Origin: Porphyromonas levii DSM 23370
Lineage (GTDB): Bacteria; Bacteroidota; Bacteroidia; Bacteroidales; Porphyromonadaceae
Direction: 5' to 3'
Length of the DNA stretch: 51,064 bases
NCBI RefSeq assembly: GCF_000379925.1
Contig: NZ_KB904227.1
Location: 1 to 51,064, forward strand
The notes below the pieces were generated by a model that had not been told where the DNA came from, searched no databases, and saw only the letters and a program-made list of their open reading frames with translations. Positions 1-51,064 of the stretch are shown in pieces. The first letter of the stretch is position 1; the number at the start of each line of letters is the position of its first letter. Both the position numbers and the translations under genes were made by a program.

Positions 1-233
1 AGCTCATTGGCTTTGAAGAGCAATTCCTTTAGAATCGTGCCGCTGATAGATGACTCAGCAGCGAAAAGAACACCAAGTGTAAGGTGGTTGTGCGTATCAC
101 TCTGACCAATATCAAGGATGGTCACATCATGCTTTGCTAGCGTTTCGGTAATCGCTGCCGAAATACCAGGTCTATCCTTACCACTAAAGATGGCAAGGAT
201 TAGTTCTTTGTTGTTTTGCTCTTTATTATCCAT
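1..233 (-). CDS. serB: SerB phosphoserine phosphatase, N-terminal ACT part (partial, runs off window)
   Basis: Only the first 77 codons are in the window; the rest lies beyond base 1. The translated start, after a short polar leader, contains ELILAIFSGKDRPGISAAIT, then a segment reading TILDIGQSDTHNHLTLGVLF and KELLFKANE. This is the N-terminal ACT-like domain of the long Bacteroidota SerB, which makes L-serine from phosphoserine in the last step of serine synthesis. The HAD catalytic domain would lie outside the window. The ATG at 231-233 has a purine stretch (GGAAAG) just upstream, and a good promoter lies at 268-298. The gene diverges from the lipoprotein at 357. The identification rests on family resemblance of the ACT part only. 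Confidence 0.8.
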   Translation of the reverse strand, partial: MDNKEQNNKELILAIFSGKDRPGISAAITETLAKHDVTILDIGQSDTHNHLTLGVLFAAESSISGTILKELLFKANE

Positions 234-267
234 TGTCTTTCCATTGTTATTATTATACAATGCGAAG

Positions 268-298
268 CAAATGTACCTATTTCTGAACATATAGGCAA
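268..298 (-). promoter_or_regulatory. Promoter for serB, Bacteroidota type
   Basis: On the minus strand a -7 box TACATTTG (268-275) is preceded after 20 bases by TTG (296-298). This matches the known Bacteroidota sigma-ABfr pattern TTG-N19..21-TAnnTTTG. The box lies about 35 bases before the serB ATG. Confidence 0.6.
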
Positions 299-302
299 TA
301 GG

Positions 303-333
303 TTGCTGATTGCTTCGATTTTGGCTAATTTTG
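303..333 (+). promoter_or_regulatory. Promoter for the lipoprotein gene, Bacteroidota type
   Basis: TTG (303-305), 20 bases, then TAATTTTG (326-333), matching TTG-N19..21-TAnnTTTG. It is divergent from the serB promoter, about 5 bases away, so the two genes probably share one control region. The predicted transcript start is near 340, giving a leader of roughly 20 bases before the ATG at 357. Confidence 0.55.
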
Positions 334-356
334 CTACTCAATATATATAGTTCTGT

Positions 357-2351
357 ATGAAAAGAATCAATGGGCGATTACTCGCCCCAATAATGATACC
401 ATTCCTACTTGTAGGGATTCTATATGGATGTGCCAATCGAGTAGCGCCTGATGGCGGACCTTACGATGTGACACCACCAAAGCTCGTCAGTAGTTCTCCC
501 GAAGATAGGGCACTAAATGTAAGCAAGAAACGCTTCGTACTCACCTTCGACGAGTATATACAAATCCAGGATATAGCCAATAAGGTAATCATCTCTCCTC
601 CCCAGATTACTCAGCCTAAGATAGTAGCTGTGGGCAAGAAGGTAACGGTGGAACTGGAAGACGATCTTATCCCAAATACGACTTACTCCATAGACTTTAC
701 CGATGCTATTGTGGATAACAACGAGGGTAATCCACTGGAGAACTTCTCGTATGCCTTCTCCACGGGCAATGAAATAGACACCATGGAGATCAGTGGTCGA
801 GTGATTAACATTCGTAACCACGAACCCATGCAGAGCTTACTTGTAGGTGTGCACCCAGAGTCTGCGGGCTGGAACGCTTTTACAGATACGACCTTCAGCC
901 GCATGAGTAGGACTGGAGACCGTGCACAGTTTGTAATGCGAAACATGAAGCAAGGGAGCTACAGAGTGTATGCTCTGAAAGAGAGCGATGGCAACTATCG
1001 CCACGATATGCCTACAGATGGGGTAGCATTCCTCAATGAGCTTATCACTACAAGCGCAATGGCAGCTACTCGGCAAGATACGACTTGGGTGGATAGTCTT
1101 ACCATAGACACGATAAAGACAGTGGCATATACACGCTACCTGCCGGATGATATCGTGCTGCTCTATTACGTGCCAGAAGCAAAGCGTAGATTTATTAGCA
1201 AGCGCGAGCGCCCCGACTCTATGCAACTAAGACTTGTGTTCAGTGCCATACCCGAAGGCAAAATCAAGGTACGCCCTATCGACTCCCTTGCTGTGCAAGG
1301 CGGCAGTACACCAGTTCTCGATATCAATAGAGAGAAGAAGGAGGTAATGGTCTACTTTACGGACCCTACATGGAAGAGGTATAAGGAGTTTGAAGTCTCT
1401 TATACTTCGGTAGACTCCCTAGAGCTACCTATCATGGTGCATGACTCTCTCACGCTCCGCCCATCTGCCCCTAAGCCGATAGAAGACAAGGGGAGACTGA
1501 AGGAGACTAATGACAGTATTGCGAAGCCGAAGAGCCCGCTTACGCTTCGCTTCGAGCATAAAGGGGAAGGTGGGACCAGTGATAGCCTGCTCTTCTATAG
1601 CTCTCTGCCTATCACTCCTGAGGCATTTAAGGCCTTTGAGCTATTCAATGCGCAGGACTCCATCCTCAAGCCGGTAACCATAGACTCTATCTATCTACTC
1701 CCTGGGCGTACTACCGTGGGAATGATAGAGGCGAAGCTATCGTACGACACGAGCTATGAGCTGTATGCCGACAGTGCTAAGTTTACCGATGTGTATGGGC
1801 ACATGCTCGATGAGACGGTGGTAGATGCGTTCAAGACGAAAGCGAAAGACGCTTTTTCTCAGCTCTCCATCACGGTAGATGGCGTTGAGGGACCATTTAT
1901 TGGCGAACTCCTCTCTACCCAAGATGCTGTGCTAAGAGTAGTATACTCCGATAAGCCGACCTTACACTTCAAAGATATTAAGCCTGAGAAGTATGGTTTC
2001 CGACTCATCGTGGACAGCAATAATAATGGCAAGTGGGATGCAGGCAACTACCGCGACTCTATCCAGCCAGAGATGGTCTACTACATGCCGAAGATTATTG
2101 AAGTAATGGCGAACTGGGATGTAAAGGAGACGCTATCTCCTCTTGCTACCAAGATAGATAAACAGAAGCCCGAAGAGTTGATTAAGAATAAGCCCAAGGC
2201 TAAGGAGAAAAAGGATCGCAATAAAGAGCGTGAGGAACAACTCCGCAGACAACGCCAAGGTAATAACCAAGGCATGGGTGGCTTAGGTGATATGGGCGGC
2301 ATGGGTGGACTAGGAGGCATGAACGACATGATGGGCGGAGGACGAATGTAG
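357..2351 (+). CDS. SbsA/Ig-like (Big_5) domain lipoprotein with Gly-Met tail
   Basis: This 664-residue protein has a signal peptide ending in a lipobox-like LYGC, so Cys25 is the likely lipidated residue and the protein sits in the cell envelope. Residues about 36-140 look like an SbsA Ig-like (Big_5) domain, with the usual opening TPPKLVSSSPEDRALNVS and a strand ending YAFSTG. The middle has repeated beta-rich segments and a basic linker near 595-630 (KPKAKEKKDRNKEREEQ). The last 30 residues are almost only Gly and Met with two Asp-Met motifs, which is unusual for this family. It has its own promoter and ends before a hairpin at 2387-2431. The family is common in Bacteroidota, but its molecular function is not established. 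Confidence 0.8.
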   Translation: MKRINGRLLAPIMIPFLLVGILYGCANRVAPDGGPYDVTPPKLVSSSPEDRALNVSKKRFVLTFDEYIQIQDIANKVIISPPQITQPKIVAVGKKVTVELEDDLIPNTTYSIDFTDAIVDNNEGNPLENFSYAFSTGNEIDTMEISGRVINIRNHEPMQSLLVGVHPESAGWNAFTDTTFSRMSRTGDRAQFVMRNMKQGSYRVYALKESDGNYRHDMPTDGVAFLNELITTSAMAATRQDTTWVDSLTIDTIKTVAYTRYLPDDIVLLYYVPEAKRRFISKRERPDSMQLRLVFSAIPEGKIKVRPIDSLAVQGGSTPVLDINREKKEVMVYFTDPTWKRYKEFEVSYTSVDSLELPIMVHDSLTLRPSAPKPIEDKGRLKETNDSIAKPKSPLTLRFEHKGEGGTSDSLLFYSSLPITPEAFKAFELFNAQDSILKPVTIDSIYLLPGRTTVGMIEAKLSYDTSYELYADSAKFTDVYGHMLDETVVDAFKTKAKDAFSQLSITVDGVEGPFIGELLSTQDAVLRVVYSDKPTLHFKDIKPEKYGFRLIVDSNNNGKWDAGNYRDSIQPEMVYYMPKIIEVMANWDVKETLSPLATKIDKQKPEELIKNKPKAKEKKDRNKEREEQLRRQRQGNNQGMGGLGDMGGMGGLGGMNDMMGGGRM

Positions 2352-2386
2352 TCTAGCCATCAGTAGTCCCGACACCGCATAATAAC

Positions 2387-2431
2387 CACAACCGCTACCA
2401 TTGAGCATATCAAGCTCTGGTAGCGGTTGTG
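2387..2431. terminator. Convergent hairpin between lipoprotein and rel
   Basis: A perfect 14-bp inverted repeat (2387-2400 with 2418-2431) has an inner 4-bp extension (GAGC/GCTC, 2403-2406 and 2414-2417). It lies between two convergent genes, so it probably ends transcripts from both sides. There is no clear U-tract on either strand. Confidence 0.6.
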
Positions 2432-2478
2432 CTATATGCAGGGCAGTGAAAAAGTGCACTCCTCATTCTCGAGAGGTA

Positions 2479-4680
2479 TTACACCCTCTCTACACTCTTA
2501 ATCCCTGGGAGCGTACGTAAGGACTTTAGTAAAGGATTGAGGCGAGAAGCTTCCTTTATATATATATGCAGCGTAGCTTGGAAGAGTCCATCTGCGCTCT
2601 GTATATTATAGCTACGGAGCGTAAGTTCCTTCTCAGTCCCCACCTGACTAACGACAGCATTGACCACGCTAAGATCATCATGCCCAATTACCCTCAGCAC
2701 AACCTCACTCCCTCGAGAGGTATCACCTTTCCACCTAGCCTTGAGGATACGATAACCGAATCTATTGAATAAATCAGGAGCATTGGGGCAATTCATTCTA
2801 TGAATTCGGATACCGCTTCGGGAAGTAAAGGCAAATATCTTATCGCCATATATAGGATTACAACACTTAGCAAGCTGATAATCGATGCCCGATAGGTTAT
2901 TATCTATCGTTAGGATATCCTCTGTCTCCTCAGCAATAATCTTCTCAGGCAGAGTACTAGAGACAAACTTATCTGCCGAAATATGGCGCTCCTCAGCCTG
3001 CTCAGGTTCCTGAAATGCCAGTTTATACTCATCGAGGAACGTATCTAGGTCTGTCTGCTTATTCTGAATTGCGAGGAAGAAGTGACTTGTTGCCTTGTAC
3101 CCCTTACGCCTTACGAGCTTGGTGAATACAGCCTCATCGTACTCCAGCTTCCGATTACGCAGACGGCGGTTGAGCTCCTCACGCACTAGCTGAATAGACT
3201 TTTCAGACTCTATCCTCAGCCATTGCTTAATCTTATTTCTCGCCTTGCTCGTTATCACATACCTCAACCAATCCTGCTTAGGTGTCTGATTGGCAGAGGT
3301 ATTTATAGAAACGGTATCACCATTCTGTAATTGCTGTCGGATGCTTACATTGCGACCATTGACCTGAGCAGAGACTGTCTTCTCGCCAATCCCCGAGTGT
3401 ATAGCATAGGCGAAGTCGAGGATAGAAGCACCTTTGGGCAACTTTACTAAGTCCCCCTTGGGTGTAAAGACATATATCTCCTCATCATAGAGATTCATCC
3501 TAAACTCCTGCATCACCTCTTCGCTGGTAGCAGACTTATTCTCTAGCGTCCTGCGAACCGTGGTCATAAACTCATCCAGTCCACTCTCGCTCTTCACCCC
3601 CTTGTATCTCCAGTGTGCAGCGAGACCCTTCTCCGCTATCTCGTCCATACGTTCGGTACGAATCTGCACCTCTACCCACTTCTGTTGGGGTCCCAATACC
3701 GTGATATGCAGACTTTCGTAACCATTAGACTTTGGGATAGATAACCAATCCTTCATCCGCTTAGGATTGGGTTGGTACATATCTGTGATGATAGAGTATG
3801 CCTTCCAGCACTGGCTTCTTTCCTCCTCTAGTGGTGCATCGATAATGACACGTATAGCGAATAGGTCATAAATAGCCTCGAACTCTATCTTTTGCTTCAC
3901 TAGCTTATTACGGATAGAGGAGATAGACTTCGTTCTTCCCTTTATCGTAAACATTAGTCCCGACTCCTCCAAAGCCTTCTTAACTGGATCGATAAAAGAA
4001 GCAATATAAGTATCGCGTGTCTTCTTGGTAGCAGCCAGCTTGTCTTTAATAAAATTATATATCTCCCTATCCGTATACTTGAGGCAAAAGTCCTCCATCT
4101 CACCCTTGATATTGTACAGCCCCATACGGTGCGCCAGAGGGGCATAGAGGAAGGAAGCCTCCATACTGAGATCCAACTGTAGATCCTCTGAAAGATAATC
4201 ACCAGCAAGGCGAAGCTGCACCAGTCGCTCGGAAATCAAGATAAGGATAACACGCACATCCTCAGCGAAAGATAGTAAGAAGTGGCTAAAGTTGTCCGAA
4301 GTAACCACAGCATTCTTGGCATACAAATCGGTCACCTTTTGCATCAAGCGCAATAAGTAGAGCACATCCTCACTCAGGAAACCCTTCAACTCCTCTTGCT
4401 TTACAACACCATCCCGCAAGGGTAATTGTAGGAGTACGGCCATGATAGGCGTACCTCCTATTCCCATCTCATCTACAAGGGTGGTCGCCGTCAATAGTCG
4501 CCGAGCTAGGGGATGTATCCCAAACTGATCCTTAAGATCAGGGCGCTCCTTCAGGTACTTCTGTAGTATTTCCTTTACCCTATACCACTCTTTTTCAGAG
4601 ACATTATGGGGTAAAGCATCGAGACGAACTATAAGCTGCTCTATTGTCGAATATTGATCTAAATCAGTATACTTCTTCAT
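2479..4680 (-). CDS. RelA/SpoT-family (p)ppGpp synthetase with degenerate hydrolase site
   Basis: A 733-residue full-length Rel protein. The order is a degenerate HD domain (about 20-190), a synthetase domain (about 240-360, with RTKSISSIRNK and NGYESLHITVLG), a TGS domain (about 405-470, EEIYVFTPKGDLVKLPKG), a CC/zinc-finger region with a CysCys pair, and a C-terminal ACT-like domain. It makes the stringent-response alarmone from GTP or GDP and ATP. His56 of the HD site is kept, but the His-Asp pair is replaced by Leu84-Gln85, and the DRLHN motif reads ERLVQ (151-155), so hydrolysis is probably lost. The synthetase keeps the RxKD motif (RMKD, 308-311) usual in bifunctional enzymes. A second, hydrolase-competent homologue is therefore expected elsewhere in the genome. 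The ATG start fits the length. Confidence 0.92.
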   Translation of the reverse strand: MKKYTDLDQYSTIEQLIVRLDALPHNVSEKEWYRVKEILQKYLKERPDLKDQFGIHPLARRLLTATTLVDEMGIGGTPIMAVLLQLPLRDGVVKQEELKGFLSEDVLYLLRLMQKVTDLYAKNAVVTSDNFSHFLLSFAEDVRVILILISERLVQLRLAGDYLSEDLQLDLSMEASFLYAPLAHRMGLYNIKGEMEDFCLKYTDREIYNFIKDKLAATKKTRDTYIASFIDPVKKALEESGLMFTIKGRTKSISSIRNKLVKQKIEFEAIYDLFAIRVIIDAPLEEERSQCWKAYSIITDMYQPNPKRMKDWLSIPKSNGYESLHITVLGPQQKWVEVQIRTERMDEIAEKGLAAHWRYKGVKSESGLDEFMTTVRRTLENKSATSEEVMQEFRMNLYDEEIYVFTPKGDLVKLPKGASILDFAYAIHSGIGEKTVSAQVNGRNVSIRQQLQNGDTVSINTSANQTPKQDWLRYVITSKARNKIKQWLRIESEKSIQLVREELNRRLRNRKLEYDEAVFTKLVRRKGYKATSHFFLAIQNKQTDLDTFLDEYKLAFQEPEQAEERHISADKFVSSTLPEKIIAEETEDILTIDNNLSGIDYQLAKCCNPIYGDKIFAFTSRSGIRIHRMNCPNAPDLFNRFGYRILKARWKGDTSRGSEVVLRVIGHDDLSVVNAVVSQVGTEKELTLRSYNIQSADGLFQATLHIYIKEASRLNPLLKSLRTLPGIKSVERV

Positions 4681-4771
4681 AAAAACTCATTTTATACCAC
4701 TGGTACGATATAAAAGTAGAGCAAGATACAAATATTCCTTTCAAAATACCAGTAGTCACTATAGTTTTCTA

Positions 4772-4779
4772 TACCTTTG
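4772..4779 (+). promoter_or_regulatory. Putative -7 box for the thioredoxin lipoprotein
   Basis: TACCTTTG fits the TAnnTTTG -7 box, about 70 bases upstream of the ATG at 4848. No TTG is found at the expected -33 distance, so support is weaker than for the other promoters listed. Confidence 0.4.
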
Positions 4780-4847
4780 CATCATCATTTCAAATATGGA
4801 AAAATATCCAATTGAGTATTTCACTTTTAACTAATAGAAGATTAAAC

Positions 4848-5993
4848 ATGAAGAAGTTTATAACAGCTACTGCCTCTATGGCACTCTTATTGGGCGCTTG
4901 TTCTACAACAGAAAAGGCGCCAGAGTTCAAGGTGACAGCCACAGGCCTGCCCGCCGAAGCTAATGGTACCTACGCCTATATTTACGATGTAACCAATGAG
5001 GTCGTGGACTCCGCACTGATAGAAAATGGTTCGTTTACCTTCGTATCGCCAGCCAATGACTCAATTGTCAATGTAGTAAAGCTGATGGACACACCTCTGC
5101 TTTTCGCTCGTGAGGCTGGGGAGTATACTTTTACTATCACAACCGACTCCATTAGTGACGAAACAAGTATCATCCGTAGCGGTGCTGAGAACAGCGCATT
5201 TATGAAGCTACAAAACCTCTATGACGAGTTGAATGACGTAGAAACAAGGTATACTAATGATATAGAGTCAATTGCCGAGAACATCTTAACACCAGATAGT
5301 ACCCTCACGAAGGAGCAAGAAGCGCAGATTGACTCTATCTATACTATCATGGATACGGAAGCAACGAAAATCAATAAGAAGTATTTCTCAGAGGCTACCA
5401 ATGCGAGTGTGCAGATTGCAGCACTCAGAAATATGCGTCGCTCAATAGAGCCAGAGGAGTTCATTGCTCTCTACGATCAGGCTCCAGAAAGCCTCAAGGC
5501 AGAGAAGTCTCTAGCTACATTCTACAAGACTAGTGTGGCAGCTGCAAACACCGCTGTGGGGAAGCAGTTTGTCGACTATCAGATGACCAACCCAGCAGGC
5601 GAGACCAAGATGCTTAGTGAATTCCGTACTGAAGGTAAGTACTTCCTACTCGACTTCTTCGCATCATGGTGTGGTCCTTGCCAAAAGTCTATGCCTGTCT
5701 TAGCTCAGATAGAGAAACAATATGCTAAGATACTCTCTTCGGCTAGCATCGCTATCTGGGAGCGCGATGAGGATGGTACGGCTTATGCCAATGCTGTAAA
5801 GAAACTCAAGATCACTTGGCCTACCTTCCAAGACGGCAATCGTATTGATGGCAAGAACCAAAGTATGGGTGCTGAGACCTATGGCGTAATAGGTGTACCT
5901 ACTTTCATCCTCTTCTCTCCAGAAGGCGAGATCATCGTACGTACGCACGATGTTACCGAAATCAAGGCTAAGCTCGACGAGCTCAATAAGTAA
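4848..5993 (+). CDS. TlpA/ResA-like thiol-disulfide lipoprotein
   Basis: This 381-residue protein starts with a lipoprotein signal (LLLGAC, Cys18), so it is membrane-anchored outside the cytoplasm. Residues about 25-130 resemble the DUF4369 domain that often precedes thioredoxin domains in Bacteroidota. The C-terminal 140 residues are a thioredoxin fold with ASWCGPC (Cys275, Cys278) and the cis-proline motif GVPTF. It should reduce or exchange disulfides on envelope proteins; its partner is unknown. The ATG at 4848 was chosen because it begins the signal peptide; an upstream TTG at 4812 would only add 12 unrelated residues. A strong terminator follows. Confidence 0.85.
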   Translation: MKKFITATASMALLLGACSTTEKAPEFKVTATGLPAEANGTYAYIYDVTNEVVDSALIENGSFTFVSPANDSIVNVVKLMDTPLLFAREAGEYTFTITTDSISDETSIIRSGAENSAFMKLQNLYDELNDVETRYTNDIESIAENILTPDSTLTKEQEAQIDSIYTIMDTEATKINKKYFSEATNASVQIAALRNMRRSIEPEEFIALYDQAPESLKAEKSLATFYKTSVAAANTAVGKQFVDYQMTNPAGETKMLSEFRTEGKYFLLDFFASWCGPCQKSMPVLAQIEKQYAKILSSASIAIWERDEDGTAYANAVKKLKITWPTFQDGNRIDGKNQSMGAETYGVIGVPTFILFSPEGEIIVRTHDVTEIKAKLDELNK

Positions 5994-6029
5994 TATGCAT
6001 CCCAAGGAATAGGGAATAGTGTTACATAT

Positions 6030-6077
6030 AATCGAGACGGCTATGCTCAACAGAGCATAGCCGTCTCGATTCTTTTC
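6030..6077 (+). terminator. Rho-independent terminator of the thioredoxin lipoprotein gene
   Basis: A perfect 19-bp stem (6030-6048 with 6053-6071) with the 4-base loop AACA, followed by a T-rich run. This is the strongest hairpin in the window and lies about 35 bases after the stop codon. Confidence 0.9.
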
Positions 6078-6167
6078 TAGGTTAGGGTACAGCTTCGTTA
6101 CTTTCTTCTCACGCTAGGGAGGAGATAGGTCTGCATACAATACTCCTATGGTATCACTATTTTCAAG

Positions 6168-6255
6168 AGCTACTCCCTAGAGTAGAGAGAGTCCCTCCCC
6201 AGAGGGACTGGAGTTTTTCCCGCGAGAGACTCGAGTCCCTCGCGGGAGAGACTAA
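6168..6255. repeat. Array A: four tandem 22-bp palindromic units (GC-rich type)
   Basis: The units are 6168-6189 (degenerate), 6190-6211, 6212-6233 and 6234-6255, contiguous and with no spacers. Each of the last three is a 20-bp imperfect palindrome plus 2 bases. They fit AGTCCCTC at the left end and GAGRGACT at the right, with the second unit starting AGTTTTTC. About 7-8 of 10 arm pairs match per clear unit. The array lies between the terminator at 6030-6077 and the promoter at 6321-6350. The same unit type is found at 9121-9208 and 26816-26903. Confidence 0.85.
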
Positions 6256-6320
6256 TGCAAATAGCTAGAGTAAATATTGTCGCGACCTAGAGAGAGAAAT
6301 GCTTGAGACGTGCTAAAGCC

Positions 6321-6350
6321 TTGCCAGATGGTACTAAATTGTTATCTTTG
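6321..6350 (+). promoter_or_regulatory. Promoter for the LysM gene
   Basis: TTG (6321-6323), 19 bases, then TATCTTTG (6343-6350) is a close match to the Bacteroidota consensus. The predicted transcript starts near 6356 and gives a leader of about 30 bases before the ATG at 6384. Confidence 0.7.
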
Positions 6351-6383
6351 CGATTATATTAAAATGCAATTAAATTGGGAATT

Positions 6384-6773
6384 ATGATATTGCGCAGAAG
6401 TATACTTTGGGGATTACTAATCGTAGTAGGGTTATTTATGAGCTCAACGCTTGTGTTTGCTCAGCAGTCTACGAGAAGCCATACTGTAGTGGCTGGAGAA
6501 ACACTCTATGCGATTAGCCGCCAATACGGCGTAGCTGTGGATGAACTCATCAGGCTCAATCCAGAGGCTAAAAATGGGATAAAGATTGGGGAAGAAATCA
6601 AGCTTCCGGGCACTAAAACTGCTAAAGAAGCGACCTCAGGACCTACCTACCACAAGGTAGGAGCGGGCGAAACGCTTTACTCTATTTCAAGGAAATATGG
6701 GATTTCACCCAATGCATTACTGGCAGCGAATAGTTCTATTAGTAATGCAGATAGGTATACAAAGCAGGACTAG
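6384..6773 (+). CDS. Short exported LysM protein, possibly truncated
   Basis: The 129-residue product has an N-terminal signal sequence (to about residue 27, ending VFAQQ) and two LysM modules: residues about 32-74 (VVAGETLYAISRQYGV, ending IKLP) and about 89-129 (VGAGETLYSISRKYGI). LysM modules bind peptidoglycan, so a periplasmic or cell-wall role is likely. The second module stops abruptly after SNADRYTKQD and lacks the closing G-x-x-L-x-I-P segment that the first module has. Longer Bacteroidota proteins begin with this same double-LysM layout, so this gene may be a truncated relative. The stop codon shares one base with the GTG of the next gene. The ATG at 6384 is preferred to a TTG at 6375. 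Confidence 0.7.
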   Translation: MILRRSILWGLLIVVGLFMSSTLVFAQQSTRSHTVVAGETLYAISRQYGVAVDELIRLNPEAKNGIKIGEEIKLPGTKTAKEATSGPTYHKVGAGETLYSISRKYGISPNALLAANSSISNADRYTKQD

Positions 6774-7441
6774 TGAATAAAGTGACGATACAGTTGTATC
6801 GCGATAAAGTCATTGCACTTGACACCAAAGCAAATCCACTAGAAAAGTACTTGGGTCTCTCTTCGTTTACACTCGAACAAGCCAAGAATATAGAGGGAGA
6901 TAAGGGCGAAAACATCATTTCTGTGCCTGGAGTCTCCTGTATTCAGAAGCTCGAAGAGTGGCTATATGGCACAAAGGAGCAGGAGATACTATTCAGAGCA
7001 CATGCACAGAAGATTGTCTTTTGGTACTCATTTTTGCCTTGGTGGTTAGTATGCATGCCACTTCTGATAGCTGTCATCTATTGGGATATTGTACCTGGGG
7101 CACTTATCAGTCTGGTTGTTACTGGAGTATTGGTTTGGATGGGGATGCTCAAGCAGAAGAGAAGTTCCATTCAATTGGTAGAAGATTATATTGAGCTCAA
7201 AAGTGGGGTTATTGCTGATAAAAAGGCTTATATTCGGTACGAAGATATAGAACACGTGAGGACAAAGCTGCTGAGCTTGCTGGGATATCTCTCAAAGAAT
7301 CGTCATATCAGACTATTTACGAAGGGCAATCCGAAGTCTATACGTAGCGTTAAAGCACCATCTTCGGCTACCATTGTGGACTACATCCTCTATAGAAGCA
7401 GCAACACTACTCTACGAAATCACCTCAATTATAGGCGCTGA
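6773..7441 (+). CDS. bPH2-type PH-domain membrane protein
   Basis: The 222-residue protein has about 80 residues of unrecognised N-terminal sequence, then two close membrane segments (about 84-127, rich in Trp, Leu and Val). A bacterial PH-like (bPH2, PF03703-type) segment follows, reading VEDYIELKSGVIADKKAYIR and YEDIEHVR. Proteins of this type are membrane-bound and poorly characterised. The GTG start overlaps the stop of the LysM gene by one base (TAGTG), which would suit translational coupling. Alternatively, this frame is the continuation of the LysM gene after a frameshift near 6750: adding one base there would join the two reading frames. The start is therefore uncertain, but the C-terminal two thirds are well supported as coding. 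Confidence 0.6.
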   Translation: MNKVTIQLYRDKVIALDTKANPLEKYLGLSSFTLEQAKNIEGDKGENIISVPGVSCIQKLEEWLYGTKEQEILFRAHAQKIVFWYSFLPWWLVCMPLLIAVIYWDIVPGALISLVVTGVLVWMGMLKQKRSSIQLVEDYIELKSGVIADKKAYIRYEDIEHVRTKLLSLLGYLSKNRHIRLFTKGNPKSIRSVKAPSSATIVDYILYRSSNTTLRNHLNYRR

Positions 7442-7450
7442 ACTACATAG

Positions 7451-7510
7451 TGAGACTGTTGCACGAATGTCGAAAGTAACGCAGTAGTTCGCCACCGTGC
7501 AACAGTCTCA
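7451..7510. terminator. Long inverted repeat after bPH2 gene
   Basis: A perfect 14-bp inverted repeat, TGAGACTGTTGCAC at 7451-7464 and its complement at 7497-7510, with a 32-base loop. It begins 10 bases after the bPH2 stop codon, so termination is the simplest role. The long loop and lack of a U-tract make this uncertain. Confidence 0.45.
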
Positions 7511-7704
7511 TAGTGTGTCCTGCAATAGGGAAAACATATGCGCAATTACGGTTTGTAGTAACCAACCACACGACCCCGCCCGGGGGTTCGCTGTTTAATA
7601 GCATCCTTTCCCAGTAAAATGGTGCCCATTTATAATGAATACCCGCATCACAATACAGCTCCAGCAAGGATCGGACATAAAGGAGTCCGCATGCTAATAG
7701 ATTT

Positions 7705-7770
7705 ACAGAATCCTCAAAGAAAACTCAAGGGATACCCAAAGATTCCCCAAAGATTCCCCAAGAAGGGGGA
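7705..7770. repeat. 11-bp tandem direct repeat (about six degenerate units)
   Basis: AAAGATTCCCC occurs twice back to back (7738-7748 and 7749-7759). It is flanked in phase by AAGGGATACCC (7727-7737) and AAGAAGGGGGA (7760-7770), and more weakly by two upstream units (7705-7715, 7716-7726). The period is about one DNA turn. Only the two central copies are identical. Confidence 0.55.
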
Positions 7771-7938
7771 GTACAATTACAGTGTTTTTATCGACCTTGT
7801 ATCTATTAGCATATTATCTACTTAACATAACACATATTATTGATTAGTAGATATGAAACCATATATCAGTATAGAGGTAATCATTATTCTGCTAAGAAGC
7901 ACATAGTATTCTATGAAGTGCTGACCATTCAACCTATC

Positions 7939-8388
7939 CTAATGATCTTGTAGAAACGTCTCGAAGGTGTTGTCATCATAATAGACAATAATCTTTGTAA
8001 TCTTTCGCTCCTTAATCTTAGTTTCTTTGGGGAGCGGATTCTCGACCTTTATTTCATTAGCTTGGGGTTGCTTTTGAATATCAAACAAAGGCAAACCTAA
8101 GCCATAGAGTGTCGAATTAGGTGAAGGTGAATTAGCCTGTTCGAATGAAATGGCTATAGTCATCTCTCCCACTCCTGTTCGTATCCACTCTTCATTAAAA
8201 CTAGGAAAGGCATTTAGAATTTGAGACATTACCATTGCACTGATATCATTCCTGCCTTTGATTACGTGATTGAGTGTAGACGTCTTAATTCCAGTTTTTA
8301 GAGAGAAGTCAGCTTGTGATAGCCCCTCCTTAATTATTAGCTGCTCAAGCCTCTTTCCTTGCTCCATTAATTTCTCCTCTTTTACCAT
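7939..8388 (-). CDS. XRE-family helix-turn-helix regulator
   Basis: This 149-residue protein carries an XRE-type helix-turn-helix at about 12-62: GLSQADFSLKTGIKTSTLNHV, then KGRNDIS. FNEEWIRTGVGEM follows, a phrase usual in Bacteroidota phage-repressor-like regulators. The C-terminal 20 residues (ITKIIVYYDDNTFETFLQD) match the short conserved tail of this group. It should bind DNA as a dimer; its targets are unknown. It stands alone, with a long AT-rich region upstream that has a TGTATACA palindrome at 8422-8429, a possible self-control site. An internal ATG 8 codons in is an alternative start. Confidence 0.82.
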   Translation of the reverse strand: MVKEEKLMEQGKRLEQLIIKEGLSQADFSLKTGIKTSTLNHVIKGRNDISAMVMSQILNAFPSFNEEWIRTGVGEMTIAISFEQANSPSPNSTLYGLGLPLFDIQKQPQANEIKVENPLPKETKIKERKITKIIVYYDDNTFETFLQDH

Positions 8389-9602
8389 CTTTTCTTAGCT
8401 ACTTAGCATGTAAATTTTGTTTGTATACATACATTCACATGGAGGTACATTATACATACATCTTATATCCACACAAATATACACAAAATATCCAATTAAT
8501 ATGATGATTAGCTTTGTACAACACCTAAATACTATGTATACTAATTACTTCTGTTAGAAATATTATAGATTAAAAGATGTAATATACTGTTCATATAGAG
8601 ATTAGTTAGTCACCAATATCTATATATAGCAAACTTTGCATAAATCATATAGGATTACCCTACTCTGCCTTAAAATACGTATAGGATAGTATATATTATC
8701 AAAAGAAAACCAGATAGTTACAATGCAAAGAATACGAGTTCACAAAATGAATAACGCTTGATATTTGCATTTATTATTGTTTCGAAATTGCTAGAATCCA
8801 TATATATACCGAAGCTAGAGGTGTGAATTTATCGTGTGTATATCATATATATCATAAATTAGTTATGTGTATAAATTATATATGGATAGATAATTCACAT
8901 GGTAAATAGATACACAATGTGAATTTATAATGGCTTCTAAAGTCACTAGAAACGGGTAGTTTTGGATTTCGAGAATATAGGGAAATATTCATCTAAGCCA
9001 TTCTAGTAAATTTTGATCTTAGTAATGAGGTGTGTCAGAAGTATATGGATTAACAACCTGAAGGTATCCTTATTTTCAGAAATATGATTAGTGCCACCAA
9101 GTCCTTGCCTGAGCAAAGAAAGTCCCTCCCCAGAGAGACTCCAGTTTCTCCTTAGAAAAACTCCAGTCCCTCCCGGGAGGGAATCAAGCCGGTCTCCATA
9201 GAGACTAAAACCACGATGGATAATGGAAGTAACGAGACTAGGGACTAATAAAGGTACAATAGTAGACTATATAAACTTGATGACACTTTTGCACAAAAGC
9301 AAACTATGGCGTTGCTTACGGTATTCAGGCATGGTCATGTACTATACATTACGAATTCCCTCAATATTATACTATATCTCTCCAGATATTAGGTAGCTAT
9401 CGCTTATTTTACTAATATGCAACATGAAGAGTATGCTGATATACTTAATGGTATCCATTCCATACAAAGACACGGTGCTAACTGACCTATTACAATGACA
9501 GACGCTAATAGGACGACACCCACCCATATTTATGAGGATTGCTGAGAAATGGCTAACTTTGCAGATATTGGGTATGGTAGGGAAATATTAGAATTTAGTA
9601 AG
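8389..9602. other. Long divergent gap upstream of XRE and dxs genes
   Basis: About 1.2 kb without a convincing gene. The first 600 bases are very AT-rich, with small palindromes: TGTATACA at 8422-8429, and AATTCACAT (8892-8900) facing ATGTGAATT (8917-8925). The motif ATTCACATGG occurs both near 8431 and near 8893. Array B of 22-bp palindromes lies at 9121-9208. A 22-codon reading frame at 9417-9485 was seen but has no support as a gene. No tRNA, tmRNA or other recognised RNA was found. Confidence 0.55.
9121..9208. repeat. Array B: four tandem 22-bp palindromic units (GC-rich type)
   Basis: The units are 9121-9142, 9143-9164, 9165-9186 and 9187-9208. The third is the best palindrome (AGTCCCTCCCGGGAGGGAAT, 9 of 10 pairs). 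The first is close to unit 6190-6211 of array A. The second is the AT-richer variant starting AGTTTCTC. The fourth is degenerate (5 of 10). The array lies about 390 bases upstream of dxs, in the divergent gap. Confidence 0.85.
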
Positions 9603-11513
9603 ATGAGTAGTTATAAAAGTTACTCTTTATTGGATAAAATCAATTCGCCCAAGGACGTAAAACAGCTCTCAATCCAGGAGTTGCCTACGTTGTGCGAGGA
9701 GATACGAGGATTTCTTTTGGAGAGCTTGAGCAAAGTACCAGGGCACCTAGGTGCCAACTTTGGTGTTGTGGAGTTTACAGTAGCGTTGCATTATGTCTTT
9801 GATCTGCCAAATGATGAGATAGTTTGGGATGTTGGGCACCAGTCCTATGTCCACAAGATTCTCACAGGGCGTCGCAAGGACTTTGGAAATCTGCGTCAAT
9901 GGGGCGGTATTAGTGGTTTTACCCATCCCAATGAGAGCGAATATGATTCTTTTGTCTCAGGTCATGCCTCCAATGCTATTTCTGCGGCATTGGGTATTGC
10001 TGTGGGAAGTAAACTTCAGAACCTCAATAAGAGTGTAATCGCAGTTATTGGCGATGGAGCAATGACTGGTGGATTGGCATTTGAGGGGCTTAATAATGCT
10101 TCTTCTCAGCCCAATGATCTCTTGATAGTACTCAACGACAACCACATAGGGATTGACCCTATTACTGGAGGGCTAAGTAAGTACTTAGTAAAAGTAAGTA
10201 CTAGTAAGGTCTACAACTACATTAGGCACAAAGGCTATCAGGGTCTCAAGAGATTGAAACTTATCGATGAGAGGAGGAAACGTAACCTTACAAGGTTTAA
10301 TAATAGCCTCAAAGCGTTGATCAATGATGATAAGAATCTCTTTGAAGGGTTCAGTATCCGCTACTTCGGTCCCACAGATGGGCACGATGTAGTAGAGCTT
10401 GTTAGTACTCTGCGGAGTATTAAGGACTTCGAGGGACCAAAGCTTCTTCATATCAAAACGGTCAAGGGAAAGGGCTACGCACCTGCCGAAGAGAGCGCAG
10501 TGGTATGGCATGCCCCAGGGTTGTTCGATCCCGTAACGGGAAAATTGAAGGTAACTCCAGAGCTCCCTGATAGTCCCCTCAAATATCAAGAGATATTTGG
10601 CAAGACTCTCTTAGAATTAGCTGAGTTGGATCCTAAAGTAGTAGGAGTTACTCCAGCAATGATATCTGGTAGCTCGTTCAACTTCATGCAGGAGCGCTAT
10701 CCCAATAGGGTATTTGATGTAGGTATTGCCGAAGGTCATGCAGTAACCTTCTCTGCAGGATTGGCAAGAAAAGGAATGATTCCTTTCTGTAATATCTACT
10801 CTAGCTTTTTGCAGCGGGGCTACGATCAAGTCATCCACGATGTGGCGATGCAGGCAGCACCGGTGATTTTGTGCTTAGATCGTGCAGGACTAGTTGGAGA
10901 AGACGGTATGACTCATCATGGGGTATACGATATTGCCTATCTACGCACGGTACCAGGGTTGACCATCATGTCGCCAATCGACGAAAGTGAGCTTCGCCTG
11001 ATGATGTATACCGCTTATAAGCATCATAGTGAAGGACCATTTGTTATCAGATTCCCTAGAGGTAAGGGCACTTGTGGTGATTGGCATGTCCCATTTGAAG
11101 AACTACCATTAGGGAAGTCGCAAGTCTTGAGAGAAGGAGAAAAGGTAGTATTTGTCTCCTATGGTCCTATTGGTAGCACTGTTGCTACTGCTATAGATGG
11201 GCTTAAGAGTGAGGGTTATAATCCTGGACACATCAACCTACGATTTGTGAAGCCACTAGACGGTGAAATTCTCCAGCGAATTGCATGCGAGTATCAGCAT
11301 ATTATCACCATTGAAGATGGCTCTATAGCTGGAGGTGTGGGAAGTGCACTTCTAGAGTATTACTCAGATCATCACCTATCTATTCCTCTGACGAGGATAG
11401 GTGTTTCAGACCATTTTGTCAAGCAAGGGGCAGTATCCCTTCAGCATGCTTATGAGGGGATGGATGCTGAGTCGATCATAAATAAGGCGAAGGAGGTGTA
11501 TCGAACCCTATGA
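9603..11513 (+). CDS. dxs: 1-deoxy-D-xylulose-5-phosphate synthase
   Basis: DXS joins pyruvate and glyceraldehyde 3-phosphate with thiamin diphosphate (TPP), the first step of the MEP isoprenoid pathway, in the cytoplasm. The 636-residue form begins MSSYKSYSLLDKINSP, which is where family members normally begin. Visible motifs include VWDVGHQSYVHKILTGRR, SGHASNAISAALG, the TPP-binding IGDGAMTGG...NDN and LDRAGLVGEDGMTHHG. An in-frame ATG at 9549 would add 18 residues, but a -7-like TAACTTTG lies inside that extension (9554-9561), which favours 9603. The stop overlaps the trkA start by 4 bases (ATGA). A TPP-using enzyme in a window with a thiamin operon is a noteworthy but probably chance neighbour. 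Confidence 0.95.
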   Translation: MSSYKSYSLLDKINSPKDVKQLSIQELPTLCEEIRGFLLESLSKVPGHLGANFGVVEFTVALHYVFDLPNDEIVWDVGHQSYVHKILTGRRKDFGNLRQWGGISGFTHPNESEYDSFVSGHASNAISAALGIAVGSKLQNLNKSVIAVIGDGAMTGGLAFEGLNNASSQPNDLLIVLNDNHIGIDPITGGLSKYLVKVSTSKVYNYIRHKGYQGLKRLKLIDERRKRNLTRFNNSLKALINDDKNLFEGFSIRYFGPTDGHDVVELVSTLRSIKDFEGPKLLHIKTVKGKGYAPAEESAVVWHAPGLFDPVTGKLKVTPELPDSPLKYQEIFGKTLLELAELDPKVVGVTPAMISGSSFNFMQERYPNRVFDVGIAEGHAVTFSAGLARKGMIPFCNIYSSFLQRGYDQVIHDVAMQAAPVILCLDRAGLVGEDGMTHHGVYDIAYLRTVPGLTIMSPIDESELRLMMYTAYKHHSEGPFVIRFPRGKGTCGDWHVPFEELPLGKSQVLREGEKVVFVSYGPIGSTVATAIDGLKSEGYNPGHINLRFVKPLDGEILQRIACEYQHIITIEDGSIAGGVGSALLEYYSDHHLSIPLTRIGVSDHFVKQGAVSLQHAYEGMDAESIINKAKEVYRTL

Positions 11514-12853
11514 GAATATTTATAGTAGGTGCTGGGGAAGTGGGAACCCACCTAGCTGAGATGCTATCGCATGAGCAGCACGATATCATACTACTGGATT
11601 CCAATCCAGACAACCTCGAGTTTGCTTACGATAATAGGCTAGAGATCATGCCCTATGTAGGCTCTCCTACGTCATTCAAAGATCTGAAAGATGCAGGAGC
11701 GGATAGAGCCGATCTCTTTATCGCAGTTACGCCTGAAGAGAGTGGTAATATTGTCGCTTGTAATATTGCGACCCAAATGGGTGCGAAGAAGGCACTTGCA
11801 CGCATCAATAGCAGTGAGTATTTGATGCCTCAATATCGAGGACACTTTACCGCACTGGGGATTGATGATATGCTCTATCCTGAAGAGCTTGCAGCTGCGG
11901 AGATAGTCAGTAGTCTGAGTCTCCCTTGGGCTAAGCAGTATTGGAAAATATTCAATAATAAGCTCGCTCTCGTGGCAACACGGGTTATTAAGGGCTCTCC
12001 TCTACTAGGTAAGGAATTGATGGAGCTATCAGATCTCTCTGAAAAAGTCCTGCATATCCTTGCTATCGTGCGGGACAATCATACTATTATCCCTCGTGGC
12101 CACGATACTATAGAGGAGAATGATATCCTCTATGTAGCCGCTAAACCACAAGACCTTGAGAGTGTGCGTCAATTCTGTGGGCAACAGAAGTTGGAAGTAC
12201 ACCGTGTGATTATCATGGGAGGTAGTCGTATAGCTATCAAGACGGCACAAGCCCTACCCGATGACCTAAATATTAAGATCATCGAGAGTGACTATGAAAA
12301 GTGTATGCGTCTCTCCGAGATGGTACCTGAAAATACCCTTGTGATACATGGCGATAGTAGGGATCCCGACCTGCTTATCAATGAGGGAATAAAAAAGACA
12401 GAGGCTTTTCTAGCTCTTACGAGTTCGTCTGAGAGCAATATGCTTGCTACTCTCAATGCCAAGCGTCTAGGAGTGCCTATTTCCGTTTGTCAGATAGAGA
12501 ATCTTGACTATATTGACATCGCGAATGAAATGAAGATAGGCAACCTTATCAATAAGAAGCTATTGGCGGCCTCAGCAATTTTCCGTTACCTCCTCAATAT
12601 CGACATCTCCAGTGCTAAGACACTGGCGATAGGTCAAGGAGAAGTATTAGAGATTAAGGTGAGGGAAAATTCATTGGTCACCAAACGTCCTGTGGTGGAA
12701 CTCGAGATACCATCAGGGATTACCTTTGGAGGTATCTTACGTAATAATGAGGTACTGCTAGTAGAGGGTAAGACACAGATTAATGCGGGAGATATGGTAA
12801 TGGTATTCTCTCACAATGCCTCTGTGAATGACCTCAATAAACTCTTTGGATAA
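11510..12853 (+). CDS. trkA: Trk potassium transporter regulatory subunit TrkA
   Basis: This 447-residue peripheral protein gates the TrkH potassium channel on the inner face of the membrane. It has two RCK units. Each has a Rossmann NAD-binding half (the first at residue 1, IFIVGAGEVGTHLAEML; the second near 232, RVIIMGGSRIAIKTAQAL) and a TrkA-C half. The second glycine motif is degenerate (GGSRIA), which is common in TrkA. It overlaps dxs by 4 bases and is followed by trkH after 27 bases, so the three are probably co-transcribed. Confidence 0.95.
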   Translation: MRIFIVGAGEVGTHLAEMLSHEQHDIILLDSNPDNLEFAYDNRLEIMPYVGSPTSFKDLKDAGADRADLFIAVTPEESGNIVACNIATQMGAKKALARINSSEYLMPQYRGHFTALGIDDMLYPEELAAAEIVSSLSLPWAKQYWKIFNNKLALVATRVIKGSPLLGKELMELSDLSEKVLHILAIVRDNHTIIPRGHDTIEENDILYVAAKPQDLESVRQFCGQQKLEVHRVIIMGGSRIAIKTAQALPDDLNIKIIESDYEKCMRLSEMVPENTLVIHGDSRDPDLLINEGIKKTEAFLALTSSSESNMLATLNAKRLGVPISVCQIENLDYIDIANEMKIGNLINKKLLAASAIFRYLLNIDISSAKTLAIGQGEVLEIKVRENSLVTKRPVVELEIPSGITFGGILRNNEVLLVEGKTQINAGDMVMVFSHNASVNDLNKLFG

Positions 12854-12880
12854 AGACAAGTAGTATAATCATCTATTGCT

Positions 12881-14377
12881 ATGCTATTCTTAGTACATTC
12901 AGAATACGAGACCAAGAGAGGCTTCAATTATAAGTTTGTCCTTATGGTTCTTGGATTGCTTTGTCTATTTCAAGTAATATTCCTAGGGATTTCGGCAGGG
13001 GTGTCTCTTTACTACGGAGATAGCGGATTACACTCCCTTCTCTATACCATGGGGCTTGATGTGGTTATTGGAGCCACGTTATTCCTCTTAGGCAAGGGAC
13101 ATACAGAATACGATACAGGGCGGCGTGAAGGTATGGTTACCGTCTCGCTTAGCTGGCTTGTCATGTCTTTATTGGGGATGATGCCCTATTGGTTAGGAGG
13201 CTTTATCCCCAATTTCTCGGAAGCGTATTTCGAGGCTATGTCGGGCTTTTCTACTACAGGAAGTACCATTCTTAACGACATTGAGTCCCTACCCCGCAGT
13301 ATCCTATTTTGGAGAAGTGTTACCCAGTGGATTGGGGGTATTGGTATTATTGTCTTCCTTGTAGCTCTAGTGCCCTTTACTGGGGAAAATGCCTCTGTAG
13401 TATTCGACCACGAGACTACGGGAATCACCCACGATCGCTTTGTACCTAGGATAGGTGTAATGGCCAAGTGGATTACCCTTATCTATGTGGTACTATCTAT
13501 TATATGTGCCCTATTGTTGTGGGCAGGACCTCTTTCCCTATACGATGCGGTGTGCCATGCTGCTACATGTATCAGCACAGGAGGTTTTTCTACTTACAAT
13601 GCTTCTATAGCTGATATAGACTCTGTTTACACCAATTTTATACTCACCGTCTTTATGTTTATTGGGGCTACGAGCTTTACACTCATTTACTTTGCTATTG
13701 TACGCAAAGAACCCAAAAGACTATTTCACGATGCTGAGTACAGGTGGTTTGCTTCCACTATAGTTGTTGTTACGCTCTTTACTGCTATTTGGCTATATGC
13801 TAATGGCATTTACATTTCGTTTTGGAAAGCACTCCTACATTCATTATTCCAAGTCGTAAGTTTGATAACTACTACGGGCTATGTTATCCAAGACTACAAC
13901 TTCTGGGGTGGTTCCTTTTGGGTTGTTGCCCTATTCCTTATGTTTGTTGCAGGGTGCTCTGGCTCCACGAGCGGAGGGCTCAAGATGATTCGCTTCAATA
14001 TCCTATCACGTAACCTACTCAATGAGTTCAAAAGGCGTACTCATCCGCAAGCTATTGTTCCTCTTAGGTATAATGGTACATTCATCAAAGAGAAGGTGGT
14101 CAATCAGGTATATAATTTTCTATACGCCTATCTCACTATAATATTGATTGCGACCTTTTCTGTTACACTTGAGGGATATTCCTTCACCGACGCAGTATCG
14201 GCATCTATAGCTTGTATCTCCAATTCAGGACCAGGGCTTAGCGCTTTTGGTCCTATGGCGAACTTCTCTACTCTTAGCGACTTCAATACATTCCTTATGA
14301 GTTTTCTGATGTTGACGGGGCGTTTGGAGATCTTTACCGTACTAACCCTACTCCATCGGAGTTTTTGGCGAAATTAA
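12881..14377 (+). CDS. trkH: Trk potassium uptake channel TrkH
   Basis: A 498-residue integral membrane protein that forms the potassium pore. All four selectivity-filter loops of the SKT family can be seen in order: SGFSTTGSTI (about 120), CISTGGFSTYN (about 231), LITTTGYVI (about 330) and CISNSGPGLSAFGP (about 447). The conserved GCSGSTSGGLKM segment follows the third loop. About ten hydrophobic helices alternate with these loops. It works with TrkA just upstream. Confidence 0.95.
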   Translation: MLFLVHSEYETKRGFNYKFVLMVLGLLCLFQVIFLGISAGVSLYYGDSGLHSLLYTMGLDVVIGATLFLLGKGHTEYDTGRREGMVTVSLSWLVMSLLGMMPYWLGGFIPNFSEAYFEAMSGFSTTGSTILNDIESLPRSILFWRSVTQWIGGIGIIVFLVALVPFTGENASVVFDHETTGITHDRFVPRIGVMAKWITLIYVVLSIICALLLWAGPLSLYDAVCHAATCISTGGFSTYNASIADIDSVYTNFILTVFMFIGATSFTLIYFAIVRKEPKRLFHDAEYRWFASTIVVVTLFTAIWLYANGIYISFWKALLHSLFQVVSLITTTGYVIQDYNFWGGSFWVVALFLMFVAGCSGSTSGGLKMIRFNILSRNLLNEFKRRTHPQAIVPLRYNGTFIKEKVVNQVYNFLYAYLTIILIATFSVTLEGYSFTDAVSASIACISNSGPGLSAFGPMANFSTLSDFNTFLMSFLMLTGRLEIFTVLTLLHRSFWRN

Positions 14378-14402
14378 TCACACTTAAAATACATATATCA
14401 CT

Positions 14403-15053
14403 ATGGACATGCATATCGAAGACATCCGAAGGGATTACAAGGTGGGAAGCCTTTCTCGCAAGGACATGCCTGCCAATCCTATACAAAAGATGGAAGAGTG
14501 GCTACAAGAGGCTATCGACCACAAGGTCATAGAGCCAACTGCTATTGTAGTCACCACTTCAACCCCAGATGGTCACCCTTCATCCCGTACGGTGCTGATA
14601 AAGGAGATTAACGAAGGTAAAATCATCTTCTATAGTAATTATGATAGCCGTAAAGGCAGGCAAATCAAAGCTAATCCCCATGTATCGGTTACATTCTTAT
14701 GGCATCAGCTGGAACGACAGATACATGTAGAGGGTATTTGTAAGCACGTGGCACCTGAGGTAAGCGATGCCTACTTTGATAAGCGCCCCTATAAGAGCCG
14801 TGTAGGAGCTAGAATCTCCCCTCAGAGTCAGCCTATCCCAAGCAGGGCTTTCATCGTTACAGAGTTTGCAAAGGAGAGCCTCAAGTACACTGGTACTTTT
14901 AGAAAGGTACCTCGGCCTGACAATTGGGGTGGTTTTGAGGTAACCCCTTCTAGAATAGAGTTTTGGCAAGGCAGGGAGAGCCGATTGCATGATCGTTTCT
15001 TGTACGAACTTCAGGAGGATGGCAGCTGGTCGCTCGATCGCCTAGCACCATAA
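14403..15053 (+). CDS. pdxH: Pyridoxamine 5'-phosphate oxidase
   Basis: The 216-residue FMN enzyme oxidises pyridoxine or pyridoxamine 5'-phosphate to pyridoxal 5'-phosphate. Recognisable segments are SSRTVLIKEI, FYSNYDSRKGRQI (FMN phosphate binding), RQIHVEG, YFDKRPYKSRVGARISPQSQ and the C-terminal substrate-binding part WQGRESRLHDRF. The length is normal. It starts 25 bases after trkH and ends before a hairpin terminator. A working enzyme needs oxygen as electron acceptor, which fits an aerotolerant lifestyle better than a strictly anoxic one. Confidence 0.95.
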   Translation: MDMHIEDIRRDYKVGSLSRKDMPANPIQKMEEWLQEAIDHKVIEPTAIVVTTSTPDGHPSSRTVLIKEINEGKIIFYSNYDSRKGRQIKANPHVSVTFLWHQLERQIHVEGICKHVAPEVSDAYFDKRPYKSRVGARISPQSQPIPSRAFIVTEFAKESLKYTGTFRKVPRPDNWGGFEVTPSRIEFWQGRESRLHDRFLYELQEDGSWSLDRLAP

Positions 15054-15078
15054 CTTTCCATATCTTTATCATTATAAT

Positions 15079-15119
15079 ACCCCCTCTTCAGAGTTGGAAT
15101 AATACTCTGGTGAGGGGGT
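15079..15119 (+). terminator. Terminator after pdxH
   Basis: Arms 15079-15094 and 15104-15119 pair at 14 of 16 positions, starting ACCCCCTC and closing on AGAGT, with a 9-base loop. It ends the dxs-trkA-trkH-pdxH unit. There is no long U-tract. Confidence 0.65.
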
Positions 15120-15193
15120 GTTAGGTTAAGCAGGTAGATTTTGGTAATTTTGTGGGAGAAATAGATTTATAAAACTGATTGAGACAGCACATC

Positions 15194-15901
15194 ATGAGAC
15201 TACTACTGATAAGCAATTCAGCCTCACCCGGTGAGACTTACCTTGAGAAACCAGCCGAAGATATTGCAAAATTTCTAGGAGAGGTCAGGGAGAATGTTGT
15301 ATTTATCCCCTTTGCGGGTGTTACTTTCACTTTCGACGCTTATGTGGAGAAGGTTAATAAGGCTTTGGCTCCAGTGGGGGTTAAGGTAAAAGGGGTACAT
15401 ACTTTCCCTGATCCAGTAAAGGCAGTAAAAGAGGCTGGCGCAATCATGGTGGGTGGAGGTAATACATTCCAGCTTACTAAGATGATGCAGGAACAAGGAC
15501 TGATAGAAGCGATCCGTGAAAGAGTATTGGATGGAGCACCTTATGTGGGATGGAGCGCAGGGAGCAATGTGGCTTGCCCAACGATTCGGACAACCAATGA
15601 TATGCCTATCGTAGAGCCTCAGAGCTTCAATGTACTCAACCTTGTACCATTCCAAATAAACCCTCACTATCTTGATAGTCATCCAGAGAACCATGGAGGC
15701 GAGACACGCGAGGTACGTATTCTCGAGTTTATTGAGGCAAATCCAGATATGTATGTGGCTGGACTAAGAGAGGGTTGTCGGTTCCTTGTTGAGGACGGCA
15801 AGCTAGAGCTTATTGGAGATAAGAGCCTTCGCGTATTTAAGAAAGGTGAAGATATCAAAGAGTACGAACCAGGTGCCAATCTTCAGTTCTTAATCAAATA
15901 A
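15194..15901 (+). CDS. pepE: Dipeptidase PepE (peptidase S51)
   Basis: This 235-residue cytoplasmic serine peptidase removes N-terminal aspartate from dipeptides. The S51 pattern is clear: MVGGGNTFQL, the nucleophile motif GWSAGSN (catalytic Ser) and the NPHYLDSHPENHGGETREVR segment. The ATG at 15194 starts exactly at the conserved MRLLLISNSA; a TTG at 15179 is unlikely. A -7-like TAATTTTG at 15145-15152 suggests its own promoter. The next gene starts 6 bases after the stop, so it may head the pepE-DUF1599-DoxX-tpiA operon. Confidence 0.92.
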   Translation: MRLLLISNSASPGETYLEKPAEDIAKFLGEVRENVVFIPFAGVTFTFDAYVEKVNKALAPVGVKVKGVHTFPDPVKAVKEAGAIMVGGGNTFQLTKMMQEQGLIEAIRERVLDGAPYVGWSAGSNVACPTIRTTNDMPIVEPQSFNVLNLVPFQINPHYLDSHPENHGGETREVRILEFIEANPDMYVAGLREGCRFLVEDGKLELIGDKSLRVFKKGEDIKEYEPGANLQFLIK

Positions 15902-15907
15902 GCACTT

Positions 15908-16471
15908 ATGACTGAGTACAAGAGGACAGAAGAGCAGTTTGCCAAGGTTGTAGCTGATTGTCGGCAGCTTTTCGCCAATAAATTTAAGGACTACGGAGCT
16001 TCGTGGCGCGTGATGCGCCCTACCGCCATTACCGATCAGATTTATATCAAAGCACAACGCATTCGTTCTGTTCAGGAGAAGCGTGAAAATAAGGTAGGTG
16101 AAGCTCTCAAGAATGAGTTTATTGGGATTGTGAACTATGCTATCATGGGGATGGTTCAGCTCGAGAAAGGGTATACCAATGCCCCAGAGGAGAATAAAGA
16201 GATACTCCTAGGCTGGTATGATGAGTATGCCGATCGCTCAAAGCAGCTTATGTTCTCCAAAAACCATGACTATGGTGAGGCTTGGCGTAGCATGCGGATC
16301 TCTAGCATTACCGATATTATCTTGCAGAAGATATTTAGGACTAAGCAAATAGAGGATCACCAAGGTGCTACAAAGGTAAGTGAGGGAATAGATGCGAACT
16401 ACCTAGACATGCTTAACTATGCCATATTCGCACTGATTAAGATAAGCGAAGGGACTGATGCAATGGAATAA
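15908..16471 (+). CDS. Tandem DUF1599 protein
   Basis: This 187-residue protein contains the same unit twice. Residues about 9-90 have FKDYGASWRVMRPTAITDQI and NYAIMGMVQLEKG. Residues about 100-183 have KNHDYGEAWRSMRISSITDI and NYAIFALIKISEG. This is the DUF1599 layout of Bacteroidota; the function is not known. Internal duplication suggests each half forms the same small helical fold. It is soluble, with no signal peptide. It overlaps the next gene by 14 bases and belongs to a DUF1599-DoxX-tpiA order that I recall as common in the phylum. Confidence 0.85.
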   Translation: MTEYKRTEEQFAKVVADCRQLFANKFKDYGASWRVMRPTAITDQIYIKAQRIRSVQEKRENKVGEALKNEFIGIVNYAIMGMVQLEKGYTNAPEENKEILLGWYDEYADRSKQLMFSKNHDYGEAWRSMRISSITDIILQKIFRTKQIEDHQGATKVSEGIDANYLDMLNYAIFALIKISEGTDAME

Positions 16472-17684
16472 AAGACAAGTATTTGCCACAGTAGCACAGC
16501 TTATCCTCGGAGCTACCTTTATCTTCTCTGGTTTGGTAAAGAGTATAGATCCTATGGGTACTGCTATCAAGATAGAGGAGTATGTAGCCATCGGTGGTCT
16601 ACACTTCCCATCGTGGTGTTACCTGGGAGCATCTGTTGCGCTCAATTTATTCGAAGCACTCTTAGGAGTCGCGTTTCTTATTGGTTGGAGAAGGCTGATA
16701 ACGAGTTGGGCTGCACTGGTATTGATGTGCTGCATGACATTGCTCACGCTTTACATTTATCTTTTCAAACCAGTAGCTGACTGCGGATGCTTTGGCGATG
16801 CCCTAGTAATTAGCAATGCAGCAACGTTTTGGAAGAATGTAGTGCTGCTGCTACTGGTTGCCTATCTGTTCCGTAACCTAAGCGCATGGCATGAGTGGAC
16901 TAGCACCAGATATGCAGATATACTTATAGGGGTGTCGTCGGTCATTCTATTGCTTTTCAACCTCACAAACATTGTACATGAGCCAATTATAGACTTCCGA
17001 CCCTATACGATTGGGAGCGACCTCATGGAGCTAACCACAACAGGTGGTACCGAAGGAGTGTACATCTATAGCTTCGTGTACGCCAAGGATGGTAAGGAGC
17101 GAACCTTTAGTATGGAGGAGCTTTCGGAGGTAGACTCTACTTGGACTTATGTTCGGGATGAAGTGGAGGTAATAGAGGAGGCGGTACGACCAGCAGGAGC
17201 CGACTTTGTACTAGTCCGTGAGGACGGCAGTAATGCTGTAGAAAGCCTAACGTATAAGGAGGGGCAAGCGATAATCGTGATTAGCCACGACCTGAATACG
17301 GTAGAGCCTCAACTACTACAGAAAATAACACAGAACTGCCCCGAGCCCCTACTCCTCGCAATGGGGAATACAGGCGAGGTATGGAACAAACCTGAATATG
17401 CTCCACTAGAGCAGGAGTTTTCCGAAGTACTTTTCCTAGACAAGACAACAGCCAAGACTGTTGTGCGGAATAATCCAGGAGTACTGATAATAAAGGGAGG
17501 TAGAATAGTCAATAAGATGACTGGTAAGGCTTTTGCGGATAGGATAACCAACCCCGAGTTTAAGAAGGATCCATACCAGATGCCGACCAAGAAGAGTCGG
17601 CTTTTGGAGCTGCTATATGCTTGGGGTGGACTTATCATACTAACCATAGCAATCATATGCTCTAGGTTTTTCAAAGAGAAATAG
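16458..17684 (+). CDS. BT_3928-like DoxX/MauE-type membrane protein
   Basis: The 408-residue protein has four membrane helices in the first 150 residues, with a DoxX/MauE-like opening (GATFIFSGLVKSIDPMGTA) and a CGCFGD motif (about 112) typical of this group. A further helix lies near 160. A soluble thioredoxin-like domain (about 200-380) with no CXXC follows, then a last helix (about 386-404). By analogy with MauE and DoxX it may help with redox or quinone-linked steps in the envelope, but this is not shown. It overlaps DUF1599 by 14 bases and is 36 bases from tpiA, so they are co-expressed. Confidence 0.85.
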   Translation: MQWNKRQVFATVAQLILGATFIFSGLVKSIDPMGTAIKIEEYVAIGGLHFPSWCYLGASVALNLFEALLGVAFLIGWRRLITSWAALVLMCCMTLLTLYIYLFKPVADCGCFGDALVISNAATFWKNVVLLLLVAYLFRNLSAWHEWTSTRYADILIGVSSVILLLFNLTNIVHEPIIDFRPYTIGSDLMELTTTGGTEGVYIYSFVYAKDGKERTFSMEELSEVDSTWTYVRDEVEVIEEAVRPAGADFVLVREDGSNAVESLTYKEGQAIIVISHDLNTVEPQLLQKITQNCPEPLLLAMGNTGEVWNKPEYAPLEQEFSEVLFLDKTTAKTVVRNNPGVLIIKGGRIVNKMTGKAFADRITNPEFKKDPYQMPTKKSRLLELLYAWGGLIILTIAIICSRFFKEK

Positions 17685-17720
17685 GATGTTTAATAAATAA
17701 GTTTGACAAGAAGAAAGATT

Positions 17721-18476
17721 ATGCGAAAGAACATTGTTGCTGGCAACTGGAAGATGAATACCACTGTTGCCGAAGGAGTAGAGCTCGCAAAGGATGTGCG
17801 TGCTTCTATTGAGGGGAAAGAACTGAAGTGCGACGTTATCCTCGGAGTACCATTTACGCACTTAACAGAGGTTGTTAGGGCTGTAGAGGGAAGTGCTATC
17901 AAAGTAGCTGCAGAGAACTGTGCTGCCGAAGCAAAAGGAGCGTACACAGGCGAGGTATCTGCAGAGATGGTGGCATCCACTGGCGCTACATATGTAATTC
18001 TTGGCCATAGCGAGCGCCGTAGTTACTACCACGAGACTTCTGAGATACTAAAGAAAAAGGTTGCACTAGCACTAGCCAACAATCTTCAGCCTATATTCTG
18101 TATCGGTGAGGTGCTAGAGGAGCGTGAGGCAGGTAAGCACTTCGAGGTTGTAGAGACCCAGGTAAAGGAAGCGTTATTTGACCTCTCTGAGGCAGACTTC
18201 CGTAAGATTGTACTAGCCTATGAGCCTGTATGGGCAATCGGTACTGGTAAGACAGCTACCAGCGATCAAGCTCAGGAAATCCACGCTCATATTCGCAGCG
18301 TGATTGAGAGCAAGTATGGCAAGGATGTAGCCGACGATACTACTATACTTTATGGCGGTAGTGCCAATGGCGGAAATGCTAAGGAGCTATTTGGAAAAAC
18401 CGACGTCGATGGTGGTCTTATTGGTGGTGCTTCTCTTGCTGCTGATAAGTTCCTCCCAGTTATCGAGGGCTTCTAA
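17721..18476 (+). CDS. tpiA: Triosephosphate isomerase
   Basis: Glycolytic enzyme interconverting dihydroxyacetone phosphate and glyceraldehyde 3-phosphate. The 251-residue protein has NWKMN with the catalytic Lys, ILGHSERR with the catalytic His, [14 protein letters not shown] with the catalytic Glu, and the phosphate-binding [13 protein letters not shown]. The start is the ATG at 17721, directly at [13 protein letters not shown]; an upstream TTG at 17703 is not needed. It is the last gene of the operon and ends before a strong hairpin. Confidence 0.98.
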
Positions 18477-18499
18477 TCCCAATAGTTAGGAAAGAGTTA

Positions 18500-18544
18500 C
18501 AGAGAAGTCTCAATCGCAAATTATTGCGGTTGAGACTTCTCTGT
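18500..18544 (+). terminator. Terminator after tpiA
   Basis: A 21-bp stem (18500-18520 with 18524-18544) with one G-U pair and a 3-base loop, 24 bases past the stop codon. A pyrimidine-rich run ending in TTTT follows. Confidence 0.85.
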
Positions 18545-18832
18545 ATACCCTTTTACCAAACGACTCCCACCAATATTCGATTCACTACTTCACGGCTCTT
18601 TAAGTCTGTAAAATAGATATTGCTCCAATAGATAAGGTTTATCCCCCACTCCTATGTTCTGAAAAAAAAGGACGTGGGTTTTCAGAGAAAAGGTCGACAG
18701 TTTCCTTCAAAATGCACGTGGGTTTCTATAGCATCTTCGGACGATAGCTTTTAGTCCATGTTTGGGATATGGTGATCTTGGTTCGTATTTCTAAACTGCT
18801 GAGAATGCTAATACCCACTAGCTTGATATGAA
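18545..18832. other. Convergent gap between tpiA and rplT
   Basis: There is no gene here. It holds a 10-base direct repeat, ACGTGGGTTT, at 18672 and 18716, exactly 44 bases apart, in a run (18649-18736) where GTT recurs every 22 bases. Unlike arrays A to D, the units are not good palindromes, so I do not call it a fifth array. Confidence 0.5.
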
Positions 18833-18870
18833 AATAGAGGTGACCTAGTTGTTACTAAGTCACCTCTATT
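18833..18870 (-). terminator. Terminator after rplT
   Basis: A 17-bp stem (18833-18849 with 18854-18870, one mismatch) with a 4-base loop. On the minus strand it is followed by TTTTC, giving a good intrinsic terminator about 20 bases after the rplT stop. Confidence 0.85.
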
Positions 18871-18888
18871 ATTTTATAGCTCAAGCTA

Positions 18889-19236
18889 TTATGAGCGAGC
18901 TTGCTCTACGATAGCCTTGAAGGCCTCAGGATGATTCATTGCTAGGTCAGCAAGTACCTTGCGATTGATATCAATTCCCTTGTCTTTGAGCATTCCCATG
19001 AACTTGGAGTAGGATAGACCTTCCTCACGAACTGCAGCATTGATACGCTGAATCCATAGAGAGCGGAAACTACGCTTCTTGGCCTTACGGTCACGATAAG
19101 CATACTGCAGACCCTTCTCCCAAGTGTTCTTGGCTACCGTCCAAACGTTCTTACGTGCACCGTAATAGCCACGGGTCTTCTTTAGAATCTTCTTTCTCTT
19201 CGCTCTTGAAGCGACGTGATTTACTGATCTTGGCAT
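18889..19236 (-). CDS. rplT: 50S ribosomal protein L20
   Basis: The 115-residue L20 binds 23S rRNA early in large-subunit assembly. The sequence [20 protein letters not shown] is typical, as are [14 protein letters not shown] and [20 protein letters not shown]. It is the last gene of thrS-infC-rpmI-rplT. The 112-base gap to rpmI is long for this operon and could hold an L20 binding site, but no clear structure was seen. Confidence 0.98.
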
Positions 19237-19348
19237 TGTTCTAAAACTCTTTTGGGCGTGAGCGGCTTTGCTGTTAGGCTCGGCTCTTTGCTTTAGGCAT
19301 ACACACCCTGTTAAATAAATCTCTTACCTTGCTCTTTAGAATACATTC

Positions 19349-19546
19349 TCAACCAATTCCGAGCAGCTTCTTTACCTCACGCATATCAGTCTTGTGTACA
19401 AGTCCTGAGTTGGTTAGGTTTCTCTTCTGCTTCTTGGTCTTCTTAGTCAAGATATGACTCTTGAAAGCATGCTTGCGCTTGATTTTACCTGATCCGGTGA
19501 GAGTAAATCTCTTCTTAGCACCGGGATTAGTCTTCATCTTAGGCAT
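19349..19546 (-). CDS. rpmI: 50S ribosomal protein L35
   Basis: The 65-residue basic protein starts [20 protein letters not shown], the normal L35 N-terminus. The ATG at 19546 is used; a TTG three codons upstream is not needed. It lies between infC and rplT as in most bacteria. Confidence 0.97.
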
Positions 19547-19583
19547 TCCAGTCAATTATTAATTAGTTATCAAATACTTGGCC

Positions 19584-20210
19584 TTACTTATCCTCGTCAT
19601 TGCCTTCCGGCTTTGATTGTGGCTTCGTCTCAGCCTTATTCTCCTTCTTCTTGCTACTCTGCTTCTTAGGAGAGAACATCATAATCATCCTCTTTCCCTC
19701 TAGCTTTGGCATTTGATCTACTTTAGCATAGTCCTCAAGATCTTGTGCAAAACGCAGAAGCAACAACTCCCCTTGATCTTTAAAGACAATCGAACGACCG
19801 CGGAAGAATACGAAAGCCTTCACCTTATTCCCCTCCTCGAGGAATCCCTTAGCATGACGGAGCTTAAACTCGTAGTCGTGGTCATCTGTCTGAGGTCCAA
19901 AACGTACCTCTTTTACAGTTACCTTTGCCTGCTTTGCCTTTTGCTCCTTAGCTTTCTTCTTCTGCTGGTACAGATACTTCTGATAGTCTAAGATCTTGCA
20001 GACTGGAGGCTCAGCATTTGGCGAAATCTCCACCAAGTCCAGCTCTAGCTCATCTGCTAAACGGCGAGCCTCTTGGATCGAATAGATTCCCTGCTCCACA
20101 TTATCGCCAACAAGTCTCACTTCACGAGCGCGAATACGCTCATTGATTCTATCTTGTGGTTCAGTGGCTGTGTTATTTCCTTTCGAATTACGTCTGTTTA
20201 TATTCCCCAT
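19584..20210 (-). CDS. infC: Translation initiation factor IF-3
   Basis: IF-3 keeps ribosomal subunits apart and checks the start codon. The N-domain (about 20-90) has [16 protein letters not shown] and the linker [20 protein letters not shown]. The C-domain (about 97-183) has [20 protein letters not shown] and FFRGRSIVF. About 25 residues at the C-terminus ([20 protein letters not shown]) form a charged, low-complexity tail beyond the E. coli length. It begins with ATG, unlike the rare AUU codon that mediates feedback control in E. coli. It lies downstream of thrS, as expected. Confidence 0.97.
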
Positions 20211-20265
20211 TCAGTCTGTATCTAATTCTATCAGTCGTTATATGCCAGTAGTTGTATCGTTATTC

Positions 20266-22254
20266 TTACTTCGTCTCCTCGCTCGTCTCCTGTTCGTAGC
20301 GCCAAGCATTTACCTGCTCATCTACCTCTTTCAGCAAACGGTCTGCAAAGGTACCAATTTTTTCTGAACCTTGGTCGCCTTGTCCCTGAATTCTAACAGA
20401 TACTGTACCTTCCTCGGCCTCTTTCTCACCTACGATAAGGAGGTAAGGAACACGCTTCAACTCGTTATCACGAATCTTACGCCCTATCTTTTCAGCTCTG
20501 TCATCTACAAATGCGCGGATATCACGGCGAGCCAATTCCTTGAGTACGCTATAAGCATAGTCATTGAAACGATCAGAGATTGGCAATATTGCCACCTGGT
20601 CGGGGGTGAGCCACAATGGGAACTTCCCTCCAGTATGCTCTATTAGCACTGCCACGAAGCGCTCCATCGAACCAAATGGAGCACGGTGAATCATCACTGG
20701 GCGGTGCTTCTGATTGTCCTCACCAGTATACTCCAGCTCAAATCGCTCTGGTAGATTGTAATCCACTTGGATAGTACCCAGCTGCCAGCGACGACCGAGA
20801 GCATCCTTAACCATAAAGTCAAGTTTAGGACCATAGAAAGCAGCTTCGCCTAGCTCTACACGGGTCTTGAGTCCTGTCTCTTCGCATGCCTCAATAATAG
20901 CCCGCTCAGCCCGCTCCCAGTTCTCATCCGAACCGATATACTTCGACTTATTCTCAGGGTCACGGAGTGATATCTGTGCCTCGTAATCTGTAAAGTTGAG
21001 CGCCTTAAAGATAATGAAGATAATATCCATCACCTTGATAAATTCCTCCTTTATCTGGTCGGGGCGACAGAATAAGTGCGCATCATCCTGAGTAAAGCCA
21101 CGCACACGTGTGAGCCCATGAAGCTCTCCACTCTGCTCATAGCGATAGACCGTCCCGAATTCTGCTAGACGAACAGGCAAATCACGGTAGCTTCTAGGCT
21201 TAGTCTTGTAAATCTCACAGTGATGAGGGCAGTTCATAGGCTTCAGCATAAACTCCTCTCCCTCTTGTGGAGTGAGAATTGTACGGAATGCATCATCCTT
21301 GTACTTAGCGTAGTGTCCTGACGTCTTGTATAGATTGACATTACCGATATGTGGGGTAATCACCTGCTCATAGCCATATTGCTTCTGTATCTTCTTGAGA
21401 TAGTCCTCCAGTTGGCTACGTAGCTGAGTACCACGAGGTAGCCACAATGGCAAACCAAGACCTACATTCTGTGAAAATGCAAATAGCTCTAGCTCTTTAC
21501 CTATCTTACGGTGGTCACGCTGTTTAGCTTGCTCCAATAGATCAAGATACTCATCGAGCATCTTTTTCTTTGGGAAAGTGATACCATATATACGCGTTAG
21601 CTGCGGACGAGTAACATCGCCCCTCCAATATGCGCCAGCCACGCTAAGTAGCTTAATAGCTTTGATATTCTCCGTACTTGGCAAGTGAGGACCACGGCAA
21701 AGGTCTGTAAAGTTACCCTGAGTATAAGTGGTAATCGTACCATCCTCAAGGTCCTTAATCAATTCAACCTTATAGTTATCACCCTTCTGCTCCCAATAGT
21801 TCAGAGCCTCCTCCTTACTAATGCTCTTGCGGACTAAGTGCTCCTTACGAGCCACTAGCTCCTGCATCTTCTTCTCAATCGCTGGAAGGTCAGACTCCTT
21901 AATCTGTACCCCTTCGCCTGGATCTACGTCATAGTAAAAACCATTCTCGATGGCAGGACCAATACCGAACCTGATACCTGGATAAAGCTCTTGTAGTGCT
22001 TCCGCCATTAGGTGGGCACTTGTATGCCAAAAGGCATGCTTTGCCTCTTCATCCTCCCACTTATGGAGTTTCAGAGTCGCATCACCATCTATAGGACGCA
22101 TTAAGTCTACCACACTACCATTCACAGTAGCTGCAAGCACCTCCTTCGCCAAGCGAGGACTAATGCTCTCTGCCACCTGCATAGCAGTTACGCCACGCTC
22201 ATACTGCTTCTCTGAGCCATCAGGAAGCGTAATCGTAATCATATCTATACTCAT
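20266..22254 (-). CDS. thrS: Threonyl-tRNA synthetase
   Basis: The 662-residue class II synthetase charges tRNA-Thr. The order is a TGS domain (about 5-65), an editing domain (about 66-240, with the zinc-binding-like [11 protein letters not shown]), and a catalytic core (about 245-545, with [50 protein letters not shown] and the ATP-binding [16 protein letters not shown]). An anticodon-binding domain follows to the end ([14 protein letters not shown]). The start could also be Met5 ([10 protein letters not shown]). It leads the operon with infC, rpmI and rplT and has a -7 box at 22284-22291. Confidence 0.98.
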
Positions 22255-22283
22255 ATATAATATATGTCTTTTCTATAACTCTA

Positions 22284-22291
22284 CAAAGATA
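22284..22291 (-). promoter_or_regulatory. Putative -7 box of the thrS operon
   Basis: TATCTTTG on the minus strand fits TAnnTTTG and lies about 30 bases before the thrS ATG. No TTG is at the usual -33 spacing. Confidence 0.5.
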
Positions 22292-22359
22292 ATACAAATA
22301 TCCCAATTCTCAGAGCTATAGCCGCGTAATAATGGGGCTACAGAAGCCAAACTATTAAG

Positions 22360-22400
22360 AAAGTCCCCTTCGGAGAGAATGACTTTCCAAAGAGGACTTT
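22360..22400 (-). terminator. Terminator after the zinc-ribbon gene
   Basis: Outer arms AAAGTCC and GGACTTT (22360-22366, 22394-22400) enclose further imperfect pairing. On the minus strand the hairpin is followed by CTT. It lies about 30 bases after the stop of the gene ending at 22429 and separates it from thrS. Confidence 0.6.
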
Positions 22401-22428
22401 ATGATAATACAAGTATGGTTGTATCAGC

Positions 22429-23208
22429 TTAGAAGTTCAAGTTGTTCTCTACCTCTGCTGCCAACTCCTCATCAATAAGTACACGACCGCAATACTCACA
22501 AGCGATAATCTTCTTGTGGCTACGCACATCGATAACCCTCTGTGGTGGGATAAGATTGAAACAGCCTGAGCATGCGTTACGTTCTATAGGAGCAACCGCA
22601 AGACCATTGTGGGTGGACTTTCTAGTACGCTTAAAAGCAGTAAGCAAACGAGGGTCAATTACCTCCTCTAGCTCTTTAGCTTTCATACGGAGCTTCTCCT
22701 CTTCCGACTTGGTATCAGCAATGATATCGTCTAGCTCCTTTTTCTTGCTATCATGGATACTCTGCACCTCTGCAGTCTCCGCCTTGAGAGCTTCGATATC
22801 CTCTGCTACGTATTTCGAATCCTCCTTATACTCGCGAATAGCCTTTTCATACTTTAGCACATCGAGGTCTAGGTTTTCCAACTCCTTAGAGATGGCCTCA
22901 AACTCCTTATCATTTCGTATGTTTTCGAGGTGCTTCTTGTACTTCTCAATCATCCCATTTGCAGTACGAATATTCTCATTCGCCTGATCCTCATTACGCT
23001 TATTGCGAGCAATCTGCTCCTCGAAGCGCTCCATACGAGTCTTCTTACCCTCAATCTCATCTGCCAATTCCTGCACCTCGAGCGGCAATTCGCCTCTCAT
23101 CGTACGGATTCGGTCAATCTCTGAGGAGACCACCTGCAACTGGTAGAGGGCTGTGAGGCGCTCCTCTACGGATATTTCCTTTGGATTCTCTTCTTTCTTC
23201 TTCGCCAT
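22429..23208 (-). CDS. Coiled-coil protein with C-terminal zinc ribbon (zf-RING_7/DUF164 type)
   Basis: Residues about 15-185 of this 259-residue protein form a long, strongly charged coiled coil. The C-terminal 60 residues hold four cysteines in two CxxC pairs (ACSGCFNLIPP and CEYCGRVL), a zinc-ribbon pattern. It has no signal peptide. The architecture matches the zf-RING_7 (DUF164) family, whose cellular role is unclear; nucleic-acid or membrane-linked roles have been proposed for relatives. It lies 18 bases downstream of the Nif3 gene, probably in one operon with nif3-like and mltG. Confidence 0.85.
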   Translation of the reverse strand: MAKKKEENPKEISVEERLTALYQLQVVSSEIDRIRTMRGELPLEVQELADEIEGKKTRMERFEEQIARNKRNEDQANENIRTANGMIEKYKKHLENIRNDKEFEAISKELENLDLDVLKYEKAIREYKEDSKYVAEDIEALKAETAEVQSIHDSKKKELDDIIADTKSEEEKLRMKAKELEEVIDPRLLTAFKRTRKSTHNGLAVAPIERNACSGCFNLIPPQRVIDVRSHKKIIACEYCGRVLIDEELAAEVENNLNF

Positions 23209-23226
23209 AGCTTTTATCCACGTTAT

Positions 23227-24009
23227 TCAGACGTAATGCACTGGGTTGGCACACGTCTTCGCATTATAGATTGCAAAGTTACCTCTTTTTTCAGACATAA
23301 TACTAATGAGTATATCCTTAGTCAATAATTCTGACTCGAAGTGCCCAATAGTCATCAGGGTAACCAGTCCTTCAGCATCATAGTAGTCGTTGTATTTTGC
23401 TTCTCCTGTGATAAACACGTCAGCACCAGATTGTGCAGCTTTCTTCATTAAAAAGTTCCCACTTCCACCACAATAAGCAATCCTTCGCACTCGCTCTTTG
23501 AGCACCTGGCTATGGGCTACATGGGTAATCGGCTGAAAGCGCTTCATAAGGAAGATTAACTCTCCTATTGTCACTGGATAGGGCAAATTCCCTATCACCC
23601 CGCTTCCTATCTCAGGGTTATTTTGCTGTGGTTCGAGTATCTGAATATCAGTAAGACCCATTTGATGTGCCCAATATACATTGACGCCCTCATCGTCATT
23701 GTCCAAGCTAGTATGGGAGGCATAAACTACAATATCGTGTTTGATAGCCATCATCAGACACTTATTGATGTAATAGTCTGGTGTGATAGACTTCGTAGCC
23801 CTGAATAGTGCTGGGTGGTGGGTTACAATAAGATTACACCCCATCTTAATTGCTTCATCTATAACCGCCTCTGTGGTATCTATAGCCACAAGTACACCAG
23901 ATATCTCTTGCGAAGTATCACCGCATTGTATCCCACTATTGTCAAAGTCCTCTTGTTGGTCCAGAGGCACACGCTCTTCTAAGTAGTCAAGTAGTTCTCG
24001 TATTTTCAT
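23227..24009 (-). CDS. Nif3-family dinuclear metal protein (YbgI-like)
   Basis: The 260-residue protein has the metal-binding pattern of the Nif3/YbgI family: EDFDNSGIQCGD, VTHHPALFR with the His-His pair, ASHTSLDN and, at the C-end, TIGHFESE. Members form hexameric rings with two metals per subunit and have been linked to GTP cyclohydrolase-like or tRNA/wall-related roles without agreement. It lacks the extra middle domain of longer members. The ATG shares one base with the mltG stop (TGATG), so translation is probably coupled. Confidence 0.9.
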   Translation of the reverse strand: MKIRELLDYLEERVPLDQQEDFDNSGIQCGDTSQEISGVLVAIDTTEAVIDEAIKMGCNLIVTHHPALFRATKSITPDYYINKCLMMAIKHDIVVYASHTSLDNDDEGVNVYWAHQMGLTDIQILEPQQNNPEIGSGVIGNLPYPVTIGELIFLMKRFQPITHVAHSQVLKERVRRIAYCGGSGNFLMKKAAQSGADVFITGEAKYNDYYDAEGLVTLMTIGHFESELLTKDILISIMSEKRGNFAIYNAKTCANPVHYV

Positions 24010-25046
24010 CAGTTTATCTTCCTATTATTAAGTTCTTCAGCATACGCTCTAGCATTCTTCATGTGCTCGCTATAAGTCTCAGCAAATGCATGGTAGCCAC
24101 TAAAGTCTGCCTTAGCACACATATATATATAATGGTGCTCCTCTGCATTGAGTACACCATCAATGGCTTCCGCCGATGGTATACGGATAGGTCCTTTGGG
24201 TAGCCCTACCACCTGATACGTATTGTACGGACTATCTACTCTTAGGTGTTCTTGGCGAATACGACGCAGACCGAAGTCTTTGAGCGCGAACTTGACTGTC
24301 GGATCGGCTTGCAACCTCATCCCCATTCGTAGCCTATTAAGGTACAGACCAGCAATCATCGGATATTCATCCACCTTAGAACTCTCTTCCTGCACTATAG
24401 CAGCAAGATTAATAACCTCATAGGGAGTGAGCCCTATCGCTTCCGCCTTAGATCTTCGGTCTGAGCTCCAAAACGCCTTACTCTCCTCTGCCATTCGCTT
24501 CACTAGTTTCTCCGGAGTGATGTCCCAATAGATCTCATAAGTATTGGGGTGCAAGTAGTAGACAAGCGTAGTGTCTGGTATCCCTAGTGAATGCACCAAT
24601 GCGCTATCATTCATAGCTCGAGCGATAGATAGACTATCTGCCAAAAGGAGCTTATCCATCCGTGCATATATTTGCTCCGGAAGACGGGAAGAATTGAAGT
24701 AGAAATTGATAGGTGTCTGCATTCCATACACGAGTCTATTATATAGAGCGCGGACAGTCATATTAGGTTCAATAGTGTATGCACCTACTATTGGCTGACC
24801 CTTAGCCCTATGCTTCAGTTGCCACTTAAGATCCCAGAGGAGGGGAGCTTCAGTGCGTTCCGATATGGAGTCGCAAACCATTCCCCAGTCCATACCAGGG
24901 TACACGTATAACCTTGCAGGTAGCTCTCCTCCAATATTAAAGCCCGATTTGTAAGCAAACCTATAACCCAAATAAAAGATGGCAGCACCACTTACGAGAA
25001 GTAGTGCCACCATAGTCCAAAGGGTTATCTTTATTCCCTTTTTCAT
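24009..25046 (-). CDS. mltG: Endolytic peptidoglycan transglycosylase MltG
   Basis: The 345-residue protein has one N-terminal membrane helix (about 6-28) and a YceG/MltG domain outside. It cuts nascent glycan strands in peptidoglycan and so sets strand length. The catalytic region reads LAAIVQEESSKVDEYPMIAG, with the active-site Glu, followed by RLRMGMRLQADPTVKFAL and SPYNTYQVVGLPKGPI. It overlaps nif3 by one base and begins 11 bases after the upstream TPR gene, so the four genes 26538 to 22429 are likely one transcript. Confidence 0.95.
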   Translation of the reverse strand: MKKGIKITLWTMVALLLVSGAAIFYLGYRFAYKSGFNIGGELPARLYVYPGMDWGMVCDSISERTEAPLLWDLKWQLKHRAKGQPIVGAYTIEPNMTVRALYNRLVYGMQTPINFYFNSSRLPEQIYARMDKLLLADSLSIARAMNDSALVHSLGIPDTTLVYYLHPNTYEIYWDITPEKLVKRMAEESKAFWSSDRRSKAEAIGLTPYEVINLAAIVQEESSKVDEYPMIAGLYLNRLRMGMRLQADPTVKFALKDFGLRRIRQEHLRVDSPYNTYQVVGLPKGPIRIPSAEAIDGVLNAEEHHYIYMCAKADFSGYHAFAETYSEHMKNARAYAEELNNRKIN

Positions 25047-25056
25047 CCGAATACTT

Positions 25057-26538
25057 TTACAATTTCAAGAAACCGAACATTCCCCCACCACTTTTCTTGG
25101 TGTCCTCTTCCTCCTTTTTCCCTGCTGCGGCCTCCTCAATGCTTGCCTTGGTCTTCAGTAAATGGGTATTCTGAGGCTCCACTTCTAAGCCTTGGTTCGC
25201 AGCATCAAGGGCGCGCTCATAGTCCTTAATCCTCAGATAGCTCTGTGCAGCCTTGTTGAGGTAGAAGACATACTGAGCTAGGTCTCCATTGCTTCCACTC
25301 TCAGTGATGATATCCTCTACAACATCGATATGCTTGTCATAATCACCAAGAGCAAAGTAAATATTCTCAAGGCTAAACTTCGTACTAGACTTATCCGGCA
25401 ATTCATTCTTATGCTTCTCGATAAATTCTAGTCCTCTCTTCTTGATTAGCTCCTTTTGTTCTTCATCCCGCTCCTGGGCATGCAGAGAAATGAATACTTG
25501 GGCTATTTCCTTGATGCAATTTACCTTGCGCACTCCCTTCTCTAGGCATTCATTGTAGAGCTTGAGCGCCTTTGCATAATCTCTCTGCTCTAGAGCTCTT
25601 CGAGCCTGCGAATAGAGCGCATCGTACTGAGACGATTCTATGATACCATTCTCCTCCAAGAGGTCATTGAGCGTATCGAGCATCTTTTGACCACTTCCCC
25701 CATTTGGGAAAGCATCCGTAATATTTTGAAGTACTAGCTTGGCACGCAAGAAGTCATCCTCCGATACCAATTCCATAGCAATCTCTATTACTCGCTCAAT
25801 CGTTTGAGAGAGAAGGATGCACTTTGCTGTAGCCCCCTTGTGATTGCGTCCACGCTGATAAACGACCTGAATACCCTCACCCGACTCATTTTTGAGCTCA
25901 GGATCGACAATATCACCTCTATTGTAGAAATAGCGCTCCCCTGTCTGCATATCGTCTATAAATCCAAATTGATAGGTCGGCTTAAGCTCCACGATAGCAC
26001 CAATTGCTGGCACTACAGACTGAAGATCATCTTCCGAGAGCTTAATCTCCTCGAAGGCTTGCTTCATGGCGTCCTTAATCTGATGCGACTTCTTACGCTC
26101 CTCCTCCATCCTTTTCCATGAATTAGCAAGAGCGGGATCACGCTGAGTCAGAAACTCCAGTGGAATCCTATCACCTGGCTTGTATTGCTTAAACTTTGGC
26201 TTTTCTGGGCGCTCTTGCTTGGCATTTTTAACCGAGTAATCTTGGTATCGTGACTGTGGATTGAAACTTCTATTAGTCCAAGCGTCACTGCTCTTACTAC
26301 CTGCACGAAACTCAGGATTACGATCGTTATAATTAAGGTTTTTACCGGGTTTGCGTACAGACTCTTTAGAGAAACTATCAATAGCATCCTCCTTAACGCC
26401 AATAATATTACCATCCTCCGTTTCGATAACAATAAACGCATCGTTGATACTGAGGATACGTCCGCCCACTTCTTGCCCCTTTTGGGAGATATAAATGGTG
26501 TCTCCCTCACCAAATACTGTTTTAATAAACTCAATCAT
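25057..26538 (-). CDS. TPR protein with SH3-like N-terminal segments
   Basis: The 493-residue protein begins MIEFIKTVFGEGDTIYISQK at the ATG at 26538; an upstream TTG would add six residues. Residues 10-60 (DTIYISQKGQEVGGRILSIN) look like a small beta-barrel, and residues about 185-270 look like a cold-shock-like barrel (IGAIVELKPTYQFGFIDD). The C-terminal half holds TPR-like pairs (LEQRDYAKALKLYNECLEKG, RIKDYERALDAANQGLEVEP). No signal peptide is present, so it is cytoplasmic. The barrel plus TPR layout suggests a nucleic-acid or protein scaffold; no function is known to me. Confidence 0.75.
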   Translation of the reverse strand: MIEFIKTVFGEGDTIYISQKGQEVGGRILSINDAFIVIETEDGNIIGVKEDAIDSFSKESVRKPGKNLNYNDRNPEFRAGSKSSDAWTNRSFNPQSRYQDYSVKNAKQERPEKPKFKQYKPGDRIPLEFLTQRDPALANSWKRMEEERKKSHQIKDAMKQAFEEIKLSEDDLQSVVPAIGAIVELKPTYQFGFIDDMQTGERYFYNRGDIVDPELKNESGEGIQVVYQRGRNHKGATAKCILLSQTIERVIEIAMELVSEDDFLRAKLVLQNITDAFPNGGSGQKMLDTLNDLLEENGIIESSQYDALYSQARRALEQRDYAKALKLYNECLEKGVRKVNCIKEIAQVFISLHAQERDEEQKELIKKRGLEFIEKHKNELPDKSSTKFSLENIYFALGDYDKHIDVVEDIITESGSNGDLAQYVFYLNKAAQSYLRIKDYERALDAANQGLEVEPQNTHLLKTKASIEEAAAGKKEEEDTKKSGGGMFGFLKL

Positions 26539-27127
26539 AATTACATTGCTCTTCAAAGAGATTTTCCACTACTTATATAAGTACCTCTAAGCATTATAGG
26601 GGAATAGCCCCGCACACAATACTTTAGGTTACAAATATAATCATTTGCACTAAAATAACCTCTCGCAGGGAGTTAAACCTAGTTAATTCTATGGCTTAAA
26701 AGTTTTCAGCACCTATGAATTGGGGAAGTTGCTTCAGCAGAAATAAGTTAAATAGTAGCCACTTGAGAAAAGAACAGTCCCGCTCTCCCTCATTTTCCCT
26801 CTGGTATTCAAAGAGAGTCTCTCTGGCGAGGGACTAGAGTTTTTCCCGAGAGAGACTAGAGTCTCTCCCCTGAGGGACTGGAGTCTCTCCCGCGAGGGAC
26901 TGAGGCGAATAACGCTCCTAATGAATAGGAGCACATACACCACTTGACTTGAGAAGGGCTACTATGGAGTGGTAACAAGGTAGTTCTTGAGTAGTGCGAG
27001 TAAATATACTAGGAGCTCTCCAAGATGAGGCCAATTCTTATCTTAGAACGTAGTATACTTTATCCGACATTCCAGATATAAAGGAAAAATGGCTATATTT
27101 ACAATCTGAACAACAAAACGAATATCG
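26539..27127. other. Divergent gap between TPR protein and tetR
   Basis: 589 bases with no gene. It contains array C (26816-26903). Nothing else recognisable was found; TATATTTA near 27094 is one base off a -7 box for the tetR gene. Confidence 0.5.
26816..26903. repeat. Array C: four tandem 22-bp palindromic units (GC-rich type)
   Basis: The units are 26816-26837, 26838-26859, 26860-26881 and 26882-26903, with no spacers. They fit the 20-base consensus AGTCTCTCCCGCGAGGGACT (unit 4) with 7-8 of 10 pairs in each. The second unit again begins AGTTTTTC, the same variant in the same place as array A. The array ends 224 bases upstream of the tetR ATG. Confidence 0.88.
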
Positions 27128-27730
27128 ATGAGACAGAGAAGGACAAATAAACAGTTGCAAGAAGAGATTTTCGCAGCACTTCGCAGAGTATCCAAACGGA
27201 CGGGTCTATCGGCCGTTACTCTAGCCCAAGTTGCGACAGAGGCTCGTATGGATCTGAAGGTTATCAAAAGAAGGTATCCTACTGAAAGCGACCTACTCGA
27301 AGCCTATGCTGCACAAATCGATAGCACAGTATCAGACTTCTTTAGAGAAACCTCGCTGATGAGCAAGGTGGAGCGGTATAGGACTATTTTTCAAGACTAT
27401 ATTCATTGGATTACGACCAATGAAGATCTCCAAAACTTGCTTATATGGGAGATTGCCGATACTACGGATAAGGGATTTCAAAGTAGTCAAAAACGTGATA
27501 GTCATATAGTGAGCCTATTGGAGGAGGACTTTGCTCCTCAGGCCAAGGGGGCTCGTAGAGAGCACCTTAGATATAAGATTATCCTATATCTAGCGGGTAT
27601 CACTTATCTCTCTATGTACCGAGAGGGGCAGAATTTTATGGGTATCGATCATAGGAGTAAAGAGTCGCTTGAGGAAATTGACCTTATCCTTACCAGACTT
27701 CTAGAGGCATACTTCGACGGTATATCATGA
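27128..27730 (+). CDS. TetR-like transcriptional regulator
   Basis: The 200-residue protein starts with a helix-turn-helix of TetR type (about 8-55: LQEEIFAALRRVSKRTGLSA, VTLAQVATEARMDLKVIKRR). An all-helical ligand/dimer domain without recognisable family markers follows. Its stop overlaps the rarA start by 4 bases, so it is co-expressed with a replication-repair ATPase. No operator was identified, though array C lies just upstream. Confidence 0.72.
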   Translation: MRQRRTNKQLQEEIFAALRRVSKRTGLSAVTLAQVATEARMDLKVIKRRYPTESDLLEAYAAQIDSTVSDFFRETSLMSKVERYRTIFQDYIHWITTNEDLQNLLIWEIADTTDKGFQSSQKRDSHIVSLLEEDFAPQAKGARREHLRYKIILYLAGITYLSMYREGQNFMGIDHRSKESLEEIDLILTRLLEAYFDGIS

Positions 27731-29010
27731 GTATTAATCTGGCTCCCCTTGCCGAAAGGATGCGTCCTAAGTCGCTCTCTGAGTACTCGGGGCAGGAGCA
27801 CTTGGTGGCTCCAGGTGCCCCACTCTATGAAATGATAGAGAGCGGATTACTGAGGAGTTTCATTCTTTGGGGACCTCCTGGAGTGGGCAAGACAACTCTT
27901 GCCCATATCATTAGCCAGCAGATGGGGCTACCCTTTTTCACTCTGAGCGCTGTATCAGCGGGTGTGAAGGAGGTAAGAGAGGTAATTCAGAAAGCCGAGG
28001 AGAGGCGAAAAGGACTCTTTAGTGGCGGTGGTACTCCGATACTTTTTATCGATGAGATCCACCGATTCAATAAGGCGCAGCAAGACTCCCTTCTCCAAGC
28101 AGTGGAGCAAGGGAGCATTACGCTGATTGGCGCCACCACTGAAAACCCATCTTTTGAGGTTATCCGACCGCTCCTATCTCGCTGTAGAGTATTTGTACTG
28201 AAGTCTCTCGATGCCAAGGCACTACTAGCACTTACCGAAAGGGTCATTAGAGAGGATGAAGTACTTCAGGAGTACCACTTTGAACTCCGAGAGACTGATG
28301 CGCTTTTCGCAGCTTCAGGAGGAGATGCTCGCAAACTTCTCAATATTATAGAGCTGCTCATCACTACACCTGAGGTGCAGAAGAGCAAGCAAGTGATTGT
28401 GACAAATGAAATGGTAGCTCATCACTTGCAACACAATCCCGCTGTGTACGACAAAGGGGGTGAGATGCACTACGACATTATTTCGGCATACATCAAAAGC
28501 GTAAGGGGAAGTGATCCCGATGCCGCTATATACTGGTTGGCTCGGATGATTGAGGGCGGAGAGGAACCTCGCTTCATAGCTCGAAGGCTATTGATACTCG
28601 CAGCGGAGGACATAGGGCTTGCCAACCCCAATGCCCTCCTTATAGCACAAAGCGCATTTGACGCAGTGGATAAGGTGGGATGGCCTGAGGGGAGGATTCC
28701 TCTGGCAGAGGCGACGATATACCTTGCCTGTAGCCCGAAGAGTAATTCGGCTTACCTCGCAATCAATAGTGCACTTGCCTATGTGCGGAATAATCCCCCA
28801 CACCCTGTGCCGATGCACTTGAGGAATGCGCCTACAGAGTTGATGGACGAACTTGGATACGGCAAAGGATATATCTATCCTCATGATTATCCAGGGCATT
28901 ACGCGCCACAACAGTATATGCCGGAGGAACTTAGAGGCGAGCATTTTTGGAACCCCGCTGACAATGCCCATGAGACGAAGTTGGCACAGAACAAAAACAC
29001 GTATAGATAA
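27727..29010 (+). CDS. rarA: Replication-associated recombination AAA+ ATPase RarA
   Basis: This 427-residue clamp-loader-like ATPase acts at stalled replication forks. It has [15 protein letters not shown], Walker [10 protein letters not shown], Walker [16 protein letters not shown], sensor-1 [11 protein letters not shown], and the RarA C-domain with [20 protein letters not shown] and [18 protein letters not shown]. The length is normal. It overlaps tetR by 4 bases and murB follows after 3 bases. Confidence 0.95.
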
Positions 29011-29013
29011 GAT

Positions 29014-30048
29014 ATGAAGATTGAGCAAGGATTTGAGCTAAAGGCGCTCAATACATTTGCAATGGCTTGCAAAGCGAGTTATTATATAGAGGTAGAGACC
29101 AAAGAAGACGCACTCAAGCTCTCTCGTGATGAGTACTTCCGAACGCTACCTATGATGATTAAGGGTGGTGGTAGCAATCTCCTATTTGTGGGAGACTTTC
29201 GCGGAGCCGTACTCCACTATTCGGGTCAGAGCATGATAGTAGTGGAGGAGGATAGCACCTCAGTACTCTACAGAATAGAAGCTGGAAAGAACTGGCACGA
29301 ACTCGTCATGGAGTGTGCAGAGAATGGGCTTTGGGGAATAGAAAACCTAGCGCTTATCCCTGGAGAAGTAGGAGCTTCGGCGGTGCAAAATATTGGAGCA
29401 TACGGAGCGGAGGCTAGTCAGGTGATTGAGCAGGTACACTCTATTAATCTGGAGACAGGCGAAGAGCACACTTGGAGCAATGCTGATTGCCACTACGCAT
29501 ATAGGTACTCTATATTTAAGGAGAAGGCACAGCAGTTTCATCTTATCTATGCAGTCGATATTCGACTCTCCAAGGTGGCTAAGCCTAATCTCGACTACTC
29601 AGGTCTCCAAAGCCTATCGAGTGAGACTAATTTGACGCCCCTAATGGTCGCCAATAAGGTTATTGAGGTAAGGGAGAGTAAGCTCCCCGACCCACAAGAG
29701 CTGCCCAATGGGGGTAGCTTCTTTATGAATCCGATAGTGAATCGACAGACTTTCACTCATCTACTGCTAGACAACCCAAGCATGCCGCACTATATCATAT
29801 CAGAGCAGGAATATAAAATTCCAGCGGCCTGGCTCATAGAGCAGTGTGGACTGAAGGGATACCGGGAAGGGAATGTAGGGACTTACCCAAAGCAACCTCT
29901 AGTAATTGTCAATTATGGAGGTGCCTATAGCCATGAGGTAGTCGACTTTGCGGAGATGATTATCCGCACTGTAAGGGAGAAGTTCGGTATTGAACTGCAC
30001 CCTGAGGTACGATTTGTAAAGAGTGGCACTCAGGGGAGTCTTAGATAG
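29014..30048 (+). CDS. murB: UDP-N-acetylenolpyruvoylglucosamine reductase
   Basis: FAD enzyme making UDP-MurNAc for peptidoglycan. The 344-residue sequence shows LNTFAMACKASYY, IKGGGSNLLFVGDF, IPGEVGASAVQNIGAYGAEA, YRYSIFKEKAQ (the longer, E. coli-like form) and LPNGGSFFMNPIV with the catalytic Ser. It starts 3 bases after rarA and ends 10 bases before the MBL gene. Confidence 0.96.
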   Translation: MKIEQGFELKALNTFAMACKASYYIEVETKEDALKLSRDEYFRTLPMMIKGGGSNLLFVGDFRGAVLHYSGQSMIVVEEDSTSVLYRIEAGKNWHELVMECAENGLWGIENLALIPGEVGASAVQNIGAYGAEASQVIEQVHSINLETGEEHTWSNADCHYAYRYSIFKEKAQQFHLIYAVDIRLSKVAKPNLDYSGLQSLSSETNLTPLMVANKVIEVRESKLPDPQELPNGGSFFMNPIVNRQTFTHLLLDNPSMPHYIISEQEYKIPAAWLIEQCGLKGYREGNVGTYPKQPLVIVNYGGAYSHEVVDFAEMIIRTVREKFGIELHPEVRFVKSGTQGSLR

Positions 30049-30058
30049 ATATAGCGGT

Positions 30059-30826
30059 ATGAGCAAACTGATGTTTCTTGGTACTGGCACGAGTACTGGC
30101 ATACCTGAGATAGGATGCTCCTGCGATACCTGTAGGTCTACTGACCCTCGCGATAAAAGATTTAGAGCTTCGGCGCTCGTACAATTTGGCGGAGAGGATA
30201 TTCTTATCGACTGTGGTCCTGATGTGCGTAGCCAATTACTCGCTGCGGATTGCCAAAATCTTGATCGCATACTACTCACACATGAGCACTATGATCATAC
30301 GGGCGGAATCGATGATATGCGCCCTTTATTCCGAGACAAACCCGAGGTGCCTGTATATGCTGAGCCGAATGTGATTAAGGCAATACAGCTACGGCTTCCG
30401 TATGCTTTTGTAGAAAAGCCCTACCCTGGTGTGCCACATATCGTTAACCATGAGATAGATGTAAATAAGGAGATTCCGCTCAAAGATAGTCGATGTGTAG
30501 AACCCTTCCGAGTGATGCACGGCAGGTTGCCCATTGTGGGTTACAAGTTTGGTGACCTTGCCTATATCACAGACTGTAAGACGCTCCCAGAGGAGACGAT
30601 AGAAAAGATTACAGAAGTGAAAGTCCTCGTGATTAATGCCCTCCGCTTGTATGAGCACATGGCTCATCTTTCTCTTTCCGAGGCACTCGATTTGATAAAG
30701 GTAATCCAGCCCGAAAGAGCATATCTTACGCATTTTGCTCATACCTTCGGGAAACATACTACGCTACAAGGCTACTGTCCGGCAGGGGTATTTCCTGCCT
30801 ACGACGGACTAGTGGTTGATTTCTAG
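30059..30826 (+). CDS. Metallo-beta-lactamase-fold hydrolase (PhnP-like)
   Basis: The 255-residue protein begins at MSKLMFLGTGTSTGIPEIGC (ATG at 30059; the longer frame to 30023 overlaps murB). It has the zinc motif LTHEHYDHTGGID, ITDCKTL and a late His (LTHFAHTFGKH). The paired cysteines CSCDTC near the start resemble the PhnP-type group, which hydrolyses cyclic phosphates; no phn genes are nearby, so the substrate is unknown. It lies in a packed row, 3 bases before queG. Confidence 0.88.
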   Translation: MSKLMFLGTGTSTGIPEIGCSCDTCRSTDPRDKRFRASALVQFGGEDILIDCGPDVRSQLLAADCQNLDRILLTHEHYDHTGGIDDMRPLFRDKPEVPVYAEPNVIKAIQLRLPYAFVEKPYPGVPHIVNHEIDVNKEIPLKDSRCVEPFRVMHGRLPIVGYKFGDLAYITDCKTLPEETIEKITEVKVLVINALRLYEHMAHLSLSEALDLIKVIQPERAYLTHFAHTFGKHTTLQGYCPAGVFPAYDGLVVDF

Positions 30827-30829
30827 TAT

Positions 30830-31747
30830 ATGCTTACGGAGCAAATCACAGAGATAGCTGAAGGGCTTGGAATAGATGCTATTGGCTTTGTGCCTATACA
30901 AAAAGTCGACTCTGATGCCTTGGCACAGTACGACTCTTGGTTGGCAAGCGGGAAGCAAGCCGGTATGGAATACCTTGAGAAGTACAAGGAGCAGCGTGAA
31001 GACCCGCAGCTCCTACTCCCCGAGGCGAAGAGCGTGATTGTAATCGCTGTGAGCTATTATCCCGCTGAGCTACAACCTAGCGATGCTCCTCAGATTGCTA
31101 AGTACGCTCTCGGGCGTGACTACCACAAGGTGATTAAGCAATTGCTCCTTACTCTTGCAAGGTGTATAGAAACAGAGGTAGCCGCACACAGGTATCGTCC
31201 TTTAGTGGATACAGCTCCTTTTATGGAGCGCTACTGGGCTAAGAGATCTGGTATAGGTTTTGTGGGGAAGAATAGTAACCTCATTGTGCCTCGTGTGGGG
31301 AGTTTTGTCTTTCTTGGCGAACTTCTGACTTCGCTCGAGCTATCTAGCGAACTCGTTTGTGCCAAAAGCTGCGGTAGCTGTCGCAGGTGTATCGAGTCTT
31401 GCCCTACAGGAGCACTCTCAGAAGATGGGCTGGATGCTCGGCGCTGTATCAATTACCTTACTATTGAGCACAGGGGCGACATTCCTCAAGATCTATCAAG
31501 GAGATTCGGCAAACGGCTCTATGGCTGCGACACTTGCCAAGATGTATGTCCGCACAATAGAGCGCCACGCCCCACAAGACACTTTCCATCTTCTCCACAA
31601 CTACTTAAGCTCAAATGGGAGGATGTAAGAGAGCTAGATGAAATACGGTATGCCCAAATATTCTATGGCTCGGCTACTACGCGGGCGAAGCTAGAGGGGA
31701 TGCAACGAAACGCAATGATCTACACAATTAATAATAAGCAATCATGA
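30830..31747 (+). CDS. queG: Epoxyqueuosine reductase
   Basis: This cobalamin and iron-sulfur enzyme makes queuosine in tRNA from epoxyqueuosine. The 305-residue protein has SVIVIAVSYYP, ALGRDYHKVIK, VDTAPFMERYWAKRSGIGFV, and two 4Fe-4S clusters (CGSCRRCIESCPTGAL and YGCDTCQDVCPHN). It ends just beyond the iron-sulfur domain, so it lacks the HEAT-repeat tail of longer QueG. The stop overlaps the next start by 4 bases. Confidence 0.94.
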   Translation: MLTEQITEIAEGLGIDAIGFVPIQKVDSDALAQYDSWLASGKQAGMEYLEKYKEQREDPQLLLPEAKSVIVIAVSYYPAELQPSDAPQIAKYALGRDYHKVIKQLLLTLARCIETEVAAHRYRPLVDTAPFMERYWAKRSGIGFVGKNSNLIVPRVGSFVFLGELLTSLELSSELVCAKSCGSCRRCIESCPTGALSEDGLDARRCINYLTIEHRGDIPQDLSRRFGKRLYGCDTCQDVCPHNRAPRPTRHFPSSPQLLKLKWEDVRELDEIRYAQIFYGSATTRAKLEGMQRNAMIYTINNKQS

Positions 31748-33522
31748 AAAAGGTACTTACACTACTCGTAGCCTTACTCCTATTTTCGTGCTCTGAAGGG
31801 AGCAAAAAGGTAGAGCTACGACTTACTGATTATGGCGCTGTAGTCGATGATGCTACGCACGACAATGCCACAGCACTGCTAGATCTTCTGGAGGACGCCC
31901 ATAAAGCGTCGGCAGAGGGCAAAGAGGTAGTCATCTATCTCCCCAAGGGCAATCTCCACATCTATCAGGAGCATCTTCCTCTTCATCAGCTGTATATCTC
32001 CAATCACGACCACGTGGTTCAGCGCCCAGTAGCGATGATGCTAGAGGGGTTGAATAACGTTAGCATACAGGGTGAGGAGACCCACTTGGAGTTCCACGGT
32101 CGTCTTATCCCTATTGTCCTGAAGGAAAGCAACAATATCCATTTAGAGGGCTTCTCTATCGACTTCCCACGTCCAGCAATGAGCCAAATAGAGGTTTTAG
32201 AGGTAGATAAAGAGCACAACGATGCCAAAGTAAAAGTGCTTGGCGAGACCGAGTATCGCATCGAGGGTAATCAGTTTGTACTCATAGGTGAGACCTACGA
32301 ACAACCTCTATTCACTATGCTGGCGTTTGATAAAGACGGTCACATGAAATGGAATAGATCCGACCCTGCCTTCAACCCTGAAGCGATAGAGGAGACAGGA
32401 GACCACCAACTTCAGCTGCGCAACTGGGACGAAGCACAGTACCTAGAAGTTGGCGATAGGTATGCTCTACGCTCCTACTATCGCCCTACTCCAAGTATCG
32501 TGATTATGGATTCTAAGACTATTGAAGTCAAGAATGTCTCTGTACACTTTGCTGAGGGGATGGGGCTTGTAGCGCAGAATAGCACTGACCTAACTTTAGA
32601 TGGTTTCCACGTAGCCCTATCGGATGGTAGTGAAAGAGTCTTTACTACTGTAGCCGATGCGACACATTTCTCAGGGTGCCGTGGCAAAATCATTTCTACC
32701 GATGGGCTCTATGAAAACATGGCAGATGATGCTATCAATGTACATGGTACCTATCTTAGGGTAGATAGTATTAATGGCAATGAACTCATTGGTACCTTTG
32801 CCCATGGTCAAAGTTTCGGTTTCAGATGGTATGAAGTGGGAGATAGCCTTAGGCTTATCTCTCGAGAGACCCTGTTGCCTATAGCTACTTACTTACCTAC
32901 AAAGGTAGAAGTGCTCTCTACTACTCAGATAAAGATGACTTTTTCCGAACCACTTCCACAGACCTCCAAGGCGCTTGCGGTAGAAAACCTCACGGCTCAT
33001 CCTGAAGTACTATTTTCGAAGAGTACAGTTCGAAACAACCGTGCACGAGGCGCCCTATTCTCAACTCCAAAGCGTGTAGAGTGCACCGATAATACCTTCG
33101 ACCATACCCACGGCAGTGCAATCCTACTTACAGGAGATGCCAATGGTTGGTACGAGAGCGGACCTTGCGAAGAGGTAGTCATTACGGGTAATCACTTTAT
33201 CAATGCCCTCACTAGCCTATACCAGTTTACTGATGGTATCATATCTATCTCTCCTCAGATGCCTCAGATGGTAGAGGGCGAGTACTTCCATGGTCGAGTA
33301 GTAGTAGAGAACAATGTCTTTGACAACTTCCCTACCCCTATCTTCTATGCCAAGTCACTACGGGAACTTGTATTCAAGAACAACACAATCAATATCAATA
33401 AAGATTACACATCCCTCTTTGAAGATCCCAATGCTCGACTCTATAATGTCGGCACCTACATCAGTGACGACCCCAATACACCTCTTACAGACTGCAAAGA
33501 CACTACAGTATCGCTATTTTAA
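31744..33522 (+). CDS. GH110-like alpha-1,3-galactosidase, right-handed beta-helix, lipoprotein
   Basis: This 592-residue protein has a lipoprotein signal (LLFSCSEG, Cys16) and a right-handed parallel beta-helix body with many short repeats. Between residues 330 and 340 is DDAINVHG (Asp328, Asp329), the phrase I associate with GH110 galactosidases, which remove alpha-1,3-galactose from B-type blood-group and linear glycans. Upstream parts (IYLPKGNLHIYQEHL, LEFHGRLIPIVLKESNNIHL) fit the same family. It would act on host or dietary glycans at the cell surface. It overlaps queG by 4 bases, an unusual neighbour for a surface glycosidase. Exact substrate is not provable from sequence. Confidence 0.78.
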   Translation: MKKVLTLLVALLLFSCSEGSKKVELRLTDYGAVVDDATHDNATALLDLLEDAHKASAEGKEVVIYLPKGNLHIYQEHLPLHQLYISNHDHVVQRPVAMMLEGLNNVSIQGEETHLEFHGRLIPIVLKESNNIHLEGFSIDFPRPAMSQIEVLEVDKEHNDAKVKVLGETEYRIEGNQFVLIGETYEQPLFTMLAFDKDGHMKWNRSDPAFNPEAIEETGDHQLQLRNWDEAQYLEVGDRYALRSYYRPTPSIVIMDSKTIEVKNVSVHFAEGMGLVAQNSTDLTLDGFHVALSDGSERVFTTVADATHFSGCRGKIISTDGLYENMADDAINVHGTYLRVDSINGNELIGTFAHGQSFGFRWYEVGDSLRLISRETLLPIATYLPTKVEVLSTTQIKMTFSEPLPQTSKALAVENLTAHPEVLFSKSTVRNNRARGALFSTPKRVECTDNTFDHTHGSAILLTGDANGWYESGPCEEVVITGNHFINALTSLYQFTDGIISISPQMPQMVEGEYFHGRVVVENNVFDNFPTPIFYAKSLRELVFKNNTININKDYTSLFEDPNARLYNVGTYISDDPNTPLTDCKDTTVSLF

Positions 33523-33547
33523 GAGGAACTACGCTAAGGTGTAAAAG

Positions 33548-33589
33548 TATTAAGGGTGAGCTAAACATAAGTTCAGCACACCCTTAATA
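33548..33589. terminator. Terminator between GH110-like gene and tig
   Basis: Arms TATTAAGGGTG and CACCCTTAATA (33548-33558, 33579-33589), extended by an inner GAGCT/AGTTC pair. It lies between two convergent genes, probably working for both; TATTTA follows on the plus strand. Confidence 0.7.
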
Positions 33590-33609
33590 TTTATAGTCTA
33601 ACTAGGTGA

Positions 33610-34992
33610 TTACTCCTCAGTAGTCTCCTCCTTCTTAGGATTGAGGATATCGTGAAGCTCATTCACAGTTACCTGCTTAGTCTCTAGCTTTACCTTATCC
33701 TGCATAGCCTTACCCACCTTCTGCTCTAAGATATTCATCTCTACAGAGTAAGCGAAGTTGCTATCCTCTAGTTGCTTATTGGCATAGTTAGCTACGATCT
33801 CATGGTCAGGATTAGTCCAGCCCATCTGAGCGAATTGGTTACGAACCATCTCGTATGCGAAGCCACGTACATCCTCCTCAGATACCTCGAGCTTCTCCTC
33901 ATTGGCTAGATGACGAACGTATAGTTCACGCTTTAGGCTCTTGATAAGTGCTTCCTTATTAAGGTTCTTCAGACCCTCTTCGTCATCGTTGCGTTTTAGA
34001 TTGTCGCTGTACCACTCGATGATTAAGTCGTCAGCAAGCTCTAGCTTTGAAGCCTTCTCATCCTTAGCGAAGTCTAGGAAGTCTGAGGTAAACTTATAGT
34101 CCGCATTGCCCTGCTCTGCAGCCTCCATATACTCACGAATCTTTGCCTTAGCCTCATCCTCGTTCGTTACCTTACCCTCACCAAATACGCTGTCGAAGAA
34201 CTCCTGATCCAGTTCTGCTGGCACCATGTGACGAATAGTCTCAATCTGGAAGCTAAACTCCTTATCCTTAAGGCTCTCAACTTCCTCTTTCTCAATACCA
34301 ATAAGAGAACTAAGCTCTGCCTCATTGCCATTGAACGCCTTGTATGGGTTGAATACCACTACAGAGCCCTTACCTGCATCCTTAAACTTAGCCTTCTCTT
34401 CCTCATCCTTCATAAAGTCAGGATAGATGGTAACATTCTCACGTACGATGCCATCCTCCTTACGGGTATCACCATCGAGCTCTGCAATATCACCACCAAC
34501 GACTGCATTCTCTACAACTTGGTCGGTCTCCTGCATGCGTGAGCTACCCTGCTGCATATCTTCGAGCTGCTTTGCCACCTCCTCCTCGGTTACAGTCACC
34601 TCATATTTTGTGAAGGTCTTTCCGCTAAAGTCTGTATCATACTCTGCTGGATGAAGGGCGAGCTTGAAGAAGAGGGTCATATCCTCCTTTGTCATCTCTA
34701 CACCATTGTTCTCCTCTGGAATAGCCCAGCCGATAACCTTATATTCCTTCTCCTTGATAAACTCATCTACGAGCTTGCCTACCATACGATTGATTACCTC
34801 ATAGCGAACACCCTCACCATACATCTTCTCAATCATACCTACAGGAGCCTTGCCCTCCCTAAAGCCTTTCACCTTAGCACTACGAGCTACATGCTTCAGC
34901 TCCTTCTTGTGCTCATCCTGGTAATCGATCTTTGCTACATCTACTTGGAGACGTACAAAACCCTCCTTCTGCTCAACTATTGAGATATTCAT
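33610..34992 (-). CDS. tig: Trigger factor
   Basis: The 460-residue ribosome-bound chaperone shields new chains. The N-domain ribosome-binding loop reads KVKGFREGKAPVGMIEKMYG (about 39-58). A PPIase-like middle and a helical C-domain follow. The PPIase core is poorly conserved, as I recall for other Bacteroidota members. It ends with a low-complexity acidic tail (PKKEETTEE). A promoter lies at 35047-35078. Confidence 0.92.
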   Translation of the reverse strand: MNISIVEQKEGFVRLQVDVAKIDYQDEHKKELKHVARSAKVKGFREGKAPVGMIEKMYGEGVRYEVINRMVGKLVDEFIKEKEYKVIGWAIPEENNGVEMTKEDMTLFFKLALHPAEYDTDFSGKTFTKYEVTVTEEEVAKQLEDMQQGSSRMQETDQVVENAVVGGDIAELDGDTRKEDGIVRENVTIYPDFMKDEEEKAKFKDAGKGSVVVFNPYKAFNGNEAELSSLIGIEKEEVESLKDKEFSFQIETIRHMVPAELDQEFFDSVFGEGKVTNEDEAKAKIREYMEAAEQGNADYKFTSDFLDFAKDEKASKLELADDLIIEWYSDNLKRNDDEEGLKNLNKEALIKSLKRELYVRHLANEEKLEVSEEDVRGFAYEMVRNQFAQMGWTNPDHEIVANYANKQLEDSNFAYSVEMNILEQKVGKAMQDKVKLETKQVTVNELHDILNPKKEETTEE

Positions 34993-35046
34993 TTCTCTAA
35001 ATCTTAATACTATAGTAGTTATTACTTATTTCCAAAGAATTATCGG

Positions 35047-35078
35047 CAAATATACCTCTTTTCCACCACATAAGACAA
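35047..35078 (-). promoter_or_regulatory. Promoter for tig
   Basis: On the minus strand TTG (35076-35078), 21 bases, then TATATTTG (35047-35054). The leader to the tig ATG would be about 50 bases. Confidence 0.6.
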
Positions 35079-35081
35079 TAG

Positions 35082-35111
35082 AGGCGCACCCAAATAGCCT
35101 TGGGTACGCCT
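35082..35111 (-). terminator. Hairpin after the SOD gene
   Basis: A 12-bp stem with one mismatch (35082-35093 with 35100-35111) and a 6-base loop, 30 bases past the SOD stop. It overlaps the upstream edge of the tig promoter region. Confidence 0.65.
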
Positions 35112-35141
35112 TCTAAGTGCCTTTATCAAGATAATGCCAGA

Positions 35142-35870
35142 TTAGCGATTTGCGTAGCGCTTAGCCACCTCATCCCAATTGGTGATATCCCAAATCTTAC
35201 CGAGGTGCTCAGCACGACGATTCTCAAAATCTACATAATAAGCATGCTCCCATACATCTGCACCGAATAGAGGTGTAAGACCATCAACGACAGGGTTACC
35301 TGCGTTGCTGTACTTATTGATAGAAAGGTTACCATCCTTATCGGTTGCTAACCATGCCCAGCCAGCACCGAATAGGGCAGTAGCATCTGCCTCGAACTGC
35401 TTCTTAAACTCTGCGAAGCTACCCCACTTAGCCTCGATAGCCTTTAGGAGGTCACCCGTTGGCTCACCACCCTTATTAGGTGCGAACTGTGTGAAGTAGA
35501 GGTTATGATTAAGGGTCTGACCAGCATTATTAAAGATGCCGCCCTCAGACTTCTTCACGATATCTACGAGCTCCATATTTGCAAACTCGGTACCCTCGAT
35601 GAGCTTATTGAGGTTATTTACATAGGTCTGGAGGTGCTTACCATGGTGCAGACCAATAGTAGTTGCGCTGATTACTGGCTCCAAAGCATCAGGAGCATAA
35701 GGTAGTTTTACTAGTTCAAACTTCATATTCGCTTCTTTCTTATTAGTTGTTGTTACTTCTACGTCTTCTTTTTGCATCTCTGCCGTGTTGGTCTCTACCC
35801 TCTTAACATCAAAAGAGGAAAGCCCGATAAGTAGCGATGCTAGTGCTACAGTAATGTATCTTGTCTTCAT
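35142..35870 (-). CDS. Iron/manganese superoxide dismutase with signal-like N-terminal extension
   Basis: The 242-residue protein converts superoxide to peroxide and oxygen. The SOD part begins at Met49 (MKFELVKLPYAPDALEPVIS). The metal ligands are His75, His122, Asp205 and His209 (DVWEHAYY). Before it is a 48-residue extension that starts like a signal peptide (KTRYITVALASLLIGLSS) followed by an acidic, Thr-rich stretch, so the enzyme may be exported. Gly203, two residues before Asp205, corresponds to the glycine I recall as allowing the P. gingivalis enzyme to use either iron or manganese. The upstream start is preferred because the extension looks like a designed signal, but Met49 is a possible second start. 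Confidence 0.93.
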   Translation of the reverse strand: MKTRYITVALASLLIGLSSFDVKRVETNTAEMQKEDVEVTTTNKKEANMKFELVKLPYAPDALEPVISATTIGLHHGKHLQTYVNNLNKLIEGTEFANMELVDIVKKSEGGIFNNAGQTLNHNLYFTQFAPNKGGEPTGDLLKAIEAKWGSFAEFKKQFEADATALFGAGWAWLATDKDGNLSINKYSNAGNPVVDGLTPLFGADVWEHAYYVDFENRRAEHLGKIWDITNWDEVAKRYANR

Positions 35871-35942
35871 TCAAAACATTCACGCATTATTGCGCTTCGG
35901 TTATATAACAACACATGACTCGAAAAGGTTTATTGAGAGAAT

Positions 35943-35986
35943 AAAAAAGGCTCCACACTCTCTCAATTAATGGTGAGTGCGGAGCC
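35943..35986 (-). terminator. Terminator after the HU gene
   Basis: A 12-bp stem (35949-35960 with 35975-35986, one mismatch) followed on the minus strand by six T. It is a textbook intrinsic terminator about 20 bases after the HU stop. Confidence 0.9.
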
Positions 35987-36008
35987 TAAAATCTAGATTG
36001 CTCTCAGC

Positions 36009-36278
36009 TTACTTGTTAAGGTTGAGAGCGGCACCTGCCTTGAAACGAACTACCTTTCGAGCAGCAATCTTCATCTTCTTGCCAGTCTGAGGATTTACAC
36101 CCTCGCGAGCAGCACGCTCTGAAACAGAGAAGGTACCAAAGCCTAGGATAGCAATCTTTTCGCCCTTCAACATCTCCTCACGAATAACCTCGATACCAGC
36201 ATCAACGGCTTTCTTAGCGTCAACTTTAGTTAGTTCACCTTTTTCTGCAATAGCAGCAATAAATTCAGTCTTATTCAT
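36009..36278 (-). CDS. HU-family DNA-binding protein
   Basis: The 89-residue protein has the HU order: MNKTEFIAAIAEKGELTKVD, then GFGTFSVSERAAREGVNPQT with the DNA-bending Pro, and KVVRFKAGAALNLNK at the end. It bends DNA as a dimer and shapes the nucleoid. It has a clear promoter and its own terminator, so it is monocistronic. It could bind the phased palindromic arrays, but there is no direct evidence. Confidence 0.96.
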   Translation of the reverse strand: MNKTEFIAAIAEKGELTKVDAKKAVDAGIEVIREEMLKGEKIAILGFGTFSVSERAAREGVNPQTGKKMKIAARKVVRFKAGAALNLNK

Positions 36279-36379
36279 ATTAAAACAAATTTAAAAATGG
36301 AAGTATATAAAATTATCATTTTTGTAATTCTTAGTAAAGTCATCTATCTCTATGGACAAAGCCCTCACTAATTCATGTC

Positions 36380-36409
36380 CAAATATAGTGTAATTATTCG
36401 TAAAACCAA
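36380..36409 (-). promoter_or_regulatory. Promoter for the HU gene
   Basis: On the minus strand TTG (36407-36409), 19 bases, TATATTTG (36380-36387), a near-perfect consensus match. The leader would be about 95 bases, long for a small gene. Confidence 0.7.
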
Positions 36410-36487
36410 GTAGATATGACTATTTTTAGATTTTTTACATATTAAATATTGACTTTACACCTATATAAAAGGGTATACAGCACTATT

Positions 36488-36519
36488 ATTGATATCTCCT
36501 CAAGTTATGAGAGGTCAAT
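36488..36519 (-). terminator. Imperfect hairpin at the xerD stop
   Basis: ATTGA...TCTCCTCA (36488-36502) pairs imperfectly with TGAGAGGTCAAT (36508-36519), overlapping the xerD stop codon. It lacks a U-tract, so the role is uncertain. Confidence 0.35.
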
Positions 36520-37417
36520 GATTACGTGGATGGTAGTTCAGGATGTCATCTCTGAGCTTACTTCTATCAATATGTGTGTAAATTTCAGTTGTAGAAATAT
36601 CGGCATGCCCTAGCATATCACGAATGGCTTGTAGGTTGGCTCCACCCTCCAAAAGATGTGTAGCGAAAGAGTGCCTAAAGGTATGCGGCGAGATTTCTTT
36701 CTCTAGGCCTATGCGTTCGGCCAGCTCCTTGATCACCATAAATACCATTTGCCGAGAAATGCCAGTGCGAATACGGTTAAGAAACACATGATGGGTGTAT
36801 CCTGGCTTTGCCTCTACAGCGTGACGAATGGGCAAATAATCCATAATCCGCTCTACTGCACTTTCAGACATAGGCACCAATCGCTCTTTACTACCTTTAC
36901 CTACCACTCGGATGTACTTCTCCTCCAAAAAGAGGGATGGAAATGTGAGGTCGCAAGCCTCTGATACCCTAAGCCCACAACTATACAGAAGCTCTATAAG
37001 CGCCGCATTTCTCACTCCATTGGACGTATCAAGGTCTATCGCACCGATAAGTTCATCCACCTCCTCCACCGTCAGTACTTCAGGCAGATGCTCCGATACT
37101 TTAGGGCCTTCGAGGGTCTCCGTAGGATTATCTTCTAGAATCTCCTCCAATTCTAGAAAACGGTAAAAGCTTTTCACCCCACTCACCGTTCGGCGAAGGC
37201 TCTTTTGCCTCAGTCCAAGATCGGAGAGATATGCCAAAAAACCTTCTAATTCCTCATACGTAAGCTCGAGATATGACTTCTCTCGCATCTCGGCATACTC
37301 AACCAAGTGCTGCACATCCCTACCATAGCTCACGATGCTATTCTCTGCTAAATTTCGTTCTAGCAGCAGGTAATCACGATAATCCTGCAGTAGCTCATCT
37401 ATTTTTCTATCTTTCAT
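36515..37417 (-). CDS. xerD: Tyrosine recombinase XerD
   Basis: The 300-residue recombinase resolves chromosome dimers at dif with XerC. Catalytic residues are Arg150, Lys174, His245, Arg248, His271 and Tyr280 (SCGLRVSEA, PHTFRHSFATHLLEGGANLQ, GHADISTTEIYTH). The N-terminal SAM-like DNA-binding domain covers about 1-105. It is called XerD rather than an integrase because of length and motif fit, and no phage or integrative genes are near. A -7 box TAACTTTG at 37422-37429 ends only four bases before the ATG, suggesting a leaderless mRNA. Confidence 0.9.
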   Translation of the reverse strand: MKDRKIDELLQDYRDYLLLERNLAENSIVSYGRDVQHLVEYAEMREKSYLELTYEELEGFLAYLSDLGLRQKSLRRTVSGVKSFYRFLELEEILEDNPTETLEGPKVSEHLPEVLTVEEVDELIGAIDLDTSNGVRNAALIELLYSCGLRVSEACDLTFPSLFLEEKYIRVVGKGSKERLVPMSESAVERIMDYLPIRHAVEAKPGYTHHVFLNRIRTGISRQMVFMVIKELAERIGLEKEISPHTFRHSFATHLLEGGANLQAIRDMLGHADISTTEIYTHIDRSKLRDDILNYHPRNH

Positions 37418-37421
37418 ACCC

Positions 37422-37429
37422 CAAAGTTA
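37422..37429 (-). promoter_or_regulatory. Putative -7 box of xerD, very close to the ATG
   Basis: TAACTTTG on the minus strand fits TAnnTTTG and leaves only 4 bases before the xerD ATG. No TTG at -33 was found. Confidence 0.4.
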
Positions 37430-37504
37430 CCACTTTCTAGAGCTATTCCATAGCTTGTCTAAGTAGTAGAGCCATAGCGCTTTGTGATAGTCTACTGAGT
37501 ACAC

Positions 37505-37592
37505 AAATTTATTCCTAGGAATAAATAAAACTTTCCCTAGAGATAAATATTTTTATTTGTACAGAAAAATAAATTTATTCCTAGGAATAAAT
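37505..37592. repeat. Array D: four tandem 22-bp palindromic units (AT-rich type)
   Basis: The units are 37505-37526, 37527-37548, 37549-37570 and 37571-37592. Units 1 and 4 are identical over 22 bases and contain the perfect 20-base palindrome ATTTATTCCTAGGAATAAAT; unit 4 extends to 24 bases in context. Units 2 (centre CTAG) and 3 (centre GTAC) pair at 6 and 7 of 10 positions with centres exactly in phase. The sequence is unrelated to arrays A to C, but the architecture is the same. It lies between xerD and the thiamin promoter. Confidence 0.88.
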
Positions 37593-37672
37593 TTTCTTAC
37601 TTGCGCGAGCCACAATGAGTGCTCTACGGAGAAGATTTTGGGAGTATAGAACATGGTGGGAATGATACCTAT

Positions 37673-37703
37673 TTGGTGGGGCGAGAAAAAAGGGTTAAGT
37701 TTG
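37673..37703 (+). promoter_or_regulatory. Promoter of the thiamin operon
   Basis: TTG (37673-37675), 20 bases, TAAGTTTG (37696-37703). Transcription would start near 37710, just ahead of the TPP riboswitch, which is the expected order. Confidence 0.65.
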
Positions 37704-37743
37704 CCAATAGATTTATTTGAGTAACGACTGGAGCTGGATCCAG

Positions 37744-37827
37744 TGAAGGGGTGCCACTATTATAATTGTAGTGTGCTGAGAAGATACCCTTAGAACCTGA
37801 TGCAGGTAATGCTGCCGTAGGAATAAG
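37744..37827 (+). ncRNA. TPP riboswitch (THI element)
   Basis: The conserved aptamer blocks appear in order and spacing: GGGGTGCC (37748-37755), GCTGAGA (37775-37781), ACCC (37786-37789), GAACCTGAT (37793-37801), GGTAAT near 37805 and CGTAGGAA (37816-37823). It binds thiamin diphosphate and represses the genes downstream. A small hairpin with ACTGGA/TCCAGT arms (37727-37744) comes just before it. The aptamer precedes thiD by about 110 bases. Confidence 0.95.
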
Positions 37828-37855
37828 AGTTACGCGTTATTCTGGGTCTCCCAGG

Positions 37856-37918
37856 AGTTACGAGTTACGGCTACGCAGCATCTTTTGAAGGGATTCTGCG
37901 TAGCCGTAACTCGTAACT
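37856..37918 (+). promoter_or_regulatory. 23-bp hairpin between riboswitch and thiD (expression platform?)
   Basis: The arms 37856-37878 and 37896-37918 are perfect complements over 23 bases with a 17-base loop, ending 18 bases before the thiD ATG. It is likely the expression platform that the aptamer controls, either as a terminator or by hiding the start. A U-tract is missing (GTTATTATAGG follows), so a translation-blocking or anti-anti-type switch is possible. Confidence 0.75.
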
Positions 37919-37936
37919 GTTATTATAGGCAAACAC

Positions 37937-38742
37937 ATGAAATACCTACCTACACTGACCATTGCGGGTTCAGATTGCTCAGGAGGAGCAGGCATACAGG
38001 CGGATATCAAGACGATGTCAGCACTAGGATGCTACGCTATGTCGGTGATTACCTCGATTACTGCCCAAAATACATGTGGGGTAAGGGCTGTACTACCGCT
38101 TCCTGTAGAGCTAGTGAGGTCTCAGCTAGAAGCTATCTTGGAGGATATTCCTCCATTAGCCATCAAGATAGGTATGCTCTATAATTCTGATATTATCCAT
38201 TGTGTAGCAAGCTTACTTCAGGAGTGTGATATCCCTCTTGTGATAGACCCTGTAATGGTTGCCACCAGTGGTGACAGACTTATCGACAACACGGCCGTAG
38301 AGCTATTTACGAGGCAATTACTTCCACTCTCCACACTCATCACTCCTAATCTTCAGGAGGCCGAGGTACTCTCGAAAACCAAGATGACTTCTCAGCATGC
38401 TCTTGAGGAGGCTGGACAATGGTTCCTCTCTCACGGTGCGAGAGCGGTGCTCATCAAAGGAGGTCATACTTGGGAGAAAGAGGCTACCGACTATCTTTTC
38501 CATAATGACGGTTGCCAAACCTTTACCCATAGTAGGATTGAGAGTCCCAACACGCATGGCACCGGCTGCACCCTATCCTCTGCTATTACCGCATACCTTG
38601 CACAAGGGCAGACCCTTTCACAGGCTGTTGCCCTTGGGAAGTTATACCTCACTGAAGCGTTATTGTCGGGCAAAGACCTAAGTATAGGGCATGGACATGG
38701 TCCTGTAGATCATTTTTATAACCCTCAAAAGAGCATCAAACG

Positions 38743-38746
<4 letters not shown>
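37937..38746 (+). CDS. thiD: Hydroxymethylpyrimidine (phosphate) kinase ThiD
   Basis: ThiD phosphorylates HMP to HMP-PP for thiamin assembly. The 269-residue ribokinase-fold protein has TIAGSDCSGGAGIQADIKTM, VIDPVMVATSGDRLI, LIKGGHTWEKEATDYLF and the ATP-site NTHGTGCTLSSAITAYLA. It is the first gene after the riboswitch and overlaps thiE by 4 bases. Confidence 0.96.
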
Positions 38747-40934
<2,188 letters not shown>

Positions 40935-40947
40935 TAATATAGTATTT

Positions 40948-41721
40948 ATGATTGAGAAGACAATATCTGCTGGGATTATTACCCGCTATTTTGAGAAGCT
41001 AAATGATTGTCTCGACCTAGACGTTGCTATCGTAGGCGGAGGTCCTTCGGGCATTATTGCCGCATACTACCTCGCGAAAGCTGGACTGAAGGTAGCACAG
41101 TTCGACCGCAAGCTCTCTCCAGGTGGAGGTATGTGGGGTGGTGCAATGATGTTCAACGAGATCGTGTTCCAAGAGGAAGCGCTGGAAATTGTGAAGGAGA
41201 TGGACATCAATTACACCCCTTACACTGATAACCTCTATACTATGGACTCTGTTGAGAGTACGGCTGCTCTACTATATAGGGCTGTTCATGCTGGGGCTAA
41301 GATATTCAACTGCTATTCTGTAGAGGATGTAGTATATAAGGAGGATAAGGTAAGTGGCGTAGTGGTGAACTGGACGCCTGTACTCCGCGAAGGGATGCAC
41401 GTAGACCCTCTAAATATCATGGCAAAGTGTGTAATTGATGGCACAGGTCACGATAGCGAGATTTGCCAAGTGGTAGCTAAGAAGAATGGCGCTACGCTCA
41501 ATACTTCTACCGGAGGTGTTGTGGGCGAACGCTCCCTTGATGTCGTGACGGGTGAGAAAATGGTTGTAGAAGGGACAAAGGAGATTTATCCTGGACTTTA
41601 CGTGTGTGGTATGGCTTCGTCTGCAGTTTACGGAACACCTCGCATGGGACCTATCTTTGGCGGCATGATGATGAGTGGCAAGAAGGTCGCTGATATGATC
41701 ATCGAGAAACTAAAGAAATAA
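40948..41721 (+). CDS. thi4: Thi4-type thiazole synthase, likely sulfide-dependent
   Basis: This 257-residue FAD-like Rossmann protein makes the thiazole unit from NAD and glycine. It has DLDVAIVGGGPSGIIAAYYL, KLSPGGGMWGGAMMFNEIV, DGTGHDSEICQVVAKK and YGTPRMGPIFGGMMMSGKK. The position that holds the sulfur-donating Cys in yeast Thi4 has His (His151, GMHVDPLNIM), the archaeal pattern that uses free sulfide with iron and works as a true catalyst. No thiG, thiH, thiS or thiF was seen here. The ATG at 40948 is preferred to one at 40915 inside thiC. Confidence 0.92.
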   Translation: MIEKTISAGIITRYFEKLNDCLDLDVAIVGGGPSGIIAAYYLAKAGLKVAQFDRKLSPGGGMWGGAMMFNEIVFQEEALEIVKEMDINYTPYTDNLYTMDSVESTAALLYRAVHAGAKIFNCYSVEDVVYKEDKVSGVVVNWTPVLREGMHVDPLNIMAKCVIDGTGHDSEICQVVAKKNGATLNTSTGGVVGERSLDVVTGEKMVVEGTKEIYPGLYVCGMASSAVYGTPRMGPIFGGMMMSGKKVADMIIEKLKK

Positions 41722-41724
41722 GAC

Positions 41725-41762
41725 AAATGGGGAGTAGAGCTCATGGGCACTACTCCCCATTT
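41725..41762 (+). terminator. Hairpin after thi4
   Basis: A perfect 12-bp stem (41725-41736 with 41751-41762) with a 14-base loop, 3 bases after the thi4 stop. The next gene starts 10 bases later, so it may only partly stop transcription. Confidence 0.55.
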
Positions 41763-41772
41763 ATAATATCTT

Positions 41773-42333
41773 ATGAAGGTAATAGTACTGACTCCCCCTA
41801 CTCCTTTTCCCTCGGAGCGGGAGATGATCAAGGAGATTATCGAAGAGGGAATCTATAGGCTACACCTCCGTAGACCCGACTGGAGCGAAGGTGAGACGAG
41901 GGCTTTCCTTGAGAGTTTCTCGGCAGACCAACTCTCTCGAATCGTGCTGCACGACCACCATCAGCTATCGGAGGAGTACCCTATTGGGGGAGTCCATTTC
42001 AATAGACGCCATCCCTTTGTCCGCCATTACCACCTCCCCTGCTCTATTTCTTGTCATACTCTAGAGGAGGTACAGATTTATAAACCACAGGTCAATTACT
42101 TATTTCTAAGCCCCATATTCGATAGTATATCAAAGGAAGGGTACGGCTCGGCGTTTTCGCTAGATGAGCTTCGGGAAGCTGGTGATCTTATCGACCAACA
42201 CGTATTTGCACTAGGAGGGGTGTCCTTGGATAAGTTACCGCTTCTCCGAGAGCTATCTTTCGGAGGAGTGGCTCTACTTGGTGACTTTTGGCAACACGCT
42301 GCTACGTCTCATTACATAAGGAATTATCTGTAA
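41773..42333 (+). CDS. Second ThiE/TenI-like protein
   Basis: A 186-residue relative of ThiE. It has YRLHLRRPDWSEGETRAFLE, IVLHDHHQLSEEYPIGGVHF, YLFLSPIFDSISKEGYGSAF and HVFALGGVSLDKLPLL. The family splits into synthases (ThiE) and thiazole tautomerases (TenI). Since the operon already has a good ThiE, this shorter copy may be a tautomerase or a second synthase. The gene sits at the end of the unit behind a hairpin, so it may be expressed less. Confidence 0.75.
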   Translation: MKVIVLTPPTPFPSEREMIKEIIEEGIYRLHLRRPDWSEGETRAFLESFSADQLSRIVLHDHHQLSEEYPIGGVHFNRRHPFVRHYHLPCSISCHTLEEVQIYKPQVNYLFLSPIFDSISKEGYGSAFSLDELREAGDLIDQHVFALGGVSLDKLPLLRELSFGGVALLGDFWQHAATSHYIRNYL

Positions 42334-42344
42334 CTTTGTGCCAC

Positions 42345-42379
42345 AAAAAAGAGACACCACTATGACTAGCGATGTCTCT
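42345..42379 (-). terminator. Terminator of tRNA-Arg
   Basis: On the minus strand AGAGACATC and GGTGTCTCT form a stem followed by six T (42345-42350). It starts 4 bases after the tRNA 3' end. Confidence 0.8.
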
Positions 42380-42383
42380 AAAG

Positions 42384-42455
42384 TAGCTCCGACGGGAATC
42401 GAACCCATATCTAAAGTTTAGGAAACTTTTGTTCTATCCGTTGAACTACAGAGCC
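42384..42455 (-). tRNA. tRNA-Arg, anticodon CCT
   Basis: The 72-base minus-strand sequence folds as a cloverleaf. Acceptor GGCTCTG pairs with CGGAGCT (a few G-U pairs). The D arm reads GTTC...GAAC, the anticodon loop TTCCTAA has CCT in the middle (reads AGG), and the T arm is ATGGG-TTCGATT-CCCGT. The 3' CCA is not encoded. No intron is visible. Confidence 0.92.
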
Positions 42456-42497
42456 AGTACCCAAACGTGGTGCAAACTTACTACATTTTTAGCTTAT

Positions 42498-43235
42498 ATG
42501 CAAGGAAGAAAGAGAATAAGTGTGGTGACTATCTGCTACAATGCCTATGAGGAGTTACAATACACCCTCAGGTCTGTGGCGGAGCAAAGCTACCCATTCA
42601 TTGAATATATTGTTGTTGATGGTGCTTCTACAGATGGCTCGAACGAACTCTTTGAGTCTTATCGAGCAGATATAGACGTCCTGATTTCTGAGCCCGACAA
42701 AGGCATCTACGACGCAATGAATAAGGGAATTAAGGCAGCGACAGGAGATTATCTTTGTTTTATGAATGCGGGGGATACTTTCCACTCCACTACCACACTT
42801 GAAGAGGTTTTTGCCCAAGTGGGAACAAATCATCCTGATGTCATATATGGCGAAACAGACTTGGTGGATACAGATCGCCGCTTCTTGAGGCATAGACGTC
42901 TCTCTGCCCCCCTGGTGCTGACAAAAGATAGCTTTCTCAGAGGGATGCTCGTCTGTCACCAGTCTTTTTATCCACGAAGAGAGCTAGCTCCGCTGTATAA
43001 TCTCTCCTATCGTTTTTCTAGCGACTTCGACTGGTGTATTCGCATCCTAAAGCAAAGCCAGCGTAATCACAATACCCACTTGGTTCTTACTGACTATCTC
43101 TCAGAGGGGGTCACGACACAAAACCATAAGGCATCACTCCGTGAGCGGTTCCAGATTATGAGGTACCACTACGGACTAGCGCGTACCCTACTCGCCCATG
43201 CCTATATTTTGCTGCGTAGTATCCTAAAGAGATAA
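42498..43235 (+). CDS. Family 2 glycosyltransferase
   Basis: The 245-residue GT2 protein has the classic opening ISVVTICYNAYEELQYTLRS, EYIVVDGASTDGSNELFES, SEPDKGIYDAMNKGIKAATG and DYLCFMNAGDTF (metal-binding region). It lacks membrane helices. It probably adds a sugar to a surface polysaccharide or lipopolysaccharide. The ATG at 42498 is used, since a longer frame overlaps the tRNA. Confidence 0.88.
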   Translation: MQGRKRISVVTICYNAYEELQYTLRSVAEQSYPFIEYIVVDGASTDGSNELFESYRADIDVLISEPDKGIYDAMNKGIKAATGDYLCFMNAGDTFHSTTTLEEVFAQVGTNHPDVIYGETDLVDTDRRFLRHRRLSAPLVLTKDSFLRGMLVCHQSFYPRRELAPLYNLSYRFSSDFDWCIRILKQSQRNHNTHLVLTDYLSEGVTTQNHKASLRERFQIMRYHYGLARTLLAHAYILLRSILKR

Positions 43236-43273
43236 TCAATGTTGCCCGATCTACGTTTTCTCTGAACAAATGA

Positions 43274-43306
43274 AATAGCCGTGACACCCAAGGTATCACG
43301 GCTATT
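43274..43306. terminator. Terminator between GT2 and tonB genes
   Basis: An 11-bp perfect stem (43274-43284 with 43296-43306) with an 11-base loop, between convergent genes. TATATTAT follows on the plus strand. Confidence 0.7.
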
Positions 43307-43328
43307 ATATTATCCTAAACTCTCAGTA

Positions 43329-44024
43329 TTACTGGAGGCGGAATTGTACTGGGAGTGTGAAGCGTGCACGTACTGGCTTACCAGTCTGCATACCAGGCTT
43401 CCACTTAGGCATCTGCTTTACCACGCGGATTGCCTCCTTGTCAAGGTTGGAGTCAACACCACGTGCAATCTGAACGTTAGAGATAGAACCATCAGGCTCA
43501 ACAACGAATGACACCATTACACGACCCTGAATGTTATTCTCTGCTGCGATTGGCGGATACTGAATATTCTTGCTCAGCCACTTCATCATCGCTGCCTGAC
43601 CACCAGGGAACTCTGGCATCTCCTCTAGGTACTCGAAGATGTGGTCATCTGCTACTTCCTCACGGCTACGCTGTGCAGGAGCTGGAGGAGTAAAAGTCTG
43701 CTGTAGCTTGTTAGCTGCGTCGTCTACAGAAGCAATCTGAACATCAGCTACCTTTACATCGTCCTCAACGATGGTTAGCTCCTCTACAACAACCTCTTGC
43801 TGAATCTCAGGCTCTGGAGGTGGAGCTTGCTCCTCCTCAGGAGTAATCTGAATATCCTCAATCTCCTCGAGGACTACATTCTGGGAAATCTCCTCTACAG
43901 TTATTTCCTTATTACCCCACTCAAAGGCAACAAAGACAGTAGCCAAGGCAACGACCAAACCCATCAGGAAGAATAAACCCTTGTTATTCTCCAGATTTGC
44001 TCTGTCCGTCTTCTTTTGTCTCAT
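43329..44024 (-). CDS. TonB-type energy transducer
   Basis: The 231-residue protein has one N-terminal membrane helix (about 15-36) and a Pro/Glu-rich periplasmic linker (EEEQAPPPEPEIQQEVVVEE). A TonB C-terminal domain follows (about 140-231): MPEFPGGQAAMMKWLSKNIQ, then QGRVMVSFVVEPDGSISNVQ, and a final GKPVRARFTLPVQF. It transmits proton motive force to outer-membrane TonB receptors, for instance for glycan or iron uptake. It has its own strong promoter at 44108-44137. Confidence 0.9.
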   Translation of the reverse strand: MRQKKTDRANLENNKGLFFLMGLVVALATVFVAFEWGNKEITVEEISQNVVLEEIEDIQITPEEEQAPPPEPEIQQEVVVEELTIVEDDVKVADVQIASVDDAANKLQQTFTPPAPAQRSREEVADDHIFEYLEEMPEFPGGQAAMMKWLSKNIQYPPIAAENNIQGRVMVSFVVEPDGSISNVQIARGVDSNLDKEAIRVVKQMPKWKPGMQTGKPVRARFTLPVQFRLQ

Positions 44025-44107
44025 AATTTGTTTTGTCTTAGTATATTGTAATCAATTTCTGTCGATAGTACTTAGAGGGCTAGCTATACAAACTGCCTCT
44101 CACCCCA

Positions 44108-44137
44108 CAAATGTACACATTTTATTGATATCTCCAA
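44108..44137 (-). promoter_or_regulatory. Promoter for the tonB-type gene
   Basis: On the minus strand TTG (44135-44137), 19 bases, TACATTTG (44108-44115). The leader would be about 75 bases. Confidence 0.65.
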
Positions 44138-44155
44138 CATTTTCTGGGGCTATTA

Positions 44156-44839
44156 TCATCTCCTACTGCTATATATCGTGATATAGTAAAGTAAGGTAGC
44201 AATCGAACCGATAGCAGCAGCAAAATAAGTGTATGCGGCACTACGTAATGCTGTAGCAGCCATTGGCTGTTGTTCGTAGCTGGTGACCCTAGAACGCTCT
44301 AGCCATACTAGAGCCCTTCTACTCGCATCTACCTCTACAGGTAGAGTGATGATACTAAAGAGCGTTGTGAGTGCAAACAGTATGATTCCAGCGAGCAACA
44401 GTTGAGGGAATGAATTCACGAGGAATATGCCTGCGAGCAGGACCCACTGTACTATATTGGAGGAGAACTGCACCGCAGGGACTAGCGCTGATCTCATCTT
44501 GAGTGGGGCATACCCTACAGCATGCTGCACAGCATGACCCGTCTCATGAGCTGCAACTGCTGCTGCCATTACACTATTGGAGCTGTAAACCGCCTCGCTT
44601 AAGTTGATGGTGCGATTGGCAGGATTGTAGTGATCTGTGAGTAGTCCTGAGGTTGAAATCACCTGCACATCCGTGATGCCATTCTCCTGGAGCATTCGTT
44701 CAGCGACTTCTCTTCCAGTAAGCCCACTATCGAGACGAATCTTGGAATACTTCTTAAATTTTCTCTTGAGGTTCCACTGAACAAGCATGCCCAGTATCAT
44801 CACCCCAAACATCAATATATATGCTGTTGGTATCCACAT
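44156..44839 (-). CDS. Membrane zinc metallopeptidase (YugP-like)
   Basis: The 227-residue protein has an N-terminal helix, the zinc motif HETGHAVQH (HExxH) near residue 96, and hydrophobic helices at about 115-160 and 195-220. This fits the PF04298 neutral zinc metallopeptidase family, whose substrates are not known. Its start lies 3 bases after purA, so the two are co-transcribed. Confidence 0.9.
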   Translation of the reverse strand: MWIPTAYILMFGVMILGMLVQWNLKRKFKKYSKIRLDSGLTGREVAERMLQENGITDVQVISTSGLLTDHYNPANRTINLSEAVYSSNSVMAAAVAAHETGHAVQHAVGYAPLKMRSALVPAVQFSSNIVQWVLLAGIFLVNSFPQLLLAGIILFALTTLFSIITLPVEVDASRRALVWLERSRVTSYEQQPMAATALRSAAYTYFAAAIGSIATLLYYITIYSSRR

Positions 44840-44842
44840 GTC

Positions 44843-46129
44843 TTAAAAACCTTCTCTTATAATGGTCTGCGCCCTATCTGGACCGACAGAAACGATACGG
44901 ATAGGTACGCCTAAGTACTCTTCGATGAACTGAATGTACGCCTTGAAGTCTGCCCCAAAGTCTGCCTCCGAAGTTGACTTAGTCATATCAGTATGCCAGC
45001 CTTTGAAACTCTTGTACACGGGCTTTACTTGCTCATTTAGTTCAAATGGCATCTGAGTGGTCTCCACCCCGTCAATCTCATAAGCGACACAAGCCTTTAC
45101 CTCATCAAAAGTATCTAGCACATCGCTCTTCATCATGATCAAGTCGGTAACGCCATTGAGCATCACAGTATATTTTAGTGCCACGAGGTCTATCCAGCCA
45201 CATCTACGCTTACGACCAGTAACGGAGCCAAACTCATGACCTAGTTCACACATAAGGTCACCTGTCTGGTCGAATAGCTCGGTAGGAAATGGACCAGCAC
45301 CTACTCTTGTGCAATAGGCCTTGAAAATACCAAATACGCGACCGATACGACTAGGTGCTACGCCCAGACCTGTGCAAGCACCAGCACTAATAGTATTCGA
45401 TGAAGTCACAAATGGGTAAGAACCATAATCAATATCCAAAAGTGAACCTTGAGCCCCCTCTGCCAATACCGCCTTATCCGCTGCTAGGGTGTTATTTACC
45501 AAGAACTCACCATCTACGATTTGGTACTCCTTAAGCGCCTCTACAGCTTCCATCCATCGGTTTTCAAGCTCTGAGAAATTAGGAGCCAACTCTTCTAGTG
45601 AGGTGCCAAGTGCCTTAAGCTGTCCTACGTGTCGCTCCTTGGCTGGTTCGTAGCGAGACTTGAAGTCATTAGAAAGGATATCCCCTACCCTTACGCCATT
45701 ACGACTAATCTTATCGGTATATGTAGGACCAATACCCTTACCCGTTGTCCCCACCTTCTTATCGCCCTTTGCTCGTTCACTTGCGGCATCTAAAAGGCGG
45801 TGAGTAGGCAATATCAAATGGGTCTTCTTGGAGATGACCAAACGAGCTTGGATATCCAATCCACCTTCCTTCAGTGCATTCGCCTCCTCTACAAAGAGTA
45901 CGGGATCAAGTACCACGCCATTGCCAATCATATTGGTCATACCCTGGAATACACCCGATGGGATTGAACGAAGTACGACCTTTTTGCCCTCAAACTCTAA
46001 GGTATGCCCTGCGTTCGGACCACCTTGAAATCTTGCTACTAAGTCGTACTTAGGTGTGAGCACATCCACTACCTTACCTTTTCCCTCGTCGCCCCATTGG
46101 AGACCCAAGAGTACATCTACTTTCTTCAT
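44843..46129 (-). CDS. purA: Adenylosuccinate synthetase
   Basis: This enzyme makes adenylosuccinate from IMP, aspartate and GTP, the first committed step to AMP. The 428-residue protein has GLQWGDEGKGKVVDVL, the P-loop like FQGGPNAGHTL, GTTGKGIGPTYTDKISRNGV, EGAQGSLLDIDYGSYPFVT and GRKRRCGWIDLVAL. The length is normal. A -7 box TATATTTG lies at 46203-46210. Confidence 0.98.
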   Translation of the reverse strand: MKKVDVLLGLQWGDEGKGKVVDVLTPKYDLVARFQGGPNAGHTLEFEGKKVVLRSIPSGVFQGMTNMIGNGVVLDPVLFVEEANALKEGGLDIQARLVISKKTHLILPTHRLLDAASERAKGDKKVGTTGKGIGPTYTDKISRNGVRVGDILSNDFKSRYEPAKERHVGQLKALGTSLEELAPNFSELENRWMEAVEALKEYQIVDGEFLVNNTLAADKAVLAEGAQGSLLDIDYGSYPFVTSSNTISAGACTGLGVAPSRIGRVFGIFKAYCTRVGAGPFPTELFDQTGDLMCELGHEFGSVTGRKRRCGWIDLVALKYTVMLNGVTDLIMMKSDVLDTFDEVKACVAYEIDGVETTQMPFELNEQVKPVYKSFKGWHTDMTKSTSEADFGADFKAYIQFIEEYLGVPIRIVSVGPDRAQTIIREGF

Positions 46130-46202
46130 ATCCTAATTATATATTTTATATCGTAGTCGATAAAACTTTCGTTATTAGTCATACGCTCCCCTTCAAACAT
46201 CA

Positions 46203-46210
46203 CAAATATA
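46203..46210 (-). promoter_or_regulatory. Putative -7 box of purA
   Basis: TATATTTG on the minus strand, about 75 bases before the purA ATG. No TTG was found at -33. Confidence 0.4.
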
Positions 46211-46308
46211 CACATTATTCGTATTACGTAGAGTAAACGCACGAGCAAAGATGCTAAATCGCAGCGAAAACGGGGAATGGGGCATTAGTAACAGGAGCCT
46301 TGCAAGAG

Positions 46309-47178
46309 TCACTTTGTCTTAATCGCTTCTTTTGCTTTACGATCGTTCTCTAGTTGTAGACGTCGATTATGTCTATCCAAACCTCTTTGTAGTTCGGCTA
46401 TATCTAGTAACCCTTGAGCATAGAAGTAACTCTTGGTGATTGCTTCCCTTGCCTTATTATCCAAGGCAAAGCTCCTCGATTTCTTGCCATTTTGTAGTCC
46501 AAAGGCAACCTTTAGGGTGGCTCTCTCAGGTGCGTTGGCTATAAACCCAGCTACTCTTAGGGCTTTATCTGCTGCAAAAGTAAGCCTCTCGTAGTGGCGT
46601 CCTAGGTCTTCATATCGATAGTTGGGCCCTCCATCATACGCCAAAGTATCACTCGAGATAAATGTATTTCCAGTACTCTCTGTGACCAAGATATGAGTTA
46701 CGCCAATGGGGCTAGTCCCCGAAGTAGCTGCTATCAGTTGGAGTGTCCCATCATTCGCAATATAGGTATCAAGGAATGAGCCCCGAGCATTAACAGCGGA
46801 GGGGTCGTATCCCTTGTAGCGGATGATATTTTCATCGGGCATACCAGGAGCTTTCACCAATGTAAAATCTCGGTATAGGCTATCGGTATAATGTATTAGC
46901 GCCTCCATGCGAGGGATTATTTCTAGCGAATCTCGACGGCTTCTGGCGAGGCGCACTTCTCTACTCAGCTCAAGGGCTTGCTCCCTAGCTCTTACCTCCT
47001 TGGGATACACTTTATTGAGGCTATCCAATAGTTGCAGCGCTTCATCGTAAGCCTCTTGCTGATAGTATTGGGATGCAGCATCCAGCATGGCATTAGCTGC
47101 TTTTTCTTCTTGGCTGACACAAGAAGAGAACAAAGATAGTACCCCAACAGATACTACGTATATATACTTTTTCATCAT
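46309..47178 (-). CDS. Conserved lipoprotein with TPR-like N-terminus
   Basis: The 289-residue protein has a lipoprotein signal (SLFSSCVSQ). An N-terminal TPR-like pair follows (MLDAASQYYQQEAYDEALQL), then a region with a mixed beta-strand look (about 115-235), and a helical end rich in Arg and Lys. I do not recognise a defined function; similar lipoproteins are found in related bacteria. Its start overlaps the glycosyltransferase stop by 4 bases, so it is the last gene of the mtaB operon. A start 1 codon later is equally possible. Confidence 0.7.
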   Translation of the reverse strand: MMKKYIYVVSVGVLSLFSSCVSQEEKAANAMLDAASQYYQQEAYDEALQLLDSLNKVYPKEVRAREQALELSREVRLARSRRDSLEIIPRMEALIHYTDSLYRDFTLVKAPGMPDENIIRYKGYDPSAVNARGSFLDTYIANDGTLQLIAATSGTSPIGVTHILVTESTGNTFISSDTLAYDGGPNYRYEDLGRHYERLTFAADKALRVAGFIANAPERATLKVAFGLQNGKKSRSFALDNKAREAITKSYFYAQGLLDIAELQRGLDRHNRRLQLENDRKAKEAIKTK

Positions 47179-48173
47179 GGCTTTAACTTGTCAAATGTTT
47201 TCTCTCCGAATAAATGATACCTTAGCAAGATAGAGTGGCGGTACAGTCTTTGGTAAGATTGCACTCTGCCCTCTGTTCTTTGCGCTGCCGAGGTCTGTCT
47301 AAAAGCGTTCCAAGCCTTAAAAACTGCCATTGCGTCCTTAGGTTTTCTCCGAAGGACAAAGACGAGTGCGGCAAGAAGGTCTAGAAATAGGCGTAAAGTA
47401 AGCACCCACCAACGTCTGCTATCTGGGAGATTCTTTCTAAGCATCAATAGATTATTACGGAAGTTGAGGAAGGTTTTATGCGGATTCTCGGCACTTAGGG
47501 AAGCTCCACCATAATGAAAGACCTCACTCTGTGGCACCACGAACAACTGGTGTCCAGCACTATTCCAGCGCCAACACAGGTCTATTTCCTCCTGATGTGC
47601 AAAGAATCGTTCATCCAATCCGCCTTCAACAACATAGTTCTCTCGACGCACCAACATAGCTGCACCAGTAGTCCAAAACACTCGCTTAGGTTCGCTGCCA
47701 TATTGTCCCTGATCTTGCTCTAGAGTATCAAAGATTCTCCCTCGGCAAAAGGGATATCCTAGCCAATCCATATACCCACCCTCGGCTCCGGCATACTCAT
47801 AGCGCTCTGGCTCTCTATCCCATCTTATCTTGGGCTGGACAGAGACTACCTCGGGATGCTGCTCCATAAAAGCAAATAGAGGTTCGAGCCAACCCGGTGT
47901 TACCCGCACGTCGTTATTGAGGAGTAGGATATACTCGTGCTTTAGTTGCTTGATAGCCTCATTATATCCTCGAGCGAAGCCATAGTTTTGGGGGAGTTCC
48001 AGCACTTTTACCCCGAGGCTAAGAGCATAAGCGACCGAGGAGTCTGTGCTACCATTATCTGCCAGCACAATATCCGCCAGCTCGCTAGGAGTATGCGCCA
48101 CCACACTAGGGAGGTATTGCTCAAGCAGCGAACGAGCATTCCACGAGAGTATCACTACAGCTATCTTCTTCAT
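47175..48173 (-). CDS. Family 2 glycosyltransferase with C-terminal hydrophobic helix
   Basis: This 332-residue GT2 (rhamnosyltransferase-like group) begins KKIAVVILSWNARSLLEQYL and has DIVLADNGSTDSSVAYALSL, NYGFARGYNEAIKQLKHEYI, LLLNNDVRVTPGW, and FFAHQEEIDLCWRWNSAGH, the acceptor-side motif. A hydrophobic segment (WWVLTLRLFLDLLAALVFVL, about 255-275) suggests membrane association. It overlaps both neighbours by 4 bases. Together with the acyltransferase upstream it likely serves envelope glycolipid assembly. Confidence 0.9.
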   Translation of the reverse strand: MKKIAVVILSWNARSLLEQYLPSVVAHTPSELADIVLADNGSTDSSVAYALSLGVKVLELPQNYGFARGYNEAIKQLKHEYILLLNNDVRVTPGWLEPLFAFMEQHPEVVSVQPKIRWDREPERYEYAGAEGGYMDWLGYPFCRGRIFDTLEQDQGQYGSEPKRVFWTTGAAMLVRRENYVVEGGLDERFFAHQEEIDLCWRWNSAGHQLFVVPQSEVFHYGGASLSAENPHKTFLNFRNNLLMLRKNLPDSRRWWVLTLRLFLDLLAALVFVLRRKPKDAMAVFKAWNAFRQTSAAQRTEGRVQSYQRLYRHSILLRYHLFGEKTFDKLKP

Positions 48174-49075
48174 CTCATTACAATTTCCTTATCGGGATAT
48201 TCTTTAGCCACCCATTGAGGATCTATTTTCCATCTGCGGTGCGACCATAGCCAAATCTCTGGCTGTCGCTCGATGCTTTGTTCCAATAGCTGCATGAAGT
48301 GAGCCGATAAGTCGAACTTCGGGAGTTGGCTTGCATCACGGGTCATTTCCTTAATGGTTAGGAGGTATTGCCCTCTGCTCACTCGCTCTACATCGATATA
48401 AACCACAGCAGCTCGTCGGAGGTTTGCAAGGCGTTCCATGCCCGTGATGGTCGCAGTAGGTCTGTGCAGAAAGTTCGTAAAGAGTACGGTATGCTCAAGC
48501 GATGGGTTTTGATCCGAAACAAATATATAGGTATTATTCCCTTGCTCCTTGCGTCTCTGGAGCACCTCTACTGGTGCTGAATTCATTTCAATAAGGCGAG
48601 CACCGAAACGACTACGAGCCTTACTCATTACTTCATTCCATATCCCATTCTGATGTTTGTAGACGACATTGAACTGAGTCATAGGCAATAGCGCCTGACA
48701 GCCTGTGAACCACTCCCAATTTCCATAGTGCCCAAGGAGGAAAAATAGAGTAGGATTATCGGCGTGGATATCAGCGATGAGTGCACTATTGCTGATGCGT
48801 ACATGCCTTTTCAGTCTACGTTTGGAGAAGGAGGTGAGCATAACTATCTCCACGCCCAAGTCACTTAGGTGCCTGTAGTACGCCCGCTCAAGCGCTCTCA
48901 GTTCCTTCGGACTCTTGTCAGAAAACGAGCTGCGAAGATTACTCTGTATCACCTCTCTCCGATACCCTACTATATATTGTAGTATGTAGGATATCCCCCA
49001 GCTCCAAGCATAGTGCCACCAAGAGGGCAGCCAGCCGAACAACTGTAGGAGAGTATAAAGTAGTTGTGCTTTCAT
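48170..49075 (-). CDS. LpxL/HtrB-like lysophospholipid or lipid A acyltransferase
   Basis: The 301-residue protein has an N-terminal membrane helix and the family motif GHYGNWEW (H-x4-E catalytic pair). Later parts include VSDQNPSLEHTVLFTNFLHR and IWLWSHRRWK. It likely adds a late acyl chain to lipid A or a related lipid. The ATG at 49075 overlaps the mtaB stop by 4 bases; a TTG at 49096 would add seven residues inside mtaB. Confidence 0.9.
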   Translation of the reverse strand: MKAQLLYTLLQLFGWLPSWWHYAWSWGISYILQYIVGYRREVIQSNLRSSFSDKSPKELRALERAYYRHLSDLGVEIVMLTSFSKRRLKRHVRISNSALIADIHADNPTLFFLLGHYGNWEWFTGCQALLPMTQFNVVYKHQNGIWNEVMSKARSRFGARLIEMNSAPVEVLQRRKEQGNNTYIFVSDQNPSLEHTVLFTNFLHRPTATITGMERLANLRRAAVVYIDVERVSRGQYLLTIKEMTRDASQLPKFDLSAHFMQLLEQSIERQPEIWLWSHRRWKIDPQWVAKEYPDKEIVMR

Positions 49076-50403
49076 TTGATTAATTCTGCACGACAAACTT
49101 CAGGGTCTTCCTCAAGACATTCACCTACTCTCACAGCCACTACCTCTCCTTGTAGTGCTTCACTATAGGGCACACGGACTCGTATATAATTCTCTGTAAA
49201 CCCATACAACCATTCACCACCATGGGCATGCTCTAAGAGCGCATGACGAATAGTGCCTACTTGGCTTCTATTAAATGCAAGATGCTTTGCCTCACTAAGT
49301 GCTATCAATCGTTGGCTCCGCGCTTGCTTCTCCTGTGGGTCAACCACATAATCTATAGCTAGGGCATCTGTGCCTGGGCGTTCGCTATAGCTAAAGACGT
49401 GGAGCTTACTAATGGGTAAGTTCTGAATGAATCGGTAGGCATCCTCGAAATACTCTGGGGTCTCGCCCCTCATCCCTACAATCACATCCACTCCGATAAA
49501 AGCATCGGGGAGGATAGACTTAATTAGTTCCACCTTGTGCCTAAATACATCGCGATTGTATCGCCTACGCATCAGCCTCAAGACATCATCACTACCGCTC
49601 TGCAATGGTATATGGAAATGGGGAGCGAGCCTTCGTGAGTTGGCCACAATCTTGATGATCTCATCGGTAATCAGATTGGGCTCAATGCTCGAAATCCTAA
49701 AGCGGTCTATGCCCTCTACCTTGTCAAGAGCCTGCACAAGATCTACAAACTTATCTCCAGTACTTCGCCCGAAGTCACCTACATTTACGCCCGTGAGGAC
49801 AATCTCCTTGCCTCCCAGACGGACTACCTCATTGGCTTCAGATACGAGATCCTCAATCCTACCATTTCGGCTCTTCCCTCTTGCTTTTGGTATCGTGCAA
49901 TAGCTACAGTGGTAGTCACAACCATCTTGCACCTTCAGGAAATGGCGTGTACGCCCTTCGCTAGATACCGAGTGGGAGAAGCTCTCTACATCTTCTATCT
50001 TGCTATGTATGATATGTCCGTGCTCTGGATGATTCGTACCAAGATCAGACAAAAGGTACTCTATTAGTCGCCCTTTGTCCTTGGCACCAATCACGAGGTC
50101 CACTCCTTCTATCTTCGCTATCTCTTCAGGTTGAAGCTGAGCATAACAACCCGTGACAATGATCTTAGCGCTCGGATGCTCTCTATGAAGACGGCGAATC
50201 AGCTGACGGCTTTTCTTATCTGCCAGCTCAGTCACCGAGCACGTATTCACGATACAATAGTCTGCCCGCTCTCCCTCTACTGCAGTCGTCATGCCCCGTT
50301 CAGTAAGTGCACGACCAATATGGCTCGTCTCGGTGAAGTTAAGCTTGCAACCAAGTGTACAGTAAGTTACTTTCTTACCTTTAAATTCTTTCTCAATATT
50401 CAT
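49072..50403 (-). CDS. mtaB: tRNA threonylcarbamoyladenosine methylthiotransferase MtaB
   Basis: This radical-SAM enzyme adds a methylthio group to t6A37 of tRNA. The 443-residue protein has the N-terminal cluster (YCTLGCKLNFTETS, VNTCSVTELADKKSRQLIRR, VTGCYAQLQPEE), the radical-SAM CxxxCxxC (CDYHCSYC), RISSIEPNLI, FHIPLQSGSDDVLRLMRRRY and a TRAM-like end. MtaB is chosen over MiaB from the CKLN and IPKARGKSR text. The ATG at 50403 is used. A -7 box ends 5 bases before the ATG. It leads the operon with acyltransferase, GT2 and lipoprotein. Confidence 0.92.
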   Translation of the reverse strand: MNIEKEFKGKKVTYCTLGCKLNFTETSHIGRALTERGMTTAVEGERADYCIVNTCSVTELADKKSRQLIRRLHREHPSAKIIVTGCYAQLQPEEIAKIEGVDLVIGAKDKGRLIEYLLSDLGTNHPEHGHIIHSKIEDVESFSHSVSSEGRTRHFLKVQDGCDYHCSYCTIPKARGKSRNGRIEDLVSEANEVVRLGGKEIVLTGVNVGDFGRSTGDKFVDLVQALDKVEGIDRFRISSIEPNLITDEIIKIVANSRRLAPHFHIPLQSGSDDVLRLMRRRYNRDVFRHKVELIKSILPDAFIGVDVIVGMRGETPEYFEDAYRFIQNLPISKLHVFSYSERPGTDALAIDYVVDPQEKQARSQRLIALSEAKHLAFNRSQVGTIRHALLEHAHGGEWLYGFTENYIRVRVPYSEALQGEVVAVRVGECLEEDPEVCRAELIK

Positions 50404-50408
50404 GGTTG

Positions 50409-50416
50409 CAAAGATA
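50409..50416 (-). promoter_or_regulatory. Putative -7 box of mtaB, close to the ATG
   Basis: TATCTTTG on the minus strand leaves 5 bases before the ATG at 50403. TTG at 50440-50442 lies 23 bases upstream, slightly long. A very short or absent leader is implied. Confidence 0.45.
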
Positions 50417-50521
50417 GATATTTTAGAGCGAAATAGTCTCAAAATGGAAAGTATAATAGACCACAGTCCATACTATCAGCTTGTAAATAAATTGGGAAAC
50501 GTTTCATTTCAATTAATCTTC

Positions 50522-51064
50522 CTATTTTTCTTGCCCAATAATTACACCAGATTTATTATATTTAATTACATGGGGGATTGAGGTTACCTTCATGTCTATA
50601 AACCATCGGGAAGTCTGACTGTTTGTCGTAAAGTAGCAGTGTTTTTCTTTGTCAAGTCTTAGCTCCTTAACTCTCTTTTTCCAATCAGCACTATTATCCA
50701 TAAAAGTAATAAATACATATTCAACTCCTTTTCTCTTATTTTTCTCTCTTGTCTCTTGTTCTGCTTTAATTTTTGTAATACATGGAGAACACCATGATGC
50801 CCAAATATCCAATACTACCTCTTTCCCTCTTAATTTCTCCAAAACCTCTTCTAGTGTAGTGGTTTCACCTTGAGCATTCACTATAACGACATCATTAGTT
50901 GCATTTGGATCAATGCTGTATTTTTTCATTAAAAAAACTGGAAGTTCAGAGGACGGGTATAGGTTAAGATACTCTTGACTATTTTTCTGAATGATATCCC
51001 ATGGAGCCTCAGAATATATTCGGTCTAAATACTGAGAGATACTGATTTTAATAAGAGTAGAAGG
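50522..51064 (-). CDS. Thioredoxin-domain protein, C-terminal part (5' end outside the window)
   Basis: The frame stays open from the stop at 50522 to the window edge, giving 180 residues with no start needed inside the window. An internal ATG at 50929 is not the likely start, because the sequence before it (IYSEAPWDIIQKNSQEYLNL) reads as a normal protein helix region. The C-terminal part is thioredoxin-like: VVLDIWASWCSPC with the CxxC, KKRVKELRLDKEKHCYF and the cis-proline motif TSIPHVIKY. It resembles TlpA/ResA domains of Bacteroidota envelope thiol-disulfide proteins. A signal peptide cannot be seen because the N-terminus is missing. Confidence 0.8.
   Translation of the reverse strand, partial: PSTLIKISISQYLDRIYSEAPWDIIQKNSQEYLNLYPSSELPVFLMKKYSIDPNATNDVVIVNAQGETTTLEEVLEKLRGKEVVLDIWASWCSPCITKIKAEQETREKNKRKGVEYVFITFMDNSADWKKRVKELRLDKEKHCYFTTNSQTSRWFIDMKVTSIPHVIKYNKSGVIIGQEK

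Follow-up and report, generated by a model that had tools for sequence, protein, structure and literature searches.

Tandem 22-bp dyad arrays between genes of Porphyromonas levii as possible MITE/REP-like insertion targets

Introduction

What are the tandem palindromes that recur between the genes of Porphyromonas levii: sites for a protein, hairpins of an RNA, by-products of mutation or mobile elements? The question arose from one stretch of 51,064 nucleotides of this genome, the window of this study, in which an earlier note had described four palindrome arrays as a single, possibly undescribed class, leaning towards a role at the DNA level. Here, we analysed the units, families and placement of these arrays and compared them with sequences of other Bacteroidales and with repeat classes in print.

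Results

Arrays in the window

The four tandem arrays of 22-bp dyads are real (6167–6254, 9098–9185, 26815–26902 and 37506–37593). In each of the four gaps the observed three-unit dyad score was reached by none of 500 dinucleotide shuffles. With genes defined as ORFs of at least 90 aa from a simple caller, all four arrays are intergenic, as had been claimed; arrays 2, 3 and 4 lie in divergent gaps and array 1 lies between two plus-strand genes. At the first two positions, a divergent outer unit is counted among the four. Array 1 consists of a core of three family-A units (6189–6254) flanked by the outer dyad GCTACTCCCTAGAGTAG (6167–6188; 6 of 9 pairs), and array 2 of another such core (9120–9185) flanked by a weak unit ending in GAGCAAAGA (9098–9119; 3 of 9 pairs in register). 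Array 3 comprises four family-A units. The four units of array 4 belong to family B and run CCTAGG, CTAGAGA, TGTACA, CCTAGG; a degenerate, inverted-repeat-like outer unit, TTCTTACTTGCGCGAGCCACAA (37594–37615), adjoins them. None of these features was assigned a strand. The arrays do not form the single class first described: family A, present in three of them, is GC-rich (AGTYYYTC-N4-GARRRACT), and family B, present in the fourth, is AT-rich (AATTTATTCCTAGGAATAAATA) and unrelated in sequence.

The earlier note had counted six gaps longer than about 350 bp and had considered the convergent ones empty. Our ORF set gives seven such gaps; the one overlooked (35871–36514; 644 bp, between two minus-strand genes) contains no array, its best dyad score being 16. 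The convergent gap 18477–18888 does hold a weak, likewise unstranded array (18663–18728) of three units, whose score of 19/27 was matched by none of 500 shuffles and whose DNA fold z is 0.02. Its units resemble family E (L109:14637–14722) and may weakly be placed there, the E profile reaching only E = 0.037.

Families, period and flanks

How far does this design extend beyond the window? In total, 806,430 bases were sampled, of which 33,818 are the ambiguous letter N. Family A occupies 27 distinct places in the genome (four redundant contigs counted once), family B at least 40 (40 of 63 candidates scored) and a further family, F, 21 places plus two fragments; solo family-F ends were seen at L163:9831 and L175:1812. 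The same design is found in four families besides A and B, so that at least six unrelated half-sites occur within one genome. The core of an array is about four 20-bp dyads placed 2 bp apart, a spacing that leaves no CRISPR-type unique spacers of about 30 nt. Across 396,895 bases of the same genome, a threshold of 20 was reached at 17 sites with period 22, at 5 with period 21, at 4 with period 23 and at 0–2 with each remaining period from 15 to 30. This control comprises the window and stretches not fetched for family-A hits, one of which (L173) still holds a known A match; it was rerun without an earlier set of 20 stretches, which had been picked for A matches and was therefore biased towards period 22.

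Unit layouts recur. After exclusion of three chance matches from a table of 24 rows, 12 of 21 family-B copies share one four-unit layout, 3 (including array 4) share another and 6 have three units, all with differing flanks. The outer units of family B are intact at L168 and L165, which represent the uninterrupted state. By eye, the flanks of the arrays are short degenerate outer units of the GCTC/GAGC type, unlike typical transposon ends, and the left flank and the reverse-complemented right flank look like one degenerate motif, which agrees no better within than between copies. A single long hairpin formed through both flanks was rejected for want of covariation between them (permutation P of 0.15–0.95 for A, B and F). 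For A, B and F themselves we found neither a transposase nor a target duplication nor an empty site, and array 4 had no match in phages.

An element end in register with the dyads

Family B is joined by a multi-copy, insertion-element-like end, R. Scoring 40 of 52 candidates gave 17 scored copies of R, of which 15 lie at B arrays, in contexts that share no 25-mer. In 14 of these 15 the junction falls 3–5 bp before the dyad axis (mod 22; P = 1e-11); the junctions thus follow the dyad register while the junction letters vary. Such an element end in register with dyads is new here. The body and other end of R lie outside the observed sequence; from its end, R is probably an insertion element. R matched no plasmid. 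Contig breaks were also found at arrays and at R.

Placement in gaps

Are the arrays tied to a particular kind of gap? Intergenic positions account for 40 of 43 placeable arrays, and the remaining 3 lie within ORFs of 99–132 aa. Divergent gaps are enriched (30/52 arrays versus 33% expected, P = 0.0003). This count leaves out the three arrays in ORFs and five at contig edges, and includes the window copy at 18663–18728 and 12 further places added by hand, before which the divergent share was 19/40 (P = 0.06). For the family-F array at L013, L217 led us to change the gap type from tandem to divergent. L026:167 was treated as a duplicate of L027:10729 and left out, since the two arrays are exact reverse complements across 63 bp; a 120-bp stretch with flanks was not found identical, so that L026:167 may be a second array. 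A rule removing duplicates with identical flanks removed no array. Convergent gaps hold 4/52 pooled arrays against 11% expected (P = 0.66). This is the chance level that the earlier note itself had named as contradicting it, and its proposed avoidance of convergent gaps is not upheld. Family A alone is found in 11 divergent, 9 tandem and 0 convergent gaps (n = 20; P = 0.16 for convergent).

Pairing of the half-sites

Mismatches within the arms comprise 46 G-T and 36 A-C, the same order, in units taken from hits scored on pairs 4–9 without period control. Among 96 family-A units that passed a hand-typed consensus containing Y/R positions, the sixth pair is the most variable and shows no covariation (TG 36, TA 21, CA 21, CG 17), whereas the seventh (P = 0.10) and the tenth (P = 0.04) tend to pair. 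Half-sites of family A thus hardly covary, an observation that is new here and argues against a selected hairpin; the initial lean towards a DNA-level role is borne out by both counts. As DNA, the four main arrays fold more stably than shuffles (z = −6.05, −3.96, −1.97 and −6.25), but the third (26815–26902) is equalled by 10 of its 200 shuffles. At gathering score, Rfam matches only one tRNA and a TPP riboswitch in the window, and nothing at the arrays.

Other genomes

None of 11 congeners yielded sequences matching families A and B; family E was not found in 11 congeners, nor family F in one. Identical geometry with other letters is present in G017, a genome resembling P. gingivalis, and elsewhere in Bacteroidales, and this retention of geometry while letters differ is new here. 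G017 carries 22-bp arrays of the AACGATCTATATATAAATCGTT type, beside terminator-like hairpins as judged by eye, and one whole unit was gained or lost at one orthologous locus between G017 and its relative G019. Not every array is dispersed: one in P. vulgatus (L066) is single-copy.

For two genes that adjoin window arrays, homologues were taken from congeners (L230–L251). Array 4 neighbours a recombinase gene; in one congener (G010) the divergent gap in front of its orthologue holds a probable array of 23-bp period and different sequence (L241, ~1267–1382; score 17; 10/200 shuffles as good), as would fit arrays bound to a position. A dyad pair was found in a 3' gap of G001 (L235; 1/200 shuffles as good). 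Among the remaining 5' gaps measuring 90 bp or more, at ten loci besides L241, the best scores were 12–16, with at least 18/200 shuffles as good; many gaps are short.

Discussion

To which kind of repeat do these arrays belong? BrickBuilt repeats of P. gingivalis are described as 23-nt, tandem, intergenic and MITE-borne (Klein et al. 2015, PMC4596501), and 22-nt tandem repeats are stated there as reported in P. gingivalis W83. These W83 repeats resemble the window arrays in 22-nt tandem unit and bacterial family and probably differ in sequence. Reportedly, they are those of Nelson et al. 2003. The arrays found here have BrickBuilt traits, with tandem 22–23-nt units without long spacers, intergenic and dispersed. 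With a period of 23, our dyad detector also picks out the BrickBuilt unit TATCCTCTCATATGAGACCATAG; exact matches of the 23-nt unit AGAYCATARTATCCTCTCRTRTG number 140 in G017 and 0 in this genome. BrickBuilt is also multi-copy, with limited host range and whole-unit number changes, and differs in its own sequence, its 1 to 22.8 units, a long non-repetitive leader and tail of up to 285 and 318 nt, and IS5-type 12-nt terminal repeats (PMC4596501); by eye, the arrays here show no such leader and tail with terminal repeats. The sequences of A and B are so far particular to this species among the congeners compared, but the class, which the earlier note thought might be undescribed, is in print.

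REP/BIME sequences are likewise short, multi-copy intergenic palindromes and insertion targets of particular insertion sequences (Tobes and Pareja 2006, PMC1525189; for GTAG/CGTC REPs, PMC3733652), a trait shared here through R, if R is an element. Unlike in REP/RAYT systems, the phasing is strictly 22-bp head-to-tail, junctions follow register with varying letters, and no gene for a Y1 transposase (PF01797) was matched in this genome, although 4 of the genus's 12 genomes have a match; RAYT/REP machinery was rejected on that count. The shared geometry in other Bacteroidales and the detection of BrickBuilt thus make the arrays a known kind, intergenic MITE/REP-like repeats.

Our favoured reading, at a probability of roughly 0.57, is that the arrays are short, non-coding, dispersed intergenic elements whose DNA-level dyads serve as insertion targets. 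It is based on multi-copy families, recurrent unit layouts at unrelated loci, whole-unit change, intergenic sites and R in register, and is weakened by the lack of a transposase, duplication or empty site, the degenerate flanks, the single-copy L066 array and the probable array at L241. We infer that copies spread by transposition in trans and that a putative protein, a dimer or oligomer, recognises the dyads in double-stranded DNA, its half-sites recurring on one helical face at intervals of about 11 bp. The occupied array, or the dyad itself, may steer insertion elements into harmless intergenic sites, and any influence on promoters nearby is likely a by-product. Array formation could also be purely mutational, without a role.

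Possible, if rather unlikely, are selected, immobile operator arrays, in which sites for a regulator or nucleoid protein would insulate divergent promoters. The enrichment in divergent gaps, the distribution of family A, the helical phase of the dyads, the conserved half-sites with independent Y/R choice and the probable array in the orthologous divergent gap of G010 are consistent with this; the genome's six or more unrelated half-sites, recurring layouts of B at unrelated loci and ten congener loci without a significant array, many of them with short gaps, argue against it. We hold it unlikely that the arrays are purely mutational minisatellites, in which slippage and template switching would have multiplied quasi-palindromes that intergenic DNA tolerates. 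The recurrence of geometry with differing letters across Bacteroidales, the one-unit length change and the single P. vulgatus copy would fit, but dozens of copies with few shared layouts at unrelated loci and the predominance of 21–23 bp would be left unexplained. Very improbable is an RNA-level element, with tandem hairpins serving as small RNA, as terminators or to stabilise mRNA. Although the arrays fold stably, adjoin terminator-like hairpins in G017 and have a transcribed counterpart in BrickBuilt (PMC4596501), the similar mismatch counts, little or no compensation in family A, the divergent enrichment and the Rfam hits speak against it.

Returning to MITE/REP-like insertion targets, a wider and doubtful speculation is that Bacteroidales share a general intergenic class of 'dyad ladders', each with some four 20-bp dyads spaced at a constant pitch of 21–23 bp, whose letters can change in concert while the geometry is kept, forming a phased nucleoprotein platform whose register mobile elements read for insertion. 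For genome annotation, arrays can fall inside spurious small ORFs, and arrays and R can lie at contig breaks. The in-register junctions predict a protein on the array and an element following that protein. If geometry, not sequence, is conserved, ordinary repeat searches would overlook the class, and species with seemingly unrelated repeats would share one.

A recurring 22-bp geometry

Is the 22-bp spacing of these palindromes a property of one sequence or of a general architecture? The detector we used is blind to sequence: for a given period it adds up the complementary pairs in three units of nine pairs each, so that the maximum score is 27. The four window arrays (6167-6254, 9098-9185, 26815-26902 and 37506-37593) scored 20-21, and none of 500 dinucleotide-keeping shuffles of each array's gap matched the observed score; an extra period-22 site in the window, at 18674, scored 19. 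At a threshold of 20, 806 kb of the P. levii genome (33,818 N bases included, half of the sample having been chosen for holding matches to family A, described below) held 31 sites at period 22; periods 21 and 23 had five apiece, and each remaining period from 15 to 30 had 0-3. Without the A-selected half, the remaining 396,895 bases gave 17 sites at period 22, five at 21, four at 23 and 0-2 elsewhere. Contigs C25, C38, C68 and C100 of this assembly share the first window array, with one flank identical over 1500 bases and the other over 498. The same segment (C25:1-6753, C38, C68, C100) is repeated at several contig ends, inflating repeat counts, and raw counts therefore need thinning.

The sequences filling this geometry fall into families. 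The first three window arrays belong to family A, in which AGTYYYTC and GARRRACT enclose four loose bases and two further bases follow, and the fourth, with a single TGTACA unit, to family B (AATTTATTCCTAGGAATAAATA). Families C (TTTCCAACGTTGGAAA), D (AATCTCATATGAGAATC), E (AAAGGTCGACCTTT) and F (TTAGTATATACTAA, period 23) share the design within the same genome. A profile search of the sampled stretches found 25 A, 13 B, 5 F, 2 C, 2 D and 1 E arrays. Genome-wide, family A occupies 27 places by our own count, family B at least 40 (40 of 63 candidates scored) and family F 21 plus two fragments. Genome-wide searches of 11 congeners found families A, B and E in none, and family F occurs in one of the 11.

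Similar arrays occur in other bacteria, each with its own sequence and, by eye, mainly three to five units. Genome G017, which its 140 BrickBuilt units suggest is P. gingivalis, held nine sites at period 22 and five at 23 in 400 kb at threshold 20, among them BrickBuilt itself, arrays of AACGATCTATATATAAATCGTT type and two four-unit arrays, one of TTTCCAC type and one with 23-bp spacing. The four TTTCCAC/GTGGAAA dyads at L254:12754-12841 in G017 contain TGTGGAAAA, which we take to resemble DnaA boxes. At one locus, precisely one 22-bp unit distinguishes G017 from its relative G019. Eighty Bacteroidales loci around thrS gave six sites at period 22, three at 21 and 0-2 at each other period. Phocaeicola vulgatus (400 kb) gave two at 22, one at 21 and none elsewhere, and at threshold 19 six at period 22 (one within a gene) versus 0-3 elsewhere. 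No second copy of the P. vulgatus array at L066 was found in its genome. In 260 kb of congeners there was one site, at period 22, and a 100-kb sample of E. coli K-12 held no period-22 site, even at threshold 18.

Placement between genes

Gap length alone predicts 33% divergent, 56% tandem and 11% convergent placement. The 40 placeable arrays in the sampled P. levii stretches, including the weak window array (18663-18728), divided into 19 divergent (P=0.06), 17 tandem and 4 convergent (P=1.0). An enlarged set, with one re-call and 12 further B, F and E places that were best search matches and thus nonrandom, gave 30 divergent, 18 tandem and 4 convergent, so that divergent gaps are enriched (P=0.0003). 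Family A by itself (n=20) showed 11 divergent, 9 tandem and no convergent placements, a zero with P=0.16. The earlier note saw no array in the window's two convergent gaps; over the enlarged set, convergent placement is at chance level (4/52 versus 11% expected, P=0.66). Its four arrays are real, as the shuffles indicate, but were partly mis-described, since they comprise two families and convergent gaps are occupied at chance.

Copying of arrays and in-register junctions

How do the arrays arise? Of 24 family B rows, three were chance matches to the search motif, leaving 21 copies: 12 with the layout CCTAGG, TGTACA, CTAGAGA, CCTAGG, three (the fourth window array, L116 and L164) with CTAGAGA ahead of TGTACA, and six with three units. 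Because units of the same kind are near-identical across copies and the flanks unlike, most arrays look like whole copies rather than arrays formed anew. By eye, the flanks hold only a degenerate outer unit (GGCTCGC...AGTA plus its reverse complement in family B, GAGC-type in A, a 46-bp arm in F), and the two flank arms of a copy matched each other no better than arms taken from different copies did (P 0.15-0.95). At locus L061, two arrays 900 bp apart (5480-5760 and 6380-6680) have similar flanking inverted repeats (CAATTTAGTTG) and different cores, as if cores had been swapped inside one element.

Family B arrays also adjoin R, a 220-bp sequence at contig ends with 99-100% identity among 17 scored copies (40 of 52 candidates scored), which, judging from this end sequence, would mark the end of some multi-copy element. 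The R end faces a B array in 15 of the 17, with the first clear dyad axis 5 to 49 bp away, and in 14 of these 15 (the exception being L314) the next axis on the 22-bp grid lies 3-5 bp from the junction (P=1e-11, three of 22 phases). The two copies off arrays are at L319 and L322, and the 17 contexts share no 25-mer farther out. R copies are near-identical and the arrays vary, so R looks younger than the arrays. Register is kept where the junction hits an outer unit with non-B letters, the corresponding unit being intact at other loci (L168, L165); the insertion target is therefore probably either the dyad shape or a protein bound to the array. A parallel is known in insertion sequences that target REPs (PMC1525189 and, for ISPa11, PMC11187229). 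A REP-like palindrome (GTAGGGGCGAATAATTATTCGCCCC) lies at L166 ~9733, and the P. levii genome gave no Y1 transposase match.

We fetched congener homologues of two genes adjoining the third and fourth window arrays and rechecked their gaps individually. Genome G010 has a probable GAACTT...AAGTTC array of pitch 23 (L241 ~1267-1382; score 17, equalled by 10/200 shuffles) in a divergent gap before the recombinase homologue, and genome G001 a dyad pair in a 3' gap (L235; 1/200 shuffles as good); no array was found in the remaining gaps checked beside these homologues. The L241 case faintly hints at recurrence at one place, which a purely mobile element would not predict. Beside the fourth window array, 36515-37417 encodes a XerC/D-like tyrosine recombinase (PF00589; match in 12/12 genus genomes searched). 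Downstream of this array a TPP riboswitch (RF00059, 57.8 bits; 37737-37840) precedes a thiamine gene, and a 27-bp inverted repeat (AGTTACGAGTTACGGCTACGCAG, 9-bp loop, 37856-37918) lies between the riboswitch and the phosphomethylpyrimidine kinase ATG.

Hairpin or duplex

Selection for a hairpin predicts clear compensation between arms; if the half-sites are independent and act in duplex DNA, no compensation is expected. In 133 distinct units, arm pairs 4-10 are complementary in 65-89% and centre pairs 1-3 in 39-50%; detection rested on pairs 4-9, and the unused tenth is still 65% paired. Arm mismatches comprise 46 G-T and 36 A-C. At the sixth pair of 96 family A units (TG 36, TA 21, CA 21, CG 17), standard pairs numbered 38 versus 46.5 expected by shuffling, while the seventh (63 versus 57.6, P=0.10) and tenth (91 versus 89.1, P=0.04) lean weakly to pairing. 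As single-stranded DNA, the four window arrays fold stably (z -6.05, -3.96, -1.97 and -6.25); the weak array gives z 0.02.

Relation to known repeats

Among published repeats the closest relative is BrickBuilt, a 23-nt repeat MITE of P. gingivalis (PMC4596501); strain W83 is said there to carry 41-, 23- and 22-nt tandem repeats, their locations not given. Among the papers listed by full-text searches on such repeats in Porphyromonas or Bacteroides, judged by title and abstract opening, none was seen to give an account of this geometry as a general class. In summary, the arrays are a known kind of element in a new form, with the general geometry and the junctions kept in register as the features that deserve pursuit.
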